Below, one piece after another: positions 1 through 64,000 of a DNA stretch of 64,000 bases; positions within the stretch are counted from its first letter, which is position 1, and each line of letters begins with the position of its first letter. The position numbers were made by a program, and so were the translations under genes. The DNA lies in assembly GCF_011044495.1 (NCBI RefSeq), contig NZ_CP049143.1, forward strand, positions 3,286,001 through 3,350,000, given 5' to 3'. The notes under the pieces are model-generated. The model saw only the letters and a list, made by a program, of their open reading frames with translations, was not told the origin of the DNA and made no database searches. The stretch is from Roseimicrobium sp. ORNL1 (GTDB taxonomy: Bacteria > Verrucomicrobiota > Verrucomicrobiia > Verrucomicrobiales > Verrucomicrobiaceae).

Positions 1-150
1 GTCCATACCCCAAAGGAGGCTGGGAGCTGGGAACCCTACGCCTTCCAGCCCCGCCTCAATTTTGAGAATCAATGCCTCCGCTTCGGTCGCATGTCCTGCG
101 TTCGATGTCGACAAGGTGATTGCATGAAATCAATTACATTTTTATGGTGA
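1..150 (+). CDS. 3' end of an upstream gene (partial, Cys-rich C-terminus)
   Basis: Frame 1 is open from the first base to a TGA at 148-150, giving 49 residues of a C-terminus whose start lies outside the window. The tail contains four cysteines close together (C-x-x-C-x-x-x-x-C preceded by one more Cys), which could form a metal site. The stop codon is only 3 bases before the ATG of the AAA+ gene, so the two are very probably in one operon. I cannot assign a family from this fragment. It matters because it shows the defence-like operon has at least one more member to the left. Confidence 0.55.
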   Translation, partial: VHTPKEAGSWEPYAFQPRLNFENQCLRFGRMSCVRCRQGDCMKSITFLW

Positions 151-153
151 TGG

Positions 154-1986
154 ATGGCAGAAAATCGTCCCCGCTGGCTCCGTGACTTGGTCCGCTTCCT
201 CCCGCTGCGGAGTCAGTTCGTGCTGTGTGGGAATGTCCGTGACCAGTATCCAGTGGAGGTGCAGCCAGGGGTGGTCGCTCCTTTACCACTGGTGTCTTGC
301 GTGGGCATTGAACTGCTGAGGCAGGGAATGGCCCATTTTCTGGCGTTTGACCCCGCGCAGGGTTTTTCCGTGCCAGTGATTTTTGGGCTCGACCCTCAAG
401 CAGAGCGTGAGTTCTTCGCGAAGATACTGGGCCTCACCTTTGGCGAAAATGGACGCGCCGCAGCGACGCCGGAGCGTTTTTTTGAGCTGCTTGAGGTCAT
501 CGTCCGGCATTCTGCTGAGCCTATCGTCCTCTTTGCCGATTTTGCCTCGCGACTGCTTATCCGGGCGGATTTGCCGAGCGAGGCAGAGCAGCGCGGATTC
601 ACCAGGGCGCTGGTGCTCTCCCATCAGGTGTTGCCGCGCCCGATGGGCTCGGAGGGTAGACCGTTCTTCAATCCGGTAATCTGGATCGTCGACAAGGAAG
701 GTGACCTGCCAGACTGGTTTCTCGTAGGCAATCCGAAAATGCGGCACATCCCAGTGCCGCCTCCCGACCGAGCGGTGCGCCGCGTGATTATCGAGAATCT
801 AGCCGCCACTTTGAAAAACAATCTCGGAGACGCACAGAAAGACCGCATGGTGGATCTCTTTGTGGAGTCCACCGAGGGGCTACTCGTCAGCGATCTAGTG
901 GGTATCGCCCAGCTTTGTAGGAGCGAAGGACTGACTCTGGCTGAGATCGGAGAAGGCGTACGCCGGTACAAGCTGGGCGTCACCGAGGACCCATGGAAGA
1001 AAGTGGATCGAGAAAAGATTGGCCAAGCGGGTGCCCTGATCCATCGCCGGGTGAAAGGGCAGGCCCATGCGGTAACTCACATGCTGGATCTGGTGAAACG
1101 TGCTGTATCCGGTCTCGCAACCAAAGAGGGTGGGGGAGGGCGCCCTCGGGGGGTGGCCTTTCTGGCAGGCCCCACAGGTGTCGGTAAAACCGAACTGGCC
1201 AAGACCATCACCGAATTATTGTTTGGGGATGAGACCGCCTGCATTCGTTTTGACATGAGCGAGTTCTCTGCCGAGCACAGCGACCAGCGACTCATCGGCG
1301 CTCCGCCGGGCTATGTGGGATATGACGTGGGTGGGGAGCTGACGAACGCTGTACGGCAGAAGCCGTTTAGTGTGATTCTGTTCGATGAGATCGAGAAGGC
1401 GCATCCGCGTATTTTAGACAAATTCCTACAGGTGCTCGATGACGGTGTGCTGACATCCGGACGTGGAGAACGAGTGTATTTCTCCGAGGCATTTCTCGTG
1501 TTCACCTCCAATCTCGGTATTTACCGGCTTGACGCCCAAGGTGAGCGCGTACCGAACGCGCTGCCCACGGACTCCTACGAAACGGTGCAGGCGAAGGTGA
1601 AGGAGGAGATCGCACGGCACTTTAAGCTGACGCTGGGACGCCCGGAAATCCTCAACCGCCTGGGCGAGAACATCATGGTCTTTGACTTCATTCGCGATGA
1701 GGTGGCAGTGGAGATCTTTGACTCCATGCTTGATGGCCTGGCACAGAAGGCGCAGCGGTCGCAAGGTGTAAGCATCGAAATCTCCGCTGAGGCAAGGCAG
1801 TCCCTGCAAGTATTGTGTCTGGGGGATTTATCGAATGGCGGACGAGGCATCCGAAATCAGCTTGAGGTCCATTTCGTCAATCCACTGGCGCGACTGTTGT
1901 TTGATGCACAAGTCCCTTCGGGAGCCACCTTGCGCATCACAGGATTGCAACAAGGAGCGGCAACGACCTTGGAAGCTGCCTTCTAA
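154..1986 (+). CDS. ClpB/ClpA-type AAA+ ATPase, single C-terminal AAA module
   Basis: A 610-residue protein whose C-terminal half is a Clp/Hsp100 D2-type AAA+ module: Walker A GPTGVGKT at 339-346, the aromatic pore-loop motif GYVG near 388, Walker B ILFDE ending at E412, a sensor 1 TSN near 452, the arginine-finger context RPEILNRL near 495, and a sensor 2 GGRGIR near 570 in a ClpB D2-small-like tail. The first ~300 residues lack a Walker A and are not recognised; they may be a degenerate AAA module or an adaptor domain. Family knowledge: such ATPases thread or remodel protein substrates. It is single-ring and has no ClpP-binding loop that I can see. It precedes the radical SAM gene by 9 bp, in the same operon as the kinase-helicase fusion. 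A role as remodeller of the other components is inference. Confidence 0.85.
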   Translation: MAENRPRWLRDLVRFLPLRSQFVLCGNVRDQYPVEVQPGVVAPLPLVSCVGIELLRQGMAHFLAFDPAQGFSVPVIFGLDPQAEREFFAKILGLTFGENGRAAATPERFFELLEVIVRHSAEPIVLFADFASRLLIRADLPSEAEQRGFTRALVLSHQVLPRPMGSEGRPFFNPVIWIVDKEGDLPDWFLVGNPKMRHIPVPPPDRAVRRVIIENLAATLKNNLGDAQKDRMVDLFVESTEGLLVSDLVGIAQLCRSEGLTLAEIGEGVRRYKLGVTEDPWKKVDREKIGQAGALIHRRVKGQAHAVTHMLDLVKRAVSGLATKEGGGGRPRGVAFLAGPTGVGKTELAKTITELLFGDETACIRFDMSEFSAEHSDQRLIGAPPGYVGYDVGGELTNAVRQKPFSVILFDEIEKAHPRILDKFLQVLDDGVLTSGRGERVYFSEAFLVFTSNLGIYRLDAQGERVPNALPTDSYETVQAKVKEEIARHFKLTLGRPEILNRLGENIMVFDFIRDEVAVEIFDSMLDGLAQKAQRSQGVSIEISAEARQSLQVLCLGDLSNGGRGIRNQLEVHFVNPLARLLFDAQVPSGATLRITGLQQGAATTLEAAF

Positions 1987-1995
1987 CTCTTCACC

Positions 1996-2667
1996 ATGCG
2001 CATTTTTCTCAGCCGGCTGCATTTCCCCGTGACAACCCTTGGCCACGGGTCTCGAGTAGGCATCTGGTTTCAAGGATGTAGCCTTCGTTGTCCGGGGTGC
2101 ATCAGTGTGGACACTTGGGCGCACGGTCAGGGAGAAACCACGTTGGAGGAAGTTCTTCGGACGATTTCCCCATGGCTGCAAGCAGCAGATGGGGTCACAA
2201 TCTCGGGTGGCGAACCATTTGAGCAAGCGGAGGCTCTGGGCGCCCTACTGCAGTCCCTGCGTCAGGAGATTGGCGCGGGAAAGGATATTCTGCTCTACTC
2301 CGGTCAGCCCTGGGAAAAAATCGCGCCCCTAGTCTCGGGTTGGACGGGTTTGGTGGACGTGGTCATCGGCGATCCGTTCATTCGTTCGGCTACTCAAACT
2401 CTGGTCTGGCGAGGGTCAGACAATCAACGGCTGCATATGCTCTCGCCTCTGGGTCAGGAACGGTATGCCAAATGGCAGCAGGCGGTTCGCGAGACCCTGC
2501 CAAAAACCTTCGATGTATGTTTTGAAGGAGACACGCTCTGGATGGCGGGCATTCCGGAGCCAGGCAGTCTTAAGCAAATTCAGCGCGCGCTGGCAGAGGC
2601 AGGCTTCGCATCCACTATCTCAGATACTGACAGCAGAGAGGGTTCCTCCATTCCTGTATTCGCATGA
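1996..2667 (+). CDS. Small radical SAM protein, NrdG/activase-like
   Basis: A 223-residue protein with the canonical radical SAM cluster motif CxxxCxxC at C28, C32 and C35, followed by the SAM-binding GGEP motif (SGGEPF) near residue 73. The N-terminus (a short strand, then GIWFQGC) and overall size match the anaerobic ribonucleotide reductase activase (NrdG, PF13353) type, which carries one [4Fe-4S] cluster and little else. No ribonucleotide reductase is present. The start is 9 bp after the AAA+ stop and the gene overlaps the kinase-helicase start by ATGA, so translation is likely coupled. By family, the chemistry is a 5'-deoxyadenosyl radical reaction or glycyl-radical activation. The substrate is unknown; a co-encoded protein or a nucleotide is plausible. 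Confidence 0.85.
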   Translation: MRIFLSRLHFPVTTLGHGSRVGIWFQGCSLRCPGCISVDTWAHGQGETTLEEVLRTISPWLQAADGVTISGGEPFEQAEALGALLQSLRQEIGAGKDILLYSGQPWEKIAPLVSGWTGLVDVVIGDPFIRSATQTLVWRGSDNQRLHMLSPLGQERYAKWQQAVRETLPKTFDVCFEGDTLWMAGIPEPGSLKQIQRALAEAGFASTISDTDSREGSSIPVFA

Positions 2668-5600
2668 TTCGTCATTGCCCACGGTGCCAAACCGACCGCT
2701 CACTTGAAGAACTCCTATGTAAGGGGCGTTTTGGCGATGCACATTGCGGGTGGCCTCTATATGATATCTTGCCCACGCCGGCGACCACGACTGCGGCAGC
2801 AGACTTCCCGCAACATTCCAACGGCGCAGCTCAGGTCTCGGAGGCCGATTCCGCAGCGCTGCAGTGTCGCAATGGGCACGCACTAGAACCGGGGGACTTT
2901 CTTTGTCTAGAATGTGGCGAGCCGGCCATTACTACCACCCCTGAGGAGACTGCTCCGCCACCTGCCCTTGGAATCACGGTTCAGGGCTGGACGCTGGGGG
3001 CAGAGATGCCGGTCCATTCGGGGGAGTCCGACCTTCGACTGGTGACGAAAGATGACGTCACGGGTGTTTTCAAACTCTACCGACGCGGCATTGAGCCAGA
3101 GGTTTCCCTGTATCCCTCTTTGCGCGCTTTGGATGTCGCGCATGGAGTCAAGCTGCTTGATTCAGGGCGACACGAAGAACGGGCATTTGAAGTGTGGGAA
3201 TACTTGCCACTCGGGACCCTGGGTGATATTCCCTCGCGGGAGAAGACCAACCCGGATCTGGTTCGACGCGTCGTGGAGGAGCTGGGCAGGGCGTTACACG
3301 GGCTGGCACAGATCCACCTGATTCACCGGGACCTGAAACCCGCCAACGTATTGGTGCGCAGCCGGGAGCCACTCGATCTGGTACTGGCGGACTTCAGCAC
3401 TGCGACCGTCAGCGAGTTCGATTTGCAGCTCACGCTTTCACGGCAGACGACACGCTATGCGGCTCCGGAAACCATTGCGGGGACTTGCTCTCCATCTTCA
3501 GACTGGTGGAGCTTCGGAGTCATGGTGCTGGAGATGTTGACTGAAGGCCGCGGGTTCCTGGGAGTGCATGAAAGGGCTTTCCTGCTCCACCTCGTCACTC
3601 GTGGGCTGCGTGTCCCAGAGGATCTGCCCTTGGAATGGAAGGAGCTTCTCAAGGGATTGCTCACCAGAGATCCCTCACAACGCTGGAGCTGGGTCCAGGT
3701 GGAGCGCTGGCTGCAGGGCGAGCGCGGCATCCCGCATGGGTACGCGGAAGATAGCAGTGAGGCCACAGGTTCCGGCATTTCGTTGCGTTTGGGAGAGCGC
3801 ACCTGGAACACGCCAGAGGGCTTCGCGCTGGCCGCGGTCGAGGCGGCCCACTGGGAAGAAGCACGCGCCCTCCTCCTCAGTGGTCGACTCTCTACGTGGT
3901 TGCAGGAACGCGGAGGTGAACATGACCTTGCCCGTTCAGCTCAGTTGCGCAATATCGTAGCGGAGACGACACTACCTGAGGATGCCCGGTTGAGCGTAGC
4001 AGTGATGCTGCTCAATGACCACCTTCCGCTTTGCCTGCGAGGCGAGATCATCAACTCGAACTGGCTGCTGGCCCACCCCGATACGGCCTGGCAGTGGCTC
4101 GATAGCCCGCTGCCGCATCGCTTGCGACAAGCTGGACGCGAAACGTGGTTTGTGCGCTTGAAAGAACGTGCGGATCGTCTCCGCAGCCGAGTGCGTGAGT
4201 TGAAGCTCGATTTCGACGAAGCTCAGCTTTCCGCAGCCATGCTGGCTACCTCCCAAGCTATGCTTGAGAATCGTTGGGTCCAGCAAAGGCGACTCTACCC
4301 GGAGGCTGAGCACCCCGCGCTGACCACCATGGCACAGCGGCGGAACCCTTCAGAGGAGGACCTCATCCTGCTAATCTCCGCGGCTAAGTCCTACTTCCGC
4401 CCGGCGGCGGATGTCCTCGAGGAGGCAAGCAAGGAGGCTCATCGGGCGCAGGTCTTCTTTTCCCCGGAACCGATGATGGACTGGTTTGCCCTTAGCCGGG
4501 CCGAGATCCTGAAAGCAGTGGACCTGCGGCTGCAAAACTTTGCCCGTTGCGGTCGCCAAGTTCCCGACCAGTGGGCAGACGATTTCCGGCAGGACCGTCG
4601 CATTACATTGGCACGGGCTTTAGTGCTCCTTGCTATTCCTCAGGAAGAATGGCGCGAACCGGCGCGGCAGGAGTATGTGAGGAACATTTTGCACTTTTTC
4701 CATCGGCGTCTCGTCACTGGATTGCAACGTGGCGGCCTGATCCGAATGACCATCGGCCGCACCACGGCACGTCTGGATCTCACTGAACTTGGCGGCAGAG
4801 CGCGCACGTCCATCGCCCTGCTAGAAGCAGTACTGAACCGACTTCCTCAGCCACTCAGCCTCGATCCCTCTCCTCTGTTGACTGAGCCGATGCGCGAGCA
4901 ACGCTTACGCCGCTTGGTGCAAAACGCCCAGTCTTATCGCCGCGATACCGGTATCAACCCGCTCTATCTCGCCTTTCCGTTCATCGTCCTGCGTGACGCG
5001 CGCGCCTCTGAGTCAGCCAAGCCTCGAATCGCTCCTGTGCTATTGTGGCCGGTGAAGGTCGAGATGCCAGCCGGCCAGCGAGGTACGGTGAAGTTGGGTT
5101 TTGATGAAGAACGCGAGGTTCGTCCAAATCCGGCACTCGAAGGGCTCCTCGGTCCCGCATTTACCTATTGGCAAGAGACCCTGAACGATCTCCGCTCCCG
5201 CGAACACCTCAATCTTCAGGCAGTGCTGGATGCATTTGGCCACTTGGCCAAGCTGGCTTCGCTTACGGAAACCGAGCCTGCGTTGCGTCCGCTGCCTCCT
5301 GCCACGATGAAGGCTACAGCAGGAGCGATTCAACTGCATGCTGCGGCGGTGTTGTTCCAATGTGATTTTTCCGGTCAGACCATCGCACAGGATATCGATC
5401 AGCTATCCAGGGGCATTCCTTTGCAAGGCACAGCGTTGGAAATAGCGATCCGAGCAGGAACAATCGACTCTCCAGCGGCACCTTCGGAGCAGCCCTCCGA
5501 ACTCGACCGCTACTTCACCGCCGCGTCTGACCCATCCCAGCAGAGCGCCGTCTTCCGCACTCGCCACGCGCCAGGACTACTAGTTCAAGGGCCACCAGGG

Positions 5601-8600
5601 ACGGGAAAGAGCCAAACCATTGTGAACATCGTCAGCGATGCCATTGGTCGTCGGGAGCGCGTACTTATTGTCTGCCAAAAACAGGCGGCATTGGAAGTCG
5701 TGCGCAAGCGGCTCGAGACCGAAGGACTGGGAGGACGCCTGTTTTATTTGAGAGATACTACTTCGGATCGCCGTCCCGCTTTGCAGGAACTGCGCGGTCA
5801 GCTCGAACAACCCACTCACCCTGTCAACGACAACGCCCGCCTACAACGCGAACGCGAAGCCCTCGCCCGCCACATTGAATCACTGGAGGCCCACCTCAAT
5901 AGCGCGCACGTGGCGCTGCATGAAGCGCCTGCTGCTCAACCCGGCCGGCTCTCCTATCGTGAGGTGTTGGACCAACTTTTGCATGTCGAGAGCGAGACGA
6001 CACATTTTATCGCCCACTCGGGGCTTGGTACGTTGTTCCGCGATTTGGACTACGCGGATACCTGGCAGTTGATTGCGGAAATCTCGCCTCTGGCGCCTCT
6101 TTGGCTGAGGTCGAAATACGAGCATAGCCCTCTTCATGATCTAACCTACTTTAGCACAAGTGAGGGGGCTGTTGCAGAGTTCAGACTCGCCTTCGAGGCA
6201 TTTCAACACGCGGAAAGGCATCGTCATGCACTGCTTCGTCAGCACGATCGCTTCTTCAGCCTGGATGCGCCGGAACAGCTGAGGAGTTGGCTGGCGGAAC
6301 ATGAAGTCGCTTTGCGTGCGCTCCCCAATCCCGTAGCTAGGCATTTGTCGCAATGGACCAATCACCTCGAAAAGAGTGATACGGATGAGGCTTCACCCGC
6401 CGAGCAACTTGTCCCGTGGCTTGAAGCGCTGAACCAAAAGCTCGCCGCACTTTCAGGATGGACACTTGATGAGAAAATCTATCGCAAACTCGCCGAGCGC
6501 GGGGATGCGCCCCTCTACGCGCTTTCACGCAGCGCTGCTCGCCTGGCGGCGCCTGCATCTTTTTGGTCAAACCTCAACCCCGGACGCTACCTCGCTCGGA
6601 AAAAACTCCGCCGCTGGCTGGAACTGGCAGAGGTGGATCCAGATAATGTCGATCTTACCACCCTCCACTTGGCTGCCGAGTTGGAACGCGAGTTCCGAAA
6701 GGATCGGCTTGTACTGAATCAGTGGGCGGAGGTATTGGGACTGAATGAATCTGGTAACAACGCATCCCTCCCGGTCATGCATCGTCAGGTCCGTCACCTC
6801 ATCGAGCAGCTCCAGCCTGTCCTCGCCGCTGCACGTCGGGTGCAATCTTGCCCGGTGAAGCTCGCATCCACGTCGCTGCTGCAAGGTGGCGATCCCCCCT
6901 TGTGCTCTTCTGTTCTCGATGTGTGCCACGCCAGTCTGACACTGTGGGCAACGGAGCGCGATAGCAAAGGCATGCTGGAAATGCTGCGTCCGTGGTTCAG
7001 TCCTCAATGGCTCGCTCTCAGATTGAATGAAATCGATTCCCATGCTCCGGGTAGCGCGGCCTTGGAACCCATAGCTGATGCGTTTTCCTCCCTGCCGGAA
7101 TTTCAAACATTCAGGGCGCGTGTGCAGTCGCTCGACCCTACCGCCTTGCCAATTTTCGGAAAATTACGCGAAAAGGAGGCGCATTGGTCGTCACTGCAAG
7201 CACACAATCTGGCGGGCCAAGTGACCTCCACACTACAGCGCGAGGCTCTCCTAGAATGGAAGCGGCAACTCGAAGAAGCAAATCCATCGCTACTGATGGA
7301 AGGAGGTGAATTCCATCAGAAGATCGGCTTGTTAGGTCAGAAAGACCGGGAACTTCGCGAAGCGAACCGTCGACTACTCAACCGTTGTGCAGCCGACGTT
7401 CCCCTCGCTCCTCGCAGCCACTGGGACGATGTTGTCATGCTCACTGGTCCGCGTGCCCGCCGTCTGCGGGAAGTCGTGGAGCGAGGCGAACCGCTCGGAC
7501 TGCTTCACCTGCGTCCCGTGTGGTTGATGAACCCGGAGATGGTCAGCCGCCTTTTTCCGCTACGCGCTGGTCTTTTCGACGTGGTGATCTTTGACGAAGC
7601 TTCCCAGCTACCCGTCGAGAGCGCGCTTCCCGCATTATTCCGTGCCAAACGCATGGTGGTTAGCGGTGACGAAAAGCAGATGCCACCATCGCGCTTTTTC
7701 GGTTCCCATCTGGAGTCAGACGAAGAAGGAGACTCCGATTCATGGTTGGACGCCGACGACGCTGGCCTGGACGACCGTGAGCGCGAGCGGCTCGTCCAGG
7801 CAGCCGGACGTCGTGAAGTGAAGGATTGCCCGGACCTGCTGACCCTCGCTCAGAACCTCCTTCCCACGGCAACGCTCGAAATCCACTATCGCTCGCGCTA
7901 CCGCCAGCTGATCGATTTCTCCAACGCAGCCTTCTACGCCAACCGTCTCAGCGTACCTGCTCGCCATCCAGACAGTGAGATTTTGCGCGCCCGCCCGGTG
8001 GAAGTAGATCGCGTGGAGGGCGAGTACTTTGAACAGACCAACGAAGATGAGGCTGCGCGAGTCGTATTTCGTCTTCAGGAAATCTGGCGGCTCCCTTATG
8101 CCAAACGGCCTAGCATCGGCGTCGTAACTTTCAATCTCAAACAGGCGGAATTGATCGAGCAGCAGATGGAAGATTTCGCCGAGCACGATACCGCATTTCG
8201 CGATGCATGGGTGGAAGAGTCGAACCGTACGCAAAACGGTGAGGACATGGGGTTCTTTGTCAAGAATCTCGAAAACGTCCAGGGAGACGAGCGAGACTGG
8301 ATCATCTTCTCCACGACATTCGGTCGGGATATGCATGGCACTTTCCGTCGTAGCTTTGGCGTGCTGGGCCAACACGGAGGTGAGAGGCGCTTGAACGTGG
8401 CCATCACCCGAGCGCGAGAAAAAGTCCTACTGATCACTTCGATGCCGGTAAACGAAGTCAGCACGTGGACGGGTCAGGGCGGGCGCCGGGGGCCATCCAC
8501 ACCCCGTGATTACCTGCAGGGCTGGCTAGCCTATGCCGAGCGTCTACACGCAGGCGATTTCGATCACAGCGACCAGTTGCTAAGTTCGCTGAACGGACAG

Positions 8601-8954
8601 CACGCGCAATCTCCACGCCATGGCAGAGCCATGGTAGTCTCCCGATTTGTGGAGGAAGTCGGTACGTTCATCCGTCAGTTGGGTCACGAGCCTGTGTCTG
8701 CGCAAGGCGATGCTTTCGGCTTGGACTACGCCATCACCCATCCTACCACGGGACTATTCGGTCTTGGAATCGAGTGCGACTCCCATTGTCACCCTACGCT
8801 GGCCTCCGCTCGCGCCCGCGAGATCTGGCGCCCTGCCGTGCTCGGCAGTTCCATCCCCTTCATTCATCGCGTCAGCTCACGTCGCTGGTACCATCACCGG
8901 GCCGATGAACAGCAGCGTCTGCGTGCTGCCATGGAGCGCGCGCTACAATCTTGA
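2664..8954 (+). CDS. Zinc ribbon-Ser/Thr kinase-SF1 helicase-REase fusion protein
   Basis: A 2096-residue fusion. (1) Two zinc ribbons: C5/C8/C19/C28, and Cys pairs near 68 and 81-84. (2) A protein kinase at about 105-345: ATP Lys in VFKLY near 137, catalytic HRDLKPAN at 221-228, and DFS (243-245) instead of DFG; the Gly-rich loop is weak. (3) A long linker of about 600 residues. (4) A split SF1 helicase (AAA_11/AAA_12 type): Walker A GPPGTGKS at 976-983, motif II FDEAS around D1644, motif III SGDEKQMPP, HYRSRY near 1735, and VAITRAREK near 1912. The insert between the motor halves is helical. (5) A C-terminal PD-(D/E)xK-like REase of the MTES_1575 type, with LDYAI (D2021) and GIECDS (E2037, D2039). 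Kinase plus SF1 helicase recalls MkoA of Mokosh defence, but here a REase is fused instead of a PLD nuclease partner. Starts by ATGA overlap with the radical SAM gene. Confidence 0.9.
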   Translation: MIRHCPRCQTDRSLEELLCKGRFGDAHCGWPLYDILPTPATTTAAADFPQHSNGAAQVSEADSAALQCRNGHALEPGDFLCLECGEPAITTTPEETAPPPALGITVQGWTLGAEMPVHSGESDLRLVTKDDVTGVFKLYRRGIEPEVSLYPSLRALDVAHGVKLLDSGRHEERAFEVWEYLPLGTLGDIPSREKTNPDLVRRVVEELGRALHGLAQIHLIHRDLKPANVLVRSREPLDLVLADFSTATVSEFDLQLTLSRQTTRYAAPETIAGTCSPSSDWWSFGVMVLEMLTEGRGFLGVHERAFLLHLVTRGLRVPEDLPLEWKELLKGLLTRDPSQRWSWVQVERWLQGERGIPHGYAEDSSEATGSGISLRLGERTWNTPEGFALAAVEAAHWEEARALLLSGRLSTWLQERGGEHDLARSAQLRNIVAETTLPEDARLSVAVMLLNDHLPLCLRGEIINSNWLLAHPDTAWQWLDSPLPHRLRQAGRETWFVRLKERADRLRSRVRELKLDFDEAQLSAAMLATSQAMLENRWVQQRRLYPEAEHPALTTMAQRRNPSEEDLILLISAAKSYFRPAADVLEEASKEAHRAQVFFSPEPMMDWFALSRAEILKAVDLRLQNFARCGRQVPDQWADDFRQDRRITLARALVLLAIPQEEWREPARQEYVRNILHFFHRRLVTGLQRGGLIRMTIGRTTARLDLTELGGRARTSIALLEAVLNRLPQPLSLDPSPLLTEPMREQRLRRLVQNAQSYRRDTGINPLYLAFPFIVLRDARASESAKPRIAPVLLWPVKVEMPAGQRGTVKLGFDEEREVRPNPALEGLLGPAFTYWQETLNDLRSREHLNLQAVLDAFGHLAKLASLTETEPALRPLPPATMKATAGAIQLHAAAVLFQCDFSGQTIAQDIDQLSRGIPLQGTALEIAIRAGTIDSPAAPSEQPSELDRYFTAASDPSQQSAVFRTRHAPGLLVQGPPGTGKSQTIVNIVSDAIGRRERVLIVCQKQAALEVVRKRLETEGLGGRLFYLRDTTSDRRPALQELRGQLEQPTHPVNDNARLQREREALARHIESLEAHLNSAHVALHEAPAAQPGRLSYREVLDQLLHVESETTHFIAHSGLGTLFRDLDYADTWQLIAEISPLAPLWLRSKYEHSPLHDLTYFSTSEGAVAEFRLAFEAFQHAERHRHALLRQHDRFFSLDAPEQLRSWLAEHEVALRALPNPVARHLSQWTNHLEKSDTDEASPAEQLVPWLEALNQKLAALSGWTLDEKIYRKLAERGDAPLYALSRSAARLAAPASFWSNLNPGRYLARKKLRRWLELAEVDPDNVDLTTLHLAAELEREFRKDRLVLNQWAEVLGLNESGNNASLPVMHRQVRHLIEQLQPVLAAARRVQSCPVKLASTSLLQGGDPPLCSSVLDVCHASLTLWATERDSKGMLEMLRPWFSPQWLALRLNEIDSHAPGSAALEPIADAFSSLPEFQTFRARVQSLDPTALPIFGKLREKEAHWSSLQAHNLAGQVTSTLQREALLEWKRQLEEANPSLLMEGGEFHQKIGLLGQKDRELREANRRLLNRCAADVPLAPRSHWDDVVMLTGPRARRLREVVERGEPLGLLHLRPVWLMNPEMVSRLFPLRAGLFDVVIFDEASQLPVESALPALFRAKRMVVSGDEKQMPPSRFFGSHLESDEEGDSDSWLDADDAGLDDRERERLVQAAGRREVKDCPDLLTLAQNLLPTATLEIHYRSRYRQLIDFSNAAFYANRLSVPARHPDSEILRARPVEVDRVEGEYFEQTNEDEAARVVFRLQEIWRLPYAKRPSIGVVTFNLKQAELIEQQMEDFAEHDTAFRDAWVEESNRTQNGEDMGFFVKNLENVQGDERDWIIFSTTFGRDMHGTFRRSFGVLGQHGGERRLNVAITRAREKVLLITSMPVNEVSTWTGQGGRRGPSTPRDYLQGWLAYAERLHAGDFDHSDQLLSSLNGQHAQSPRHGRAMVVSRFVEEVGTFIRQLGHEPVSAQGDAFGLDYAITHPTTGLFGLGIECDSHCHPTLASARAREIWRPAVLGSSIPFIHRVSSRRWYHHRADEQQRLRAAMERALQS

Positions 8955-8964
8955 ATCCTTCCCC

Positions 8965-10296
8965 ATGAGTGGTCCCAAAGTCATCAACATTGAAGCTGTT
9001 CGTCGCCGGCAGAAGCGCGAAAGTCTCGCTCATCTCCAAAAGCTGCAGTCTGCCCTGGCCCAGTGCGAACGCTGGCAAGAGCTGCCTCAAGCGACTGCTG
9101 TAGTAGATCGCCTGCATGAGATGCGGGACGCGGAACAGTGGGAGTCGCTTTCCCTTGAAGCAGCCAGGCAAAGTAGCTTCTACGAAGATGAGGCTCAACG
9201 CTTGCGCCAGCAACACGTGGCTGAACAAGCCGCTGATCTGCGCCGCGTGCATCGACTCCGGCAAAGCGTTGCCCAGATGACTGCGCATCTAGAAAAGTTG
9301 CCTCCCTCGCTGGAGCGAGAGCACTTGATTGCCCAGCTCAATGCTCCGGACGCTTCTGCCCAACAGATGGCACTCAACGATACCCTGCAGTTCATAGAAC
9401 AGGATCACCGCGACGAAATCACCAGCCGGATGCGCGAACTGGCCGCTGGACTGATAGCTCCCGAGGCGGTGATCTCGGCTCTTCCTGACCTGCCCGCTGA
9501 TCCCCAGGAGCAACGGTTGGAAAAATGCTGGAATCTCCTTGGAGAACTCTCGGTCTTCATGGACGCTGTAGACTTGGAATCCCTCACCGCAAAGGCCCGG
9601 AGTATTGCCGCTGCTCATACCGACCAGCAAACGTTGCTTCTCGATTCCCTTGCGCTGGAACTGTCCACTTACCTGCAAAATCGTCGAGCCTCCCTCGCTC
9701 TCCGCTCCGAATTGGAACTTCTGCTCGCTGAGTTGGATGAAATCCACTCTCCTGCAGCCGCAGACTGGAAGAAGCGCATTGCCGCCGCCCTTTTCGAGTC
9801 GAGTCCGTTGGATCCCATCCGCGCTCTCGCACAAGAAGCACGCTCTTGGGTCGAGCAGACGTTCGCCGAAGAAACCCGACAAGAACAACGCGCCGCCGTC
9901 CTGCGTGCGCTTGCCGCCACTGGCTATGAGGTCCGCGAAGGCATGGCTGCCGCTTGGGTGGAGCAAGGTCGCATGGTGCTCCAGAAGCCCGGTGAGTCTG
10001 CTTACGGAGTCGAACTCAGCGCCCCTGCCCTAGGTAATGCCGTCCAGACCAGAGTGGTGGCCTTTTCCCCATCAGGCCGTGACCCGCTGCGTGATCGTGA
10101 AGTGGAGGATACCTGGTGTGGAGAATTTGAAAAAGCCCGTGATGCGTTGAACGAGGCTGGATTCAATGCCAGCCTTGTCCAAGCTCACCCTGCGGGAACC
10201 ATCCCACTCAAAGCTGTATCTCCTTCGTCATTTGACCAAAACGCTCATCACAGGGGAGAACCATCAACCGTCACAAAGGGAAAGTTGATAGGATGA
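8965..10296 (+). CDS. Helical coiled-coil protein, fourth complete gene of the kinase-helicase operon
   Basis: The open frame extends upstream to 8647, but the ATG at 8965 lies 10 bp after the kinase-helicase stop and avoids a 300-bp overlap, giving 443 residues. The sequence is almost entirely predicted helix, rich in Glu, Gln, Arg, Leu and Ala, with heptad-like stretches over roughly residues 10-110 and 230-330. A shorter, less helical C-terminal region (about 335-425) looks like a small alpha/beta domain containing WCGEFEKAR. There is no signal peptide, membrane segment or enzymatic motif. I do not recognise a family. Its position makes it a likely structural or scaffolding partner of the fusion protein; this is inference from context only. 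Confidence 0.7.
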   Translation: MSGPKVINIEAVRRRQKRESLAHLQKLQSALAQCERWQELPQATAVVDRLHEMRDAEQWESLSLEAARQSSFYEDEAQRLRQQHVAEQAADLRRVHRLRQSVAQMTAHLEKLPPSLEREHLIAQLNAPDASAQQMALNDTLQFIEQDHRDEITSRMRELAAGLIAPEAVISALPDLPADPQEQRLEKCWNLLGELSVFMDAVDLESLTAKARSIAAAHTDQQTLLLDSLALELSTYLQNRRASLALRSELELLLAELDEIHSPAAADWKKRIAAALFESSPLDPIRALAQEARSWVEQTFAEETRQEQRAAVLRALAATGYEVREGMAAAWVEQGRMVLQKPGESAYGVELSAPALGNAVQTRVVAFSPSGRDPLRDREVEDTWCGEFEKARDALNEAGFNASLVQAHPAGTIPLKAVSPSSFDQNAHHRGEPSTVTKGKLIG

Positions 10297-10374
10297 GGGG
10301 AAGAATTGCAATCGCCGGAGCCAGCGGAAAGACCCGAATGCCCGGGGTACGTGTATCGCCAAGGGGAGAGTGAA

Positions 10375-10557
10375 CTAGGAGTTTCGGAGCAGCCGCCTCG
10401 AATTTTCTTTCACTTGGTCTCGGCGTCGTCGGCTGCTTGATGAGCCATTACCACGTAGCTGGGAATCAGCTTCCTGCTCTCCTGGTTCATCCCTCTTCAT
10501 CCATGACGATGAGATTACCGAGCGACCATTCGTAGTGAAGATGTCGAAGGCCGTCAT
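10375..10557 (-). CDS. Possible small basic/Ser-rich protein downstream of the primase
   Basis: A 60-residue open frame starts one base after the stop of the DUF3987 gene (TGA-G-ATG) and ends near the operon that runs toward it. The C-terminal half is rich in Ser and Arg. No family is recognised. The tight spacing favours a real coupled gene, but the composition is unremarkable and the frame could be chance. Confidence 0.3.
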   Translation of the reverse strand: MTAFDIFTTNGRSVISSSWMKRDEPGEQEADSQLRGNGSSSSRRRRDQVKENSRRLLRNS

Positions 10558-10558
10558 C

Positions 10559-13012
10559 TCATTCGGGACCGGACGCATCGCCCCGAGCAAGACGTACCAC
10601 CTCGGCCGGTCGGCCAGCGTCTCCGGTACGCCTCTTCTCAAATACCAGACAATCGGGAAATTCAGTGGCCAAAGCCTCGACCTCCTTGCGCTCGATCCCA
10701 TGATTCCGTAGCAAGGTACGCAGCGTTGCTTCTTTCCCTGGATGGGAATCCAAGGCGCGTCTCAATCGTTCCAATCTCTCCTGGCGCCGCTCATGACGAG
10801 TTGCGCCAAGCAAGGCCACCTGCTGGTTTGCAAACCACTCGGCGAGTTCTACCGCGTTTCTCGCAGTCTCAACGCTGAGAACATGACTTGAGGCGTCGCG
10901 TCCATGTTGAGCGGCATGCAAGTTGACTGCAAGCCGCAATGCCTGCTCCGCCCACCTTGCTGCGTAGATGCCGATATCGCTCAGCGCCCCGCCCGTTTTG
11001 GAAGAATCTACGATGCGATTCCTATATGCGCGGAACACCTCAGAAGCCTCTACCGAAAGACGAATCACTTCGGTTGCCATGCTTCCGCGGAAGGCCTGTA
11101 CAAGCTCCTTCACTAGCGCGTCCCAAGAGCTGAGAACATCGTCCGGCATCTGCGGCCAAACTTTAGGCTCATGCCGAGGCTCGGCACGTGTGTTGACAAT
11201 CAAGAAGCGAGGTAGCAAGCCACTCTCTGTCATGTTCGTGTCGCCAAGCATCCTTCTTGCTGCGTCCGGCTGGATCATCCACAACACTGTCAGGCAGGGT
11301 CTTTTCAGGAGAACGGGCACTCTGGTAATGCGGTGAACTTTGACGGACTCTCCTGAGAACGCTGACAAATAGACGCTTTCATCGCCGACCCTCCCGCTGT
11401 TGTATCGGCCTGCCACCACATCAACTACACCTCTCGCCTCAGGGCTCATTGATGCGATTGTCTCGTTTGGCGAATCGGCCAAAAGGTTCTCCAACGCCGC
11501 TTGAGTCGCATTTGCCGTGCTCCATGCCGGCTCACGCAGGCGTGCCTGCAATTCCTCCACCCGTTGTTCCAGCTCTTTCAAGTCGGCACATAGCTCCTCA
11601 CGTTCGGCCTTGGTGGCGCACGGGCGTCTCAGCGCCTGCTTTTTCTCCTTCTCCAGAAGTGCGAGTTCCGCTTTGACCGCTGGCAGTGTTTCTTTCGTCC
11701 AGGTTTCGAGGGCTGCATGCTCCAAATTTCTGAATGACCTCGACATGACTTCAAATGCCTGCCCCTTACCCGTGCCGCTTGCCGCAATCGGTAAAATAAA
11801 CAGGTTCCCGCGAGTTCGTCGTCCAGCGCCATTCGTCAATTCCAAACCTGACCCCAAACAAGCTGACAACACAGCGAGCGCACAACTTGCAGCCAGCTCC
11901 ACCGGAACAAGGGAGTGCTCGGCCCCAGCTTCCACCATGTATCGAATGCGTCCAGGCAGGCAATCCAGCGGGAAAGCGGCAATTCCGGTGTCCTCTCCGT
12001 TGTCAAAATCTGACAATTCTGCCGAAATCATATCCCCATCTAGTTTTGTCGGATTTGTCAGATTTTGGCACAAGGGAACGGGCCGTTGTACTACCACTGC
12101 GGATTGTTTCGCTATGTGCGCCAGCGTCTTCGTCTGTTCCATCCCTCTCGCCCTCAGGACGTCATTCCAATCTTTTTGATCACTGGGAAGCTCTGCTCGC
12201 CAGACCGACCTCACTGACGGGGGAAAGATAGCAGTCATGCCCGCAACCCACTTTTCCGATGCAGCAATTCCGTGCTCCGGTGAATCGCGTTGAGGCCACA
12301 AAGTCACCTCTGTCACGCCCCCAAACAGCTCCGCAATATCCGGGTTCACCGCCGCGCCACGGGTAACAATAAATGGCTCGGCCAAGGTCTCACCAGTCCA
12401 GCTTCCGGCAAACAACAGCGTTAGCGCATCCCACTGCGATTCCGCTACATGAACACGACTTACGCCGGACAGCTGCTGCTCGCCGATTAGCAACGGCATG
12501 TTACGCCCAGGCTTGTACCACGCGCGGCTAGGGCCTTCTCCAGGCCACGCGAATACGTGCCTTCCGATGACTTCACCTGTAGGACCATGAACCGGGAAAC
12601 AGATCCGGCCCTCGTATAGACCGATGAGACCGTTCCGCGCAAGCATGATGCAAAAGTTCATCTCCCATGCTCGCCATTTGGCGAGTCTTTCAAGGGCACT
12701 AGGATTCCTCTCAAGTCGGAGATGGTCTTTCTGCCAACTCAATGGCACTACCCGCTGAGGACGAACAACACTGGCTGGAGCTGCCGGTGCAGCGTTGGAG
12801 CCAACTCCAGCGAGCTGGAAAATACGCTGGCGGTGCTCCATCGCGTCGACCCCGGATCCCGAAAAAACCACACATGCAAACCGACCATCAGGAAAAATTA
12901 CCAGATGGTCGCCGCTCGCGTCTTTTCCCAATTCATTGCAAGCGGGGCATTGTGCGATCACCTTATCGGCACGCGGCCTCAGCTTCTGCAGTCTCTTATG
13001 ATTGAGTGGCAT
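10559..13012 (-). CDS. CHC2-like/Toprim/DUF3987 primase-helicase-like protein
   Basis: An element-borne replication protein. The N-terminus has a CPAC...C zinc-finger pattern like CHC2 primase domains (CPACNELG, then a strand with FAC about 25 residues later). It is followed by a Toprim-like segment (VAESQWDAL around 190-200), then a DUF3987 region with a P-loop-like AASGTGKG around 415-422 and a later VLWMIQPDA segment. A helical, possibly coiled-coil Lys/Glu stretch lies after the P-loop. Two in-frame ATGs exist. The one at 13021 sits directly against GGAAGG, while the one at 13012 has this Shine-Dalgarno at a normal 9-base distance, so 13012 (817 residues) is preferred. DUF3987 proteins are common next to integrases in islands and phage satellites, where they serve self-replication. 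Confidence 0.8.
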   Translation of the reverse strand: MPLNHKRLQKLRPRADKVIAQCPACNELGKDASGDHLVIFPDGRFACVVFSGSGVDAMEHRQRIFQLAGVGSNAAPAAPASVVRPQRVVPLSWQKDHLRLERNPSALERLAKWRAWEMNFCIMLARNGLIGLYEGRICFPVHGPTGEVIGRHVFAWPGEGPSRAWYKPGRNMPLLIGEQQLSGVSRVHVAESQWDALTLLFAGSWTGETLAEPFIVTRGAAVNPDIAELFGGVTEVTLWPQRDSPEHGIAASEKWVAGMTAIFPPSVRSVWRAELPSDQKDWNDVLRARGMEQTKTLAHIAKQSAVVVQRPVPLCQNLTNPTKLDGDMISAELSDFDNGEDTGIAAFPLDCLPGRIRYMVEAGAEHSLVPVELAASCALAVLSACLGSGLELTNGAGRRTRGNLFILPIAASGTGKGQAFEVMSRSFRNLEHAALETWTKETLPAVKAELALLEKEKKQALRRPCATKAEREELCADLKELEQRVEELQARLREPAWSTANATQAALENLLADSPNETIASMSPEARGVVDVVAGRYNSGRVGDESVYLSAFSGESVKVHRITRVPVLLKRPCLTVLWMIQPDAARRMLGDTNMTESGLLPRFLIVNTRAEPRHEPKVWPQMPDDVLSSWDALVKELVQAFRGSMATEVIRLSVEASEVFRAYRNRIVDSSKTGGALSDIGIYAARWAEQALRLAVNLHAAQHGRDASSHVLSVETARNAVELAEWFANQQVALLGATRHERRQERLERLRRALDSHPGKEATLRTLLRNHGIERKEVEALATEFPDCLVFEKRRTGDAGRPAEVVRLARGDASGPE

Positions 13013-13109
13013 CGTACGCATCCTTCCGGTTGCGCCGGCGACGAGCTTCGACTATACGGGAGCAGGTACCAACCGCAGCCGGATGGGCGAAAGCTCACCG
13101 GCTTGTTTC

Positions 13110-13313
13110 TTACAGCGATGTCTGCTGTTCAAATCGCAGCACTTCGGAGAGAGGAATCCGAACAAGCCTTCCGTTCTTTTGGGCTCTCAGGTGACCATCC
13201 CGCACGCGACGCCGCACAGTCAGGACGCAGCAGTTCCAGCGTTTAGCGATTTGGGCAGCTGTCAGGGACTGGTCTTCCTGAGGTGCAATTTTTGATGCGG
13301 GATTTTCGTTCAT
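13110..13313 (-). CDS. Excisionase/AlpA-like helix-turn-helix protein
   Basis: A 67-residue protein with a MerR-superfamily winged helix (HTH_17, excisionase type). It has TAAQIAKRWNC as helix 1/turn, VRRRVRDGHL as the recognition helix and wing, and RLVRIPLSEV as the terminal strand. Family role: binds DNA near the attachment site, bends it for excision, or activates transcription (AlpA-like). It lies between the integrase module and the primase gene, all on the minus strand, which is the usual order int-xis-primase in satellites and islands. The gap of about 100 bp to the primase start leaves room for a promoter. Confidence 0.8.
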   Translation of the reverse strand: MNENPASKIAPQEDQSLTAAQIAKRWNCCVLTVRRRVRDGHLRAQKNGRLVRIPLSEVLRFEQQTSL

Positions 13314-13440
13314 AGGCCTCGTGAGCTGTTTTGATTGCTCCAGTGGCCTGAAGAACTATCACGCATTCCGGGGTGCGCACCAATGATTGCTCGATATCGA
13401 CGGCGGACGTAATGGTTTACAACTGCCTAGGTGTTGAAAA

Positions 13441-14274
13441 TCAAGGCGTTGGCTTTTTAAGCAGGGGTATTCCAAGTATTTGGCAGCGGCGTTCTATCTC
13501 GCGCTGCCGATTTGGGGTCTTTATATCTTTCCACTTGGGCACAAGGTCGCTAAATTTTTTCCCCAGGATCTTCTTATCGAACTGCTGCCAGTGAAACGGA
13601 GGGAATTCTCGCGGAAAGTGAGGATCCAACATGAGCACCAGTTTTCTCCAACGAGGTGCTCCAGCTAGATCGGGCCTCCTGCGGACGACTTCCCCCATTC
13701 GAGCATCGTTTACGAGCATGCCGTGCGCACGAAGGACCGCCTGCTGCGCTCGTGATAGTTTGCGAGACGTGCTCGCGGGTAAAGACTGAGAGCGGTTGTC
13801 TTCAAGGATGCTAATGAGATGCCTGAAGAATTCAATGTCCTTGCCAGCAACTGCCGCGATCATTGACCGTACGAGCATTGCCAGGTCACCCTCTTTGCGT
13901 TTGCAAATGCGCTCAATTCTTTGTCGAGCGTGCTCGTCGTGCGAGGTAAGACCGTACTTGCCCAGGTATCGCTCGAAAGCGGATGTGACGTCAATTGAGA
14001 TTGTGACCTGCGTTCCAGTAGGGAAGTCATTCGATGCATAGTCGTCCTGTAGTGCGGTTACCCAACTCAAAAGTAGCGGATGTAGGTATTGGCCGTGCCT
14101 AGTCCGTACCTTCTCCCACTCTGTTGAAGAGGCGTCTTCCGTCCCAAGCCCCCATCCGAGCACCACAGGGTTGAACTTTGGCCTGGATTGTGAAAGATCC
14201 ATGCGCTTGCGTCTTGCCGTTTTGTTTGTTGAAACATTGCGCGAGGTGCCTGCTTTGGATTTCGGCTTCTTCAT
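13441..14274 (-). CDS. Hypothetical protein coupled to the integrase
   Basis: A 277-residue basic soluble protein with a very Lys/Arg/Ser/Thr-rich first 30 residues, no signal peptide and no membrane segment. The start overlaps the integrase stop by ATGA, so the two are translated together. The middle is helical, with a Leu/Met-rich stretch around 125-150; the C-terminal third contains an aromatic and basic segment (FPREFPPFHW). I recognise no family. Given the coupling and the charge, DNA binding or an accessory recombination role is plausible, but not shown. Confidence 0.6.
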   Translation of the reverse strand: MKKPKSKAGTSRNVSTNKTARRKRMDLSQSRPKFNPVVLGWGLGTEDASSTEWEKVRTRHGQYLHPLLLSWVTALQDDYASNDFPTGTQVTISIDVTSAFERYLGKYGLTSHDEHARQRIERICKRKEGDLAMLVRSMIAAVAGKDIEFFRHLISILEDNRSQSLPASTSRKLSRAQQAVLRAHGMLVNDARMGEVVRRRPDLAGAPRWRKLVLMLDPHFPREFPPFHWQQFDKKILGKKFSDLVPKWKDIKTPNRQREIERRCQILGIPLLKKPTP

Positions 14275-15731
14275 GAAGGTTTTGCTTGTTGCCCAACACT
14301 TTGCAGTTGCGCTGGAGAAAGCGGCGATACGTTCTCAGGTTGATTGTTGCGGAGGAGCTTGCCCAATCCCGCGCTAATCGGCTTTTTCTTGTCGGTGTAG
14401 AACTGCTGAGTTGTACGGATGTCCGCGTGCCGAAGTACCTGCTGAGCGGCGTAGATTCCCAGATCGCTTGCCAGAATAGAGCCGAGTTCTTTGCGCAACT
14501 CGTGAAGTTTCTTACGAGCCGAGATGCCCTTGGACTCCAGCCACTGGTACAAGCGCCGGAAGTCTTTCTCGCAGCGGTAGTTTACTCGTGAGATGTGGTA
14601 TCGAGGTGGATTCTTGGACTCGATGACGAACTCTCCGGTGCGCTGACCCTTCCACGCGCGGAGCAACGCAACAAGCTCCGAATCTACGTCTACCGCGGCG
14701 ATGCTGTCCTCGCTCTTTGGGTGGAAGTGTTCGGTGGCTTCAATATTGATCTTCGCAGCATTGAGATCCACTTGGGCCCAGAGCAACGAATCAATTTCTC
14801 GTTTCCGCAGGCCACACATCATGGCCAGGCAAAAGATGCGGAACGGCTGAACCATGGAGGGATCCTTAGCGAGCTCCGTCTGTGCGTCTGCGACGAGTTG
14901 CGGTGCCTCGATTTTTGACTGATACCGGCTAGTGCCGCGTTTCTCTAAACTCACCCCGGCGAAGGGTAGGGGAGATGGGAGAGTCAGTTTTGAATGCACA
15001 TGCTTTAGGGCCTTTTCGCTAAAGAGTGAGCGGGCGTTCCTAAGGTGGGAGTTCACGCTATTGACCGCGCGCCGGCGAGCATCGGGCGCCGTTCCTCTTT
15101 TTTCGACATACGAAAGCTTCCACCGTTGCACGTCGCTCGATGACAACACGCTCAGCGTAATTGCGTCTACTTTGGAAACCCAGGCTTTTCGCCCTCCCTT
15201 CTTGTAGTCGAATCGGGACATGAGAATGGGACGCCCCTTTTTGTCTTTCAGAAGAGCCCCATCTGCCCCCATGGCCGGCTGATCACCGATTTCGGCGATT
15301 TCGCTGGCGATGAGGCGTAGAGCCTGCACGTAGACGCTGAAGGTGGAGGAACGAATTCCGGCCGTAGCGCGCACTTCCTCCACTAGCTGGCCAATGTTGG
15401 CGATCTGCTCCGACTTGACTGACTGGGGTTTGAATTGCTTGAGCGTCGCTTCCCACCCCACCGCCAAGAGTGACAGGTAAACTTTCTGAGCCTTCGCCGC
15501 AGCCGTCTGTTTGACCGAGGTTTCCAAGGGGAAGCGCATCCGCCGACCGCGGAACGCGATCTGGACTGAGAAAAAGGGGCTGACGTAGCCATCTCGCGGC
15601 GCTGACTTCTCGACCCGGTTCTGCCAATATCGCACGTCCGTTTTTGAAATCTTTGCTTTGGACTTCGTCACCTCCTCACTGGCGTTCGGGCGAGTAGTGT
15701 TGTGCATTTGTTGTGCAATCTCGCTGCTCAT
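14271..15731 (-). CDS. Tyrosine recombinase (integrase) of the element
   Basis: A 486-residue site-specific integrase. The C-terminal catalytic domain shows the tyrosine recombinase set: the first Arg in CGLRKREID (R309), the H-x-x-R box in HELRKELGS near 411, the later His in HADIRTTQQFY, and the nucleophile Tyr (Y445). The ~120-residue middle region is a helical SAM-like core-binding domain, and the N-terminal ~100 residues probably bind arm sites. Family role: strand exchange between attP and attB. The gene sits 118 bp from the tRNA-Arg remnant that marks the element border, with a 13-bp inverted repeat in between, which fits the usual int-att layout. Confidence 0.93.
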   Translation of the reverse strand: MSSEIAQQMHNTTRPNASEEVTKSKAKISKTDVRYWQNRVEKSAPRDGYVSPFFSVQIAFRGRRMRFPLETSVKQTAAAKAQKVYLSLLAVGWEATLKQFKPQSVKSEQIANIGQLVEEVRATAGIRSSTFSVYVQALRLIASEIAEIGDQPAMGADGALLKDKKGRPILMSRFDYKKGGRKAWVSKVDAITLSVLSSSDVQRWKLSYVEKRGTAPDARRRAVNSVNSHLRNARSLFSEKALKHVHSKLTLPSPLPFAGVSLEKRGTSRYQSKIEAPQLVADAQTELAKDPSMVQPFRIFCLAMMCGLRKREIDSLLWAQVDLNAAKINIEATEHFHPKSEDSIAAVDVDSELVALLRAWKGQRTGEFVIESKNPPRYHISRVNYRCEKDFRRLYQWLESKGISARKKLHELRKELGSILASDLGIYAAQQVLRHADIRTTQQFYTDKKKPISAGLGKLLRNNQPENVSPLSPAQLQSVGQQAKPS

Positions 15732-15750
15732 TCTGGTTCCGCAGAGTTCT

Positions 15751-15822
15751 CTTAAAAATACTCACGATGACGCTGATTCCCTTGTAAAATGGCCCAGAGG
15801 ACGTGTCACGAGTATTTTTAAG
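15751..15822. repeat. 13-bp perfect inverted repeat between integrase and attachment site
   Basis: CTTAAAAATACTC at 15751-15763 is repeated as its exact reverse complement at 15810-15822, with 46 bp between the arms. It lies 20 bp upstream of the integrase start and ends 28 bp before the tRNA remnant. Paired arm-type binding sites for an integrase or excisionase, or an operator over the integrase promoter, are the likely explanations. Confidence 0.6.
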
Positions 15823-15849
15823 GCATCTCAAAGAAACATGCTGGCTAAA

Positions 15850-15893
15850 GACTACGGATCAGAAGGTTACACGTTCGAGTCGTGTCGGGTGCA
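15850..15893 (+). other. Attachment site: 3' half of a tRNA-Arg(ACG) gene
   Basis: The segment begins in the anticodon loop (CTACGGA, anticodon ACG), continues through a 3' anticodon-stem strand and variable loop, and then a good T arm: ACACG-TTCGAGT-CGTGT. It ends with the 3' acceptor strand CGGGTGC and discriminator A. The bases before it (AAAGA) cannot pair as the 5' anticodon stem, so only the 3' half is tRNA-like. This is what remains at the distal border when an element integrates into a tRNA 3' end; the intact tRNA is expected at the left end, outside the window. Confidence 0.8.
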
Positions 15894-17141
15894 CTTTTCC
15901 TCCATTGGTTGAATACCGGGTGGATCCAGCCTTTGCATTGGCTGGGAATGCGCCGACCTAGAATATGCGTACGGAAGCGTGAGAACATCTTTCAATGTTC
16001 CTTGCCATTAGGTGGCGATACTCTGACCGCTATTCTCCCGCCCTCGCGACGTAGCGAACACGATCTTAAAAATCCATCCGGTTAGCGGAACATGTGGCTG
16101 AGATGTTGACGACATCTTTTCTTCCAGCAGAGCAATCGGGTCGGCTGAAGGACACCGGGGCCGCCGCTCTGCCAGCGTGGATTCAGGTCCGCATGTTTTC
16201 AAAAGGTCAATCAAACAAGACCCGCGAAAAATTTCGCCGAAGTTGGAGGCCTAAGTGCCGGTTCGTCTAACACGCCTTTACACCCACATTGAATGGGCGG
16301 AGTGAGGAGCCGATATGCGTGGATATGTGTCGTTCAATGCACCCGTGTGGAACGTCGTTCGGTGCTTTGAGTTTGTCAGGACTCAGCTGCTTCATTTCCC
16401 GGTCCTCCAAATCAAATCCGGTAAATGGTTGCTTAAAGATGGCAGGGGTATTTCTCACTAAACGAGGTGCGCACGTTGACAAAACAACGGCTCCTATCAG
16501 CATTTTAGTCGCGCAAAAAGACTTTCCCGCTATCAAAGGTCCCGTCTGATTGAAAAAAGTCGCTGGTGTGACTCTAGGAATGATAGGGATCCCTGTCATT
16601 TATGGTGATGGCGCCGTTTCCCTTGGCACGAGTTCAACGCAGGCGGAAACAACGTGCGCCGCCCCCACTCAAAACTCCCCCGGCTAATTAGAGTCTGATC
16701 GTGGAGTTCCCCGGGATTCTCATTTTCACTGATGTGAATAAGGCGTTGTGGCTAACGTTCACACCCGAGGGTAGTTCCGACAGTGCTCCTAAACTTGAGG
16801 ATTGTAGATCGCCTGAGTGCGTAAAGGAGCGTTTACTAATGCGAAGCCTGTCGCCACATCGTAGGGCGAGGTTGCCTATGATATGAAGTGGAGTGGCGAA
16901 GGTGGCGAGTGCTCGGGAACACCAAGTCTGAATGTCAGATTAGACGGAAAGACGAAGACGCCCGGCGTGACGTATGAAAGCTAGTTCCGGCCAAGGTGAC
17001 TGAATTGTGGCTCAGGAATAGATGGTCTGGAGCAGTGATTAACCTCTAGGTTGATAAAAATACTTTCTGAGCTCCGGAAAGTATTGTAGAAAATGCTGCC
17101 CGTGGATGCTAAATCCCTTATTGTGTAAATCGAAAATCCAA
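15894..17141. other. Gene-poor scar region beside the island
   Basis: About 1.25 kb between the att remnant and the next convincing gene. Short open frames exist on both strands (for example overlapping ones at 16267-16599 and 16289-16549, and a 33-codon frame at 16883-16984), but none has a family signature, a good start context or a partner. Codon choice is irregular and several frames break repeatedly, so this looks like decayed remnants of earlier insertions. Apart from the hairpin at 17059-17085 I see no defined element. Confidence 0.5.
17059..17085. promoter_or_regulatory. Hairpin/dyad upstream of the membrane protein gene
   Basis: AATACTTTC at 17059-17067 pairs exactly with GAAAGTATT at 17077-17085 across a 9-base loop, 57 bp before the ATG at 17142. 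No U-run follows on either strand. It may be an operator or a 5'UTR hairpin. Confidence 0.35.
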
Positions 17142-17630
17142 ATGGATCAACCACCCATCGAATCTGAATCGCAGGCGTACTATCAGGCGCCGCAGTCGGT
17201 AACTCCGCCGTTTGCACATTATCAGGCTGGCCTGCAGGCTCGCCGCTCCGGTGTAAACCCGGCCATTTGGGCAGTGGGCGGGGCTCTTGGAGTCCTGCTC
17301 CTTCTGGCCGCAGGGTATTATGTGATGAACTATACGCGCGATGAGTTCCGCACTTTGAATCGCTTTCCGGTGGAGGAGTTCATGGCTGACTATGAACGTG
17401 TCCTTGGATCGCGGTTCAAAGCCAATGTGGTGGTGGACGCGGAACTCGGAGGTACCATGTCTGAAGGCCGGTTGTATTCTTTCCGCGAGGAGAGCACGCA
17501 GAAAAATCTGGCGGTGGTAGTGCCACCGGACCAGAACCAGATGATGTTCGTCAAAGGGCAGACTTACACCGCAGAACTTGAAGTAGGAAAGGGAGGAATC
17601 ATTTATGCACGTCGCTTCCAGAAGAAATAA
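17142..17630 (+). CDS. Single-pass membrane protein of unknown function
   Basis: The start at 17142 is chosen over the in-frame ATG at 17106 because it gives a normal cytoplasmic N-terminus; the product is 162 residues. Residues about 1-40 are polar and Gln/Pro-rich, followed by one hydrophobic segment (about 43-65, AVGGALGVLLLLAAGYYVM) and a ~95-residue soluble domain rich in beta strands, expected in the periplasm. I recognise no family. The end overlaps the start of the TPR protein gene by 26 bp, so the two are coupled. A link with the exported TPR protein is likely from position only. Confidence 0.6.
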   Translation: MDQPPIESESQAYYQAPQSVTPPFAHYQAGLQARRSGVNPAIWAVGGALGVLLLLAAGYYVMNYTRDEFRTLNRFPVEEFMADYERVLGSRFKANVVVDAELGGTMSEGRLYSFREESTQKNLAVVVPPDQNQMMFVKGQTYTAELEVGKGGIIYARRFQKK

Positions 17631-19689
17631 ACTCGTTCTTGTAGCCCTTGTCTCTGCGGGAGTTTCCGGACTTTCTGCTCAACAACCTGCTACCGGTCAG
17701 GGTGGGCCAAACGGAGGTGCACAGCAGCCTGTGGGCGCTCCCCAGGCAGCTGCACCAGCGGGAGCTCCTGCGGGCGCACAACCGCAACCGGGGGCCAATG
17801 GTGGCGCTACAGGAACGACGCTGAACTATCTCTACCAAGGCAAGCCTGCCGATGGCTCCGCTGCGAACGGCAGTGCCAATGCCATGGACGGCCTGAGGCG
17901 GAAGGGAGAGGCCATTGATATGCTAAGTGGGGCGGAGAATATGATTCCGCCAGAGCTCGAAAGTTTCCTCAACTCGGCTGAAGTGTCCGTGGACGAGGTG
18001 AAGAAGTATGAGCAATTGTTTAAAACGACGGTGAACATGCTGCGTGACAAGCGGCAGATGGGGGCTGCGGTAGAAAATCTCTATAGCTTGAGCGAATATC
18101 CTTGGGATGCCGGCATCAGCCGCATGCTGGCCAACCGCGTCATGGCCTTCTGCGATATGCGCAAGGGCCAGGCAGACCTGGATGTGGTAAACCGGGAACT
18201 GCTAAACAGGGTGAGGACCTCCAGCCGCAATGCTGATATGATTTCCGAAGAAGTCTGGCGCAAGGAGCAAGATCGCGCCCGGGTGGATTCCAACAGGGCC
18301 CGCATTCAGAACCAGAAGCAGCAGCAAAACAATTCCAACGATAAAAACTCAAAGGCCTTCCTGCCGAGTCCCAAAGAAGCTCAGGAAGCGGTCAATGGGG
18401 TGATGGGCAAACTGCAGCTCACGGAGGAGTATTTCAACTCGCTCGATGCCCGTGCTCGCATGAAGCTGAATGAAAAGGAAATGGAGGAGCTGGAGAAGAA
18501 AGCCAAGGCGGACTTCAAGAAGTTCGTCGATGTGCTTTTCCAGGGGCAGAGGCACTATCACGCGCGCATTGCGGCAGACTTCTACCGTGTGCTCTTTGGC
18601 GACGGCGATCTTCCTCCTGAGTTGGCTGCCCAGGCGACGGCTTCTTCGGAAATCATCCGCCAGACGGAGAGTGATATCGAGGTATTCAAATTCAAACTGG
18701 AAGGCAAGAAGGTGGCGTCCGCGTCCAAAATCCTTCGAGAAGCCTTCTTCCGCTCGCAATATCATCCAGCTCTACAGACCGTGTTGCTCAGGCAAAAACT
18801 TCCCGTGGCTGGCTATTATGAGGAGCTCCAGAAAGTGCAGGCGATGATTGAGGCAAAAGACTTCGTCAGGCTCGAGGTCGCTCTGCAGAATATTGAGCGC
18901 GATGCGGTGGATTTTGATGGCACCAAGCCCCGTGCTTTGGTGGAAGGCGTGAAGCGGGAAAGCCAGATGCGGCTTGGCATGGCCAAGCTGGCTGCGCAGA
19001 ATGGGAATCTCGACAAAGCTATGGAGGAATTCCGTGCGGCCGCCACCGCGTGGCCGGGCAATCCTGACCTGGAGAAGGCTTCCCAGCAATTCTTTGCCTC
19101 ACAGGACATGAAGACCCAGGGCACGGATGATTTTGATCGTGCTATCAAAGACCAGAACTATCGATTGGTCTTTGAAAACCAACTCCAGTTCGCCGGCGCG
19201 GTTCACGGGAATGCACAAAAAGAAGAGCAACTCAAGAAGGCATTGGAGAAGGTGAAGGCCGCAGAACTGGCCTATGAAAAGGCCTCCTTGCTGGAGCGCA
19301 GCAGGGACCCCTTTGGAGCGTGGGAAACGCTGGAGATCGCCTCTGAAGACTGGCCGGAAGACAGCAAGCTGAACAGGATGCGTGCAGACATCGCCGTGCG
19401 GGCTTCGGAGTTTGTGGCGTCCATTTCACGCGCACGTGAAGCTGAGCAGCGTGGCCAGGACGGATTCTCCCTCACCTGGTATCTGAATGCGCAACGTCAG
19501 TATCCGCCGAGCCAGCTCGCGAACGAAGGTATTGATCGTTTATCGGATGCCGTGCTTGGCAAGGGGCCTCGCCCAAGCGAGAAAGCGCGTGGGACGTCCG
19601 CTCCGTCTGCAAGCCGGTCCAGCCGTGATAAGGACGGAGATGTCGACAAGGACGCAGGCGCCGAAGTGGCCAAAAGTTCCGAGAAGTAA
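17605..19689 (+). CDS. Exported TPR-like/coiled-coil protein
   Basis: A 694-residue protein with an N-terminal signal peptide (basic start, then VLVALVSAGVSGLSA, cleavage near residue 25). An Ala/Gly/Pro/Gln-rich linker of about 45 residues follows. The mature region is almost all helix, with charged coiled-coil stretches around 220-300 and TPR-like helical pairs from about 370 to 650 (for example KLAAQNGNLDKAMEEF). The last 35 residues are Ser/Lys/Asp-rich and disordered. There are no catalytic motifs. It overlaps the preceding membrane protein gene and is followed 53 bp later by an ABC transporter gene. TPR repeats usually mediate protein contacts, so a scaffold or assembly role in the periplasm is likely. 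Confidence 0.7.
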   Translation: MHVASRRNKLVLVALVSAGVSGLSAQQPATGQGGPNGGAQQPVGAPQAAAPAGAPAGAQPQPGANGGATGTTLNYLYQGKPADGSAANGSANAMDGLRRKGEAIDMLSGAENMIPPELESFLNSAEVSVDEVKKYEQLFKTTVNMLRDKRQMGAAVENLYSLSEYPWDAGISRMLANRVMAFCDMRKGQADLDVVNRELLNRVRTSSRNADMISEEVWRKEQDRARVDSNRARIQNQKQQQNNSNDKNSKAFLPSPKEAQEAVNGVMGKLQLTEEYFNSLDARARMKLNEKEMEELEKKAKADFKKFVDVLFQGQRHYHARIAADFYRVLFGDGDLPPELAAQATASSEIIRQTESDIEVFKFKLEGKKVASASKILREAFFRSQYHPALQTVLLRQKLPVAGYYEELQKVQAMIEAKDFVRLEVALQNIERDAVDFDGTKPRALVEGVKRESQMRLGMAKLAAQNGNLDKAMEEFRAAATAWPGNPDLEKASQQFFASQDMKTQGTDDFDRAIKDQNYRLVFENQLQFAGAVHGNAQKEEQLKKALEKVKAAELAYEKASLLERSRDPFGAWETLEIASEDWPEDSKLNRMRADIAVRASEFVASISRAREAEQRGQDGFSLTWYLNAQRQYPPSQLANEGIDRLSDAVLGKGPRPSEKARGTSAPSASRSSRDKDGDVDKDAGAEVAKSSEK

Positions 19690-19742
19690 TCGTCCGGAAT
19701 TATCGACGCAACGAGGGTATCTGAGGCTGACTGCGTATTCAC

Positions 19743-21416
19743 ATGGCGGGTATTCGTGCAACCCATCTTCACCTTGCCGCGCCCAACGACGCGAACCGGC
19801 TGCTGCTGAATGATCTTACATTCACCATCCCCAGCGGTACGTTCGCGGTCATTGTAGGACCATCTGGCTGTGGCAAGAGCACTCTCTTAAAGACCCTATG
19901 CGGATTGCTCGCACCCACGGCGGGTGAGGTCACCGTGGCAGGCAGCGATCCGGCGCACCTTCGCAGTGGATTGCCTTTGGCGATGGGATACCTGCCGCAA
20001 TTCGCGGCGTTTCACGAGACGCTGACGGTTCAAGAGGTGCTGCGCTATGCCATGAAGCTGCGGTTACCTGGCGCCGTGCCTCATGAGCAGAGAGAGGCGT
20101 GGCTCGCCAACGTGATTTCCCTGGCAGGGTTGGGCGGCTTGCTGCAGCAGCGCATTGAGACGCTTTCAGGTGGGCAACGTCGGCGCCTGGCGCTCGCGGA
20201 GGAGCTTATTGGTGACCCACAGATTCTGTTCCTCGACGAGCTGACCAGCGGGTTGGATCCGCATGCAGAACTGGAAATGATGCAGTGGATGGCCCGCCTC
20301 GTCCAACAGACAGGCAAGACCGTGGTGCTGGTGACTCATTCCATCACCAACCTTCATCAGGCCGGAATGGTTTTGTTTCTCAACCGGGGGAGCCTGCTCT
20401 ATTCAGGTCCACCGGATGGCGTGCTTGAGTATTTTGGTGCGGAAAACTGGGAATCCATCTATGCGGCTGCGGATCATTATGCTCCCTTCCAGGGTCAGGG
20501 TGGGGAAGCGCAGTTGACACCGGAGGCGCCGGAGGTGCTACGCACGGCGCCGCCTGCGGGCATGGTGCGCCAGTTCGTGGCGGTGATGCACCGGCAGGCG
20601 ACTCTCTTCTTCAGGGATCGAGGCCAGCTGGTGCTGCATCTGTTGCTGCTGATATCCTTTCCCCTGCTCGTCGCTGTCTTTGCCTCCAGCGGTTTGCCGG
20701 CGGTGAAGAGCCTCTCGCTGAAAATCGAGACCAGTGTGGTGGATAGCCTTGTGGAGCGCATTCACTATCTGAAGGAGTCCTTCCACGTGTCTGCACTGGT
20801 GGCCGGCCTCAGCATGTTTCAGGTCATCCTGCTCACGCTTATGGGTGCGAACAATGGCGCCCGGGAAATCGCCAAGGAACGGGATATCCTGCAGAAGGAA
20901 TTGCGCGCGGGTCTTTCGCCGCTGGCCTATGTATGGACGAAGCTGGTGCAGGTACTTTTCCTGAGCCTGCTGCAGAGCGCCTGGATGACGTGGTTCGTAA
21001 AGACCAAGTGCGGCTTCCCCGGTGATATGGGGGCGCAGTTTCTCATCCTATTCCTGGCCACGGCTGCCATGAGTGGTACATGCCTCATGTTCTCCGCCCT
21101 GGCGAAATCCCCGGAGCGAGCTTCGCTCATGGCCATCTATCTGGTGGGTTTGCAATTGCCTCTCTCCGGCGCGGTGCTCGCGCTGCCTGAGTGGTTGACT
21201 TTGATCACGCGCCCTTTTATTGCCGCCTATTGGGGCTGGAGCGGTTATCTTCGCACCTTTGAATCCTTCCGCCACTATGATGTGGTTCAGCAGTCCACCA
21301 AGACGACCATCGCCGCCTATGACGTGTGTTGGGTGATTCTCGCCTTTCACCTGGTGGTCAGTGCCTTGGTCACTTGGATGGTGCTTCTGCGCAGCAAAAC
21401 CCGCCCCAGCGTATGA
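19743..21416 (+). CDS. ABC transporter, ATP-binding and ABC-2 permease fusion (ABCG-like half transporter)
   Basis: 557 residues. The N-terminal nucleotide-binding domain has Walker A GPSGCGKST at 39-47, signature LSGGQRRRL near 141, Walker B ILFLDELTSGLDP near 160, and the switch His in VTHS near 198. After a linker (240-275) the C-terminal half is an ABC-2 type membrane domain with about six hydrophobic segments between 295 and 550. NBD-then-TMD order in one chain is the ABCG/white half-transporter layout; two copies would form the exporter. The substrate is unknown. The neighbouring exported proteins and the coupled alpha/beta-hydrolase gene (ATGA overlap) suggest an envelope-related lipid, glycan or peptide substrate. 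It is not MacB-like, as the order is NBD first and there is no large periplasmic domain. Confidence 0.88.
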   Translation: MAGIRATHLHLAAPNDANRLLLNDLTFTIPSGTFAVIVGPSGCGKSTLLKTLCGLLAPTAGEVTVAGSDPAHLRSGLPLAMGYLPQFAAFHETLTVQEVLRYAMKLRLPGAVPHEQREAWLANVISLAGLGGLLQQRIETLSGGQRRRLALAEELIGDPQILFLDELTSGLDPHAELEMMQWMARLVQQTGKTVVLVTHSITNLHQAGMVLFLNRGSLLYSGPPDGVLEYFGAENWESIYAAADHYAPFQGQGGEAQLTPEAPEVLRTAPPAGMVRQFVAVMHRQATLFFRDRGQLVLHLLLLISFPLLVAVFASSGLPAVKSLSLKIETSVVDSLVERIHYLKESFHVSALVAGLSMFQVILLTLMGANNGAREIAKERDILQKELRAGLSPLAYVWTKLVQVLFLSLLQSAWMTWFVKTKCGFPGDMGAQFLILFLATAAMSGTCLMFSALAKSPERASLMAIYLVGLQLPLSGAVLALPEWLTLITRPFIAAYWGWSGYLRTFESFRHYDVVQQSTKTTIAAYDVCWVILAFHLVVSALVTWMVLLRSKTRPSV

Positions 21417-22285
21417 ACTCACGGCTCATCCTACGCCTGTCGCGCACTGCTTCCAACATTGCCTCTGCGCTTTTGCTACTGGTAACCGTGGCTGGTGCGG
21501 AGGAGCTCCCGGCCATTAGTAGGTTAAGTCTTCCCACCAATGAGTTTATCCAGCGGGCAGATTTCTACTATGTGAAGCCGTCTGGAACGCCGAAGGCGGT
21601 GCTGGTGTTGTGCCCCGGGAAAAACGGCAATGGGGAGGGGTGGATCAAGGATGCGGTCTGGGCGAAGTTTGCCGCAGAGCACGACCTTCTGTTGGCTGGA
21701 CTCTCCTTCGCCTCAAAAAGCAATTATCCACTTCCGTGCTATTCAGATGCTCGGACAGTGTCCGGTGAGCTGGTGCTGGAAGGCATCAAGCAGGCGGGTG
21801 GGGAAGGCCTGCCCATCCTGATGTATGGATTCTCAGCCGGTGCTCGGTTCACGGCGTCCTTTGTGGAGCGTTATCCGGACAAGATGCTCACCTGGTGTGC
21901 CTGCGGGGTAGGGCAGTGGATTCCACCGCTCAAGGAATCCAAGCCACCCGCGGGCATCGTGGCTACGGGCGAGTATGATGCCGGCTGCTTCTGGGCATCC
22001 CTCCAGTATTTCCAACAAGGTCGACAACTCGACCGCGAGTGGACCTGGGTGAGCGCCCCCAAGGTGGGGCATCAGCGTAGCAAGGAGCTGGAGGATTTTG
22101 TGCGCGAGTACTTCGCGATGCGGCTGGCCGGGATTGGCCAAAAGGAGGCGGCAACGAAATCTGAGTGGCGGGATATTGATACCAAGAAGCCGCTCACCAC
22201 GATATCCGCCCAAGAAAATCCCATCTTTGCAACCAGCATTCCGGGGGATTTGGGGGTGAGTTGGGAAAAACTCCATCATCCTTGA
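21413..22285 (+). CDS. Secreted alpha/beta-hydrolase-like protein (one module)
   Basis: The ATG at 21413 overlaps the ABC transporter stop (ATGA), giving 290 residues; the open frame upstream is a shadow. A signal peptide (about residues 1-29, ending VAGAEE) is followed by one alpha/beta-hydrolase fold: strand LVLCPG, nucleophile elbow GFSAG with Ser about 140, a GEYDAG segment that could carry the acid, and GHQRS with a candidate catalytic His. Esterase/peptidase-type (poly(3-hydroxybutyrate) depolymerase or Xaa-Pro-like) proteins share this arrangement. It is the only single-module member in the window with a fully classical GxSxG; larger paralogues start at 27764 and 29803, and a broken copy lies at 27383. 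Confidence 0.75.
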   Translation: MNSRLILRLSRTASNIASALLLLVTVAGAEELPAISRLSLPTNEFIQRADFYYVKPSGTPKAVLVLCPGKNGNGEGWIKDAVWAKFAAEHDLLLAGLSFASKSNYPLPCYSDARTVSGELVLEGIKQAGGEGLPILMYGFSAGARFTASFVERYPDKMLTWCACGVGQWIPPLKESKPPAGIVATGEYDAGCFWASLQYFQQGRQLDREWTWVSAPKVGHQRSKELEDFVREYFAMRLAGIGQKEAATKSEWRDIDTKKPLTTISAQENPIFATSIPGDLGVSWEKLHHP

Positions 22286-22313
22286 GCGCTCGAGTGGGGC
22301 CGGAAGAAGGGGA

Positions 22314-23849
22314 TTATTGCTGAGCCTTCTTGCCGGCAGCTTCTTGTTCCTGCTCCCAGCGCAAATCTCCCTCAAAGTGAATGCCGCCTTTCGAACCTTC
22401 GTCATTGAAGGGATAGACTTTCACCCGGCGAGTCCCATCCTCCGGATGATAATGGTCGCGTAGCATGTAGAAGAGTTCGAAGCTGCGGACTTTCGTTGTG
22501 TGGTTGTTGTTCCACTCGCGTACAGCATATTCTGCGTACGCGCGAATGAATGGACCGGAACGGACAAGAAACATCCCGTGAAGATGTTTGTGCCAACGCG
22601 CATTTTTGAATTCCGAGGCTATGCCTGAACGAGGATGCTCCCAGGACACTGGAACTCCTCCATGCAGAGGGTCGACTATCCTGCCATCTTCAAGAACCGC
22701 CCGACCTACATACCAGCCATCGCGGGTCGCCGGACGAGGTGCGAAAAACTGCCAATTCTGGGAGAGACCGATCCAGTGGCCTGGGATTTTGAACGAGGCG
22801 GGAAAGCTTTTTGAAAGCCATGTTGGATAGAGCGTGGCGGCATTCCACCATACGATGTAGAACAGAAATACGCAAACCAACACAGGAGAACACAGGTCAA
22901 AGTATGAGCTCCGCAATTCCTTAGGGGTAGGAAATTGGCTGTTGGTTGTTCTCGGAACTCTCAAAGTCGCGCCAAGCTTGGATGCAAGCCAATCCCAAAA
23001 AGGACCCGGCAGGAAGAGGAGCCAAGCGGCGCCGCATGTCCAGGGGAAAATCCCGAGTCGCATGGTCAATCCAATGCCCGCTAGATGGAAGAATTGGAAG
23101 GCAAACACAGCGAGTGTCCTCGCTATCCAGTAGCGGTTGCCAAGCAAGGCGATGATGGGGCCCAGTTCTTCCAGCCAAAGGGTTGCTGCGGTCAGGAACT
23201 GCAGGAACGATGGAAATTGAAGGGCTGATGCTGCCAGCGGTTTTTGAAACGACTCGATTGCAATGGCAAGTTGAACGGCAGAGCCCTCTTCTCTCCATAC
23301 GGGATCGCTTTTGAAAAGTGCGGTCGCCCAGTACATGAGGCAAATTTGCAACAGCAGCGCTCGAGAGGGCCAGCCAGTGATGGTGTGACCCGGCGAGCGC
23401 AATCGAGCCTGCCTCCACGCCATACCAGGGAGAAACAAACTCCAAAACAGCAGGACACTAATAAGTGTGTCCGCACCCATATTCACTCCAGGAAGGCGGT
23501 TCTGCACTGAAGTGACGAGCAGTAGGCAGCATGGAAGCGCCAGGCGTGTGCGCCATCCGACCGCCAGCCAGAACCCTGAGGCACAGGTAAGCAGCAGCAT
23601 CAAGGCGTTGAAGAACACACTGCCATCGAGAAGCTGAAATGACCACAGCCATGGGGTCGCACCAATCTGCTTGAAAGCTTCTGCTCGGGGCCAGAGCCCG
23701 TCGTCCGAATAATGGGCTCGCACATCGGCCAGACGAAGCAGCATGTCAGTGGCGATAATCAGCCCCAAGGCAATGCGAAAGCACGCTAGGGATCTGGTGT
23801 CGATGCTTAAGGAAAATTTAGGGGTTGTATAACGGTTTCCGATCGACAT
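22314..23849 (-). CDS. HTTM (vitamin K carboxylase-like) membrane protein, copy 1
   Basis: The ATG at 23849 is preferred over the TTG at 23873; this yields 511 residues. About eight to ten hydrophobic segments fill residues 20-310. They include the signature block LLLQICLMYWATALFKSDPVWRE, which matches the HTTM/vitamin K-dependent gamma-carboxylase core pattern (aromatic-x-alpha...ALxK...W). The C-terminal ~180 residues form a soluble region with the segment NWQFFAPRPATRDGW. HTTM proteins are bacterial homologues of VKGC; most have unknown activity. The paralogue at 35428-36912 shares both blocks. The gene runs divergently from a tiny secreted peptide gene, only 47 bp away, an arrangement repeated in copy 2, so the peptide could be a partner or substrate. 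Confidence 0.82.
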   Translation of the reverse strand: MSIGNRYTTPKFSLSIDTRSLACFRIALGLIIATDMLLRLADVRAHYSDDGLWPRAEAFKQIGATPWLWSFQLLDGSVFFNALMLLLTCASGFWLAVGWRTRLALPCCLLLVTSVQNRLPGVNMGADTLISVLLFWSLFLPGMAWRQARLRSPGHTITGWPSRALLLQICLMYWATALFKSDPVWREEGSAVQLAIAIESFQKPLAASALQFPSFLQFLTAATLWLEELGPIIALLGNRYWIARTLAVFAFQFFHLAGIGLTMRLGIFPWTCGAAWLLFLPGPFWDWLASKLGATLRVPRTTNSQFPTPKELRSSYFDLCSPVLVCVFLFYIVWWNAATLYPTWLSKSFPASFKIPGHWIGLSQNWQFFAPRPATRDGWYVGRAVLEDGRIVDPLHGGVPVSWEHPRSGIASEFKNARWHKHLHGMFLVRSGPFIRAYAEYAVREWNNNHTTKVRSFELFYMLRDHYHPEDGTRRVKVYPFNDEGSKGGIHFEGDLRWEQEQEAAGKKAQQ

Positions 23850-23896
23850 TGCAATGAAGTGGGCCAATATCAATGGATACTCAAACCAGAAAAGTG

Positions 23897-24073
23897 ATGA
23901 AAAATCTTATTAAGTTCTCCCTGGCGACCGCTCTTTTGGCTCTTGCGCACTATGGATTCCATGTGGCTGCTGCTGTGAGGCACCATCACAGCCACGAAGT
24001 CGGATATACAGATTCCTCGACCTCGAGCAGTAACTCTTGCAACCCGAGTACTACTACCACCACCGGGGACTAG
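23897..24073 (+). CDS. Small exported peptide with a single C-terminal Cys, copy 1
   Basis: An in-frame ATG at 23873 exists, but the start at 23897 matches the layout of copy 2 and gives a classical signal peptide: MKNLIKF, then ALLALAHYGFHVAAA. The 58-residue product has a His-rich stretch (RHHHSH) and a Ser/Thr-rich tail with one cysteine in SNSCNPST. The copy-2 peptide at 36989 has the same size, leader and single Cys followed by x-Pro (EACDPGD). The gene starts 47 bp from the divergent HTTM gene and lies 37 bp before the RHS-like gene. Its function is unknown; a secreted, possibly modified peptide is a reasonable guess. Confidence 0.6.
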   Translation: MKNLIKFSLATALLALAHYGFHVAAAVRHHHSHEVGYTDSSTSSSNSCNPSTTTTTGD

Positions 24074-24110
24074 TAGAGGTGGCTTCCGTCACTATTTGCG
24101 GGGTTGAATT

Positions 24111-25415
24111 ATGTGGGTTGCTAGGGTTTTCACGTCAATGTGTGCCATCGTGGTCTGCGCAGTAGCGGCCTCGTTGGCACATGCTGCCGACCCTTACGTC
24201 TTTCGATATTTAGATAACGCTTTAGGTTTTGCGGATAAGCAGGGCAGCCTCTGCAATTGGTGGAATGCTGATGAGAAAATCGTGCTCGACGGCGAGACAG
24301 AGTTGCCGGTCCGCTTCCTATTTACGAGCAGTCAGAGGAATGTGGCTGACGGTTGCTTGGGACATGGTTGGTGGTTTCCTTTGTTTGAAAGCACTGTGGT
24401 GCAAAGCGACGAGGGCAAGGTCTTGATGCATGCCCCAGGAGGCTTCGTGTTCCATTTGTTGCAAGACGCCAAGAATGCTGACAAATATGCATCGCCGGAC
24501 GGGTTGATGGAAGGGAGGCTCCTATCTGGTGACGGGTTTGAAGTCAAGGATCACAAAGGGGGGTGGGGATTTCGTTTCCACAAAGGCAGATTACAGGAAG
24601 CTGTAACTCCGACGGGTGACGAACTGCGCTGGATCTATGAGGGCACGCGCGTCGTGAAGCTTACCTCGAAGAAGAAGGGCGATCTCATTACGGCGCGATA
24701 CAATCAAGAAGGTCTGCTGGAACGTTTCGACCTCACCCAGAGCAAGTACTGGACACAGTTCGGGTATACTCAGTACCCGTTGATGGCTAAAGTTCTGGAG
24801 AAAGCCGTGCCAGTGAGGATGGTACAGAGTGTGGGTGCAGTGAAGGCACCTGGGTTCGATGGCCGAATTAACTATGAGCCCGACACCGAGGCAGAGTCGT
24901 TGGCGATGAAAGTCAACTATGTGAGTCAGGCCACAGGCAAAAAACTGACGGAGAACTACAGCTGGGACTTGAATAGTGGGCATATCCTGACTGATCCTAG
25001 TCACACCTACACACTCACCTTCCCGGAGTCTGTCGGTGCGGGTCCTAGCAAGGTCGTGCGTACGGACGCGGCCGGTAAGAGCGAGAGCTACTCTTATGAC
25101 ACGAAAACTGGAGTTTGGGAGCACCTAAAGAAGAGTGGCGCAGTTGATAGGTATCACTACGTCTTAACACCCGGGCCAAACTATGGCAAGGTGCGTCGCC
25201 GAGATCTGCTGAAAGCGGGTTCAGACTCCGGCTTTTTGAAGGTATATGAGGCCTCGTGGGACAGCGCGGGAAGGACTCTTCGTGAAATTGGAGAGAATTA
25301 TTCTGTCACTTGGCAATACGGACAGGACGGCAGTGTCGTTGATTGCACTGTGGTTGACTTGACTACGGGAAAAAGGACCTCGGTCACGAATATGTTAAAA
25401 ACGATTGTTCCATGA
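24111..25415 (+). CDS. Exported YD/RHS-like beta-repeat protein, copy 1
   Basis: 434 residues with a signal peptide (about 1-25, SLAHAA). The mature protein is a chain of beta-hairpin repeats of the RHS/YD type without a toxin tail: tracts such as GWGFRFHKGRL and YSYDTKTGVWEH repeat the W/Y-x-Y-D-x-x-G pattern. The beginning of the mature region (RYLDNALGFADKQG) aligns with copy 2 (RQSNALGLADRYG at 37175), and both contain LGHGWWFPLFE/FGQGWWCPLLE, so these are clear paralogues. The downstream PDZ gene is coupled by ATGA. RHS-like folds often enclose or present a partner polypeptide, and the adjacent small peptide is a candidate, by inference only. Confidence 0.72.
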   Translation: MWVARVFTSMCAIVVCAVAASLAHAADPYVFRYLDNALGFADKQGSLCNWWNADEKIVLDGETELPVRFLFTSSQRNVADGCLGHGWWFPLFESTVVQSDEGKVLMHAPGGFVFHLLQDAKNADKYASPDGLMEGRLLSGDGFEVKDHKGGWGFRFHKGRLQEAVTPTGDELRWIYEGTRVVKLTSKKKGDLITARYNQEGLLERFDLTQSKYWTQFGYTQYPLMAKVLEKAVPVRMVQSVGAVKAPGFDGRINYEPDTEAESLAMKVNYVSQATGKKLTENYSWDLNSGHILTDPSHTYTLTFPESVGAGPSKVVRTDAAGKSESYSYDTKTGVWEHLKKSGAVDRYHYVLTPGPNYGKVRRRDLLKAGSDSGFLKVYEASWDSAGRTLREIGENYSVTWQYGQDGSVVDCTVVDLTTGKRTSVTNMLKTIVP

Positions 25416-26704
25416 GTCACAAGCTGAAGAAACATATGAGGAGGGTTTCCGTCGATGATGGTCATCATGAATCGGCCGGATTTGCGCGTATCTCCCTTGC
25501 GAGGTTTCTGGTCCATACTTGCGTAGTGGGATTCGTAGGAGCGAGCATCTTTGGCGGAAGTGTCCTGCATGGGCAAACGCCCACAGATAGCAAGCCAGCA
25601 AAGCCTCAACCGTCGCCGCGTGGAAAGCTGGAACTCAAGAAACTGCCGATCGAAGTTCCCAGGCTGGACGCCTTGGTTGACGGATTGGGAGTGCACAGCA
25701 AATATATCGTTCAAACTGTCAAGGAGGTGTTGCCATCCACCAAGACGAGCCCAGGAGGAGTCCGCACTACGAGACGTATTTATGAACGGGCTACAGACTG
25801 TCTGATGGTTGAGAGCTGGCTCAACTCCAATGCCACCGAGGTTTCCAACTCATCGACAGAGAAGGGGGAGGTGGAGAAGATCCTGATTTTTGAGAAGGAT
25901 GCCTTCTATTCTTGTAATGCCAAGGGGATCTGGACAAAGCTGCAGAACTTTGCTGAGGTGCGGTCCGATTTGAGCACAAGCACTCCATACGGAGGTTCGG
26001 TACACATATTTGAGACTCTTTTCGCAGCGCCAGTCTTGGGCCTCAAAATTGAAAGGATAAAGAAGAGTTGCCAGGACGTCATGAAGGAAGTCGCGGCCAA
26101 TCCGAGCAAGATGAGCCTGATGGCTGATCAGGTCGGAAGGGCGACGGATCTGTTGATGGCATTGCAAGAGAGGCCGATTCGACTGAAGGATGCTGAAATG
26201 ATGCCAATGCTGAAGATGCCCAGCAAAGGCTCCGAAACTCTGATCACATTCCTCCCGGAAAACGACAAACTGATCCAATCCATCAGTTTGACGCGAAATG
26301 GCAGGCTTGCAGGCACATGTGAGAACCTCTTTCTCAACGAGGTGGTGGACAAGCCCACTCGACCGGATCAGATTTCGCGACTCCTATCACCGACGCTGGC
26401 ATCAGGTCAGAACAAAAAAACAACAAACTTTGAGGCTATGGAGCGGGAGTGGCGCGCTCTGCCGCCCGATCGGAAGGCGGAAACTCTTGGGGCTGTCTTG
26501 GTTCCCTCTGCAAAGGGCCTCAAAGTTTTGCAGGTGTTTCCTGAGTCCAATGCAAAATCTATGGGGCTGGTTCCCGGGGACGAGATTGTCGCCGTGGATG
26601 GGGCTGCCGTGAGCGACATTTCAGCGCCGATGGCCATCAAAATGTTTGTAAATAAAAACGTAGAGTTAACACTCGCAAACGGAAAAAAATACATAAAACC
26701 ATGA
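25412..26704 (+). CDS. Exported protein with C-terminal PDZ domain
   Basis: 430 residues. A long basic N-terminus precedes a hydrophobic segment at about 30-50 (signal peptide or anchor, ending VLHGQ), then a Pro/Lys-rich linker. The central region (about 75-330) has no recognised fold. A PDZ domain occupies about 350-425, with the carboxylate-binding-type strand and the typical GLVPGDEIVAVDG loop. PDZ domains bind C-terminal tails of partner proteins; no Ser protease triad is seen, so it is not DegP-like. It is coupled at both ends (ATGA overlaps) with the RHS-like and Cys-rich genes, which points to one secreted complex. Confidence 0.7.
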   Translation: MSHKLKKHMRRVSVDDGHHESAGFARISLARFLVHTCVVGFVGASIFGGSVLHGQTPTDSKPAKPQPSPRGKLELKKLPIEVPRLDALVDGLGVHSKYIVQTVKEVLPSTKTSPGGVRTTRRIYERATDCLMVESWLNSNATEVSNSSTEKGEVEKILIFEKDAFYSCNAKGIWTKLQNFAEVRSDLSTSTPYGGSVHIFETLFAAPVLGLKIERIKKSCQDVMKEVAANPSKMSLMADQVGRATDLLMALQERPIRLKDAEMMPMLKMPSKGSETLITFLPENDKLIQSISLTRNGRLAGTCENLFLNEVVDKPTRPDQISRLLSPTLASGQNKKTTNFEAMEREWRALPPDRKAETLGAVLVPSAKGLKVLQVFPESNAKSMGLVPGDEIVAVDGAAVSDISAPMAIKMFVNKNVELTLANGKKYIKP

Positions 26705-27228
26705 AAGAACATTTCCGATTCAATTCCTCTATTTGGTCAGTGCAAGCAGCAGTGCTAGGTGGCTTGGTATGCTTTGGCGGCTTACTGCAGGATGGCCGTG
26801 CGGCCGATTGCTCGGGTGACCAAGTGATACCTCCAGCAGATGGCAGTGCCCATGTGGAGGACATTCCTGCCCAGGTGATTATGGAGGTTCAGAATAGTTC
26901 AAGTTACGAAGGGTGTATCGCAGGGGCGTTTACCATTAACGATGACAACTTTGACTTTGTGGACTATGTCACTTCTGGACAGGAGAGTGAGCCGGTCGAA
27001 GATGATTCATGTGCGTCCGGGTACAGGGTGTATGCCTATGACTCGGTGTATTCTATTGGTTGGTACTACTATGAGGGCGACGTCGAGATGCGTGATGAGG
27101 ATTCTGACTGTCCGAAGTGCGATGAGAAACCGAGTGTGTCGGTCTCGGGCAGTATCGCGGCGCATTCGGGACCAGCTACGAATATGTCCTCCGCCACTCC
27201 ATGCGGATGCGTTCCGATCTGGGCATAG
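26701..27228 (+). CDS. Exported acidic Cys-rich protein, copy 1
   Basis: 175 residues, coupled to the PDZ gene by ATGA. The signal peptide spans about 1-35 (VLGGLVCFGGLLQDGRAA, cleavage before DCSG). The mature part is strongly acidic and Tyr-rich with cysteines in DCSG, EGCIAG, DSCASG, DCPKCDE and PCGC, enough for several disulfides or a metal site. Copy 2 of the cassette has a different but equally Cys-rich protein at 38512. No family is recognised. The gene is last in the copy-1 operon; beyond it lies a pseudogene region. Confidence 0.65.
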   Translation: MKEHFRFNSSIWSVQAAVLGGLVCFGGLLQDGRAADCSGDQVIPPADGSAHVEDIPAQVIMEVQNSSSYEGCIAGAFTINDDNFDFVDYVTSGQESEPVEDDSCASGYRVYAYDSVYSIGWYYYEGDVEMRDEDSDCPKCDEKPSVSVSGSIAAHSGPATNMSSATPCGCVPIWA

Positions 27229-27382
27229 CCTCCTTAGTATGAAGAAGTAGTTTGGATGCGAGGGAGGAGGGATGCTCGGACCGTCGCGCGTCTTCCTCCA
27301 TCGACATGCGAGGTTTAGCTCAAGGGAGCAGCATGGGAAGATGGATAAAGTGGGTACGAAGAATTTATCTACCCTGAAGGGG

Positions 27383-27532
27383 CGATTCTCCGCTGGCGCT
27401 CGATTTACGACACCCTTCGTGAAACACTATTCAGATAGAATGCTCACTGAGTGCGCCTGTGGTGTGGGGCAGAGGCTCTTTCCGGTATAGGTGACCAGCT
27501 CACTTGTCGGCATTTTGGCTACAGGAAGGTAA
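27383..27532 (+). pseudogene. Decayed copy of the secreted alpha/beta-hydrolase gene
   Basis: The frame at 27383 encodes RFSAGARFTTPFVKHYSDRM, which matches the GFSAGARF nucleophile region of the intact protein encoded at 21413. It continues colinearly through CACGVGQ and VGILATG without gaps. Relative to that paralogue it has stop codons at 27488-27490 and 27530-27532, and nothing matching the N-terminal half is visible upstream. Weak similarity may persist to about 27600 (PEWTS). It is a relic of a duplicated family member. Confidence 0.75.
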
Positions 27533-27763
27533 GTTCCTCGAAGGAGGGCGGCAAAGAACTGCAGGAAATGTTTAAATCCCTTTTCAGGTGGTGCCACACC
27601 GGAATGGACGAGTTTGACTGTTTGTTTTCTCGGGATGATTCCAAGAATTGCATTCATGGCGCAAAGTTGTACTGGCAATCGCCGGACACATGTCTAGTCT
27701 TGTACCATTCTGAGCACCAAAAAATGATGATCATTGGATGGTGCAAGTTGAACCGACGTTATT

Positions 27764-29806
27764 GTGAACGCCGTGAAAGCCATTCTCACGTATTTAGCGC
27801 TTGGAGTGTCCGCTTATGCACAGCAGGCTCCTTCCCCAACCACGCCGCCGACACCGCCTCCGACCAAGCCTGCTGCAGTAGGCGCAGCAACGGCAGCCGC
27901 AGCGCCGGATCTGCAGAAGCTTCGCCCAAACGCTGCTCCTTATCGCATCGAGCGGGTGTCTTACGGCACGAATGCTTCGTTCAAGAAAGTGGAGATCTTT
28001 TGGGTGCCCCCGGCGCCGGCCCCCGCGGCGAAGCCAAAAGCATTTTTGGTGCTGGCCACGGATATGGCCAGAGCGCGCACTCCATTGGAGGACAAGGCGT
28101 GGGTTGATTTTGCGCAGAAGCAGGGTTTGGGCATCATGTCAGTAGGCATTGAAGAACTCGAGCAGACATCAAGGCTGTTGGAGTGCGCCACCGAATTGGG
28201 CAATCGCATTTACAAGGTTGCGGATGAGAAGTTTGGGCCGGGTCTGAAAGGGGCAGTAGTGAGTAGTGGCCTGGGTGGTACCTGGATGCACCGCGTGATG
28301 ATGCGTCAACCGTGGCGCTGGGGGTTCTGGAGTTCCCGTGGTGTCGCGAAGTATCCCATTCCACCTAGAGCGATTGAATACCCGGCCGGTGTGCTGTTCT
28401 GCACAGATGCGGCACACTATGAGAGCAATCTATTCTTCTTCCAGGATCTCCGCCGCACCAAGAACACCAATAAGGTCGGATTTCTATCCCTGGACGGAAA
28501 GGCAGTCGATCAGGCCTATGTGGATCGCATGACGCAGAATTACATGCTGGCTGTGTTCGGCGGCGGTATGGGGCAGAGCCGGTGGTATGATCTGAATACT
28601 GAAGTGGATCTCACGAATGTGGAAAAGAAGCCCTCCGCCATCGTGCAGAGCTGGGTCCCAGGCGATGAGGTTCCCGGGGCATGGAAACTGATGCACCAGG
28701 AGAAAAAGCGGGCGCCAGATTGCACGGTCGCCAACGCCACTATCAGTGTCCCTGAGCTGGCAAAGGACCTGACGGTCTTTTTTCGGATTCCCGGGAAAGT
28801 CAAGGAAGGGGTGGGGGTGCGCAGCGTGCTCATCTGTTTCCAGTGGGAGCAGTCAGACGACGATCTGTATAACAAGCTGCGCAGCAGCACCGAGTTTCAT
28901 TCCACGCTGTGGGAGCGGGAGCGCCTCGGTGTGATTGCGTTGAACATGCATTCCCTCGGGTTCACCCAGGACCTGAAGCCGGAGGACATAAAGCGACTGG
29001 AGCAAGTGGTGAAATTAGTGGCGGCTCCCTTTTGGAAGGCTGTGGGTGACGCGAGTACGGAACTCGGCTGGCCGCGGACAGGCTTGAATATCTTCGGAGC
29101 GCGCAGTGGCGCCGAATTTGCGGAGGCGCTGGTGCAGCTCGATACCACACCATCGAAGTTTGCGACGGTGCACCTGCATTGTGGCACGGTATTTTCCGAA
29201 CCGAAGCCTGAGCTCCGGAATATCGCATGGCTCGTGAGTACAGGTGGGAAGCACGAGGGTTTCACGGCATCCACCACGTTCTATCAGAACCTGAAGAAAA
29301 AGGGTTGGCCGGCGATGTATAAGATGTCCACCGGGAACTATGGCAATACGGACTACTGGACACATCTGGTGGGTGTACAGCTCTGCGGCTCCATCAAGAC
29401 GTGGACGGACGCGATCAAAAAGGATGTCACGGAAGGCCGTAAACCGCAGGCTGTCGATGCTGCAGCCATGTTGATTGGGCAGATGAACAATCCAGTCGTC
29501 TGGATGAATACCACGGACGGCCGCATATTCCTGGCCAAGGATGCTGAGAAGGTGCCTGCTGAAGTACGCATGGGTATTCCTACCTTGGACATGGAGGAGG
29601 CTTGGAGACTCAGCGGTGCGCCATTGCCTCCTGCTGCAACTACTCCGCCGTCGGGCCCTGTGCCAGCTCCGGCGCCTGATGGAGCCAAACCCTCCGTACC
29701 ACAGGGGACTCCTCCAAAGCCTGTGGCTTCGGCTTCTTCTTCACCAGCGGCGGTACCGAAATCGGGCGGTGCTTCTGGAACTCCAGCAACACCCGCCAAG
29801 CCATGA
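27764..29806 (+). CDS. Exported two-module, partly degenerate alpha/beta-hydrolase-like protein
   Basis: 680 residues by the GTG at 27764; the GTG at 27773 would give a cleaner signal peptide (KAILTYLALGVSAYAQQ). A Pro/Ala/Thr-rich linker follows, then two hydrolase-like modules. Module 1 (about 60-300) has SSGLGGTWM where the nucleophile elbow should be, so Ser is not in the standard position. Module 2 (about 330-560) has FGARSGAEF, a near-classical elbow. The C-terminal ~70 residues are Pro/Ala/Ser-rich and disordered. It is coupled (ATGA) to the three-module paralogue at 29803. The domain pairing recalls duplicated scaffolds in which some copies lose activity and become binding modules. 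Confidence 0.65.
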   Translation: MNAVKAILTYLALGVSAYAQQAPSPTTPPTPPPTKPAAVGAATAAAAPDLQKLRPNAAPYRIERVSYGTNASFKKVEIFWVPPAPAPAAKPKAFLVLATDMARARTPLEDKAWVDFAQKQGLGIMSVGIEELEQTSRLLECATELGNRIYKVADEKFGPGLKGAVVSSGLGGTWMHRVMMRQPWRWGFWSSRGVAKYPIPPRAIEYPAGVLFCTDAAHYESNLFFFQDLRRTKNTNKVGFLSLDGKAVDQAYVDRMTQNYMLAVFGGGMGQSRWYDLNTEVDLTNVEKKPSAIVQSWVPGDEVPGAWKLMHQEKKRAPDCTVANATISVPELAKDLTVFFRIPGKVKEGVGVRSVLICFQWEQSDDDLYNKLRSSTEFHSTLWERERLGVIALNMHSLGFTQDLKPEDIKRLEQVVKLVAAPFWKAVGDASTELGWPRTGLNIFGARSGAEFAEALVQLDTTPSKFATVHLHCGTVFSEPKPELRNIAWLVSTGGKHEGFTASTTFYQNLKKKGWPAMYKMSTGNYGNTDYWTHLVGVQLCGSIKTWTDAIKKDVTEGRKPQAVDAAAMLIGQMNNPVVWMNTTDGRIFLAKDAEKVPAEVRMGIPTLDMEEAWRLSGAPLPPAATTPPSGPVPAPAPDGAKPSVPQGTPPKPVASASSSPAAVPKSGGASGTPATPAKP

Positions 29807-32703
29807 TCGCGTCCCACCTGAAACTCGCGATGGCGCTGCCTCTGGCAGTCGTCTGCCTGGGGGGCTCTGTCCTCATGGGGCAAAGCCCTGTGCCGATGCC
29901 GGATGCGGGTGCCCCTGCGGCAGAAGCCTCAAGCTCTGCCGCATCGACTGCTCCTACTACAGATGGCAGTGCGATTGCTGCGTTGCCTGGTGTGGGGGTG
30001 ACGCATGAGAAATTTCAGCCGGACGCGCACTTCGAGAAGCTCGATTTCTATTGGTATCGTCCAGCTGAGAAGAAGGCGAAAAAAGAAGAAGTTCCCAAGG
30101 AGGGAGAAGAAAAGAAGCTCGCGGATATCAAAAAAGAATTGGGAGGAGTCAGTGAGGACGAGGAGGAGCAGGGACCGAGAGCGGTCCTCGTGCTGGCCGA
30201 CACGGAGGCTCGCACGGACGTGTTTGCGGATGCCGCCTGGATGGATTTCATCAAGAGACAAAATTGGTGTGTGCTGGTGGTCCACGCGCAGGAGAAAAAG
30301 TGGGCTCCACTTCCCGCTGCCGTAATGGCTCTAGACCAGCGCCTCTTTACCTGGGTGGACTCCAAGATGGCGCAGACTTCAGATAAGGCGGACTCCGCCA
30401 AGGTGCGGGCCGCGCCGATTCCTTTGATTTTTCACGCTACCGGTAACGGAGCGTTTTGGATGGAGTCGCTAATGATGCTGCGTCCGGGCCGCTTTGCTGC
30501 CTGGTCCGTAGCGGGTATTACGCGGTTTGCAGAAGTGCCCAGGATTAAGGATCTTCGCCTGCCTCCCGGGGTCATTTTATGCACTGATATCAAGCAGCAT
30601 CTGCCGCATCTGGACCACTTTGAAGACATCAGGACGAATAATAAGCTGAACCAGGTGGGATTCGTCAGTTGGAAGGGTAGTTTCTCCCGGGGGATGATAG
30701 ATGGTTTCGCGCGACTCACTCTGGAAGAAACGATGCGTGCTGAACCCGAAAAGGGTCTGTGGCTTAATGTGAATACATTGTTGCCGCACCCGCACGACAG
30801 CCCCACACAACCTGATGTGGCGCGCATGGGATGGTATGCCAACGCGGAAGTGCTCGGAGCGGTAAAGGCGTTTCGGCCCGTGGAATGGCCTGTGTGTGGA
30901 CCCACCATGGGGCGCCGGTGGTTCAAGTCACGCGAGTTTCCCATGTGCGAGCTCCGGTGGATTAAGAATGTGCCCAACCCGAAGGGCATTCTTGTCATCG
31001 CCAATACCACCTTGCCCGCTGCTGTGCGCCACATGCCAGAGTGGAGGGACTATGCGAAGAAGCGTGAGTGGGCGATCCTTTTAATGGCATTGAAGGAGGA
31101 CCGCATTCGCTCTGAGGAGGCGGCGGCGAAGTTCCTGGAAGCGCGCTTATACAAGGAGATCGACGGATTCGCGGGACCCGATTTGAAGAACCTTCCCTTC
31201 ATTGTCTATGCACAGGGCACGGCAGGCTCCTGGTTGCAAACGCTCATGCTGCGGCAGCCGTCGCGCTATCTGACTTGGGTGACTTCCGGTACCACCCGCT
31301 TTCCTGCCATCACCACCGCCATGAAGGTTCCTCCCGGCATGCTCATCGCGCCGACGGAGGCGCAGTATCGGCCGGCCCTTCTCCACTTTGAGGATCTTCG
31401 CGGGGCGGATCCCTACAATCCGGTCTGCCTCCTCGCCCTGCCTGAAAAGAGGCCTCCCGTAGCCATGGTTGAGGCGTACGTGCGCCATTTCATTGATGCA
31501 GCGCTCACGACGAAAAAGGACTTTCATCGCTGGGTGCACCTCCATGATCTTGCTCCACCATCACGCTCCATGACGGTGCGTCCGGACCCGAAACAGTATG
31601 CATGGTTCCCCTCACCGGAGATTCTCGGGATGTGGAAGGAACTGCGCCAGGCGACTGAGGCTACGCCGCTTCCGGTGATTGCGAAACGTGCCTACAAGAC
31701 CAAAATTCCCGAGGTCCCTGAGCTGAAACTTTTTGTGAGAATCCCTGGGACGCTGGCCAAGGGACAGAAACCCAATGGAATCCTCTGCTTTTGCACCTGG
31801 CAGCAGGAGGATACCTCTTTGGTGAACCGGCTGAAAAGCACGGATGACTACCTGGTGAAGCTCGCCGATAGACAAGGGCTGGCCATGGTCACATGGAATA
31901 CGGCCGACCTTCTTTCACCGAAGGTGAAAATCTACAATCTCACCCCGGAGAACGAAGCGGATCTGGAGAAAAAGTTCACGGCATTTGGCGAAGAATGGCG
32001 GAACGGCATCAAGAAGGTTTGCAGCGAGTTCAAGTTGGAGGATTCAGGCATGCTCCTCTACGGCGTGTCTCGAGGGGCTCGATTTGCGCACCAGATTTCG
32101 ATGCGCTATCCGACTCAATTCCTCGCAGTACACACCCATATTGGGAACCTGTACAATGTTCCGATCACTAAGGAGGCGCGAAATACTTTGTGGCTGGTGA
32201 CCACGGGGGAGGTCGATGGTGGTTATTCCCAGAGCTTGGATTTCTACCAGCGCGGCATGAAGGAGAAGCTGCCCATGCTTTTCAAGGCCGGGCCCAGCCT
32301 CGGACACGCTTCACGTCGTGATATCGATACCTTGTCCGTGGCTTTCTTTTCCTATGCACTGGACCTGCGCAAAATTTGTGCTGAACACAAGGCAAAGGAT
32401 CGACATTCCAACGACACACCTGCTTCACTATTCGCACAGCATCTTTCCAGTGCGCCTTATTTCGGAGACTCTATCAATCACGAGATTGTAGCGGCCGCCG
32501 AAGCGGCAAACTGGTGGGTGCCGGAACTGCAGCGCATGGCCTTGCCCACGGAACCCATCGCCAAGGCGTGGGGTATGCCTTTGGAGGTTGCCCTGACCAA
32601 AGCACCTGATTTGGATGCCTTTGCAGCCGGAGCGGCCGCGGGTAATCCAGTGACTCCTGATCCGGCCCAGGCAGGTCAGCAACCAGCTCAGGCAAAGCAA
32701 TAG
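29803..32703 (+). CDS. Exported three-module, mostly degenerate alpha/beta-hydrolase-like protein
   Basis: 966 residues with signal peptide LPLAVVCLGGSVLMGQ. A Lys/Glu-rich insert lies near 85-125. Three hydrolase-like modules follow: module 1 (to about 350) with HATGNGAFW, module 2 (360-600) with YAQGTAGSWL, and module 3 (about 640-870) with the classical elbow YGVSRGARF and a later GHASRRD that could supply the catalytic His. Only module 3 therefore looks catalytically equipped. The tail is Ala/Pro/Gln-rich. All modules share the line GRF/RYxxWV(T)SGxTRF with the other family members, which supports serial duplication. It is followed 21 bp later by the O-antigen-ligase-like gene in the same direction. 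Confidence 0.68.
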   Translation: MIASHLKLAMALPLAVVCLGGSVLMGQSPVPMPDAGAPAAEASSSAASTAPTTDGSAIAALPGVGVTHEKFQPDAHFEKLDFYWYRPAEKKAKKEEVPKEGEEKKLADIKKELGGVSEDEEEQGPRAVLVLADTEARTDVFADAAWMDFIKRQNWCVLVVHAQEKKWAPLPAAVMALDQRLFTWVDSKMAQTSDKADSAKVRAAPIPLIFHATGNGAFWMESLMMLRPGRFAAWSVAGITRFAEVPRIKDLRLPPGVILCTDIKQHLPHLDHFEDIRTNNKLNQVGFVSWKGSFSRGMIDGFARLTLEETMRAEPEKGLWLNVNTLLPHPHDSPTQPDVARMGWYANAEVLGAVKAFRPVEWPVCGPTMGRRWFKSREFPMCELRWIKNVPNPKGILVIANTTLPAAVRHMPEWRDYAKKREWAILLMALKEDRIRSEEAAAKFLEARLYKEIDGFAGPDLKNLPFIVYAQGTAGSWLQTLMLRQPSRYLTWVTSGTTRFPAITTAMKVPPGMLIAPTEAQYRPALLHFEDLRGADPYNPVCLLALPEKRPPVAMVEAYVRHFIDAALTTKKDFHRWVHLHDLAPPSRSMTVRPDPKQYAWFPSPEILGMWKELRQATEATPLPVIAKRAYKTKIPEVPELKLFVRIPGTLAKGQKPNGILCFCTWQQEDTSLVNRLKSTDDYLVKLADRQGLAMVTWNTADLLSPKVKIYNLTPENEADLEKKFTAFGEEWRNGIKKVCSEFKLEDSGMLLYGVSRGARFAHQISMRYPTQFLAVHTHIGNLYNVPITKEARNTLWLVTTGEVDGGYSQSLDFYQRGMKEKLPMLFKAGPSLGHASRRDIDTLSVAFFSYALDLRKICAEHKAKDRHSNDTPASLFAQHLSSAPYFGDSINHEIVAAAEAANWWVPELQRMALPTEPIAKAWGMPLEVALTKAPDLDAFAAGAAAGNPVTPDPAQAGQQPAQAKQ

Positions 32704-32724
32704 CGCCACTTTCATTTTGGGAAT

Positions 32725-34098
32725 ATGCGCGACTATTTCTTTGAGGGTCAACTAAGACTGGATTGGGGATTTGGAAATCCCAACACGACGGGTGCTTTGA
32801 TCGCCGTGCTCATGATTGGAGCGTGGTTGTTGGCATTCTGGGGGAGGTGGGGTTTTTGGCTGTCATTGCTGATCAATGTCGGGCTGGGTGCCTGCCTCGT
32901 GCAGACCTATTCCCGCGGCGCACTGGTCGCTTTGATTGTCGGCTTGGTTCCTCTGATCTGCGTGGCCCGCCGTCCCTGGCGGAGGTCGCAATTGATAGGT
33001 ATCGTGGTCGCGTTGATGCTCCTTGGGGGATATGCATGGCAACAACGGGCCACACAGCGCTACGCCAAGGGGATAGTCACGGAGGACGGATCCGTCTCCA
33101 ATCGTTGGCTCATCTACCGCATGGCGCCGCGCATGATGTGGGACGCACCGGAAGGCTGGGGGTGGGGGAGATCCGGTGATGCCTTCCGGCAGTGGTACCA
33201 GCCCACGGGGCGCCTGGAGCACTATACGCACCTGATCAGCACGCATGGCACCTGGCTGGTAGAGTGGGGTTGGCCGCTGCGAGTTAGCTACGTGGCAGCA
33301 TGGGCGTTGGCACTCACCCTTTGCTGGCCCGGCAAACGCAACCGCTGGCTGGCGGTGGGCTTGGGCGTGACCCTGTCATTCGCAGTTTCATGCACCTTTA
33401 CCCACGTGGGCAGGGAGAAGTGGTTGTGGGCAGGTCCCGCGGCAGCATTGCTGCTGGCGGTAGGAGCACGTCTGTGGACGCGCGACTTCTCCTGGCGCCG
33501 GACCATCGCTGCTACCCTCGGTGCGAGTGCCGCGGTCGTCGCGCTGCTGGTGATATGGGCGCAGGTCGTTCAGCCCGCGCACCGCATTCATCTCCGCCGT
33601 GGGGTGGTCGAAGTGGGCACAGCTGCACCGGGTGCCACCCGCGCCATTGGCTTGCTTCAGCCGGACCACCGTGTAGTCGGCCAGTTCTATGGCCAGCGCA
33701 TTCGCGAGACGCTGAGCACTGCCGAGGGAACTACTCTGTCATTCCATGTGCAGTGGACTGCAGATGCAGTGTTAAACTCAGGCCTTGATACGGTAGTGGT
33801 CGCGGGGGATGCTGCCAGGGGTATCGCAAATCCCTTGGGCTCTGCGCTCTCCTCCGCCCGCGCGGTGTTGTTGATCAATCCTTCCGAGCCCTCTCCCCAG
33901 TTTGCCGAACTCGTGCCAAAACTGCCACGCGTGCATCAGGTGCATGGGCAGATGTGGGGTGGCACCTCCAGATATCTCTGGGAAGCCCTGCTGGCCTCTC
34001 ACGAGAGAGCCACCACCGCACAACTGCCCATGTCCAGCCTGTTTGTCCCGAAATGGACCAGTTGCCTGGTCATTCCAGAGATCCCCGGCAAGTCATGA
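32725..34098 (+). CDS. O-antigen ligase-like (Wzy_C) membrane protein, apparently lacking the first helices
   Basis: 457 residues with about eight to nine hydrophobic segments up to residue 275 and a soluble C-terminal part of ~180 residues. GNPNTTGALIA near residue 18 and the QTYSRGALVAL block near 62 are typical of the Wzy_C/O-antigen ligase family, where they normally come after several N-terminal helices. Here they sit close to the start, so the protein seems shortened at the front or starts late. A large periplasmic loop around 110-180 fits the family. The C-terminal region is not a known ligase part and looks like a compact alpha/beta domain. It lies between the hydrolase genes and the rhodanese gene (ATGA overlap). 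Polysaccharide or lipid-linked glycan transfer is the likely role. Confidence 0.7.
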   Translation: MRDYFFEGQLRLDWGFGNPNTTGALIAVLMIGAWLLAFWGRWGFWLSLLINVGLGACLVQTYSRGALVALIVGLVPLICVARRPWRRSQLIGIVVALMLLGGYAWQQRATQRYAKGIVTEDGSVSNRWLIYRMAPRMMWDAPEGWGWGRSGDAFRQWYQPTGRLEHYTHLISTHGTWLVEWGWPLRVSYVAAWALALTLCWPGKRNRWLAVGLGVTLSFAVSCTFTHVGREKWLWAGPAAALLLAVGARLWTRDFSWRRTIAATLGASAAVVALLVIWAQVVQPAHRIHLRRGVVEVGTAAPGATRAIGLLQPDHRVVGQFYGQRIRETLSTAEGTTLSFHVQWTADAVLNSGLDTVVVAGDAARGIANPLGSALSSARAVLLINPSEPSPQFAELVPKLPRVHQVHGQMWGGTSRYLWEALLASHERATTAQLPMSSLFVPKWTSCLVIPEIPGKS

Positions 34099-34673
34099 CG
34101 ACGAATAACTCCCCGCGCCATTCACTTTTCAGAGATGCCATCACTGCCGCGGTCATCGCAGCGGTCGCGTTCGCGATCGGCATCGGGACCAACTTCTTGC
34201 GGGCCAAGCCACTGCCGTGGGTCTATGAACCACCGGCACGTGCCATGGTGGCCGCCATCCAGGAAGCGACTGCTACTGATGGCTCGTCCCAAGAAACATC
34301 GGGCAGCCCAAGCTCTTCACCTACTGGTGTCACGGGAGGTGTGCGCATCGTCAGCCTGCAAGAGACCCGCCAAATGGTGGAAGCCGGTAACGTGCTGATC
34401 CTCGACGCGCGACCGGACCTCTTCCATCAACTGGGGCACATCAAAGGGGCAAAGAATCTCTCCAAGAAGAACTTCCAGCAGGATTTTCAAACGCTCAAAG
34501 GAACCCTGGACGCAGCTCATGGAAAGAAGCGGCCCATCCTCGTTTATTGCGCGGATATCCACTGCCCTGACGCCGGCACCGTTGCTGGCTGGCTGATGGA
34601 AAAGGGATATGGCGGCCTCCTGATTTTCGAAGGGGGATGGGCGGAGTGGGAGTCGGCAGGTCTCGCCGGATAG
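34095..34673 (+). CDS. Membrane-anchored rhodanese-like protein
   Basis: The ATG at 34095 overlaps the preceding stop, giving 192 residues. One hydrophobic segment (about 14-32) anchors the protein, followed by a Ser/Thr/Gly-rich linker and a single rhodanese domain (about 85-190). The domain shows the substrate-side LILDARPD strand, HIKGAKNL, and an active-site loop YCADIHCPDA in which the first Cys is the candidate persulfide nucleophile and a second Cys follows four residues later. It probably faces the periplasm. The neighbouring MauE/DoxX gene (49 bp downstream) and downstream DUF1573 lipoprotein point to redox or sulfur handling outside the cytoplasm. Confidence 0.8.
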   Translation: MTTNNSPRHSLFRDAITAAVIAAVAFAIGIGTNFLRAKPLPWVYEPPARAMVAAIQEATATDGSSQETSGSPSSSPTGVTGGVRIVSLQETRQMVEAGNVLILDARPDLFHQLGHIKGAKNLSKKNFQQDFQTLKGTLDAAHGKKRPILVYCADIHCPDAGTVAGWLMEKGYGGLLIFEGGWAEWESAGLAG

Positions 34674-34722
34674 ACATGAACGGCAGCTTCAATTTCGTAA
34701 GGCATCGCTTTCAACGCATCAT

Positions 34723-35163
34723 ATGAAACTCCGAGAAATTTCCGTGTGGATTGCTCGTCTCATCGTGGGTGGCTTGTTCACCTATGCAGGGGTAATGAAG
34801 TTGTTAAACCCCGCCTCTTTCAGCAGTTCGCTGGCCGGATTCGGGATCCTTCCGGTCGGGATCATCTCTCCCCTGGCGCTCGGTCTTCCTGTGGTGGAAA
34901 TCTTCTTTGGCATCGCAGTGCTCGCGGTTCCAGCCCTTCGAAGAGCTGGAACTATTGGCCTTGTCTGTCTGCTGTTGACTTTCATTACTGTACTGAGTTG
35001 GGCCACCATCGCCGGCAAGAAGATGGAGTGTTCGTGTTTTGGGTCCGATTCCTTCTTGGAGTTTGGTGGAACCGTCGGTGCCCTTGTGAGAAATCTAGTA
35101 ATGGTCACGATGGTGACTTATCTCCTTGTTCATGGGTACAAATCCGAAAGGTTGCGTTCCTAG
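34723..35163 (+). CDS. MauE/DoxX-family redox membrane protein
   Basis: 146 residues with four hydrophobic segments in the MauE/DoxX pattern: the first with GGLFTYAGVMKLLNP, a typical family start, and the last ending near the C-terminus. A CSCFG motif near residue 105 provides two cysteines one residue apart in a loop, a hallmark of the MauE-like branch that pairs with thioredoxin-like or DUF1573 partners. Family knowledge: MauE is needed for disulfide formation and maturation of exported proteins. The gene is downstream of the rhodanese and convergent with HTTM copy 2. Service to the Cys-rich secreted proteins of the neighbouring cassette is inference. Confidence 0.82.
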   Translation: MKLREISVWIARLIVGGLFTYAGVMKLLNPASFSSSLAGFGILPVGIISPLALGLPVVEIFFGIAVLAVPALRRAGTIGLVCLLLTFITVLSWATIAGKKMECSCFGSDSFLEFGGTVGALVRNLVMVTMVTYLLVHGYKSERLRS

Positions 35164-35271
35164 ATAGGGCACCATTTGCCGGGTTAGAGTTGACGTGCAT
35201 CTTCCTGGTGACGAGGGGTCGTGAGTCTTTAGGGTGAATTGTGAATCGCCGAGGAGATGCACACGGCAGTT

Positions 35272-35301
35272 CGAGGCAGAGAATTTGCGTTTCCTGCCTC
35301 G
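35272..35301. terminator. Stem-loop between convergent MauE and HTTM genes
   Basis: CGAGGCAG (35272-35279) pairs perfectly with CTGCCTCG (35294-35301) over a 14-base loop, in the 264-bp gap between two convergent genes. No U-run follows, so it would be a weak or factor-assisted bidirectional terminator. The rest of the gap shows nothing recognisable. Confidence 0.4.
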
Positions 35302-35427
35302 GATCCGGGGGGATCTTGGAATTCAACGGGGTGAACTCCAACCTTTCGAATCATTCAATCCCTCAGTTGTGCGCGATTCGGGGTCACCGCGCAGTGCACG
35401 AGGGGCTCGCCTCTTGCCGTACGAAGC

Positions 35428-36912
35428 TTAGAGCTCCTCAGCGGGCTCGGTGGGATTGCTCGGCTTCGGGGCATTGTCCGTGGGGCGCGGCGTGATTGAC
35501 TTGGGATAGATTTCAGCCTGTAGAATTCCGGCCCGCACATCTTCGCTGTCACGATATCTAAATATCAGCGACATTTGCAAAACTTGGTCGGTATGTTTGG
35601 CGTTCCAGTCACGTATGAGGAATGAGTGGAGGTTCTCAATCGACTTTGGGTGTTGTTTTTGGAAGATGTCGACCAGATGCTTACGCCATCTCCAATTCCT
35701 GTAGTGCGATGCCACCTTTTCCACAGGTTCATCGAAGACAGGAGGCTTTCCGGTCAATAGATCGACAGTCTGCCCGGACTGCAGTTGCGCCACAGCAAGC
35801 ATCCATCCATCCCGCGTGGAGGGTCTGGACGCGAATAGGTTCCATCGCTGATTCAATCCCATGACGATGCTTGGAGCGCGGACTGGGCGAGTAAACCAAT
35901 CTGCCGTAAGCTCGGGTTTGGCTGCTTGGACATTCCAGGAAACCACGGAAGCGAACGACGCGATCGTAACAAGGGCTACGCAACATTGATAAACGATTGG
36001 TCTCTCTTTGACCGTCACATCAACCGAAAATGGAGCGTGGTTGAAACGATTTGGCAGAAGGTAATCCCATGCCTCTTTGGGTATAAAGACTGTCCACGCT
36101 GCGATGCAAACTAAAGGAAACCAGCCAATCAAAAGAGTCGGGAGCAGCGCAAGATGAAAGCCAATAAAAAGGGCGACCGTGACCGTTCTTACGCGCCAAT
36201 ACCGCGGTGGCGAAAGCGCCAAGAAGGGACCGACTTCTTCGAGGAGTAATGTCGCCTTGGTTGCCCAAAACGTTAGCAGGGGAAATTGCGCGACGAATCT
36301 TCCTGCTGACGTCTGCATGGAGCCTAGTGAAAGAGAGGCCTGCACCGCCGTAAAGTGTTCCCTCCAAACGGGATGACTCTTGAGGAGAGCTGTTGACCAA
36401 TACATGAGGCAGACCTGAAGCAATAAGCCGGCTGTCGCAAATCCCAGAGGCTGGCGGCGCGGCTCCCTGGAACGTTGAACCAATTGTTCCAAGGCAATGA
36501 GCATGTTCCAGAATAAGAGGAGTTTTTGTAGAGTGTCGCCGCCGTTGTTCAGGGTAGGGGCGCGAGCAATCACCGAAACTTGGAAAATCCAGGCCAAGCA
36601 TGATATCGGAAGAACAAAACGCTGGCACGTGACCAACAATATTCCTGAAAGACCGTAGCAAACTAAACAGAGCACCTGCCACGCATCGGATTCGCTCAGA
36701 AACATCAGTGACCAGCGTAAAGAGCCGGCGGTGAATTCAGGATCCGACGCGCTTACTGCGCGAGATATTGGGAACATGCTATCACTCGCGTAGTGGGCGG
36801 AAAAATCGCCCAGCCTTAGGATGCTGTCTGCAAGCATCAGGATTCCAAGCGCCGCCCGGAAGACTCTCAATGACCTGGTATCAATTTCAAAGCATCGTAA
36901 AAACTGTCGCAT
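35428..36912 (-). CDS. HTTM (vitamin K carboxylase-like) membrane protein, copy 2
   Basis: 494 residues, paralogous to 22314-23849. Both begin with the block DTRSL...FR.ALG...D..LRL.D..AHY, share LLLQVCLMYWSTALLKSHPVWRE, and carry NQRWNLFASRPSTRDGW in the soluble C-terminal part. About eight to ten hydrophobic segments lie between 15 and 300. The last ~25 residues are Pro/Asn/Thr-rich. It is divergent from a 48-residue secreted peptide gene, 76 bp from it. Family knowledge is limited: HTTM proteins are related to eukaryotic vitamin K-dependent gamma-glutamyl carboxylase, but carboxylase activity cannot be assumed. Confidence 0.82.
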   Translation of the reverse strand: MRQFLRCFEIDTRSLRVFRAALGILMLADSILRLGDFSAHYASDSMFPISRAVSASDPEFTAGSLRWSLMFLSESDAWQVLCLVCYGLSGILLVTCQRFVLPISCLAWIFQVSVIARAPTLNNGGDTLQKLLLFWNMLIALEQLVQRSREPRRQPLGFATAGLLLQVCLMYWSTALLKSHPVWREHFTAVQASLSLGSMQTSAGRFVAQFPLLTFWATKATLLLEEVGPFLALSPPRYWRVRTVTVALFIGFHLALLPTLLIGWFPLVCIAAWTVFIPKEAWDYLLPNRFNHAPFSVDVTVKERPIVYQCCVALVTIASFASVVSWNVQAAKPELTADWFTRPVRAPSIVMGLNQRWNLFASRPSTRDGWMLAVAQLQSGQTVDLLTGKPPVFDEPVEKVASHYRNWRWRKHLVDIFQKQHPKSIENLHSFLIRDWNAKHTDQVLQMSLIFRYRDSEDVRAGILQAEIYPKSITPRPTDNAPKPSNPTEPAEEL

Positions 36913-36988
36913 ACGGTAAAATTCAGAAAAAAAATATTGCTCTCACGAGACTTTTGTCCAGAATGATCAGAACATCATTTACATCTCT

Positions 36989-37135
36989 ATGAAGAAAATT
37001 GGACTTTTTGTGTTGGCTGGTCTGGCTATCGGATTGATTCACGGCGCATTCGATCAAACGTCTCGTCGGCTGCCGAAAAGCTTAAATGCGGAAGCGTGTG
37101 ATCCCGGGGATACTGATCCATCGGCTGATCAGTAA
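36989..37135 (+). CDS. Small exported peptide with a single C-terminal Cys, copy 2
   Basis: 48 codons: MKKIGLFVLAGLAIGLIHG is a clear signal sequence, followed by a short basic stretch (TSRRLPKS) and an acidic tail EACDPGDTDPSADQ with one Cys. The layout, size and Cys-x-Pro match the copy-1 peptide at 23897, although direct identity is low. It lies 76 bp from the divergent HTTM gene and 39 bp before the RHS-like gene, nearly the same spacing as in copy 1. The acidic tail would suit a modification enzyme acting on Glu/Asp or Cys, but this is speculation. Confidence 0.6.
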   Translation: MKKIGLFVLAGLAIGLIHGAFDQTSRRLPKSLNAEACDPGDTDPSADQ

Positions 37136-37174
37136 GGTGAGATTTAGGTGAAACGCGGCTTGCTATAGCACCAT

Positions 37175-38515
37175 ATGAAACGTGAATTAATCATAGTATG
37201 GTTTCTATGGCTCGCGGGGGCGGTCTCCGCTCAAGACCTGTCTGCCCTCTTTATTCGTAGGCAGTCGAATGCGCTGGGACTTGCGGATCGTTACGGGTAC
37301 TGCACCTACTGGAAGGACGTGGGACAGAGTGTCTTGATTGACGGTCACCAGGTGCCGCTGCAGCTAAGGTTTGCCACAGCTCCAGATCAGCAGTTCGGCA
37401 GATTGTTTGGACAGGGCTGGTGGTGCCCGTTGTTGGAATGTTGCGTCATTCAGCGTTCGGAAACGGGATTGATTCTCTATACGCCCGGCGGAGATCGCGT
37501 GGATTTATTGAAAACTCCTGGAAAACCCAACCAATATGCTTCCAAAAACGGGAGGTGGTTGGGTGAGGTACAAGGAGGTGATTTTAAGGTGGCCTTCGAC
37601 TCTGAAAATGAATTTGAGTTCAAAGGAGGGCGTATTTCACGCTTCGTAACTAAAGGTAATACTTACCGTTGGATCTATAAAGATGATGTTCCTGTGGCAC
37701 TTGTCGCTGACAAAGAAAGGAAGACCTTGCTGGAAGTCCGCTACGGGGCCAACTCCTTGGTTAATAAGATTATAGCCCCTGGTGCAGAGGTGGACGCTGA
37801 ATACACCTCATTTCCTATCGTCGGGAGTTTGGGGGGGCGTGCAACGGTTGTGGGATTAAAGCACTCATTGGCAAGTCTGCGTTCAAAGGGGACAGACATC
37901 ATCAAGCTGACGTACGAGCTTGAGTCGCTGGGCTCCTTTGTGGTTGCTCGTGGCGTCGAAAATGGAGCGAAAAATCTATTGATGGAGTGGAGTGCTTCGG
38001 AAGGTCTCCTAAAGCGAGACGAATTCCGTGCCTATCAAGTTTCGCCTCAGGAGGGTGGGGTCTCGCGGCCCAAGATCACGGCCATATGGAACGACGGACG
38101 CACGGAATGGTACGCATACAACGAAAAGACGGGTGTCGCTGAACGACGTCTGCCCGATGGCACCTTTAATCGGCTATACTATGTGTTGACGCCTGGGCTG
38201 GCCCAAGGTAAACTACGCAAGAGCGAGATGCTGGACAGTAACCAGGTCCTCGAATCCTCGTGTGTTTCGCAAAGAGATTCAAACGGGAAGTTAAAGCGTT
38301 CGGTGGTCAGCGGTAAAGGCTGTTCCGAGGTAACGGAGTACGCCAACGGCGCGGCTGTCAAAATTGTGAGAGACGGGAAAGTCATCTTTGACGCGTCCAC
38401 GCCCTCCTCATTCAATGTGTTCTCCAAGTTCCTACAAGCCACGCAAACTTCTCCACCAATGACAAAGGCAGAGAATTCTCAGGTGCAACAATCAAAGTCC
38501 ACAAGCCTCAATTGA
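37175..38515 (+). CDS. Exported YD/RHS-like beta-repeat protein, copy 2
   Basis: 446 residues with a signal peptide (IIVWFLWLAGAVSAQD). The mature part aligns with copy 1: RQSNALGLADRYG, FGQGWWCPLLE, and later NDGRTEWYAYNEKTGVAERRL followed by RLYYVLTPGLAQGKLRK, matching copy 1 RYHYVLTPGPNYGKVRR. The repeats are YD/RHS-like beta hairpins with no toxin or protease domain. The tail is Ser/Thr/Gln-rich and disordered. It overlaps the next gene by ATGA. Paralogous conservation with the HTTM gene and the peptide in both places argues that these genes function together. Confidence 0.72.
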   Translation: MKRELIIVWFLWLAGAVSAQDLSALFIRRQSNALGLADRYGYCTYWKDVGQSVLIDGHQVPLQLRFATAPDQQFGRLFGQGWWCPLLECCVIQRSETGLILYTPGGDRVDLLKTPGKPNQYASKNGRWLGEVQGGDFKVAFDSENEFEFKGGRISRFVTKGNTYRWIYKDDVPVALVADKERKTLLEVRYGANSLVNKIIAPGAEVDAEYTSFPIVGSLGGRATVVGLKHSLASLRSKGTDIIKLTYELESLGSFVVARGVENGAKNLLMEWSASEGLLKRDEFRAYQVSPQEGGVSRPKITAIWNDGRTEWYAYNEKTGVAERRLPDGTFNRLYYVLTPGLAQGKLRKSEMLDSNQVLESSCVSQRDSNGKLKRSVVSGKGCSEVTEYANGAAVKIVRDGKVIFDASTPSSFNVFSKFLQATQTSPPMTKAENSQVQQSKSTSLN

Positions 38516-38916
38516 TCATCCATATTATGCGTACTCCTACGATTCTAATGGGCCTAGTTACCTCGGTCGCTTTCTCGTTAATATTGTTCCAATATGCCCA
38601 TTCGCAGTGTTGTCCCTACGGCTATGAGAATGATAGCTTGGAGTCCTATCTTGCGAATTGTGGCCAAAAAGTGAATGGCCATTGCCAGGGGGATTCTTGC
38701 AACGCTCAACAAGCTCCCAGCAGCGAAAAATGCGGAGCTGGCAACTACCTCTCCGATTGCGACTATGAACAGCGGGGTGGTGGCGTGTTCTGGACTATTG
38801 AGGGTACATGCAAAACTGATGACAACTGCGGTTGTACCAACGCGCAGCGCACCTTTTATGACGCGGATTGGCCATGGTACGAGGTCACTAGTACGGAATC
38901 GATAAACTGTGATTAA
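38512..38916 (+). CDS. Exported Cys-rich protein, copy 2
   Basis: 134 residues from the ATG overlapping the RHS-like stop; an ATG at 38527 would also preserve the signal peptide (ILMGLVTSVAFSLILF...AHS). The mature ~100 residues contain more than a dozen cysteines (QCCPYG, ANCGQ, GHCQGDSC, EKCGAG, SDCDYE, TCKTDDNCGC, INCD), consistent with a small disulfide-rich domain. I do not recognise it. It takes the same operon role as the Cys-rich protein at 26701. The next gene begins at the stop of this one. Confidence 0.65.
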   Translation: MIIHIMRTPTILMGLVTSVAFSLILFQYAHSQCCPYGYENDSLESYLANCGQKVNGHCQGDSCNAQQAPSSEKCGAGNYLSDCDYEQRGGGVFWTIEGTCKTDDNCGCTNAQRTFYDADWPWYEVTSTESINCD

Positions 38917-39898
38917 GATGAGGTATTCACGTCACCCATTAACATCCATGTTCGGTGCCCGCCTATTGATGGGCACCTGCTTCATGCTGATTGCTCCAAT
39001 TGTCGTCCTTTCTGGCGATGTTTTGCCCCTCGCAGACATCGTTAAGACTCAGACCCAGTTGAGCTACGGCAGTCAATTCGTTTGGGAGGTGGAGCATGAA
39101 ACCTCAAGTGCCGAGTTGTCGCGCGTTATCCGCAGGTATGAGGAGAAGGCAAAGAGGCCTTATCCGGGGAATAGAGATGTTAGCAAGCCGCAGCTCGTCT
39201 ACCAGAGAATTGTCACTTCGCTGTTAAGCGCTGGCGCCTACACATCCAGGGTGGAAATTTCACGTGATCCAGGTTTTGAAAAACCTTCGGTGGAGGAATG
39301 GCTCGTTCCCGGGGACGGAATGTGTTACAACACGTCGTTTGCGAATAAAGAGCTTACGGTCTATAAACTCGACCAAATGAACCCGTTGATCGACTTGGAC
39401 GGGCTCTGGGGATTTTTGCGGATGAACTTGGAAAGGCCGTCTGCTAAACCCGAAGTAATACCGGGGAATTTTACCCTTCCCAAGGTGCTAGGCGGAGAGA
39501 ATCCACAATGGCGCGTGATTTTAGACGAAGGGCGGTTGGAGATCCTCTTCTGGTTTGATGCGACAAAGGGCGTCATCCGACGGGTCGCCCAAGTGGAAGA
39601 CGGTTTCGTCCGGTGCGACTGGACTGTCAGCAGTGACAAATACGAAAATGGAGTCTGGCCGACAGAGGTCAAAAGCACACTGTATATCCCAAAAAGCGAA
39701 GAGATTCAGGTGAAAAAGGTGTGGAAGCTCAAGGAGGTTAAGATTGGCGCCGTGCGCTCTCTTCCCTCTCTTCCCAAATTGGATGGCATGCGAGGCATCA
39801 AGGACATGACCCAAGGCTCTCCCGTTTTTATGAGCTTAAGGACTCTTTTGCAGATGAAGAAATTGCCAGAAACCCAACCGCAAGCAGAGAAAAAGTGA
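38909..39898 (+). CDS. Exported protein of unknown function in the copy-2 cassette
   Basis: 329 residues from GTG at 38909; ATG at 38918, just past the preceding stop, is an equally possible start. A signal peptide is present (ARLLMGTCFMLIAPIVVLSG). The mature part is mostly beta, with alternating hydrophobic strands and paired Trp/Val motifs (FVWEVEHETS, DWTVSSDKYENGVWP) reminiscent of LolA/outer-membrane lipoprotein carrier-like folds, but this is not a firm assignment. It occupies the place of the PDZ protein in copy 1 without showing a PDZ domain. It overlaps the DUF1573 gene by GTGA. Confidence 0.6.
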   Translation: MIKMRYSRHPLTSMFGARLLMGTCFMLIAPIVVLSGDVLPLADIVKTQTQLSYGSQFVWEVEHETSSAELSRVIRRYEEKAKRPYPGNRDVSKPQLVYQRIVTSLLSAGAYTSRVEISRDPGFEKPSVEEWLVPGDGMCYNTSFANKELTVYKLDQMNPLIDLDGLWGFLRMNLERPSAKPEVIPGNFTLPKVLGGENPQWRVILDEGRLEILFWFDATKGVIRRVAQVEDGFVRCDWTVSSDKYENGVWPTEVKSTLYIPKSEEIQVKKVWKLKEVKIGAVRSLPSLPKLDGMRGIKDMTQGSPVFMSLRTLLQMKKLPETQPQAEKK

Positions 39899-40893
39899 GA
39901 CGAATCTATCCCGCCCTCTTCATTTTCGCCTTAATCTTGACTTCTTGCAAGCGCGCGGATCTCAGGGAACTAGTGCCGCAGAAAGATCCCGTGGTAGTTC
40001 CTGCGACCAAGGAAGGTGAGAGAATTGTCATTCCCATCACCTTTCACAATTCAAGTAACCGGCAACTCCGGATCGAGAAGATTTCCAGTTCGTGTTCTTG
40101 TGCGGCCATAAAGGAGTATGCGGGAACTCCGGTGGCAGCTTACGGAGATATTGCTGTGGAAGTAGTTGTCAAAGTACCCGCGGTTGTGGGGTTGCGTGAA
40201 ACAACCATTGCTGTCGAGTATTCCATCAACGGAGAGACCAAGTTTACCCAAGCAAAAGTCCGCACATGGAGCGAACCCCGGCTTGGTTTCATGCTCTATC
40301 CCAAATTTGGAGGGCATACGCAATCCGAGGATGGAGCAATTTCGATTAGGACTGGTCGGCGATTTTCCGTGGTTATGCCCCCTGAAAAATTGAAGACATT
40401 GACTTTGCTTCAAACACCCACTCTGCTACTCGAAACCGAAGGTCCCGCAGAGGTGGTTCCAGACGCTGCCGGAAAATATAGCCGCCAGCGGTTTCTCATT
40501 CATCGAACTACGACAGATGTCGTGCCTGCATCAATCTCATATTTCCAAGCGATCATTGATCCGAACCAAAATTCCATTCGGGTTGAGCGTCATTCGTTGG
40601 CAGAGTCCCATCAGGCCACCGACGTCAATATCAACGTATTGGCTGACGTGGAGAAGGGTGAAGACGGTGCTTTGACCTTGGTCGCACATTTGCCCGACTG
40701 GTACACAAAATATACGCCGACTAAGACTGATGAATCTCATGTGACATGGATGCCCAAGGAGAATGGGGTTTTGCTCAAGCTACCAGCTATTAATTCAGAG
40801 TCCCGGGTCGTCAGGGCACAACTCAGCCTTACATCAGTGTCTGAAAACCCACGGACAATTAACTTGAGTTTGATACGGATCCTTCCGCCGTAG
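39895..40893 (+). CDS. DUF1573-domain lipoprotein
   Basis: 332 residues starting with GTG that overlaps the preceding stop. The N-terminus has a short hydrophobic stretch ending in a lipobox, LILTSCK, so the protein should be a lipoprotein. The first ~110 mature residues match DUF1573 (an immunoglobulin-like beta sandwich): IPITFHNSSNRQLRIEKI, then SSSCSCAAI with two cysteines, and a GLRETTIAVEY strand. The remaining ~200 residues add two more beta domains. DUF1573 proteins frequently accompany MauE/thioredoxin-type redox genes; a MauE gene lies nearby at 34723. It is the last gene of the copy-2 operon. Confidence 0.8.
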   Translation: MRRIYPALFIFALILTSCKRADLRELVPQKDPVVVPATKEGERIVIPITFHNSSNRQLRIEKISSSCSCAAIKEYAGTPVAAYGDIAVEVVVKVPAVVGLRETTIAVEYSINGETKFTQAKVRTWSEPRLGFMLYPKFGGHTQSEDGAISIRTGRRFSVVMPPEKLKTLTLLQTPTLLLETEGPAEVVPDAAGKYSRQRFLIHRTTTDVVPASISYFQAIIDPNQNSIRVERHSLAESHQATDVNINVLADVEKGEDGALTLVAHLPDWYTKYTPTKTDESHVTWMPKENGVLLKLPAINSESRVVRAQLSLTSVSENPRTINLSLIRILPP

Positions 40894-41076
40894 GGGATAA
40901 CCTCGTCCAGCCAGGCATTCCCCTTCCGTAGTCCTGGCAGCGTGCGAGTTCACAATTGGTCGTACCCGATACACTATGACGTCTATGACGTCAGGCTGGT
41001 CACCATCAGGGAACTATGGTGGCCCAGCAGGCCTGCGGGCGGGCAGGGCAGTGAGTAAGGTGTGTAGAAGTATGCT

Positions 41077-41400
41077 TGTGGTTAGCCCAACATGGACATC
41101 TAGCAATCCATGGAGAGCTTCTGTGCTTTTCGGTAACTCTGTGAGGCTACCGTCTTTCAGCGACTCCGTAAAACTGTTGAAAAAGCTCTACACATTCCGG
41201 TCCTCAGAGGCGGAGTTCTTCGGTTTTCTCCACTCGCTCAGCACAGGAGGAATGAGACGATTGTTGCACATACCGACATCAGTAGCTCGAATGACAAGGT
41301 CGTGTGCTTGGATATCGTCGAGGTCAGCTTTCTTGTAGGCGGCGATGCGTTTGTCCTGGTGATGCCACTTCTCCATCAATTGGACCAAATGACTTTTCTG
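41077..41400 (-). pseudogene. Remnant of a DUF932 (phage/plasmid-related) gene
   Basis: The minus strand encodes KRIAAYKKADLDDIQAHDL, PPVLSEWRKP, then after an in-frame TAG (41190-41188) SFFNSFTESLKDGSL and LPKSTEALHGLLD. These match the conserved C-terminal half of DUF932 (TIGR03299) proteins in order and spacing, with the stop replacing the usual Trp of WSLFNAFTE. Upstream of about 41400 the similarity is lost. It is a decayed mobile-element gene. The rest of the 756-bp gap (40894-41649) holds no other recognisable gene. Confidence 0.75.
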
Positions 41401-41649
41401 CTTCTCTCGGCTTGACGCTCTCTGATTAGGCAAGGGTTTGTGTGACGAAAGACTTCTCGCAACGTGTGTGGTTGATCGTTTTCCGACGAGGCCAAGTGAA
41501 GCGGGGGCATTCAGACTTTTTGTCGTCACGACTCTTGAGAAATTGGAATGCGGAGATGCCGCCAGCCAGATGATGCGCATTGCGGAATGCACAAATGACG
41601 GCAGACCGTTTTGTTTCTTCGACGTGGCGTTGCAACCGAAACTGGAGAT

Positions 41650-43665
41650 CTACGGCCGGACTCGTGCTCGCACGAAGGCGACATGGATGCGGTCCTTCTT
41701 CATCGCGTCAGGAGTCTGCCTGATGCCAAGGCACTGGGCTTTTCCGGGGAGGAGGATGAGATTGTGCGTCCATTCCTCCGCCGTGAAGGTCGGTTTCGGC
41801 AGGTCGTACTGATGAGTTCTGGTGTACTCCAGAGATTCCTTCAAGGTGGGCAATACGGCGGGCTGCGTATCGTGATGCAGCGCGGAGGCGACACGAATGA
41901 CAGGTGTCGAACCAAACTCGGATTCCGCCAGGATGGAAAGCACGTCCACATTCCAGGAAGAACCGACGGAGGATGCCTCCAGAGCGGTGGGCCGGTAGCG
42001 ACCGTAGGGATTGTGGTCCACCGGATTGTATTCGGTCACAAAGGTCACCTGTTCGATATTCTGCACCAGGGCGGAACGCCTGCCGTTGGTGACCGAGGAG
42101 AGATGGCACACGATGCTGGCGGTGCCGTCCTGCACTTTGGCGAGTGCCTTCTGGAAACGCGACTCGTCATCGGTGGGCACTCCCTCTGTCTTTTGTCCTT
42201 CCCATGCCGCACGCTCGGAAGCAGGCAACTCGAAGACCACTGCCTCCAGGTCGAGTTGTTTATCCTGCGGGTCCTGCTCTTGTGGTAAGACTTTGAGCGG
42301 AGGTGTGCCCTCCGGCTGGTACAGCTCGGCGAAGAGCAGCAGCGTCTCACCTATCACCGGACCGGCATTTGCGTCGGCGCTCTTCAGGCACTCCGGGGTA
42401 GTCATGGTACCGACGAGCACGACGTTTTGCCCTTCACGGAACTCGCACGTGGCGTCCACCTGTTGCTGATAGAACTGGGGCTGCCGCATGATGAGTTCCG
42501 GTGCATCCAGAGCGCAGTCCCACTGTGCCCAGCGGAAGCGCGCGGGATCCAGCCGCAGCGAAAAAGTGAGCGCGCGGTTGATCAATTCCATCTCCAGCGA
42601 GACGCCAACCGGGCGTGTATCCCATGCGGACGGAATGGTGGGCATCTCCGTGGGAAAATGATGCTCGCGTACCGACGTGAGTGTGGTGCGGGATGAGGAT
42701 ACTGCCGAGCCACAGGCGAGGCGGCGGATGGCTTTCTTCTCGCGTGCCATGGCATGCAGCTTCGAGAGCAGCGCTGTGTCATTTCCAGACTCGCGGGCGG
42801 CGAGCAGCGCGAGAGCCTCCGGGTTTGCCACGCCGAAACCAAAGAACTGCACACGCGGGGGAGCAGGGGATTCCTTTCCACGGCTGGATGGGGAGGGGGA
42901 CGCTGCGGCGTTGGATCTCACCTGCGCCACCATGACGTCCAACTCCGGCTGGGAAGGTTTGCTTTCCCTTTCCATATCCGAGGCGGGCCGGATGAAGCCA
43001 ACGATGGCGTCTCTCCCCGGCAGCACTCGGACAGAAGTAATCAGGGTCTGTGCCAGAAAATCATCCTGCTCATACAGGCCGACTGCAGGGGTCTTGTTCT
43101 CCGGCCACACCAGAGGCCAGGGCACCTTGGTTGCCAGGCGAGACCGGGTTTCCGTGCGCCACAGGAGTGAGACTGCATACTTGCCGCCGGGGATGTCATC
43201 CAGCTTCATGCGCTTGCCGGAGAAGGGGTCGGTCGGGCCGAAGTCTCCCTCAAGTCCCTCCCATTGGCCTGCAGGGTATTCCCCTTCGAGGGTCGTGCCA
43301 AGAAACACGTCCTCCCAGCTGGTGGGCATCAATTTTGGGATGCCTTCCCAGTCCTGGTCGTTTTCTGTGACCCACTTGTAGACGGTGCCTTCCTTTGTCT
43401 CGAACCGGGTTCCCGGTGTGGCGGTGGTGGAGTTATCCCGCACGAGCTTCGCCGCACCGGAGTCGAGCCATGTGTAGAGTTGCTTTGAGAGGGCATCATC
43501 GGTAGGGCGCGCCTCCAGTGCCTGGAGGAACTTTTCCTCAGGCACGCGGATGATCATCTGGCGAATCTTGAGGGGCGGAAGCTCCGCACCCGTGCCGCTG
43601 GCGACCGTGGCGAGGGTACTCAGGAATGCGCCGGCAACGGTGATGGCGAGTCTAATCATGCTCAT
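41650..43665 (-). CDS. Large exported protein of unknown function near an ECF sigma factor
   Basis: The open frame extends to 43719, but the ATG at 43665 (or the neighbouring one at 43659) gives a normal signal peptide: MIRLAITVAGAFLSTLATVASG. The product is then about 671 residues with no membrane segment. It is rich in acidic residues and Trp in the N-terminal third and has a Ser/Pro linker near 285. No family signature is seen. It lies downstream of the sigma factor gene on the same strand, separated by about 400 bp and a strong hairpin. A secreted substrate or target gene of that sigma factor is possible but unproven. Confidence 0.6.
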   Translation of the reverse strand: MSMIRLAITVAGAFLSTLATVASGTGAELPPLKIRQMIIRVPEEKFLQALEARPTDDALSKQLYTWLDSGAAKLVRDNSTTATPGTRFETKEGTVYKWVTENDQDWEGIPKLMPTSWEDVFLGTTLEGEYPAGQWEGLEGDFGPTDPFSGKRMKLDDIPGGKYAVSLLWRTETRSRLATKVPWPLVWPENKTPAVGLYEQDDFLAQTLITSVRVLPGRDAIVGFIRPASDMERESKPSQPELDVMVAQVRSNAAASPSPSSRGKESPAPPRVQFFGFGVANPEALALLAARESGNDTALLSKLHAMAREKKAIRRLACGSAVSSSRTTLTSVREHHFPTEMPTIPSAWDTRPVGVSLEMELINRALTFSLRLDPARFRWAQWDCALDAPELIMRQPQFYQQQVDATCEFREGQNVVLVGTMTTPECLKSADANAGPVIGETLLLFAELYQPEGTPPLKVLPQEQDPQDKQLDLEAVVFELPASERAAWEGQKTEGVPTDDESRFQKALAKVQDGTASIVCHLSSVTNGRRSALVQNIEQVTFVTEYNPVDHNPYGRYRPTALEASSVGSSWNVDVLSILAESEFGSTPVIRVASALHHDTQPAVLPTLKESLEYTRTHQYDLPKPTFTAEEWTHNLILLPGKAQCLGIRQTPDAMKKDRIHVAFVRARVRP

Positions 43666-44073
43666 AGAGGAGAACAGCCGCTGATGCTGACTGTAGGCCG
43701 ATGGAAGGCCCGCGAACAAGGTCTATTCGACGGGGTATCGAGATGACGAGGGCATTAGCAATGGCCGAGCCCAAGTTTCCCCGAGCCCAGCCATTGCACC
43801 CAATACCAAGGGCCTGCGCACGGGGACCAAACCCGGGCGCAGGCCCGCATGATTTATTGTCTATGGTACCAACGCCAGCATTTATCCCGACGTGATGGTA
43901 AATTTGGAATGGAATAAATTACCAAGCCATTGCGCAACCTTTGCTCCACTCCATCTCGGCGTGTAAATGGGGTGGCACCCGGCATCCGGTAGGGAAATTC
44001 GAAGCGGGTTTTGTCCTGGATTGCATTGGATGGCACTTCGGTGGAAGTGAGGCGTACCCTGTTCCTGAAAACC
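43666..44073. other. Intergenic gap between sigma factor and exported protein genes
   Basis: Contains the strong stem-loop at 43810-43846. Other open frames here are short, overlap on both strands and lack family features. It probably carries the end of the sigma factor transcript and the promoter of the exported protein gene. Confidence 0.4.
43810..43846. terminator. Strong GC-rich stem-loop
   Basis: GGGCCTGCGC (43810-43819) pairs perfectly with GCGCAGGCCC (43837-43846). After a single A/G mismatch, an inner CGGG (43821-43824) pairs with CCCG (43832-43835) around a 7-base loop. It lies between two minus-strand genes; on the minus strand no clean U-run follows. A Rho-independent-like terminator, an mRNA stabiliser or a dispersed palindrome are all possible. 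Confidence 0.45.
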
Positions 44074-45399
44074 CTATTCCTCGGTATCAGGCTTCGCAGG
44101 CTTTCGGGGCGGCAGCAGCTGAACTCTGACACCGTCACTCGTCTGTTCCAGGGTGGGGTCAAAGCCAAACTCGAAAGCAGCGCCATCCAAGCGGTTGAGA
44201 ACCCAGTCCCGGGTTCGCTCGGGGTCATTGGAGACCACAGCCTCGACCCATGACGTAAACACGGGGCTGCCCAAATTTTCCGCGGTGGGTCCGAGCTGTA
44301 TGGCCCCGTCGCGCCCTTCGTGCTTCAAGGTGGCAATCGCCACGGCTGCGCCCTCGATCTTGCTCAGGGTTTCAGGTGTATTCACCAGGCGGAGGAAGCG
44401 TTTGTTCAGTTCCTGGAATTCCACGTCATGAGACATTTGTTCCCAAGACATGCCTTGGTGACGTTGAATGAAGCCCTCTACCTCCCGTCGCACGGCGTCT
44501 GACACGGGAGGAGGAAGGTGGTGCGCCGGTTCGCCAGTGTTGGTCTCGGCCATTTTGGTTTTGGCCCGTAATGTGCGTAAGGGAGCTGCGGCCTTGGCGG
44601 GTGGAGCGGCAGCCTGGGGTTTGGACTGGGCATTCTTGCTGCCTTGATTGAGAAGCATGAGGGGCACTCCAATCAAGGTGGCGGCCGCTACGGTGGTGAG
44701 CATGACCTTGGTGGTGTTCATGGCAAGAAGTGCGGGAGTGAGTGAGGAGATGGAGGTGCTGGAAGAACCGGCAGCCGTGCCGCTGATCGCGAGCTTGCCG
44801 AGCGAGGCAGTCAGGGAGGCTGGCGCCGCTTGCGTCGAGTTTGCGCTGAGCAGCACTGCGAGAGTGCTGCCGCAAAGGGCGTGCTTGCTGCGCAGTCGTG
44901 AGCGTAGCTCGGATATGCCGGAATTGAGCAGCCGTGACACCGTGGACTGGCTCACGCCGAGCTCGACCGCCAGCTCCTGCTGCGAGCAGTTCAAAAAGAA
45001 GTGCTGGACCAGGGGCCCGCGGAGTTTCTCTGGCAGTTCCTCTATCGCTTCATCGATGAGCGGTTCCAGTTTCTCCCAAGTCGCCTCACGTTCCATGTAG
45101 AGGTGCTCGCCAGCGGCCTCCTCATACCGGCGGCGTGTCACATCCGCCCGCACCACGTCCCTCGCCTTGTGCCATGCGACGCGGTGCAGCCACGCGCCCA
45201 CCGACTCCGTTACGCGCGCCGCGCTACGTGCCAGTTCCAGAAAGGTCTCCTGAGCCACCTCTTCCGCCCGGGCTGCGTCCTGTGTGATCCGTCGGGCCGT
45301 GGCAAAGACCATGCCTGCATGCGCCTGCACCAGTTGCTGAAACGCAAAGGCGTCATCGTGCTGGTGATAACGTTGCAGGCATGTCAGGTCGGCATTCAT
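44074..45399 (-). CDS. ECF RNA polymerase sigma factor with membrane-anchored C-terminal extension
   Basis: 441 residues. The first ~170 are a complete ECF sigma: region 2 (about 15-85, ending with AWLHRVAWHKARD) and region 4 (115-165) with the HTH SQQELAVELGVSQSTVSRLL. A Ser/Thr/Ala linker follows, then one membrane segment near 229-250 (VMLTTVAAATLIGVPLMLL), an Ala/Pro/Lys-rich stretch, and a ~130-residue soluble domain expected outside the cytoplasm. ECF sigmas with C-terminal extensions are known in Planctomycetes and Verrucomicrobia, where the extension may replace a separate anti-sigma factor by sensing the envelope. The neighbouring exported protein could belong to its regulon. Confidence 0.85.
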   Translation of the reverse strand: MNADLTCLQRYHQHDDAFAFQQLVQAHAGMVFATARRITQDAARAEEVAQETFLELARSAARVTESVGAWLHRVAWHKARDVVRADVTRRRYEEAAGEHLYMEREATWEKLEPLIDEAIEELPEKLRGPLVQHFFLNCSQQELAVELGVSQSTVSRLLNSGISELRSRLRSKHALCGSTLAVLLSANSTQAAPASLTASLGKLAISGTAAGSSSTSISSLTPALLAMNTTKVMLTTVAAATLIGVPLMLLNQGSKNAQSKPQAAAPPAKAAAPLRTLRAKTKMAETNTGEPAHHLPPPVSDAVRREVEGFIQRHQGMSWEQMSHDVEFQELNKRFLRLVNTPETLSKIEGAAVAIATLKHEGRDGAIQLGPTAENLGSPVFTSWVEAVVSNDPERTRDWVLNRLDGAAFEFGFDPTLEQTSDGVRVQLLPPRKPAKPDTEE

Positions 45400-45502
45400 G
45401 GTGGAGCACGCACCGTGCGGTAAACGCGAAGAGTCCGCCTAATGTCGCGCCCCGGCTCGCATTTATGCAGCGAATGTCGGCAGCAGTTGGAACACCTGCA
45501 CG

Positions 45503-45946
45503 CTATCTGCGTGCTTTCACGGCATCCTGCCTGCCCGCAGCGTAGGCGGAAAAGACGGCGCGAATCTCATCTCGCACGCGGCGGAAGACTTGAAACTGTT
45601 CTTCTTCCGTGCCGGTGGCGTGGGCGGGGTCGTCAAAGGGGAAGTGGTGGCGGTTCACCTGACCAGGGAACATGGGGCATACCTGGTCGGCATTTCCACA
45701 GACGGTGATGACGGTTTCCACGTCGCCATTCAGGAAGGTATCGAGGTGCTTCGAGTGATGCGTGGAAATATCGATGCCAATCTCCGCCATGGCCTTGATG
45801 GCCAGCGGGTGCACGTAGCCGGCAGGCTTGGACCCAGCACTGCGGACCTGGTAGCCCGCGCCCAGCGCCTCCCGCAAGATGCCTTCCGCAAGGTGGGAAC
45901 GGCAGCTATTGCCTGTGCAGAGAATGAGGATGGTGGGTTCGGACAT
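45503..45946 (-). CDS. arsC: Arsenate reductase, LMW-phosphatase (thioredoxin-coupled) type
   Basis: The ATG at 45946 gives 147 residues; the longer open frame upstream is a shadow. The P-loop near the N-terminus is CTGNSCRS (CX5R) with the nucleophilic Cys about 11. [10 protein letters not shown] near 85-94 provides the two resolving cysteines of the thioredoxin-linked mechanism, and [11 protein letters not shown] carries the Asp-Pro acid loop. These features match the pI258-type ArsC family: arsenate is reduced to arsenite, with the disulfide passed to thioredoxin. It is last in the arsR-DUF6428-aquaporin-arsC operon, about 80 bp after the aquaporin. Confidence 0.92.
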
Positions 45947-46028
45947 GGGCGTGGGATGATGATAAGAAATGATGTGATGGAATATGATATGAAGGCCATA
46001 TTGAGGGGCGGGAGGGCGCGCGCCATGC

Positions 46029-46706
46029 CTACGCCTGCTGCTTCCCGCATGCGCCACCGCAGCAGCCAGGCTCGCGCACGCCGATGCACAGCGGCACGGC
46101 CAGCAATGCCCCCAGCACGGGAGCTGCAAGGTAGACCCATAGGTGCTCCAGGTGACCGCTCACCACCGCCGGAGCGAGCGAGCGGATGGGATTCATGGAG
46201 GCACCGGAGATGGGCCCGGCAAACATGGCTTCCAGCGCAATGACAGCCCCGATGGCGATGCCTGCGGTGGCTCCCTTCTCCTTTGCCCCGGTGGACACGC
46301 TCAGGATGGTAAGCATGAGGATGCCCGTGAGCACGATTTCCAAGATGAAGCTCTGGCTCCACGCGCCCGCCGGGAGGGTGGCTCCGAGCTTGCCATTCTC
46401 AGGGAAGAGCACGCGCAGCAGCCCGCTCGCGGCGAAGCCACCCACTACCTGCGCCAGCATATACGCTGGCACCTCCCGCCACGGGAACCGGCGCCCCACG
46501 GCGAAGGCGACCGTGACGGCGGGATTCAGGTGCGCCCCGCTCACATCGCCGAAGGTATAGATCATCGCCAGCACCACGAGGCCGAAGGTGAGCGCAATGC
46601 CTGCGTGCCCAATCGCGCCGCCGCTGGCCTCATTGATGACGATGGCCCCCGTGCCCGCGAAGATGAGCACGAAGGTGCCGAGGGATTCTGCGAGGAGTTT
46701 CTTCAT
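46029..46706 (-). CDS. aqpS: MIP-family aquaporin (AqpS-like) in the arsenic operon
   Basis: The ATG at 46706 follows the preceding stop by 4 bp; a GTG at 46718 would add four residues. 225 residues with six membrane segments and the two half-helices: the first NPA in HLNPAVT near 65, the second as SMNPIRS (Ala to Ile). The C-terminal tail ends [12 protein letters not shown], an unusual Cys cluster. Aquaporins in ars operons (AqpS) conduct arsenite out of the cell in place of ArsB/Acr3. The absence of another arsenite exporter in this operon supports this role. The symbol is by analogy. Confidence 0.85.
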
Positions 46707-46710
46707 GGGA

Positions 46711-47199
46711 TCATCCACAGCAGCCGGAGCCTACGCAGCAGGCGGAGGTGGTGGTCTCGGGTGCAGTTGCGTTGCCCACCTTCAGCGGCACACCGCAGAG
46801 CTCCTTGGCAAGGCAGTCGGTGTGCTTGTGCCCCAGCTTCAACACCACGGACTGGTCTTTGATATCATGTCCTACGATGGTGTATTGGGAAATCACCCGG
46901 TCCTCATACTCTATCTCCACGGGGATGGTCTCGTCCGGCAGGAAGGACTTCGCCTTTTCCAGAATGGCCGCGGCCTTCTTCGCCTCGATGCGGTGGTCCA
47001 CATCCTCACCCACCCAAACCTGGAGCTGGCAGGCTTCTGCGGTGCGCATGGTGCCTCCGCAGTCGATGAAGGTCTTCTTCACATGGCCCACTTCTGTGAC
47101 GTGGAAGGAGACGGGCACCGGTGAGCCGTCCGGCAGTTGCAGGCGGAAGTGTTTGTTTCCCTGGCTGGCGAGCAGCCCTTTGAATTCTTGCAGGTTCAT
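46711..47199 (-). CDS. DUF6428-like protein with CC tail, in the arsenic operon
   Basis: 162 residues, cytosolic, starting 5 bp after the arsR stop. The body (about 1-140) is a compact alpha/beta protein with VSFHVTEVGHVKKTFIDCGG and CQLQVWVG, matching my memory of the DUF6428 family found in ars operons. The tail TTTSACCVGSGCCG carries two Cys pairs, suited to binding As(III) or another soft metal. A cytosolic arsenite-binding or chaperone role would be reasonable; the biochemical function is not known to me. Confidence 0.72.
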   Translation of the reverse strand: MNLQEFKGLLASQGNKHFRLQLPDGSPVPVSFHVTEVGHVKKTFIDCGGTMRTAEACQLQVWVGEDVDHRIEAKKAAAILEKAKSFLPDETIPVEIEYEDRVISQYTIVGHDIKDQSVVLKLGHKHTDCLAKELCGVPLKVGNATAPETTTSACCVGSGCCG

Positions 47200-47204
47200 G
47201 GTGC

Positions 47205-47621
47205 TTAGATGGGGTCCGATTGTTTGAGCAGGTTCCTGGTTGTGACGGGCTTCAGCTTCGTCAGAGCCGTAGGCAGGGGGCAGCAGCTCTCATCGCGCTC
47301 GGCCAGCCGCTTTTCCGCTCGCTTCGCATCCGCCTTCAGTGTTGCATCGCTGGCAGTGGTGACCTCGAAAAACTCTCCCAGCAGCGAGAGCAGGTGCCGA
47401 TGATTCAGCGCGAGACGGTAGTACACCCATTTCCCACATTTCTCCGTGTCCAGCAGGCCAGCCTTGCGAATGACCTGCACGTGGCTGGAGACGGAGGACT
47501 GCGGCATCTTCAGGACGTCGGCCAGTTCGCAGACGCATAGCGGTTCATTGCAGATGAGCTGGAGGATGCGCCAGCGGGTCTCATCCGAAAGGGCGTGGGC
47601 GAAAGCAACGAGGTCCTTCAT
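47205..47621 (-). CDS. arsR: ArsR-family arsenic-responsive repressor
   Basis: The ATG at 47621 gives 138 residues; the open frame reads on upstream but would cross the operator. The winged helix occupies about 10-90, with CVCELADVLKMPQSSVSSHV as the metal motif plus recognition helix. The CxC pair in LCVCEL is the classical alpha-3 As(III)/Sb(III) site of ArsR. The C-terminal tail includes ESCCPLP, another Cys pair that might supply a further ligand. Repressors of this type leave DNA when arsenite binds. First gene of the operon, with the palindrome at 47634-47655 just upstream. Confidence 0.93.
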   Translation of the reverse strand: MKDLVAFAHALSDETRWRILQLICNEPLCVCELADVLKMPQSSVSSHVQVIRKAGLLDTEKCGKWVYYRLALNHRHLLSLLGEFFEVTTASDATLKADAKRAEKRLAERDESCCPLPTALTKLKPVTTRNLLKQSDPI

Positions 47622-47633
47622 TACGATGGAACT

Positions 47634-47655
47634 CGTAACGAATTTTAACGTTACG
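47634..47655. promoter_or_regulatory. ArsR operator: perfect palindrome
   Basis: CGTAACG (47634-47640) and CGTTACG (47649-47655) are perfect inverted arms around the 8-base spacer AATTTTAA, 13 bp upstream of the arsR ATG. Position and symmetry are as expected for autoregulation by an ArsR dimer. Confidence 0.8.
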
Positions 47656-47695
47656 TCAAGTTCCTGTTCAAAATTCTCCAGCCTGTGTCCCTGGC

Positions 47696-48223
47696 TTAGG
47701 CCACCATCCTCGGGTCTTGGTATGCTTGGGCTTTTATCAGCGGATCCCGTTTGCGTGCAGGGGATGTCTTCGGCCCGGGCCTGTAGTTTTCGGGCAGGAG
47801 TCCGACTTTTGCCAGGAAGCAGGCACACTCGGGATTGAGTTCAAGGCATCGCTCGGTTGCGGCCTTTGAGCTTTGAGCATAGCCTGCGCCGGCCATCAGC
47901 CGGGCGATACGGAGCCAGAGTTCGGAATCATTGGGGCGTGTCTCAAGTAGACCGAGCGCGTGCATGAGGCCCCGGTCCCAGAGCTGCTGACCTATGAGAA
48001 GGTCCAGATACACCAACGCCACGCCGGGAAGGGACTTCGCATGCGCCGGCAATGCATCCAGCGCAGCCGCCGCTTCATCCCAAAGGGAGAGTGCCATGTG
48101 ATCCTCAGCCGCCATGAGCGCATCGTCGATCTTCCGCGCATGGTCCTCTGCCTGTGAGAGGAGCTGCTTCGGACAAGCCACAAGGGGGGCTGGCTGAGAT
48201 GGCGATGGCGGCAAGAGCTGCAT
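47696..48223 (-). CDS. Tetratricopeptide-repeat-like protein
   Basis: The open frame begins at 48355, but the ATG at 48223 (MQLLPPSPSQ) avoids a Cys/Arg-rich, non-protein-like stretch and gives 175 residues. The helical body contains TPR-like helix pairs, for example SLWDEAAAALDALPAH and NDSELWLRIARLMAGAGYAQSSKAATERCLELNP. No signal peptide or membrane segment is seen. The C-terminal 25 residues are basic and Pro-rich. A small cytosolic interaction protein; the function is unknown. It reads on the same strand as arsR but has its own position upstream of the operator. Confidence 0.55.
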   Translation of the reverse strand: MQLLPPSPSQPAPLVACPKQLLSQAEDHARKIDDALMAAEDHMALSLWDEAAAALDALPAHAKSLPGVALVYLDLLIGQQLWDRGLMHALGLLETRPNDSELWLRIARLMAGAGYAQSSKAATERCLELNPECACFLAKVGLLPENYRPGPKTSPARKRDPLIKAQAYQDPRMVA

Positions 48224-48388
48224 AACCCTGAATCGGGACGAACGAAACGAATGCGCTTCCATGTGATGCCGGCAGCCTGCATTTTTTGCACTGACCCGCA
48301 TGGATGAGCATCTTGTGCCGCGCATCTTTCTTACATCGTGCATTTTGAACCGCATGATGTGATGCAGAGTGGTGCTCGAGGATGTCGC

Positions 48389-48664
48389 TCAGCCCTCATC
48401 ATAGCGGAAGGGGAAGGTCAGATTGGGTTGCTCCAGAATGGCCATCAATCTTGCTGCCTTTCCAGGGTCTGTCTTCTCAAGGCTCTCCAAGAGGGCGTGA
48501 ACGGCGTTTTTCCGCAAATTGAGGAAGGCGACGTCAAACGCATCATCACCGCCCTGGCCAGCGGATTGGAAGACCATTCGCATGAGGTTGCGCAACGCAG
48601 CCAGTTCCCCGGCATGGATACACTGAACTGCCTCAATCCGTTCCAATCTTTCTTCGGTGGTCAT
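48389..48664 (-). CDS. Small hypothetical helical protein
   Basis: The ATG at 48664 (MTTEERLERIEAVQC) gives 91 residues of charged, helical sequence; the longer open frame adds a Trp/Pro-rich stretch unlike a protein N-terminus. A short coiled coil is likely around 1-35. No family is recognised and there is no clear partner, although the TPR-like gene follows on the same strand. Confidence 0.45.
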   Translation of the reverse strand: MTTEERLERIEAVQCIHAGELAALRNLMRMVFQSAGQGGDDAFDVAFLNLRKNAVHALLESLEKTDPGKAARLMAILEQPNLTFPFRYDEG

Positions 48665-48939
48665 GGGACGAGCATGGAGCAACCAATGCAGACTTGCCAG
48701 TGGATAACATCCAGGTTTTGGCACTGGACCACTTACCTGTTCGACCGCACCACCTCGCCTTCCCATGCGCACTGTTCTGCCAAGCGGTTATCGACGCCGA
48801 ATGGGCACAGGTGCCTGCAGGCTTCGGCTTCGAAGGGACAGGGTCCACAGGAATTCTGCAGACCTTGTCCCGCCTCGAAGCTTGTGCATTCTATCGCGGC
48901 CTCTCACATGCGGAGTGAGCGGATCTTCACCATGCATCC

Positions 48940-51900
48940 TCACGCTCCCGCAGCCACTAGTGGCGTATCGCCTTCCGGTTGTTTCGGCTGCTCGCCGGCG
49001 GTGCGGCTCTTCAGCGTGGAGCGCTTCACCTTGAAGAGCGCCATGACGGTCACGAAGTAGAGCGGCACGAAGAAGAGACCGAGAATGGTCGTGGTGATGG
49101 TTCCGCCGACCACGCCGGTGCCGATGGCATTCTGGCTGCCCGCGCCGGCGCCGGTGCTGGTGGCCAGCGGAAGCACACCAAGGCAGAAGGCGATTGAGGT
49201 CATCAAGATGGGACGCAAACGTTGCCTCACCGCATGCATGGCCGCATCGATCAAGGTGGCGCCTTCATCATAGGCCTCCTTGGCGAACTCGATCACGAGA
49301 ATCGCGTTCTTCGCGGAGAGACCGATGATGGTGATGAAACCAATCTGGAAGTAGATGTCATTCGGCAGGCCGCGCAGCGAGGTCGCAGCGAGCACGCCCA
49401 ACGCACCCAGCGGCATGTCCATCATCACCGAGATGGGGATGGACCAGCTCTCATAGAGCGCCGCGAGACAGAGGAACACCATGAGCATCGAGAGGATGTA
49501 CAGCACGCCGGAATTGGCTCCGGAAAGCTGCTCTTCATACGACAGACCCGCCCAGGCATAACCAATGCCGGGAGGCAATTGCTTGGCGAGGTCCTCCATG
49601 ATGCGCATGGCCTCACCGGAGCTGTTGCCCGGTGCGGGTTCGCCGCTGATGGCCACGGAAGGCGCGCCGTTGAAGCGTTCCCGTTTCGGTGAGTCGAGCA
49701 TCCAGCTCACACTGGCGAAGGCGGTGAAGGGCACCATTTCGCCCTTGTTGTTGCGCACGTACCATTTGCCGATGTCATCCGGAGACATGCGCGAAGTGGC
49801 ATCGCCCTGGATGAAGACCTTCTTCACGCGACCCTTGTCGATGAAGTCGTTCACGTAGCTGGATCCCCACACGTTGGCGAGTTCCGCGTTGATCGCTGCG
49901 AGGGAAATACCCAGCGCGCTGGCCTTCTCGTTGTCGACGTCCAGCTTCATCTGGGGGGTGTCGCTCAAGCCGTTGGGGCGCACGCCCACCAGCTTCGGAT
50001 TCTGCGCGGCCATGCCGATCAATTGCATGCGTGCATTCATCAGCGCTTCGTGACCGAGGCCTGCGTTGTCTACGAGACGGAGGTCGAAGCCGTTCACGTT
50101 GCCAAGCTCAAGCACGGCGGGCGGCGCAAAGGCGAATGCGAGCGCTTCCTTGAACTGCATGAAGGTGCCCATCGTTTCGCCCTGGATCGCTTTTACACTT
50201 TGACCTGGTCCCGCTCGTTCCTTCCAGTCCTTGAGCGGACAGAAGGTGAGCACCTGGTTCTGGCCGGAGCCGAAGAAGCTGAATCCCGCGATGCCGAACA
50301 CCCCCATGAGAGAGTCACCGTGCTTTTCGAACAGGTGATTCTCCATGCGCTCCAGCAGGGCCACGGACTGCTCACGAGTTGCGCCCGGAGGAAGCTGTGC
50401 CGTGGTGAAGAGGAAGCCCGTGTCTTCATCGGGAAGGAAGCCGGTGGGCAGGTGCTTGAAGAGGAAGAACACACCGATAGCGATGCCGGCATAGGCGATG
50501 AGCGGAAGCGCTCGCCGCTTCAGGATGTAACCCACGCTGGCGGCATACTTGTCTGCAGTGCGGTTGAACGAGCGGTTGAACCATCCGAAGAAACCGCGCG
50601 TCTTGTGTGCGCCGCCTTTTTTGATGGGCTTCAGCATCGTGGCGCACAGGGCTGGAGTGAAGATGAGAGCTACCAGCACGGAAAGGGACACTGCCGAGAC
50701 CAGCGTGATGGCGAACTGGCGGTAAATCACGCCGGTGGAGTTTCCAAAGAAGGCCATCGGCACGAACGCCGCGGAAAGCACGAGGCCGATGCCGACCAGC
50801 GCGCCGGAAATCTGTTTCATGGACTTGATGGTGGCCTCGCGTGGCGCGAGTCCTTCTTCCTCCATCACGCGTTCCACGTTTTCCACCACCACGATGGCAT
50901 CGTCCACCAGTAGACCGATGGCTAGTACGAGGCCAAAGAGGGTGAGCGTATTGATGGTGTATCCCGCCACCGCGAGCACGCCAAACGTGCCCAACAGCAC
51001 CACAGGTACAGCCAGTGTGGGGATCAAGGTGGCGCGCCAGTTCTGCAGGAAGAGGTACATCACCAGGAACACGAGAATCACCGCTTCGATGAGTGTCTTC
51101 ACCACTTCACGGATGGAGTGCCGCACGAAGGGCGTGGTGTCGTAAGGATAGATGACCTTCACGCCGGGTGGGAAGAAGGCGGAGAGCTCAGTGACCTTCT
51201 TCTTCACGGCTTCCACCGTTTCGAGGGCATTCGAGCCCACGGCGGGTTTGAGCGCCATCCCTGCGGCGGGCTGGCGGTTGAAGCGGGCGAGGTTGTTGTA
51301 GTTCTCACTGCCCAGCTCGATGCGGGCCACGTCACGCAGGAACACACGCGAGCCATCCGGGTTCACGCGCAGTAGGATGTTTCCAAACTGTTCGGTCGTT
51401 TGCAGCCGCCCCTGCGCCACGATGGGCGCGGTCATCAACTGCCCTGGCGCTGCCGGAAGACCACCAACTGCACCGGAGGAGACCTGCACATTCTGTTCAC
51501 GGATGGAAGCCGTCACATCAGAGGAAGTGAGGCCGTATTCCGTGAGCTTGTCCGGGTCCACCCAGATGCGCATGGAATATTGCGTGCTGAAGCTCTGAAT
51601 CTCACCCACACCCGTGATCTGGCTCACCGGATCCAGCAAGTTGCTGATGAGGTAGTCACCAAGGTCGGCATTGTTCATCTTGCCATCCTCGGACACGAGA
51701 CTGACGACCAGGAGGAAGTTGCGCACGGACTTGGTCACGCTCACACCCTGGCGTTGCACTTCCTGCGGGAGTAGCGGCATGGCAAGCTGCAGCTTGTTCT
51801 GCACCTGCACCTGCGCCGTGTCCGGGTTCGTGCCGCCATCGAACGTCACGGTGATCGTCGCACCACCGTTCGAATCACTGGAGGACTCGATGTAACGCAG

Positions 51901-52122
51901 GTGGTCGATGCCATTGAGCTTCTGCTCGATGACCTGGGTGACGGTGTCTTCCACCGTCTTGGCGGAGGCGCCGGGATAGGTGGCCGTGATGGCGATGGTG
52001 GGCGGTGCGATGCTGGGATACTGCGTGATGGGCAGATTCAGCATGGCAATGGTGCCACCAATCATGATCACGATCGCGATAACCCACGCGAAGATGGGAC
52101 GATCAATGAAGAAACGAGACAT
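48940..52122 (-). CDS. RND multidrug efflux permease (AcrB/HAE1 type)
   Basis: 1060 residues, the normal AcrB length, starting [20 protein letters not shown] as in the family. The proton-relay residues are present: two Asp in [16 protein letters not shown] (TM4) and the Lys in [14 protein letters not shown] (TM10). The two large periplasmic loops lie between TM1-TM2 and TM7-TM8, so the protein forms the inner-membrane trimer of a tripartite pump. The adaptor gene lies 75 bp upstream and a TetR gene beyond it. No outer-membrane channel gene is present here, so a TolC-type partner must be elsewhere. Substrates (drugs, solvents, bile-like compounds) cannot be told from the sequence. Confidence 0.95.
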
Positions 52123-52197
52123 GCAGGGAGGGGGACTGAGTGGGGGATTTTTGCCCGCCGGATCTCGGGAACCGGAGGGCGCGGAATGAGAGCAGCG

Positions 52198-53460
52198 TTA
52201 GCGGGCGGCGGTATTGGCTCCCGTGCCAGGCTTGCCGGCAGGTGCGCCAGGGGCTCCGGCTCCGGGCGGCGCATAAGGCACCGTCTTCACCGGTGCGCCG
52301 GGGCGCAGCTTCTGGAGGTTGTTCATGATGATGCGATCGCCGGATTTGAGTCCGTCGGTGATCAGCCACTGGCTGCCCACGGTGCGGTCTGCGTTCACCA
52401 CGCGGATTTCTGCCTTGTCCTCGGCACCTACGACAAAGGCCGTGGCCTCGCCCTTGGAGTTGCGCGAAACCGCGAACTGCGGCACGAGCAACGCATCTGT
52501 CTTGCTGCCTTCCACCAGGCGTGCGCGGACGAACATGCCGGGGAGCAGTTCGGCACCAGGATTCGGGAAGATGGCACGCACCGTCACCGAACTCGTGCTG
52601 GGATTCACCGAGATGTCGGAGAACTGCAGTGTGCCTTGCTGCTTGTACACGGCGCCGTCATCCAACAGCAGTTCCACTTTCGCCTGTGCCTGCTTCGCAT
52701 TGCTCAGTTCACCGGCAGCCAGCGCTTTCTTCAGGCGCATCAGATCGTTGCTGGACTGCGTCACGTCCACATACATGGGATCAAGCTGCTGCACGGTGGC
52801 CAGCAACGTGGCGGTACCGGCTTGCACATAAGCGCCCTCGGTCACTTGGGAGATGCCCACGCGACCACTCACTGGCGAGGTCACCTTGGTGTAGCCAAGG
52901 TTGATTTTCGCAGCCTGCACCGCGGCCTTGCCGGAGATGATGTCTGCTTCGAAGGCATGCAGGGAAGCCGTGGCGTCATCCAGTTCCTGCTGGCTGATGG
53001 CCTTGGTGGAGACAAGTTGCTTGTAGCGCTCCTCCTTGATGCGAGCCGCTTCCGCGTTCGCTTCGGAGCGGGCGAGGGCGCCAATCGCGCGATCGAGCTC
53101 GGCCTGGTACTGAGCAGGATCGATCTCATAGAGCAACTGGCCTTCCTTCACATCGCTGCCTTCGGTGAAGTGGCGCTTGAGCACGATGCCGTTCACACGC
53201 GCGCGGACTTCCGCCACGCGGAAGGCGGAGGTGCGGCCGGGCAGATCCTGCGTGAGCGTGATCGGCGTCGGAGCCAGCGTCATCACGCCGACTTCGAGCG
53301 GGCCACCCATCATCATGCCGTGAGGCGGACCAGCGGCCTTCTTTTCGCAACCAGTCAGTGCCAGGGCGAGCATCGGCACCAGTAGGAGGGGGTGCCACTG
53401 TCGCTGGATGCGGCCCGCGGAGGGTGAGGGGATTTCGGGGGTACGGGTGGGGGAGGTCAT
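52198..53460 (-). CDS. RND efflux periplasmic adaptor (AcrA/MFP type), lipoprotein
   Basis: 420 residues. A basic N-terminus is followed by LLLVPMLALALTGCEKK, a lipobox with the Cys near 38, so the protein is tethered to the inner membrane. Then come the family domains in order: half-lipoyl motif with VRARVNGIVLKRHFTEG, a coiled-coil hairpin (about 125-200), the second half-lipoyl motif VTSPVSGRVGIS, the beta-barrel, and a membrane-proximal domain ending in LKSGDRIIMNNLQKLRPG. The tail is Pro/Gly/Ala-rich, longer than in AcrA. It links the permease to an outer-membrane channel. It lies between the TetR gene and the permease. Confidence 0.95.
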   Translation of the reverse strand: MTSPTRTPEIPSPSAGRIQRQWHPLLLVPMLALALTGCEKKAAGPPHGMMMGGPLEVGVMTLAPTPITLTQDLPGRTSAFRVAEVRARVNGIVLKRHFTEGSDVKEGQLLYEIDPAQYQAELDRAIGALARSEANAEAARIKEERYKQLVSTKAISQQELDDATASLHAFEADIISGKAAVQAAKINLGYTKVTSPVSGRVGISQVTEGAYVQAGTATLLATVQQLDPMYVDVTQSSNDLMRLKKALAAGELSNAKQAQAKVELLLDDGAVYKQQGTLQFSDISVNPSTSSVTVRAIFPNPGAELLPGMFVRARLVEGSKTDALLVPQFAVSRNSKGEATAFVVGAEDKAEIRVVNADRTVGSQWLITDGLKSGDRIIMNNLQKLRPGAPVKTVPYAPPGAGAPGAPAGKPGTGANTAAR

Positions 53461-53545
53461 GAGGTAGGGGTTTTAAATGGTCGAACGGGCAGGGACAGAA
53501 TCGACAGGGACGCGTCCCTTTGCTGTCAGGTGAAGTCAGGTCAGG

Positions 53546-54247
53546 CTAGGCCTTGGCAGGAAGCGTGGCGGCAAAACCAGCCGCCACGAAGGCGACCAGC
53601 CGTTGAATGAAGGCTTCACGGTCCAAGCGCGCTGGCTGGACCTTGGGATTGGGGTGGGGCATGTCGTCGAAGCGCGACCACACATCCAGACCGTGGTTCA
53701 TCGCGCCGCCCATGAACTTCATGCGCCAGTACACTTCCTCTGGAGCGAGCCCCGGCACCGCTTTCACCACGGCGTCTTCAAACCGTTGGGCGATTTCGGC
53801 AAATTCCTTTTCCAGGAAGCCCTTCACCTGCGGATTCGCCTCCTGGAAACCCCGGCAGATGAGCTGCATGACCTCGAATTCCTTGCCTTGGGATTCCCTA
53901 GCTTCCACGACGGGGCGCACCAGCACCTCGACGATCTGCTCCAGCTTGGGACCCTTGGGGCCAGCGGACTTCTCCAAGGCGTCGAGCTGGGCGATGCGCT
54001 CCCGGTTCATGGGGCGCATGCGTCGGGCGTAGACTTCGAGGACCAGGTTCTCCTTCGAGCCGAAGTGGTAATTGATGGCGCCGAGGTTCGCTCCGGCCTC
54101 CCGGGTGATGTCCCGGGCGGACGCTCCGGCTACCCCATGCTGGGCCAGCAGCGACTCGGCAGCATCCATGAGCGCCTCCTTGGTGGAGTGGGCGGCGCGG
54201 GCAGAAGCCGCGGCGGCGGGTAGGGGGACTGGCTGGCCGGGAGTCAT
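53546..54247 (-). CDS. TetR/AcrR-family repressor of the RND operon
   Basis: 233 residues. The N-terminal HTH spans about 25-70: LLAQHGVAGASARDITREAGANLGAINYHFGSKENL, a textbook TetR recognition helix pair with the NYHFGSKE signature. The C-terminal ligand domain (about 80-230) is all helix, CecR/DUF1956-like in its layout. The gene lies 85 bp upstream of the adaptor gene on the same strand, and the palindrome at 54256-54273 is just before its start. Such regulators usually repress themselves and the pump until a substrate binds. Confidence 0.9.
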   Translation of the reverse strand: MTPGQPVPLPAAAASARAAHSTKEALMDAAESLLAQHGVAGASARDITREAGANLGAINYHFGSKENLVLEVYARRMRPMNRERIAQLDALEKSAGPKGPKLEQIVEVLVRPVVEARESQGKEFEVMQLICRGFQEANPQVKGFLEKEFAEIAQRFEDAVVKAVPGLAPEEVYWRMKFMGGAMNHGLDVWSRFDDMPHPNPKVQPARLDREAFIQRLVAFVAAGFAATLPAKA

Positions 54248-54255
54248 ACGTTCGT

Positions 54256-54273
54256 TTCATACATACGTATGAA
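54256..54273. promoter_or_regulatory. Likely TetR operator palindrome
   Basis: TTCATAC (54256-54262) and GTATGAA (54267-54273) are perfect inverted arms around ATAC, 8 bp upstream of the tetR ATG. A related half site, CATACG, lies at 54245-54250 over the start codon. Overlapping half sites are typical of TetR-type operators. Confidence 0.7.
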
Positions 54274-54356
54274 TTTATCGGCCGCTGTCAACTGGAGGTT
54301 TCGGAAACGACTCCCACCGGAGGGGAATGCTTGGCGGAAAGGAATGGCCGCAAAAG

Positions 54357-54419
54357 AACGCAAAGGACGCAAAGGACGCAAAGGACGCAAAGGACGCAAA
54401 GGACGCAAAGGACGCAAAA
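54357..54419. repeat. Tandem repeat of a 9-bp unit, about seven copies
   Basis: The unit GACGCAAAG occurs five times without change (54366-54410), flanked by AACGCAAAG (54357-54365) and GACGCAAAA (54411-54419). It is intergenic, between the TetR gene and the DUF1549 gene. The units have no spacers, so it is not CRISPR. Repeat number could vary by slippage. Confidence 0.9.
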
Positions 54420-54503
54420 GGTAGGGGAGAGAAGGTGGTGCCCCTAGCGAGGACAATCCACCTCAGGCGCGATGATCGCGCACAAGGAAGTCGGGTCTCC
54501 TGA

Positions 54504-54536
54504 CCGGACAGCGTCCGGCGGGTTTTCCTACCCGCC
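54504..54536. terminator. Two adjacent hairpins downstream of the DUF1549 gene
   Basis: CCGGAC-AGC-GTCCGG (54504-54518) is followed by GGCGGG-8 bases-CCCGCC (54517-54536); the arms overlap by two bases, so only one can form fully at a time. They lie about 110 bp past the stop of the minus-strand DUF1549 gene. No U-run is present, so a terminator role is only likely. Confidence 0.35.
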
Positions 54537-54644
54537 TATCTCACGCCGCTCAATCGTGCCTGCCGAGGATGCCTCAACCGGGTTCATCCCCTTTGTGTTC
54601 TCCGCGCTCCTGCGCGGCCATTCCTCATCCACAGAACACTCCGC

Positions 54645-56519
54645 TCAATGTAGAAACAGAAACTCAGAAGTATTGAGCAACGTCCAGACCAGAAAGCTAT
54701 CCGCTGACGGCGTGTCCATCTCGGTGCTGCCGTAAAGTTCCCTGGCGAGCTCCAACTCGCGAGAGGTGGGATTGCGAGAGAGAATGGAAAGGAAAGCCTG
54801 GCGGATCCTCGCATCGGGATCGGCGGTGCGGTTCATTTCCATCATCACCCGGCTACCGGGTGATGCCACGGCAAGCACGAGGGGACTATGCATCATCCAC
54901 CGCGCGATGGTGGGACTGAGAGGCGCGCGATCTCCATCGCTCCAGCCCCGGCCGCTGCGGCCCAGCACGCGCAGGGGGTGGGTCTCTTCAAGCACCATCG
55001 GCAGGTCGCGGCTTGTCTGCTCCGTGGTGTTGGATCCTGCGAGCGAAACAAGCGCATCCCAGATCTGCTCTGCGGACATCCGGCGCATCAGGGGCGAGGC
55101 AACCATTCCGGTCGCAGCGGAGAACCTGGACGCTATGGCGGTGCCATACGCATCCGGGGTCGCATCGCGCTGGGCGGCACGGGTGTTCCAGATCACGCGC
55201 TGAAACTCACGCAGATCAAATCCGACATCCCGCATCACGGCAGCCAGCACACTCATCACGGGGTCATTCAGATCGGCCATATCAAGACTGAAGGCATGGC
55301 TGCCCATAGGACGCATCGAGTTGGAGAAAGAAGGACCTGCGTGGCAACGAGAGCCCCCGTTTGCCGAGCCGCCGCCGAGCATGGACATCATGGCATTCAA
55401 GCCGGGCATAGGGAGTGGAAGCTGCAGATCTTCCGAATCGTTCGAAAAGGCCTGGCCGTCTCCCAGCATACGGATCCACAGGCGCGAGGCGATGGCGTGG
55501 GAAAATCGCGCCTCGTTCTCCACAGTCACCCAATGGGCAAGAGTTTCTCGCAGGTCCTTGGGAGCGGGCATGGGAGGTTTGCTTTTGAGCGGCCACTGAG
55601 GAGGCGCTGGATGCCAGACGGCGTTGCGCCCAACACGGTTGAGTTCTGGAAGTCGAGGCTTCACCACATCACCGGAGTGTCCGTCACGGTACATGTAGTC
55701 TCCCGGCAGGCGAAGGTTCATCATGCGATCCTCACGCACGGCGAGTTCGGCGGACGATTGCAAGGGGAGTGTCTTGCCGACAAAATGCTCCTCGCCATCC
55801 GGGCTCCTCTGCACGGTGCGAAGTGTGCTGAAGTTCGCCGCGATCTGATAGAACTCCATCTGGGTGGCATCGCTGTAGGGACTGTCATGGCAGGCGGCGC
55901 ACTGCAGATTGTATCCCAGCCATACAGAGCACATGTCCAGGGTGACCGGCAGCACACTACCCTCGGCTTGCAGCAGCCAGCCCACGGCGGGATTTTCCTG
56001 CAGCGAACCCTTGGCGGTGATCATGCTGCGCACCAGCGTGTCGTAGGGCATGTTATTCCCCAGACTCTCCCGCATCCAGTCGAGAAAGCGCTGCAGGGAA
56101 GCGCCAAACGCCTCGCCCCGGAGATGCAGCATCTCGGAGAAGTGCTGGAAGAGATGTTCGGAGGCGGCCGGCGATTCGATGAGGCGGTCGATTGATGCTG
56201 CGCGCTTGTCGGGAGTGGCGTCGGCGAGAAATTGTGATGTGTCCTGGGCGGGTGGGAGCTGACCGGTAATGCCGAGATACGCGCGGCGAAGGAATACCTC
56301 ATCACTCGCCTCGGGTGGCAGCGGCACGTTTTCCTTGATGTATCTGGATTCGATGGCGGCATCAATCGCATCCGCCATGGTGTGAAGCCGCGTCTCAGTC
56401 GGTGTCGCATTGCCTGGCTTCGGGGTAGCGGCAGTCTGGTCCTGTGGCCGCTTCTCTGAAGCCGCATCACACGCGGTCAGAAGAGGCAGGCATCCCAAGA
56501 GCAGTAGGAAGGTGCGCAT
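54645..56519 (-). CDS. DUF1549/DUF1553 (PSCyt2/PSD1) lipoprotein
   Basis: The ATG at 56519 gives 624 residues and a lipobox N-terminus (LLLLGCLPLLTAC); the longer frame to 56600 is upstream sequence. The first half matches DUF1549: DEVFLRRAYLGITGQLP, then FLDWMRESLGNNMPYD, and a CAACHDSPY motif resembling a heme-binding CxxCH. The second half matches DUF1553 (SHAIASRLWIRMLGDG; ending RNPTSRELELA). A Gly/Ser/Met-rich insert sits near 400-440. These proteins are abundant in Planctomycetes and Verrucomicrobia and usually pair with DUF1501; their function is not established. Here the gene is divergent from the DUF1800-DUF1501 operon. Confidence 0.85.
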   Translation of the reverse strand: MRTFLLLLGCLPLLTACDAASEKRPQDQTAATPKPGNATPTETRLHTMADAIDAAIESRYIKENVPLPPEASDEVFLRRAYLGITGQLPPAQDTSQFLADATPDKRAASIDRLIESPAASEHLFQHFSEMLHLRGEAFGASLQRFLDWMRESLGNNMPYDTLVRSMITAKGSLQENPAVGWLLQAEGSVLPVTLDMCSVWLGYNLQCAACHDSPYSDATQMEFYQIAANFSTLRTVQRSPDGEEHFVGKTLPLQSSAELAVREDRMMNLRLPGDYMYRDGHSGDVVKPRLPELNRVGRNAVWHPAPPQWPLKSKPPMPAPKDLRETLAHWVTVENEARFSHAIASRLWIRMLGDGQAFSNDSEDLQLPLPMPGLNAMMSMLGGGSANGGSRCHAGPSFSNSMRPMGSHAFSLDMADLNDPVMSVLAAVMRDVGFDLREFQRVIWNTRAAQRDATPDAYGTAIASRFSAATGMVASPLMRRMSAEQIWDALVSLAGSNTTEQTSRDLPMVLEETHPLRVLGRSGRGWSDGDRAPLSPTIARWMMHSPLVLAVASPGSRVMMEMNRTADPDARIRQAFLSILSRNPTSRELELARELYGSTEMDTPSADSFLVWTLLNTSEFLFLH

Positions 56520-56858
56520 GGTTCTACAACGCACAGCGCAATCACCCCTTAGATGCTGATGCAGGGGCGAACAGCATGCTGAACGTGCATTCAAAGACAA
56601 AAAATTTTCAATTCATATCTTGCCAGTGTACATTGCGTGCGTAAGAATCGCGACCTGCCTCCGAATTCGACCCTAACCATGGGGAACGGAGCGTGGCCCA
56701 ACCAGAAGTGATGGAGGGCCGCTGACCAACCTGCCTACCGGACGCTTCGGTGGCGTAGCCCGCGAGCCACAAAAGGCGGGCCTGTCCTCGCGAACCACCG
56801 GGCCGAACGGTCCTCCCGCAGTGTCTGCGGCCCCGGAACTCACCCTTCCTCACTTCTC
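56520..56858. other. Divergent intergenic region
   Basis: 339 bp between the divergent DUF1549 and DUF1800 genes, expected to hold both promoters. A small hairpin CCGCAG-TGT-CTGCGG lies at 56816-56830, 28 bp before the DUF1800 ATG and so probably in its 5'UTR. No gene is seen. Confidence 0.4.
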
Positions 56859-59800
56859 ATGATACAGCTCAAGTTCAGGCAGCGCATCGCTGCTCTCTTC
56901 AGTGTTGGCATTCTCTCCACGGTGTTGTCGTTCTCAGCCACGGCGGCACCGAAATATGAAACCGGCGTGCTGACGAACAACCAGCCGAATGCCACCACGT
57001 GGCGCACGGTGAACTTCGCCACGACCTTCACCGCGCCACCCGTGGTGGTCCTGGGTACTCCCTCCAACGGCGATGTGCAGGCGCTCACCACGCGTGTGCG
57101 CAATGTCACGGCGACCAGCTTCGAATACCAGCTCGATGAGTGGGACTATCTCGATGGTGTACACGGATCTGAGACACTCTCCTATCTTGCACTGGAGCCG
57201 GGTGTGCACACGATTGGAGGTGTCACGTGGCATGCGGGACGCACCTCGGGCATCACACGCACCGGACAGACGGTGACCTTCGCTTCGGGATTTGCCGCCG
57301 CACCGGTGGTGCTGGCCCAGGTGGAGAGCGTGGCGAATGCCAAGGCGGTGTCCGCCCGTGTAAGCCTCACGACCACTGCAAACTTCAATCTCAAACTCAT
57401 CTCCCAGGAAGTGGACACCGCGGCTCTCTCAGGCGAGTCCATTGGATGGGTCGCCATCGCCCCGGGTTCCGGCACACTTGATGGCGCGAGTTTTGTCGCC
57501 GCGCGCACGGGCGCCAGTGTCACCCATGCATGGAGCACCATTGCTTTCAGTGGCACGCATCGTCAGCCGACGTTCTTTGCCCAAGGACAGACCGTGAATG
57601 GTGGGGATCCCTTCACCATCCGCCAGCGCAATCTCACCTCAACGGGTGTGGACATCTTCCTTCAGGAGGAACAGTCCGCGGCTACGGAAGTGAATCATGC
57701 TGCGGAAGATGTCGGCTACCTCGTGCTCAGCGAAAGCGTGGGCGAACTGCGCGCGAAGCTGGCACTGGGGGACGTCACCGAGTCGCAGCCCAATGGCACC
57801 ACCTGGCACAGCGAAACCTTCTCGCAGTCCTACAGCAATCCGGTGGTGGTGTTCGGTCCTGTGACGCAGAAGAATGGAGATCCGGTGCACGTGCGTGTGC
57901 GCAATGTCACCAGCCTGGGATTCGAATGGCAGTTTGAGGAGTGGGATTACCTCGATGGCACCCATGCAGAGGAAACGGTGCACTACATCGTGGCGGAGCA
58001 GGGGACGTATCGCATCGGTGGGCTGCTCTGGGAGTTCGGACGCAGCACAGGCGTAACCAATACGGCGGCGAACAAGACTTTCTCCGAAGCCTTTTCCGCG
58101 GCGCCCGTGGTGCTTTCCCAGGTAGCCACCATCAATGAAGCTGCCGCGGTCGCATCCCGCCTGAGCAACATCACGACGACTGGTTTCACCGTGCAGCTCG
58201 AGGAAGAGCAGATTGCCAATCAAACGCATGCCGGGGAGACGGTGCACTATCTGGCGGTGGACAAGGGGAGTGGCCGCCTTGTTTCCAATCAGCATGTGTT
58301 CGAGGCCGGCGCTTCTGCGGTGAATGTCACCCAGGCCTTCCGGACGCTGAACTTCGCCCGCAAGCTCGCGGATCCCTTCGTCATCGCTGACGTGCAAACA
58401 CGCAATGACACCGACCCGGTGGTGTTGCGCCAGCGGAATGCCGATGTGTCCAGTGTGGATGTGCGAGCCCAAGAGGAGGCCTCGGCCAATGCGGACGTCA
58501 CCCACAGCGCGGAGAGCGTGGGTTATCTGATTGTATCCGGATCCCTGGACACTGATGAAGACGGCCTGCCCGATGCGTGGGAAACCTCCCTAGGGCTCAA
58601 TCCTAACGATGCTTCTGACGCAGCTCTGGATCCCGATGGCGATGGCATCAGCAACCTGAACGAATACGCCTATGGTACGGATCCGAACATCTTCGACAGT
58701 GGTGGCACCATCATCGTCGTGCCTTCCGTGGCAGATGCGTACGAGAAGGAGGGGACCTCTGCCAGGTTCACTATCTCACGCTCGGGCGGCACGGTGCCTG
58801 TGACGGTCACCTATGCGCTCTCAGGTCGCGCGGCGGCTCCGGGACAGAGCGGTGCTGACTATGCGACGAAGAACAACGCCGGCACGGTGCTCACCGGTTC
58901 CATCACGATTCCTTTCGAAGCAAACTCAGCGGATGTTGTGATCGAACCCGTGTTGGACACGACGAATGAATATCCGGAGACCGTGACCTTGACGGTGACG
59001 GCGAATGCGCGCTATGCCGTGGGCTCAGGGAACACCGGCACGGTGAACGTGAGTGATGCCTCACCCATTCCGGCAAATGACTCGCTCTTTGTCGCCCTCC
59101 TGAGCAAGCAGGGCACGGCTCAGACGTATGCGTCGGGCATCGCGACCATTTACCTGAATGGTCCGAAGAACGCGGCGAAGGTGAACCTGAGTTTCAGCGG
59201 ACTCACTTCCAATCAAACGAATGCGTACATCCGTTATGGTGTCACTGCGGGAGTGGGACCGGAATTGCGTCCCACGCTGCCCATCGGTCAGGTGACCAAT
59301 GAACCATGGAGCATCGTTCCGGTGGGTACGCTCACAGGCCAGGACATCGTCGACTCCCTGTATCAAGTCGGTGGCAAGTGGGTATACCTGAACATCGGTA
59401 CCGGCTCCTTCCCCGCCGGTGAGATCTCGGGCATTCTCTCCCGCCAGACGGGCTCGACCACCTTCACACCACCACCGGCACCTCCAGCGCTTACCACGCT
59501 TACGGGAGATGCCCTCACGCGTGATGTAGCCCGCTTCCTCACGCAGGCCACTTTCGGGCCTACGCAGCAGGAGATTCAGGCGCTGGTGAATGAGATCAAT
59601 ACCACCTACGCCGGCGACCGCATCGCTGCGTACACCGCGTGGATCAATGCGCAGTTCGCACTCGATCAGACGAAGCTGCTGGACTACACCCAGGCGGCAG
59701 ATGCGCATGAGTGGAGCCTGCGTGGTGAAGATCCCATCAACTTCACCAACAACAACGAGCCGCGCCATCACAACCGCCGTCGCGGCTGGTGGACCATCGC

Positions 59801-61322
59801 CGCGAGCGCGCATGATCAACTGCGCCAGCGTGTGGCCTTTGCCCTGAGCGAAGTCTTCGTCACCTCCGACCAACTGGCCACGCTGCGCACGCGGCACTAT
59901 GGCCTGGCAAACTACTACGACCAGCTGGCTACTCGCGCGGATGGAAACTTCCGCACGCTGCTGGAGGACGTAAGCAAGAGCCCGGTGATGGGCAAGTACC
60001 TCAGCCATCTCCAGAATCAGAAGGCGATTCTCGATGGCGCGGGAAATGTACTCGTGAGTCCGGATGAAAATTACGCCCGTGAAATCCTCCAGCTCTTCTC
60101 CATCGGCTTGGTGCATCGTCATCCCGACGGCACGTTGAAGCTGGGTGCGGATGGGCTGCCCATCCAGACCTACAACAACAACGACATCACCAACCTCGCT
60201 CGCGTCTTCACCGGCTGGAGCTTCAGCAAGCGGCATGGTGCGAAGAACCAGGGCTATCCCGTGGAGGACAACACCAACTTCCTCCAGGCGCAAGGCCCGG
60301 CGTACTTCCAGGCTTCATGGACGAATCCGCTGAAGAACTTCGCCGCCTATCATGATACGGCTGCGAAGACGGTGCTGGGCAGCAACATCGCAGCCGGTCT
60401 CAATGGCCAGCAGGATCTCACCGCAGCGCTCGACATCATCTTCAATCATCCGAACGTTGCGCCCTTCATCAGCCGCCTGCTGATTCAGCGTCTGGTCACC
60501 TCAAACCCCAGCGCCGGATACGTCCATCGTGTGGCGCAGAAGTTTGAAAACAACGGCTCCGGTGTGCGTGGCAACCTGAAAGCCGTGGTGCGTGCCATCC
60601 TGCTGGATTACGAAGCACGCAGTCCGGAAGTCATCAACAACATCGGCTATGGCAAGCAGAAGGAGCCCATCGTCCGCTATGTGCAGCTCATCCGCGCGCT
60701 GGGTGGTCAATCCCAGCTTCCGCTGAGTGTGCTGTCCGGCTTCGGCTATCCTGCCTCGCAGCTCGATAACTTCCCTTCGGGCGCCACGCTGTATCGCTAT
60801 CCGAACACGGACACGAGATTGGGGCAGACGCCGCAGAGCGCGCCGAGTGTGTTCAACTGGTTCCTGCCGGACTTCAATCCTGGTGGCAACATTGGCGCCG
60901 CGGGACTTGTGGCACCGGAACTGGAGCTCAGTACGGAGACCACGGCCATCCAGGCGATCAACTACCACTACCAGCTCACCAATGTCGACAACGGCCAGAG
61001 CGTGGACATCTATTACGGCACCACGAACGGACCGGAGGACAACATCGCCCTGGTGCGCACTCCGTTTGAGCAGCTGTACGATGCCGAGATCACCGCGGGC
61101 AAAACCGTGACCCAGGCGACTACCGCTGTTCTGGATCAACTCGACCTCGTGCTGACCTCCGGCAACTTCAAGGAGCGCTACGCCACCGCGGCCACGCCGA
61201 ATCCGCGCAGTGTCATCATCACCTCCGTCTCTTCCGTGGCGGCCGCCACGGAAGAGACGGCCCGCGTGAAGGAGCTGCTCTACCTGCTCGTGAGCTCTCC
61301 TGAATACATCCACCAGAAATAA
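56859..61322 (+). CDS. Giant exported DUF1800 protein with lectin-like, Calx-beta and CHRD domains
   Basis: 1487 residues with a signal peptide (VGILSTVLSFSATAAP). About four ~130-residue beta modules, each opening V(T)xxQPNxTTW.. and closing GETxxYLA..G, look like H-type lectin-like repeats (about 25-555). Next is a calcium-binding, thrombospondin-type-3-like stretch DTDEDGLPD...DPDGDGISN (564-615), a Calx-beta domain (about 624-735), a CHRD domain (about 740-862, FVALLSKQGTAQ..GEISGIL), and a C-terminal DUF1800 domain (about 883-1487, starting LTRDVARFLTQATFGPT). DUF1800 proteins are normally ~500 residues and coupled to DUF1501, as here (51 bp gap). The additions suggest a surface-anchored, glycan-binding version. 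Confidence 0.85.
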   Translation: MIQLKFRQRIAALFSVGILSTVLSFSATAAPKYETGVLTNNQPNATTWRTVNFATTFTAPPVVVLGTPSNGDVQALTTRVRNVTATSFEYQLDEWDYLDGVHGSETLSYLALEPGVHTIGGVTWHAGRTSGITRTGQTVTFASGFAAAPVVLAQVESVANAKAVSARVSLTTTANFNLKLISQEVDTAALSGESIGWVAIAPGSGTLDGASFVAARTGASVTHAWSTIAFSGTHRQPTFFAQGQTVNGGDPFTIRQRNLTSTGVDIFLQEEQSAATEVNHAAEDVGYLVLSESVGELRAKLALGDVTESQPNGTTWHSETFSQSYSNPVVVFGPVTQKNGDPVHVRVRNVTSLGFEWQFEEWDYLDGTHAEETVHYIVAEQGTYRIGGLLWEFGRSTGVTNTAANKTFSEAFSAAPVVLSQVATINEAAAVASRLSNITTTGFTVQLEEEQIANQTHAGETVHYLAVDKGSGRLVSNQHVFEAGASAVNVTQAFRTLNFARKLADPFVIADVQTRNDTDPVVLRQRNADVSSVDVRAQEEASANADVTHSAESVGYLIVSGSLDTDEDGLPDAWETSLGLNPNDASDAALDPDGDGISNLNEYAYGTDPNIFDSGGTIIVVPSVADAYEKEGTSARFTISRSGGTVPVTVTYALSGRAAAPGQSGADYATKNNAGTVLTGSITIPFEANSADVVIEPVLDTTNEYPETVTLTVTANARYAVGSGNTGTVNVSDASPIPANDSLFVALLSKQGTAQTYASGIATIYLNGPKNAAKVNLSFSGLTSNQTNAYIRYGVTAGVGPELRPTLPIGQVTNEPWSIVPVGTLTGQDIVDSLYQVGGKWVYLNIGTGSFPAGEISGILSRQTGSTTFTPPPAPPALTTLTGDALTRDVARFLTQATFGPTQQEIQALVNEINTTYAGDRIAAYTAWINAQFALDQTKLLDYTQAADAHEWSLRGEDPINFTNNNEPRHHNRRRGWWTIAASAHDQLRQRVAFALSEVFVTSDQLATLRTRHYGLANYYDQLATRADGNFRTLLEDVSKSPVMGKYLSHLQNQKAILDGAGNVLVSPDENYAREILQLFSIGLVHRHPDGTLKLGADGLPIQTYNNNDITNLARVFTGWSFSKRHGAKNQGYPVEDNTNFLQAQGPAYFQASWTNPLKNFAAYHDTAAKTVLGSNIAAGLNGQQDLTAALDIIFNHPNVAPFISRLLIQRLVTSNPSAGYVHRVAQKFENNGSGVRGNLKAVVRAILLDYEARSPEVINNIGYGKQKEPIVRYVQLIRALGGQSQLPLSVLSGFGYPASQLDNFPSGATLYRYPNTDTRLGQTPQSAPSVFNWFLPDFNPGGNIGAAGLVAPELELSTETTAIQAINYHYQLTNVDNGQSVDIYYGTTNGPEDNIALVRTPFEQLYDAEITAGKTVTQATTAVLDQLDLVLTSGNFKERYATAATPNPRSVIITSVSSVAAATEETARVKELLYLLVSSPEYIHQK

Positions 61323-61373
61323 TGTCGGCAGTGCACATCAAGTCGAACACGAACTCCTCACCTTCTTTCCCAG

Positions 61374-62894
61374 ATGAAAAAGAACGACAAAGAATTGCTC
61401 ACTTCACGCCGCCGGTTCCTTCGCCAGTCCGCCTGCTCCGCACTCGGCATCACGGGCGTGGTGAATACCCTGGCGCACCTGCGCCTGGTGAACTCCGCGC
61501 TCGCACAAGCCGGTCCTCTGCCGGACTACAAGGCCCTCGTGGTGCTTTTCCTCTTCGGGGGCAATGACTCCAACAACCTGCTCATTCCGCAGAAAAATCA
61601 TCCTGCCTATGCCGACTACAAGAGCGGTCGCGGCGTGCTGAAGATCCTCGACAGCACGGACTCGGCGTACGTCTCGGGTGATCCGGCATCCATCCCGCTC
61701 ACCACCACGAGTGGCGACTACGGCGTGCATCCGGCAGCGCCGGGCATTGCGAGCCTGTTCAACTCGGGTGAACTCGCCTTCGTGGCGAATGTGGGCACGC
61801 TGGTGTATCCCACCACGAGGGCCCAGTTCAATGCGGGGTCGGTGCCCTTGCCGCCGCAGCTCTTCTCCCATTCGGATCAGCAGGTGCAGTGGCAGAGCTC
61901 CGTGCCGGATCAGCCCTTCACCAGTGGCTGGGGTGGGAGAGTGGCGGATCTCCTCGCCTCCCAAAGCTATGCCGATGGGCAGGTCTCCCTTTCCGTGAGC
62001 CTTGCCGGTATCAACAGCCTGCAACTCGGTGATCAGGAAATCCAGTACGCGCTCACTTCGGAGGGGGCCATCCCGCTCTCCGGCTACAGCAATGCCAGCG
62101 GCCCCTACGGCGCCGCGCTCAATGCCGATGGCAGCTACAAGACCAACTTGCAGGGCAAGCGGCTCAAGGCCTTCAACGACATCACCAACTACACCTACCA
62201 GCATCTGCTCGAAGATGACCATGCGCATGTGGTGAAGCGCGCCCAGGCAAACGAGGGACTCATCGGTGCGGCCTTCACCGAGGCTGCGGCAAGTGGTGTG
62301 GACTTCGACACCATCTTCACCAATGCCCAGACGAATCTCGGTGATCAGCTCAAGACCATTGCCAAACTCATTGCAGGCAGAAACAGCCTGGGCAACCGCC
62401 GGCAGATCTTCTTCGCGAGCATCGGTGGATTTGACACGCACCAGGACCAGCTCGATGCGCAGGTGAATCTCCTCGGCGAATTGAGCGGCGGTTTGAAGGC
62501 CTTCAGCGACACACTCATCGCCCTTGGGGTGAATGACAGCGTGCTGACGGTGACGCATTCTGACTTCACGCGCACTCTCACGCCGAATGGCCAGGATCCG
62601 AACACGGCGGGCTCTGACCACGGCTGGGGTGGTCATCAACTGGTGCTGGGTGGGCCGGTGAATGGGGGACAGGTGTATGGCGCTTTCCCCAGCTTGAAGC
62701 TCGGTCAGGATCTGGACGCGGGCTCCAGCAATCGCGGCCGCTGGATTCCGACGACCGCTGTGGATCAATATGCCTCCGTGGCGGCACGCTGGCTGGGCGT
62801 GAGCCAGGGAAACCTGAGTTCCATTTTCCCCAACCTGGCGCGCTTCAATGATCCCTTCGGTGGCAGTGCAAATCTGGGATACGTGACCGTATGA
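61374..62894 (+). CDS. DUF1501 exported protein (Tat substrate)
   Basis: 506 residues. The N-terminus has a twin-arginine motif, SRRRFLRQSA, followed by a moderately hydrophobic segment and an AQA cleavage site near 46. The DUF1501 core starts VVLFLFGGNDSNNLLIP and includes FFASIGGFDTHQDQ, DSVLTVTHSDFTRTL and GSDHGWGGHQLVLGG; this Asp/His pattern resembles alkaline-phosphatase-superfamily (sulfatase-like) metal sites. DUF1800-DUF1501 pairs are conserved in many bacteria but no activity has been firmly assigned, to my knowledge. It is coupled (ATGA) to the following gene. Confidence 0.92.
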   Translation: MKKNDKELLTSRRRFLRQSACSALGITGVVNTLAHLRLVNSALAQAGPLPDYKALVVLFLFGGNDSNNLLIPQKNHPAYADYKSGRGVLKILDSTDSAYVSGDPASIPLTTTSGDYGVHPAAPGIASLFNSGELAFVANVGTLVYPTTRAQFNAGSVPLPPQLFSHSDQQVQWQSSVPDQPFTSGWGGRVADLLASQSYADGQVSLSVSLAGINSLQLGDQEIQYALTSEGAIPLSGYSNASGPYGAALNADGSYKTNLQGKRLKAFNDITNYTYQHLLEDDHAHVVKRAQANEGLIGAAFTEAAASGVDFDTIFTNAQTNLGDQLKTIAKLIAGRNSLGNRRQIFFASIGGFDTHQDQLDAQVNLLGELSGGLKAFSDTLIALGVNDSVLTVTHSDFTRTLTPNGQDPNTAGSDHGWGGHQLVLGGPVNGGQVYGAFPSLKLGQDLDAGSSNRGRWIPTTAVDQYASVAARWLGVSQGNLSSIFPNLARFNDPFGGSANLGYVTV

Positions 62895-63535
62895 GCCGGC
62901 ACTCATCCCCCGCAGGATCCAAAGAGTACGGCGGCATCCCCGGCAGTGTGTTGATCCTTTCAGGCACCTTGCTCGTCGTGACCGCCGGACTCTTTTGGGT
63001 AAGTGGAGCAAGGCGCACCGTGCCTCCTGCTGGGGCGCAGGCAGGCACGGTGACGCCATCTCCTCCGGCCAAGGCACCTTCCACCATTTCGCCGAGGGCC
63101 AAGGCTGCGGAGGATTCGGGCAGGGCGCGGGTACTGTTGCCTGATGGCAACGGCGCCCTCGTGCCTCCTGAGCTCGTGGACGTCACTCGTGAGTTGAATG
63201 CTCCCCAGTCGAACATCGAGCGCGACTTCGAGATTCTCGACATCGTGCTGGATGCTTTTCGCAAGTCCAACGGCGGCGCCAACCCGCAAGGTGGCGAGAA
63301 CGATGAAATTGTGGCCCATTTGAGCGGTCAGAAGGGAACCAAGTTCGCGGTCTTGCCCCCGAATCTCCCTTTCATTGATCCGCAAGGCAGGCTGCTTGAT
63401 CGCTGGGGTACGCCGTTTCATTTTCATCCCGTGAGCAGCAATACTCTGGAGATTCGCTCCGCAGGTCCGGATCACAAGCTTTGGACGGCAGATGACGTGT
63501 CGCTCGGAGAGGAGGGTGCCCCCGAGGCGGAGTAA
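62891..63535 (+). CDS. Membrane-anchored pseudopilin-like hypothetical protein
   Basis: 214 residues; the ATG overlaps the DUF1501 stop. One hydrophobic segment (about 20-40, VLILSGTLLVVTAGLFWV) is followed by a Pro/Ala-rich linker and a soluble C-terminal domain. RLLDRWGTPFHFHPVSS and LEIRSAGPDHKLWTADD match the C-terminal end of type II secretion GspG-like pseudopilins (D..WG.P......SAGPD....TADD). There is no prepilin peptidase motif before the hydrophobic segment, so this is probably not a processed pilin. It may serve the DUF1800/DUF1501 pair. Confidence 0.65.
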   Translation: MSRHSSPAGSKEYGGIPGSVLILSGTLLVVTAGLFWVSGARRTVPPAGAQAGTVTPSPPAKAPSTISPRAKAAEDSGRARVLLPDGNGALVPPELVDVTRELNAPQSNIERDFEILDIVLDAFRKSNGGANPQGGENDEIVAHLSGQKGTKFAVLPPNLPFIDPQGRLLDRWGTPFHFHPVSSNTLEIRSAGPDHKLWTADDVSLGEEGAPEAE

Positions 63536-63806
63536 GAGCCTTCCCGACGCTGCCTCTAAGGGGCGCCGGGTGAATCCACTCCCATCCATTCCTGATATAC
63601 CGCGGCGCCTGCCTCTGCCGCGTACGGAGCCCATTGGTTTCCAGCACGAAACGGGCCGCAAATGACAAGACGATGCGGTCAGCATTTTGCGCGCCAATCT
63701 AAATTAAATGCTTAAGGGTTCACGTTATGCTTACTGAGGAAATTTCGAAACGCTACTGGACAGGCTAGGTAATGCATTTAGCCTGCTGCTGCCCCCAAGC
63801 AGTGCC

Positions 63807-64000
63807 ATGAATGCGATGGAAAACCAGCGTTTGTCTGGAGGGGCAACTTCGGAGTCGGAGTCGCAAAAATCGCCTGTTCCCGCCACAAGCACTGCGGTTG
63901 AACTTCCCCTGCCGGAGGAGTTGTCCCGGCTCCTTCCGGATGGTGAGTACCTCTTGGAAAGTTTCATCGGTCAGGGTGGGATGGGGGCTGTGTATCGCGG
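63807..64000 (+). CDS. Ser/Thr protein kinase, N-terminal fragment (runs off the window)
   Basis: Open from ATG 63807 (a second ATG lies 9 bases later) to the window end, 64 codons. After a Ser/Thr/Pro-rich leader comes DGEYLLESFIGQGGMGAVYRG, the Gly-rich ATP loop of Hanks-type kinases with the typical bacterial GQGGMGxVY pattern. The catalytic residues lie outside the window. Upstream, 63536-63806 shows no other gene apart from a 13-codon frame at 63727 that ends before it. Confidence 0.8.
   Translation, partial: MNAMENQRLSGGATSESESQKSPVPATSTAVELPLPEELSRLLPDGEYLLESFIGQGGMGAVYR

Follow-up and report, generated by a model that had tools for sequence, protein, structure and literature searches.

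A conserved bacterial locus encoding a small export-type peptide and a half-size RHS-like protein, in part of its occurrences with an HTTM protein of the vitamin K carboxylase fold

In this study, we found a conserved and apparently undescribed locus in which a small secreted-type peptide is encoded just upstream of an RHS-like protein corresponding to about half an RHS shell. The window, a 64,000-nucleotide stretch of the Roseimicrobium sp. ORNL1 genome, holds two cassettes whose open reading frames (ORFs) follow one shared order: an HTTM gene, a divergent peptide gene, an RHS-like gene and genes for exported proteins (Table 1). The peptide stop codon precedes the RHS-like start by 37 bp in cassette 1 and 39 bp in cassette 2. 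A first-pass annotation had described this layout, with peptides of 58 and 48 residues, and its coordinates were confirmed. A literature search, mostly without subscription papers or preprints, found no locus of HTTM, RHS and small-peptide genes. Apart from SDP-type toxins and linaridin clusters, it gave little on the bacterial roles of HTTM proteins that resemble GGCX, the human vitamin K-dependent gamma-glutamyl carboxylase. The compact repeated set brings a GGCX-like HTTM protein together with a minimal RHS shell and a small, defined export-type peptide, and the locus is thus a testable case for the role of the vitamin K carboxylase fold in bacteria. Should processing or modification of the peptide occur, it would be a small, testable substrate for the GGCX fold.

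Table 1. Genes of the two cassettes and the surrounding cluster (positions in the window)
Feature	Position	Strand	Remark
ABC transporter combining ATPase and ABC2 membrane domains in a single chain	19743..21416	+	
Alpha/beta-hydrolase-like protein, GFSAG	21413..22285	+	ORF 21326-22285; start 21413 by reading
HTTM protein 1 (P0001), GGCX-type membrane domain, fused C-terminal SdpA-like domain	22314..23849	-	ATG 23849
Small export-type peptide 1, 58 aa	23897..24073	+	Cys 11 residues from C-terminus
RHS-like protein 1 (P0005), exported, half-size	24111..25415	+	
Exported-type protein, C-terminal PDZ domain (P0007)	25412..26704	+	4-base overlap with RHS stop
Cys-rich exported-type protein (P0008)	26701..27228	+	8 Cys
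Hydrolase-like exported-type protein, without GxSxG	27764..29806	+	
Hydrolase-like exported-type protein, GVSRG	29803..32703	+	
Wzy_C-type membrane protein	32725..34098	+	Co-occurs with RHS-like gene
Rhodanese-domain protein	34095..34673	+	ORF 33954-34673; start 34095 by reading; PF00581 E 3e-16
MauE/DoxX-type membrane protein	34723..35163	+	PF07291 E 1e-25
HTTM protein 2 (P0002), fused C-terminal SdpA-like domain	35428..36912	-	
Small export-type peptide 2, 48 aa	36989..37135	+	Cys 12 residues from C-terminus
RHS-like protein 2 (P0006), exported, half-size	37175..38515	+	RHS fold by model
Cys-rich exported-type protein (P0009)	38512..38916	+	11 Cys; in-frame ATG 38527 by reading
Exported-type protein, unknown family (P0010)	38909..39898	+	
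DUF1573 protein (P0011), lipoprotein-like start	39895..40893	+	PF07610 E 4e-6

The divergent HTTM and peptide start codons are separated by 47 bp in cassette 1 and 76 bp in cassette 2. The same divergent pair was found in L029, L041 and L045, with 15-111 bp between the genes over the window cassettes and these loci. In cassette 1, a TTG at 23873 is an alternative start of the HTTM gene, and an in-frame ATG at 23873 would lengthen the peptide to 66 residues. The genes after the RHS-like gene overlap by 4-8 bases in both cassettes. This agrees with the coupling of exported genes claimed earlier, but only one gene per cassette (P0008 and P0009) is clearly Cys-rich, the others encoding 3-5 Cys. 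A promoter and terminator scan was uninformative (8 and 21 sites versus 9.4 and 19.3 in shuffles).

All three first components had been taken for paralogous pairs. This was true of the HTTM proteins (37% identity over 471 positions) and of the RHS-like proteins (28% identity), whereas peptides 1 and 2 gave no BLASTP alignment. The downstream exported proteins of the two cassettes showed no similarity in the two comparisons made. RHS-like protein 1 is 52% identical to a protein of another genus (L029) and 26% identical to its neighbour in the window, and the cassettes therefore either diverged at an early date or were acquired independently; to call the cassette duplicated is misleading.

A small export-type ORF was present upstream of 13 of 23 RHS-like genes under a fixed rule, compared with 8 of 142 control genes drawn from the same regions (Fisher p 2e-8), which exceeds chance. 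The analysis supports the proposed conserved and apparently undescribed secreted-peptide system, in which an HTTM protein takes part. The RHS-like set consisted of 24 proteins, and L086, with 160 bp upstream to the contig end, was excluded from the upstream count; L093 and L094 (long RHS gene, fragment), L107 and other long RHS genes were excluded before counting. By eye, the ORF was found in 14 of the 23 loci: L087 passes the rule but looks spurious, and L064 and L091, which fail it apparently from overlapping ORFs, were included. In 10 of these 14 loci, the gap from peptide to RHS-like gene was 23-39 bp, measured to the longest ORF. Nine RHS-like genes had no such ORF (L051, L082-L085, L087, L089, L092 and L105), and absence calls are weaker in those several RHS and HTTM regions that stop at contig ends. 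Half of the control matches lay inside RHS clusters (L045:7716, L045:10915, L092:9365 and L106:10231), and another, L082:1345, has a plausible secreted gene of a different kind.

Conservation of the peptides in other genomes had been set as a test of the system. We found that their position is conserved, and their sequence is conserved within subgroups. Peptide 1 has a relative in L029 (E 1e-4; pS 0.88, pN 0.44), and across four related peptide pairs pS was 0.83-0.88 versus pN of 0.20-0.44. The related pairs thus show signs of purifying selection in their codons, in a test that is rough because pS is saturated. Signal peptides and export were called by a hydropathy rule, by which the peptide N-terminus resembles an export signal, unlike a cytosolic leader. 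The precursors span 47-99 residues and have hydrophilic tails, with longer, repeat-bearing forms of 75-99 residues in L088, L090 and L064. Composition is diverse across loci (Cys-bearing, poly-Pro, NNG repeats): in cassette 1 and L029 the peptide is rich in Ser/Thr and carries a C-terminal Cys, and the tails in L041 and L045 are mostly Pro. Given this wide spread, it is difficult to discern one common chemistry.

The model of RHS-like protein 2 has an RHS fold (Foldseek E 9e-12; Z 22.6 in VIA across 325 residues), and its alignment with 8qjb, which has 1037 residues, covers residues 360-723 of that structure. The 24 proteins are 395-579 residues long, and P0005 matched Pfam RHS_repeat at E 0.006, under the cut-off. 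DPxG is an RHS motif; it was absent from all 24 proteins, and no sign of a C-terminal toxin was seen in them. In extent, the RHS-like protein amounts to roughly one half of an RHS shell, and its N-terminus is of signal type. The RHS fold is shared with known RHS shells (T6SS Rhs, teneurin, Tc), from which the present proteins differ in their size and N-terminus and in the lack of DPxG and of a visible toxin.

The HTTM protein had been called VKGC-like, and this was supported by its predicted structure, for which the 16 best PDB matches were all GGCX (Z 19.9, rmsd 5.5, 370 residues aligned). The fold spans model residues 1-471, at 14-17% identity. An HTTM profile searched against PDB sequences matched GGCX at 3e-8 to 2e-6, and all further matches, from 0.008 onwards, were reaction-centre L chains. 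K218 is the catalytic base of GGCX, and H160 is reported to be important for Glu carboxylation (PMC12589487). K178, aligned with K218, was kept in 23 of 23 rows, and the W223 position was also kept; in contrast, the H160 position holds Gly or Ala in the sequence alignment (G125 in P0002), with an adjacent Asp (D126). The alignment indicates that the HTTM protein carries the putative catalytic lysine and has lost the Glu-carboxylation histidine.

The C-terminal domain of the fused HTTM proteins is homologous to separate proteins in L088 and L064. The former adjoins an HTTM gene whose product matches the SdpB family below the cut-off (E 2e-15; 57 bits, against 178 for TIGR04033) and the latter adjoins an HTTM match. 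The fused-domain profile did not retrieve the separate L097 protein. P0001 and P0002 did not match the NCBIfam SdpB model (TIGR04033), and neither these two nor the separate L088 and L064 proteins reached any NCBIfam SdpB or SdpA model; DUF5819 was matched weakly, in L064 only (E 0.0085). This homology points to a single module, fused to HTTM as its C-terminal part in some loci and split off as an SdpA-like protein in others.

The peptide had further been proposed as a general companion of HTTM genes. However, around 35 HTTM genes (19 + 16) that lack an RHS-like neighbour, a search reaching 1.5 kb gave no small export ORF that was convincing, which is largely the result that the first-pass annotation had named as a refutation. 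In the first scan, of 20 regions including L088 and with a looser ORF rule, seven ORFs passed in five regions (L034, L036, two in L039, L048, two in L088) and were rejected by eye as peptides of the cassette type. One of the L088 ORFs, which encodes 77 residues with 2 Cys and lies downstream of HTTM on the opposite strand, is lipoprotein-like; the L088 peptide gene itself lies about 2 kb from HTTM, beyond the scanned distance. In the second scan, of 16 further HTTM genes, two ORFs passed, both in L132 and at or beside the HTTM match. Conversely, genomes G007, G679 and G418 have the peptide and RHS genes with no HTTM match at E 0.001. The scans and these three genomes rule out HTTM as a constant partner of the peptide. 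HTTM was present in 8 of 14 peptide-bearing loci versus 0 of 9 RHS loci without a peptide (p 0.006), in a set that may favour HTTM-linked loci, as six of the seven proteins of the initial RHS profile came from HTTM loci. These results indicate that the companion of the peptide is the RHS-like gene and not HTTM as such.

A wider conserved cluster encloses both cassettes and comprises the ABC transporter, hydrolase-like, Wzy_C, rhodanese and MauE genes. Relatives of the ABC transporter adjoin RHS or Wzy genes in L092, L103, L104 and L120. An anti-phage system was considered and rejected: PADLOC matched one of eight proteins scanned, the ABC protein, to ATPase models.

According to a previous report, the SdpA/SdpB paralogues YitP/YitO go with a secreted peptide toxin, and in SdpABC and YitPOM of B. 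subtilis an HTTM-type protein and an SdpA protein stand beside a small secreted peptide whose sequence varies among paralogues (PMC6818787). B. subtilis matched both the HTTM and SdpB models, which fits SdpB being of HTTM type. The present loci differ in that HTTM and the SdpA-like part mostly form one chain, the precursors, of 47-99 residues, have hydrophilic tails, and a half-size RHS shell is the partner. SdpA and SdpB are thought to mature SdpC in Bacillus subtilis. By analogy, SDP-like maturation of an exported peptide would be the best fit, and we tentatively favour a reading in which the peptide works with the half-RHS shell and is matured, where HTTM is present, by this protein of the GGCX fold. 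The peptide would be exported via its N-terminal signal, as hydropathy suggests, and act outside the cytoplasm, and the exported half-RHS shell encoded just downstream would hold or present it. The exported Cys-rich, DUF1573 and hydrolase-like proteins would act together with the peptide. In about half of the loci, HTTM and the SdpA-like domain, in one protein or from a separate gene, would mature it on the outward side of the membrane, and the product may serve competition or a surface structure. A further possibility, unlikely by our estimate, is a two-part export system in which a toxin-less half-RHS shell encloses or presents the tiny precursor in trans and the HTTM-SdpA enzyme of the GGCX fold modifies it other than by Glu carboxylation, relying on the K218-type lysine together with reduced quinone.

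It is also rather doubtful, though worth weighing, that peptide, half-RHS shell and Cys-rich proteins assemble into a secreted complex with a structural or adhesive role, with HTTM, MauE and rhodanese performing redox or other envelope chemistry and the peptide left unmodified. The HTTM-free genomes, the Cys-rich partners and the occurrence of MauE and rhodanese genes inside the same cluster in several genomes would agree with this, whereas the confinement of HTTM to peptide-bearing RHS loci and the short distance between HTTM and peptide starts in the window argue against it. According to another report, the corynaridin (linaridin) cluster encodes an HTTM protein and an alpha/beta hydrolase, crdG and crdE (PMC9927463). 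Linaridin-like maturation, in which such a pair jointly modifies a ribosomal peptide at Ser/Thr or Cys, would suit the presence of both genes here and the composition of the cassette 1 and L029 peptides. We consider it improbable, since the hydrolase-like proteins seem to be exported and are found also in HTTM-free loci, one of them has no GxSxG, the L041 and L045 tails are mostly Pro and the peptides start with an export-type signal. RHS, Wzy_C and MauE partners also distinguish the present loci from linaridin clusters, and neither the peptides nor the HTTM proteins matched any NCBIfam linaridin precursor or modification model up to E 1, in a library that may lack such models.

Gamma-carboxylation of peptide Glu, suggested in the first-pass annotation, would follow from the GGCX fold and the retained K218-type base. 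It is very unlikely, because H160 is not kept in the sequence alignment and each of the six peptides beside fused HTTM genes has only 1-2 Glu after residue 24, so that none of these peptides is a Glu-rich substrate. There is scarcely any chance that the short ORF serves the RHS operon only as a regulatory leader and yields no peptide product: its distance of 23-39 bp from the RHS ORF in 10 of 14 loci could be read in this way, but the signs of purifying selection on its amino acids and the long repeat-bearing forms oppose it. Returning to the favoured SDP-like reading, the fused HTTMs of the RHS loci may form a single clade (p-AU 0.15), so the HTTM-RHS link may be one old event.

The two cassettes are laid out largely as the first-pass annotation had drawn them, with the coordinates, the divergence and the spacing all seen in the window. 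The HTTM-to-peptide start distance is 47 bp in cassette 1 and 76 bp in cassette 2. The RHS-like gene begins 37 and 39 bp past the peptide stop, respectively, and both RHS-like proteins have an export-type N-terminal start.

Coordinates of the HTTM and peptide genes in the window
Feature	Position	Direction
HTTM gene, cassette 1	22314-23849	leftward (-)
Peptide gene 1, 58 aa	23897-24073	rightward (+)
HTTM gene, cassette 2	35428-36912	leftward (-)
Peptide gene 2, 48 aa	36989-37135	rightward (+)

All three components had also been described as paralogous pairs. This held for the HTTM proteins (37% identity) and the RHS-like proteins (28%), and was not detectable for the peptides, for which BLASTP gave no alignment. 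Downstream proteins showed no similarity in those pairs compared. The first RHS-like protein was 52% identical to that of L029, a gene region from another genus, and 26% identical to that of cassette 2, which rules out a recent duplication. From 22 to 28 kb the G+C content was 0.52-0.54, and from 36 to 42 kb it was 0.50-0.52. Between the cassettes it was 0.55-0.60, and rightward approximately 0.60; at 10-20 kb, too, it was 0.54-0.57.

At E 1e-6, the RHS-like profile matched 25 of 386 genomes from the order. It matched 5 of 387 from the phylum at E 1e-15 and 6 of 68 from the family at E 1e-20. Fragments and long RHS proteins account for some of these matches. Upstream DNA was read for 23 short RHS-like genes. 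A fixed rule asked for an export-type ORF, 38-110 aa long, that ends at most 250 bp upstream; 13 of the 23 passed it, compared with 8 of 142 control genes, each of which had 150 bp or more of upstream space (p 2e-8). By eye, a small export-type ORF preceded 14 of the 23. Measured to the start of the longest RHS ORF, the gap was 23-39 bp in 10 of these 14 loci and 5, 68, 127, and 181 bp in L095, L064, L090, and L045; with later ATGs, as in the alignments, L029 would have a gap of 56 bp and L041 one of 66 bp.

Of the 14 peptide loci, 8 have an HTTM gene (both cassettes, L029, L041, L045, L031, L088, and L064), compared with none of the nine RHS loci lacking the peptide (p 0.006). The first-pass annotation had treated HTTM as the companion of the peptide. 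A scan for small export ORFs showed no convincing peptide within 1.5 kb of 35 HTTM genes without an RHS-like neighbour, nor of that of L088, and three genomes (G007, G679, and G418) had peptide and RHS with no HTTM match at E 0.001. These results indicate that peptide and RHS are the constant pair, with HTTM a frequent third. The locus is real and conserved, broader than the earlier finding and differently centred, and, judging from the literature searched, apparently not yet described. RHS loci contributed six fused HTTMs (membrane and SdpA-like domains in one chain) to a tree of 23 HTTM proteins, and five of these clustered (85/86, not starred); a single clade of all six was not rejected (p-AU 0.151), a value to be taken with caution given long branches. 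The third RHS-like gene of this genome (L051:5419-9155) is followed by a small Cys-bearing gene, an exported-type gene, and a lipoprotein-type gene; neither peptide nor HTTM was found at that locus.

Related peptides were those of cassette 1 and L029, of L088, L090, and L064, and of L104 and L106; L041 and L045 have a Pro run in common. pS was 0.83-0.88 and pN 0.20-0.44 in cassette 1-L029, L088-L064, L088-L090, and L104-L106, 0.87 and 0.45 in L041-L045, and 0.73 and 0.53 in the barely alignable cassette 2-L029 pair; since pS is saturated, these values are a sign of selection, not a measure. In the six fused-HTTM loci, the last peptide Cys lies 11-13 residues before the C-terminus; the next residue is N, D, S or T, and the one after that P or S. 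A His close to where the hydrophobic stretch ends, noticed post hoc, occurred in 6 of 8 HTTM-locus peptides (both cassettes, L029, L041, L045, and L088) and 1 of 6 others.

The RHS-like model (pLDDT 84) has an RHS fold, aligning with a T6SS Rhs core at Z 22.6 across 325 residues, and spans about half a shell. The core motif DPxG was missing in all 24 RHS-like relatives, so nothing points to a toxin release site.

Pfam HTTM matched the cassette 2 protein weakly (E 2e-4, under cut-off) and the cassette 1 protein not at all. The AlphaFold2 model of the former (mean pLDDT 88) had human GGCX as all of its best 16 PDB matches, 14 with E <0.001; residues 1-471 superposed on GGCX 34-487 (Z 19.9, rmsd 5.5, 370 residues). 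A profile of 23 HTTM relatives found GGCX among PDB sequences at E 3e-8, and reaction-centre chains far more weakly (0.008 and above). In its rows, K178 was invariant and W183 present in 22 of 23, aligned with GGCX K218 and W223. PMC12589487 reports that, in GGCX, K218 removes a proton from vitamin K hydroquinone and that H160A impairs Glu carboxylation. In the sequence alignment, G or A takes the place of H160, with D next in 21 of 23. Carboxylation of Glu by HTTM, as proposed earlier, is disfavoured by this loss and by the one or two Glu per tail beside fused HTTMs.

The C-terminal 130 residues of the fused HTTMs match separate proteins of ~170 aa in L064 and L088. These had no SdpA model match and one weak DUF5819 match, so the name SdpA-like rests mainly on L088, where the gene for the separate protein lies ahead of an HTTM gene that matches the SdpB family (E 2e-15, below cut-off). 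By eye, the QxWxxF motif of the domain is similar to GGCX in the region around W399-M402. A further HTTM gene of this genome (L097) is preceded by a separate protein with a similar FAP motif, missed by the profile of the fused domain; at L097:6324-10153, an autotransporter gene lies behind this HTTM gene. Neither it nor another HTTM gene of this genome, at 1.43 Mb and with a strong Pfam match, has such a peptide within 1.5 kb of the HTTM gene.

In the best-supported reading, the small peptide would be exported and an exported half shell would handle it; in roughly half the loci, the HTTM-SdpA protein would also mature it, much as proposed for SdpAB. We infer an action of HTTM on the peptide from gene order. 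After SdpAB, linaridin clusters are a second precedent for HTTM in peptide systems; HTTM protein and alpha/beta hydrolase co-occur there with roles described as unclear (PMC9927463).

Both cassettes are flanked by hydrolase-like, Wzy_C-type, rhodanese, MauE, and ABC protein genes. Of 239 genomes from the order, a set whose make-up is inferred, 12 have the Wzy_C-type protein: 8 of the 13 whose short RHS-like match is strong, compared with 4 of the 226 others (p 3e-9). Two of these four, G023 and G162, match RHS more weakly, and in G042 an RHS fragment adjoins the Wzy gene (L123). Hydrolase and Wzy genes are contiguous in G049; in the window, cassette 1 sits between two of them. Peptide-maturation-type genes lie near three RHS loci, L089, L086 (C39 domain, E 1e-11), and L031 (C39 just below cut-off). 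At L089:9572-12098, two proteins are encoded after the RHS-like gene: one of radical SAM/SPASM type (PapB model 7e-77, below cut-off) and one of 348 aa that contains 32 Cys. By reading, L121:5681-11126, past a MauE gene, encodes adaptor-like, PqqD/M50-like membrane, and radical SAM-like proteins.

Left of the cluster, the minus strand carries a phage-integrase family gene (14271-15731) and a DUF3987 gene (10559-13021), in a stretch of somewhat lower G+C that may be an integrated element. A 2096-aa protein at 2664-8954, with protein kinase, DUF4011, helicase-type AAA, and MTES_1575 nuclease domain matches, may be a defence-type protein.
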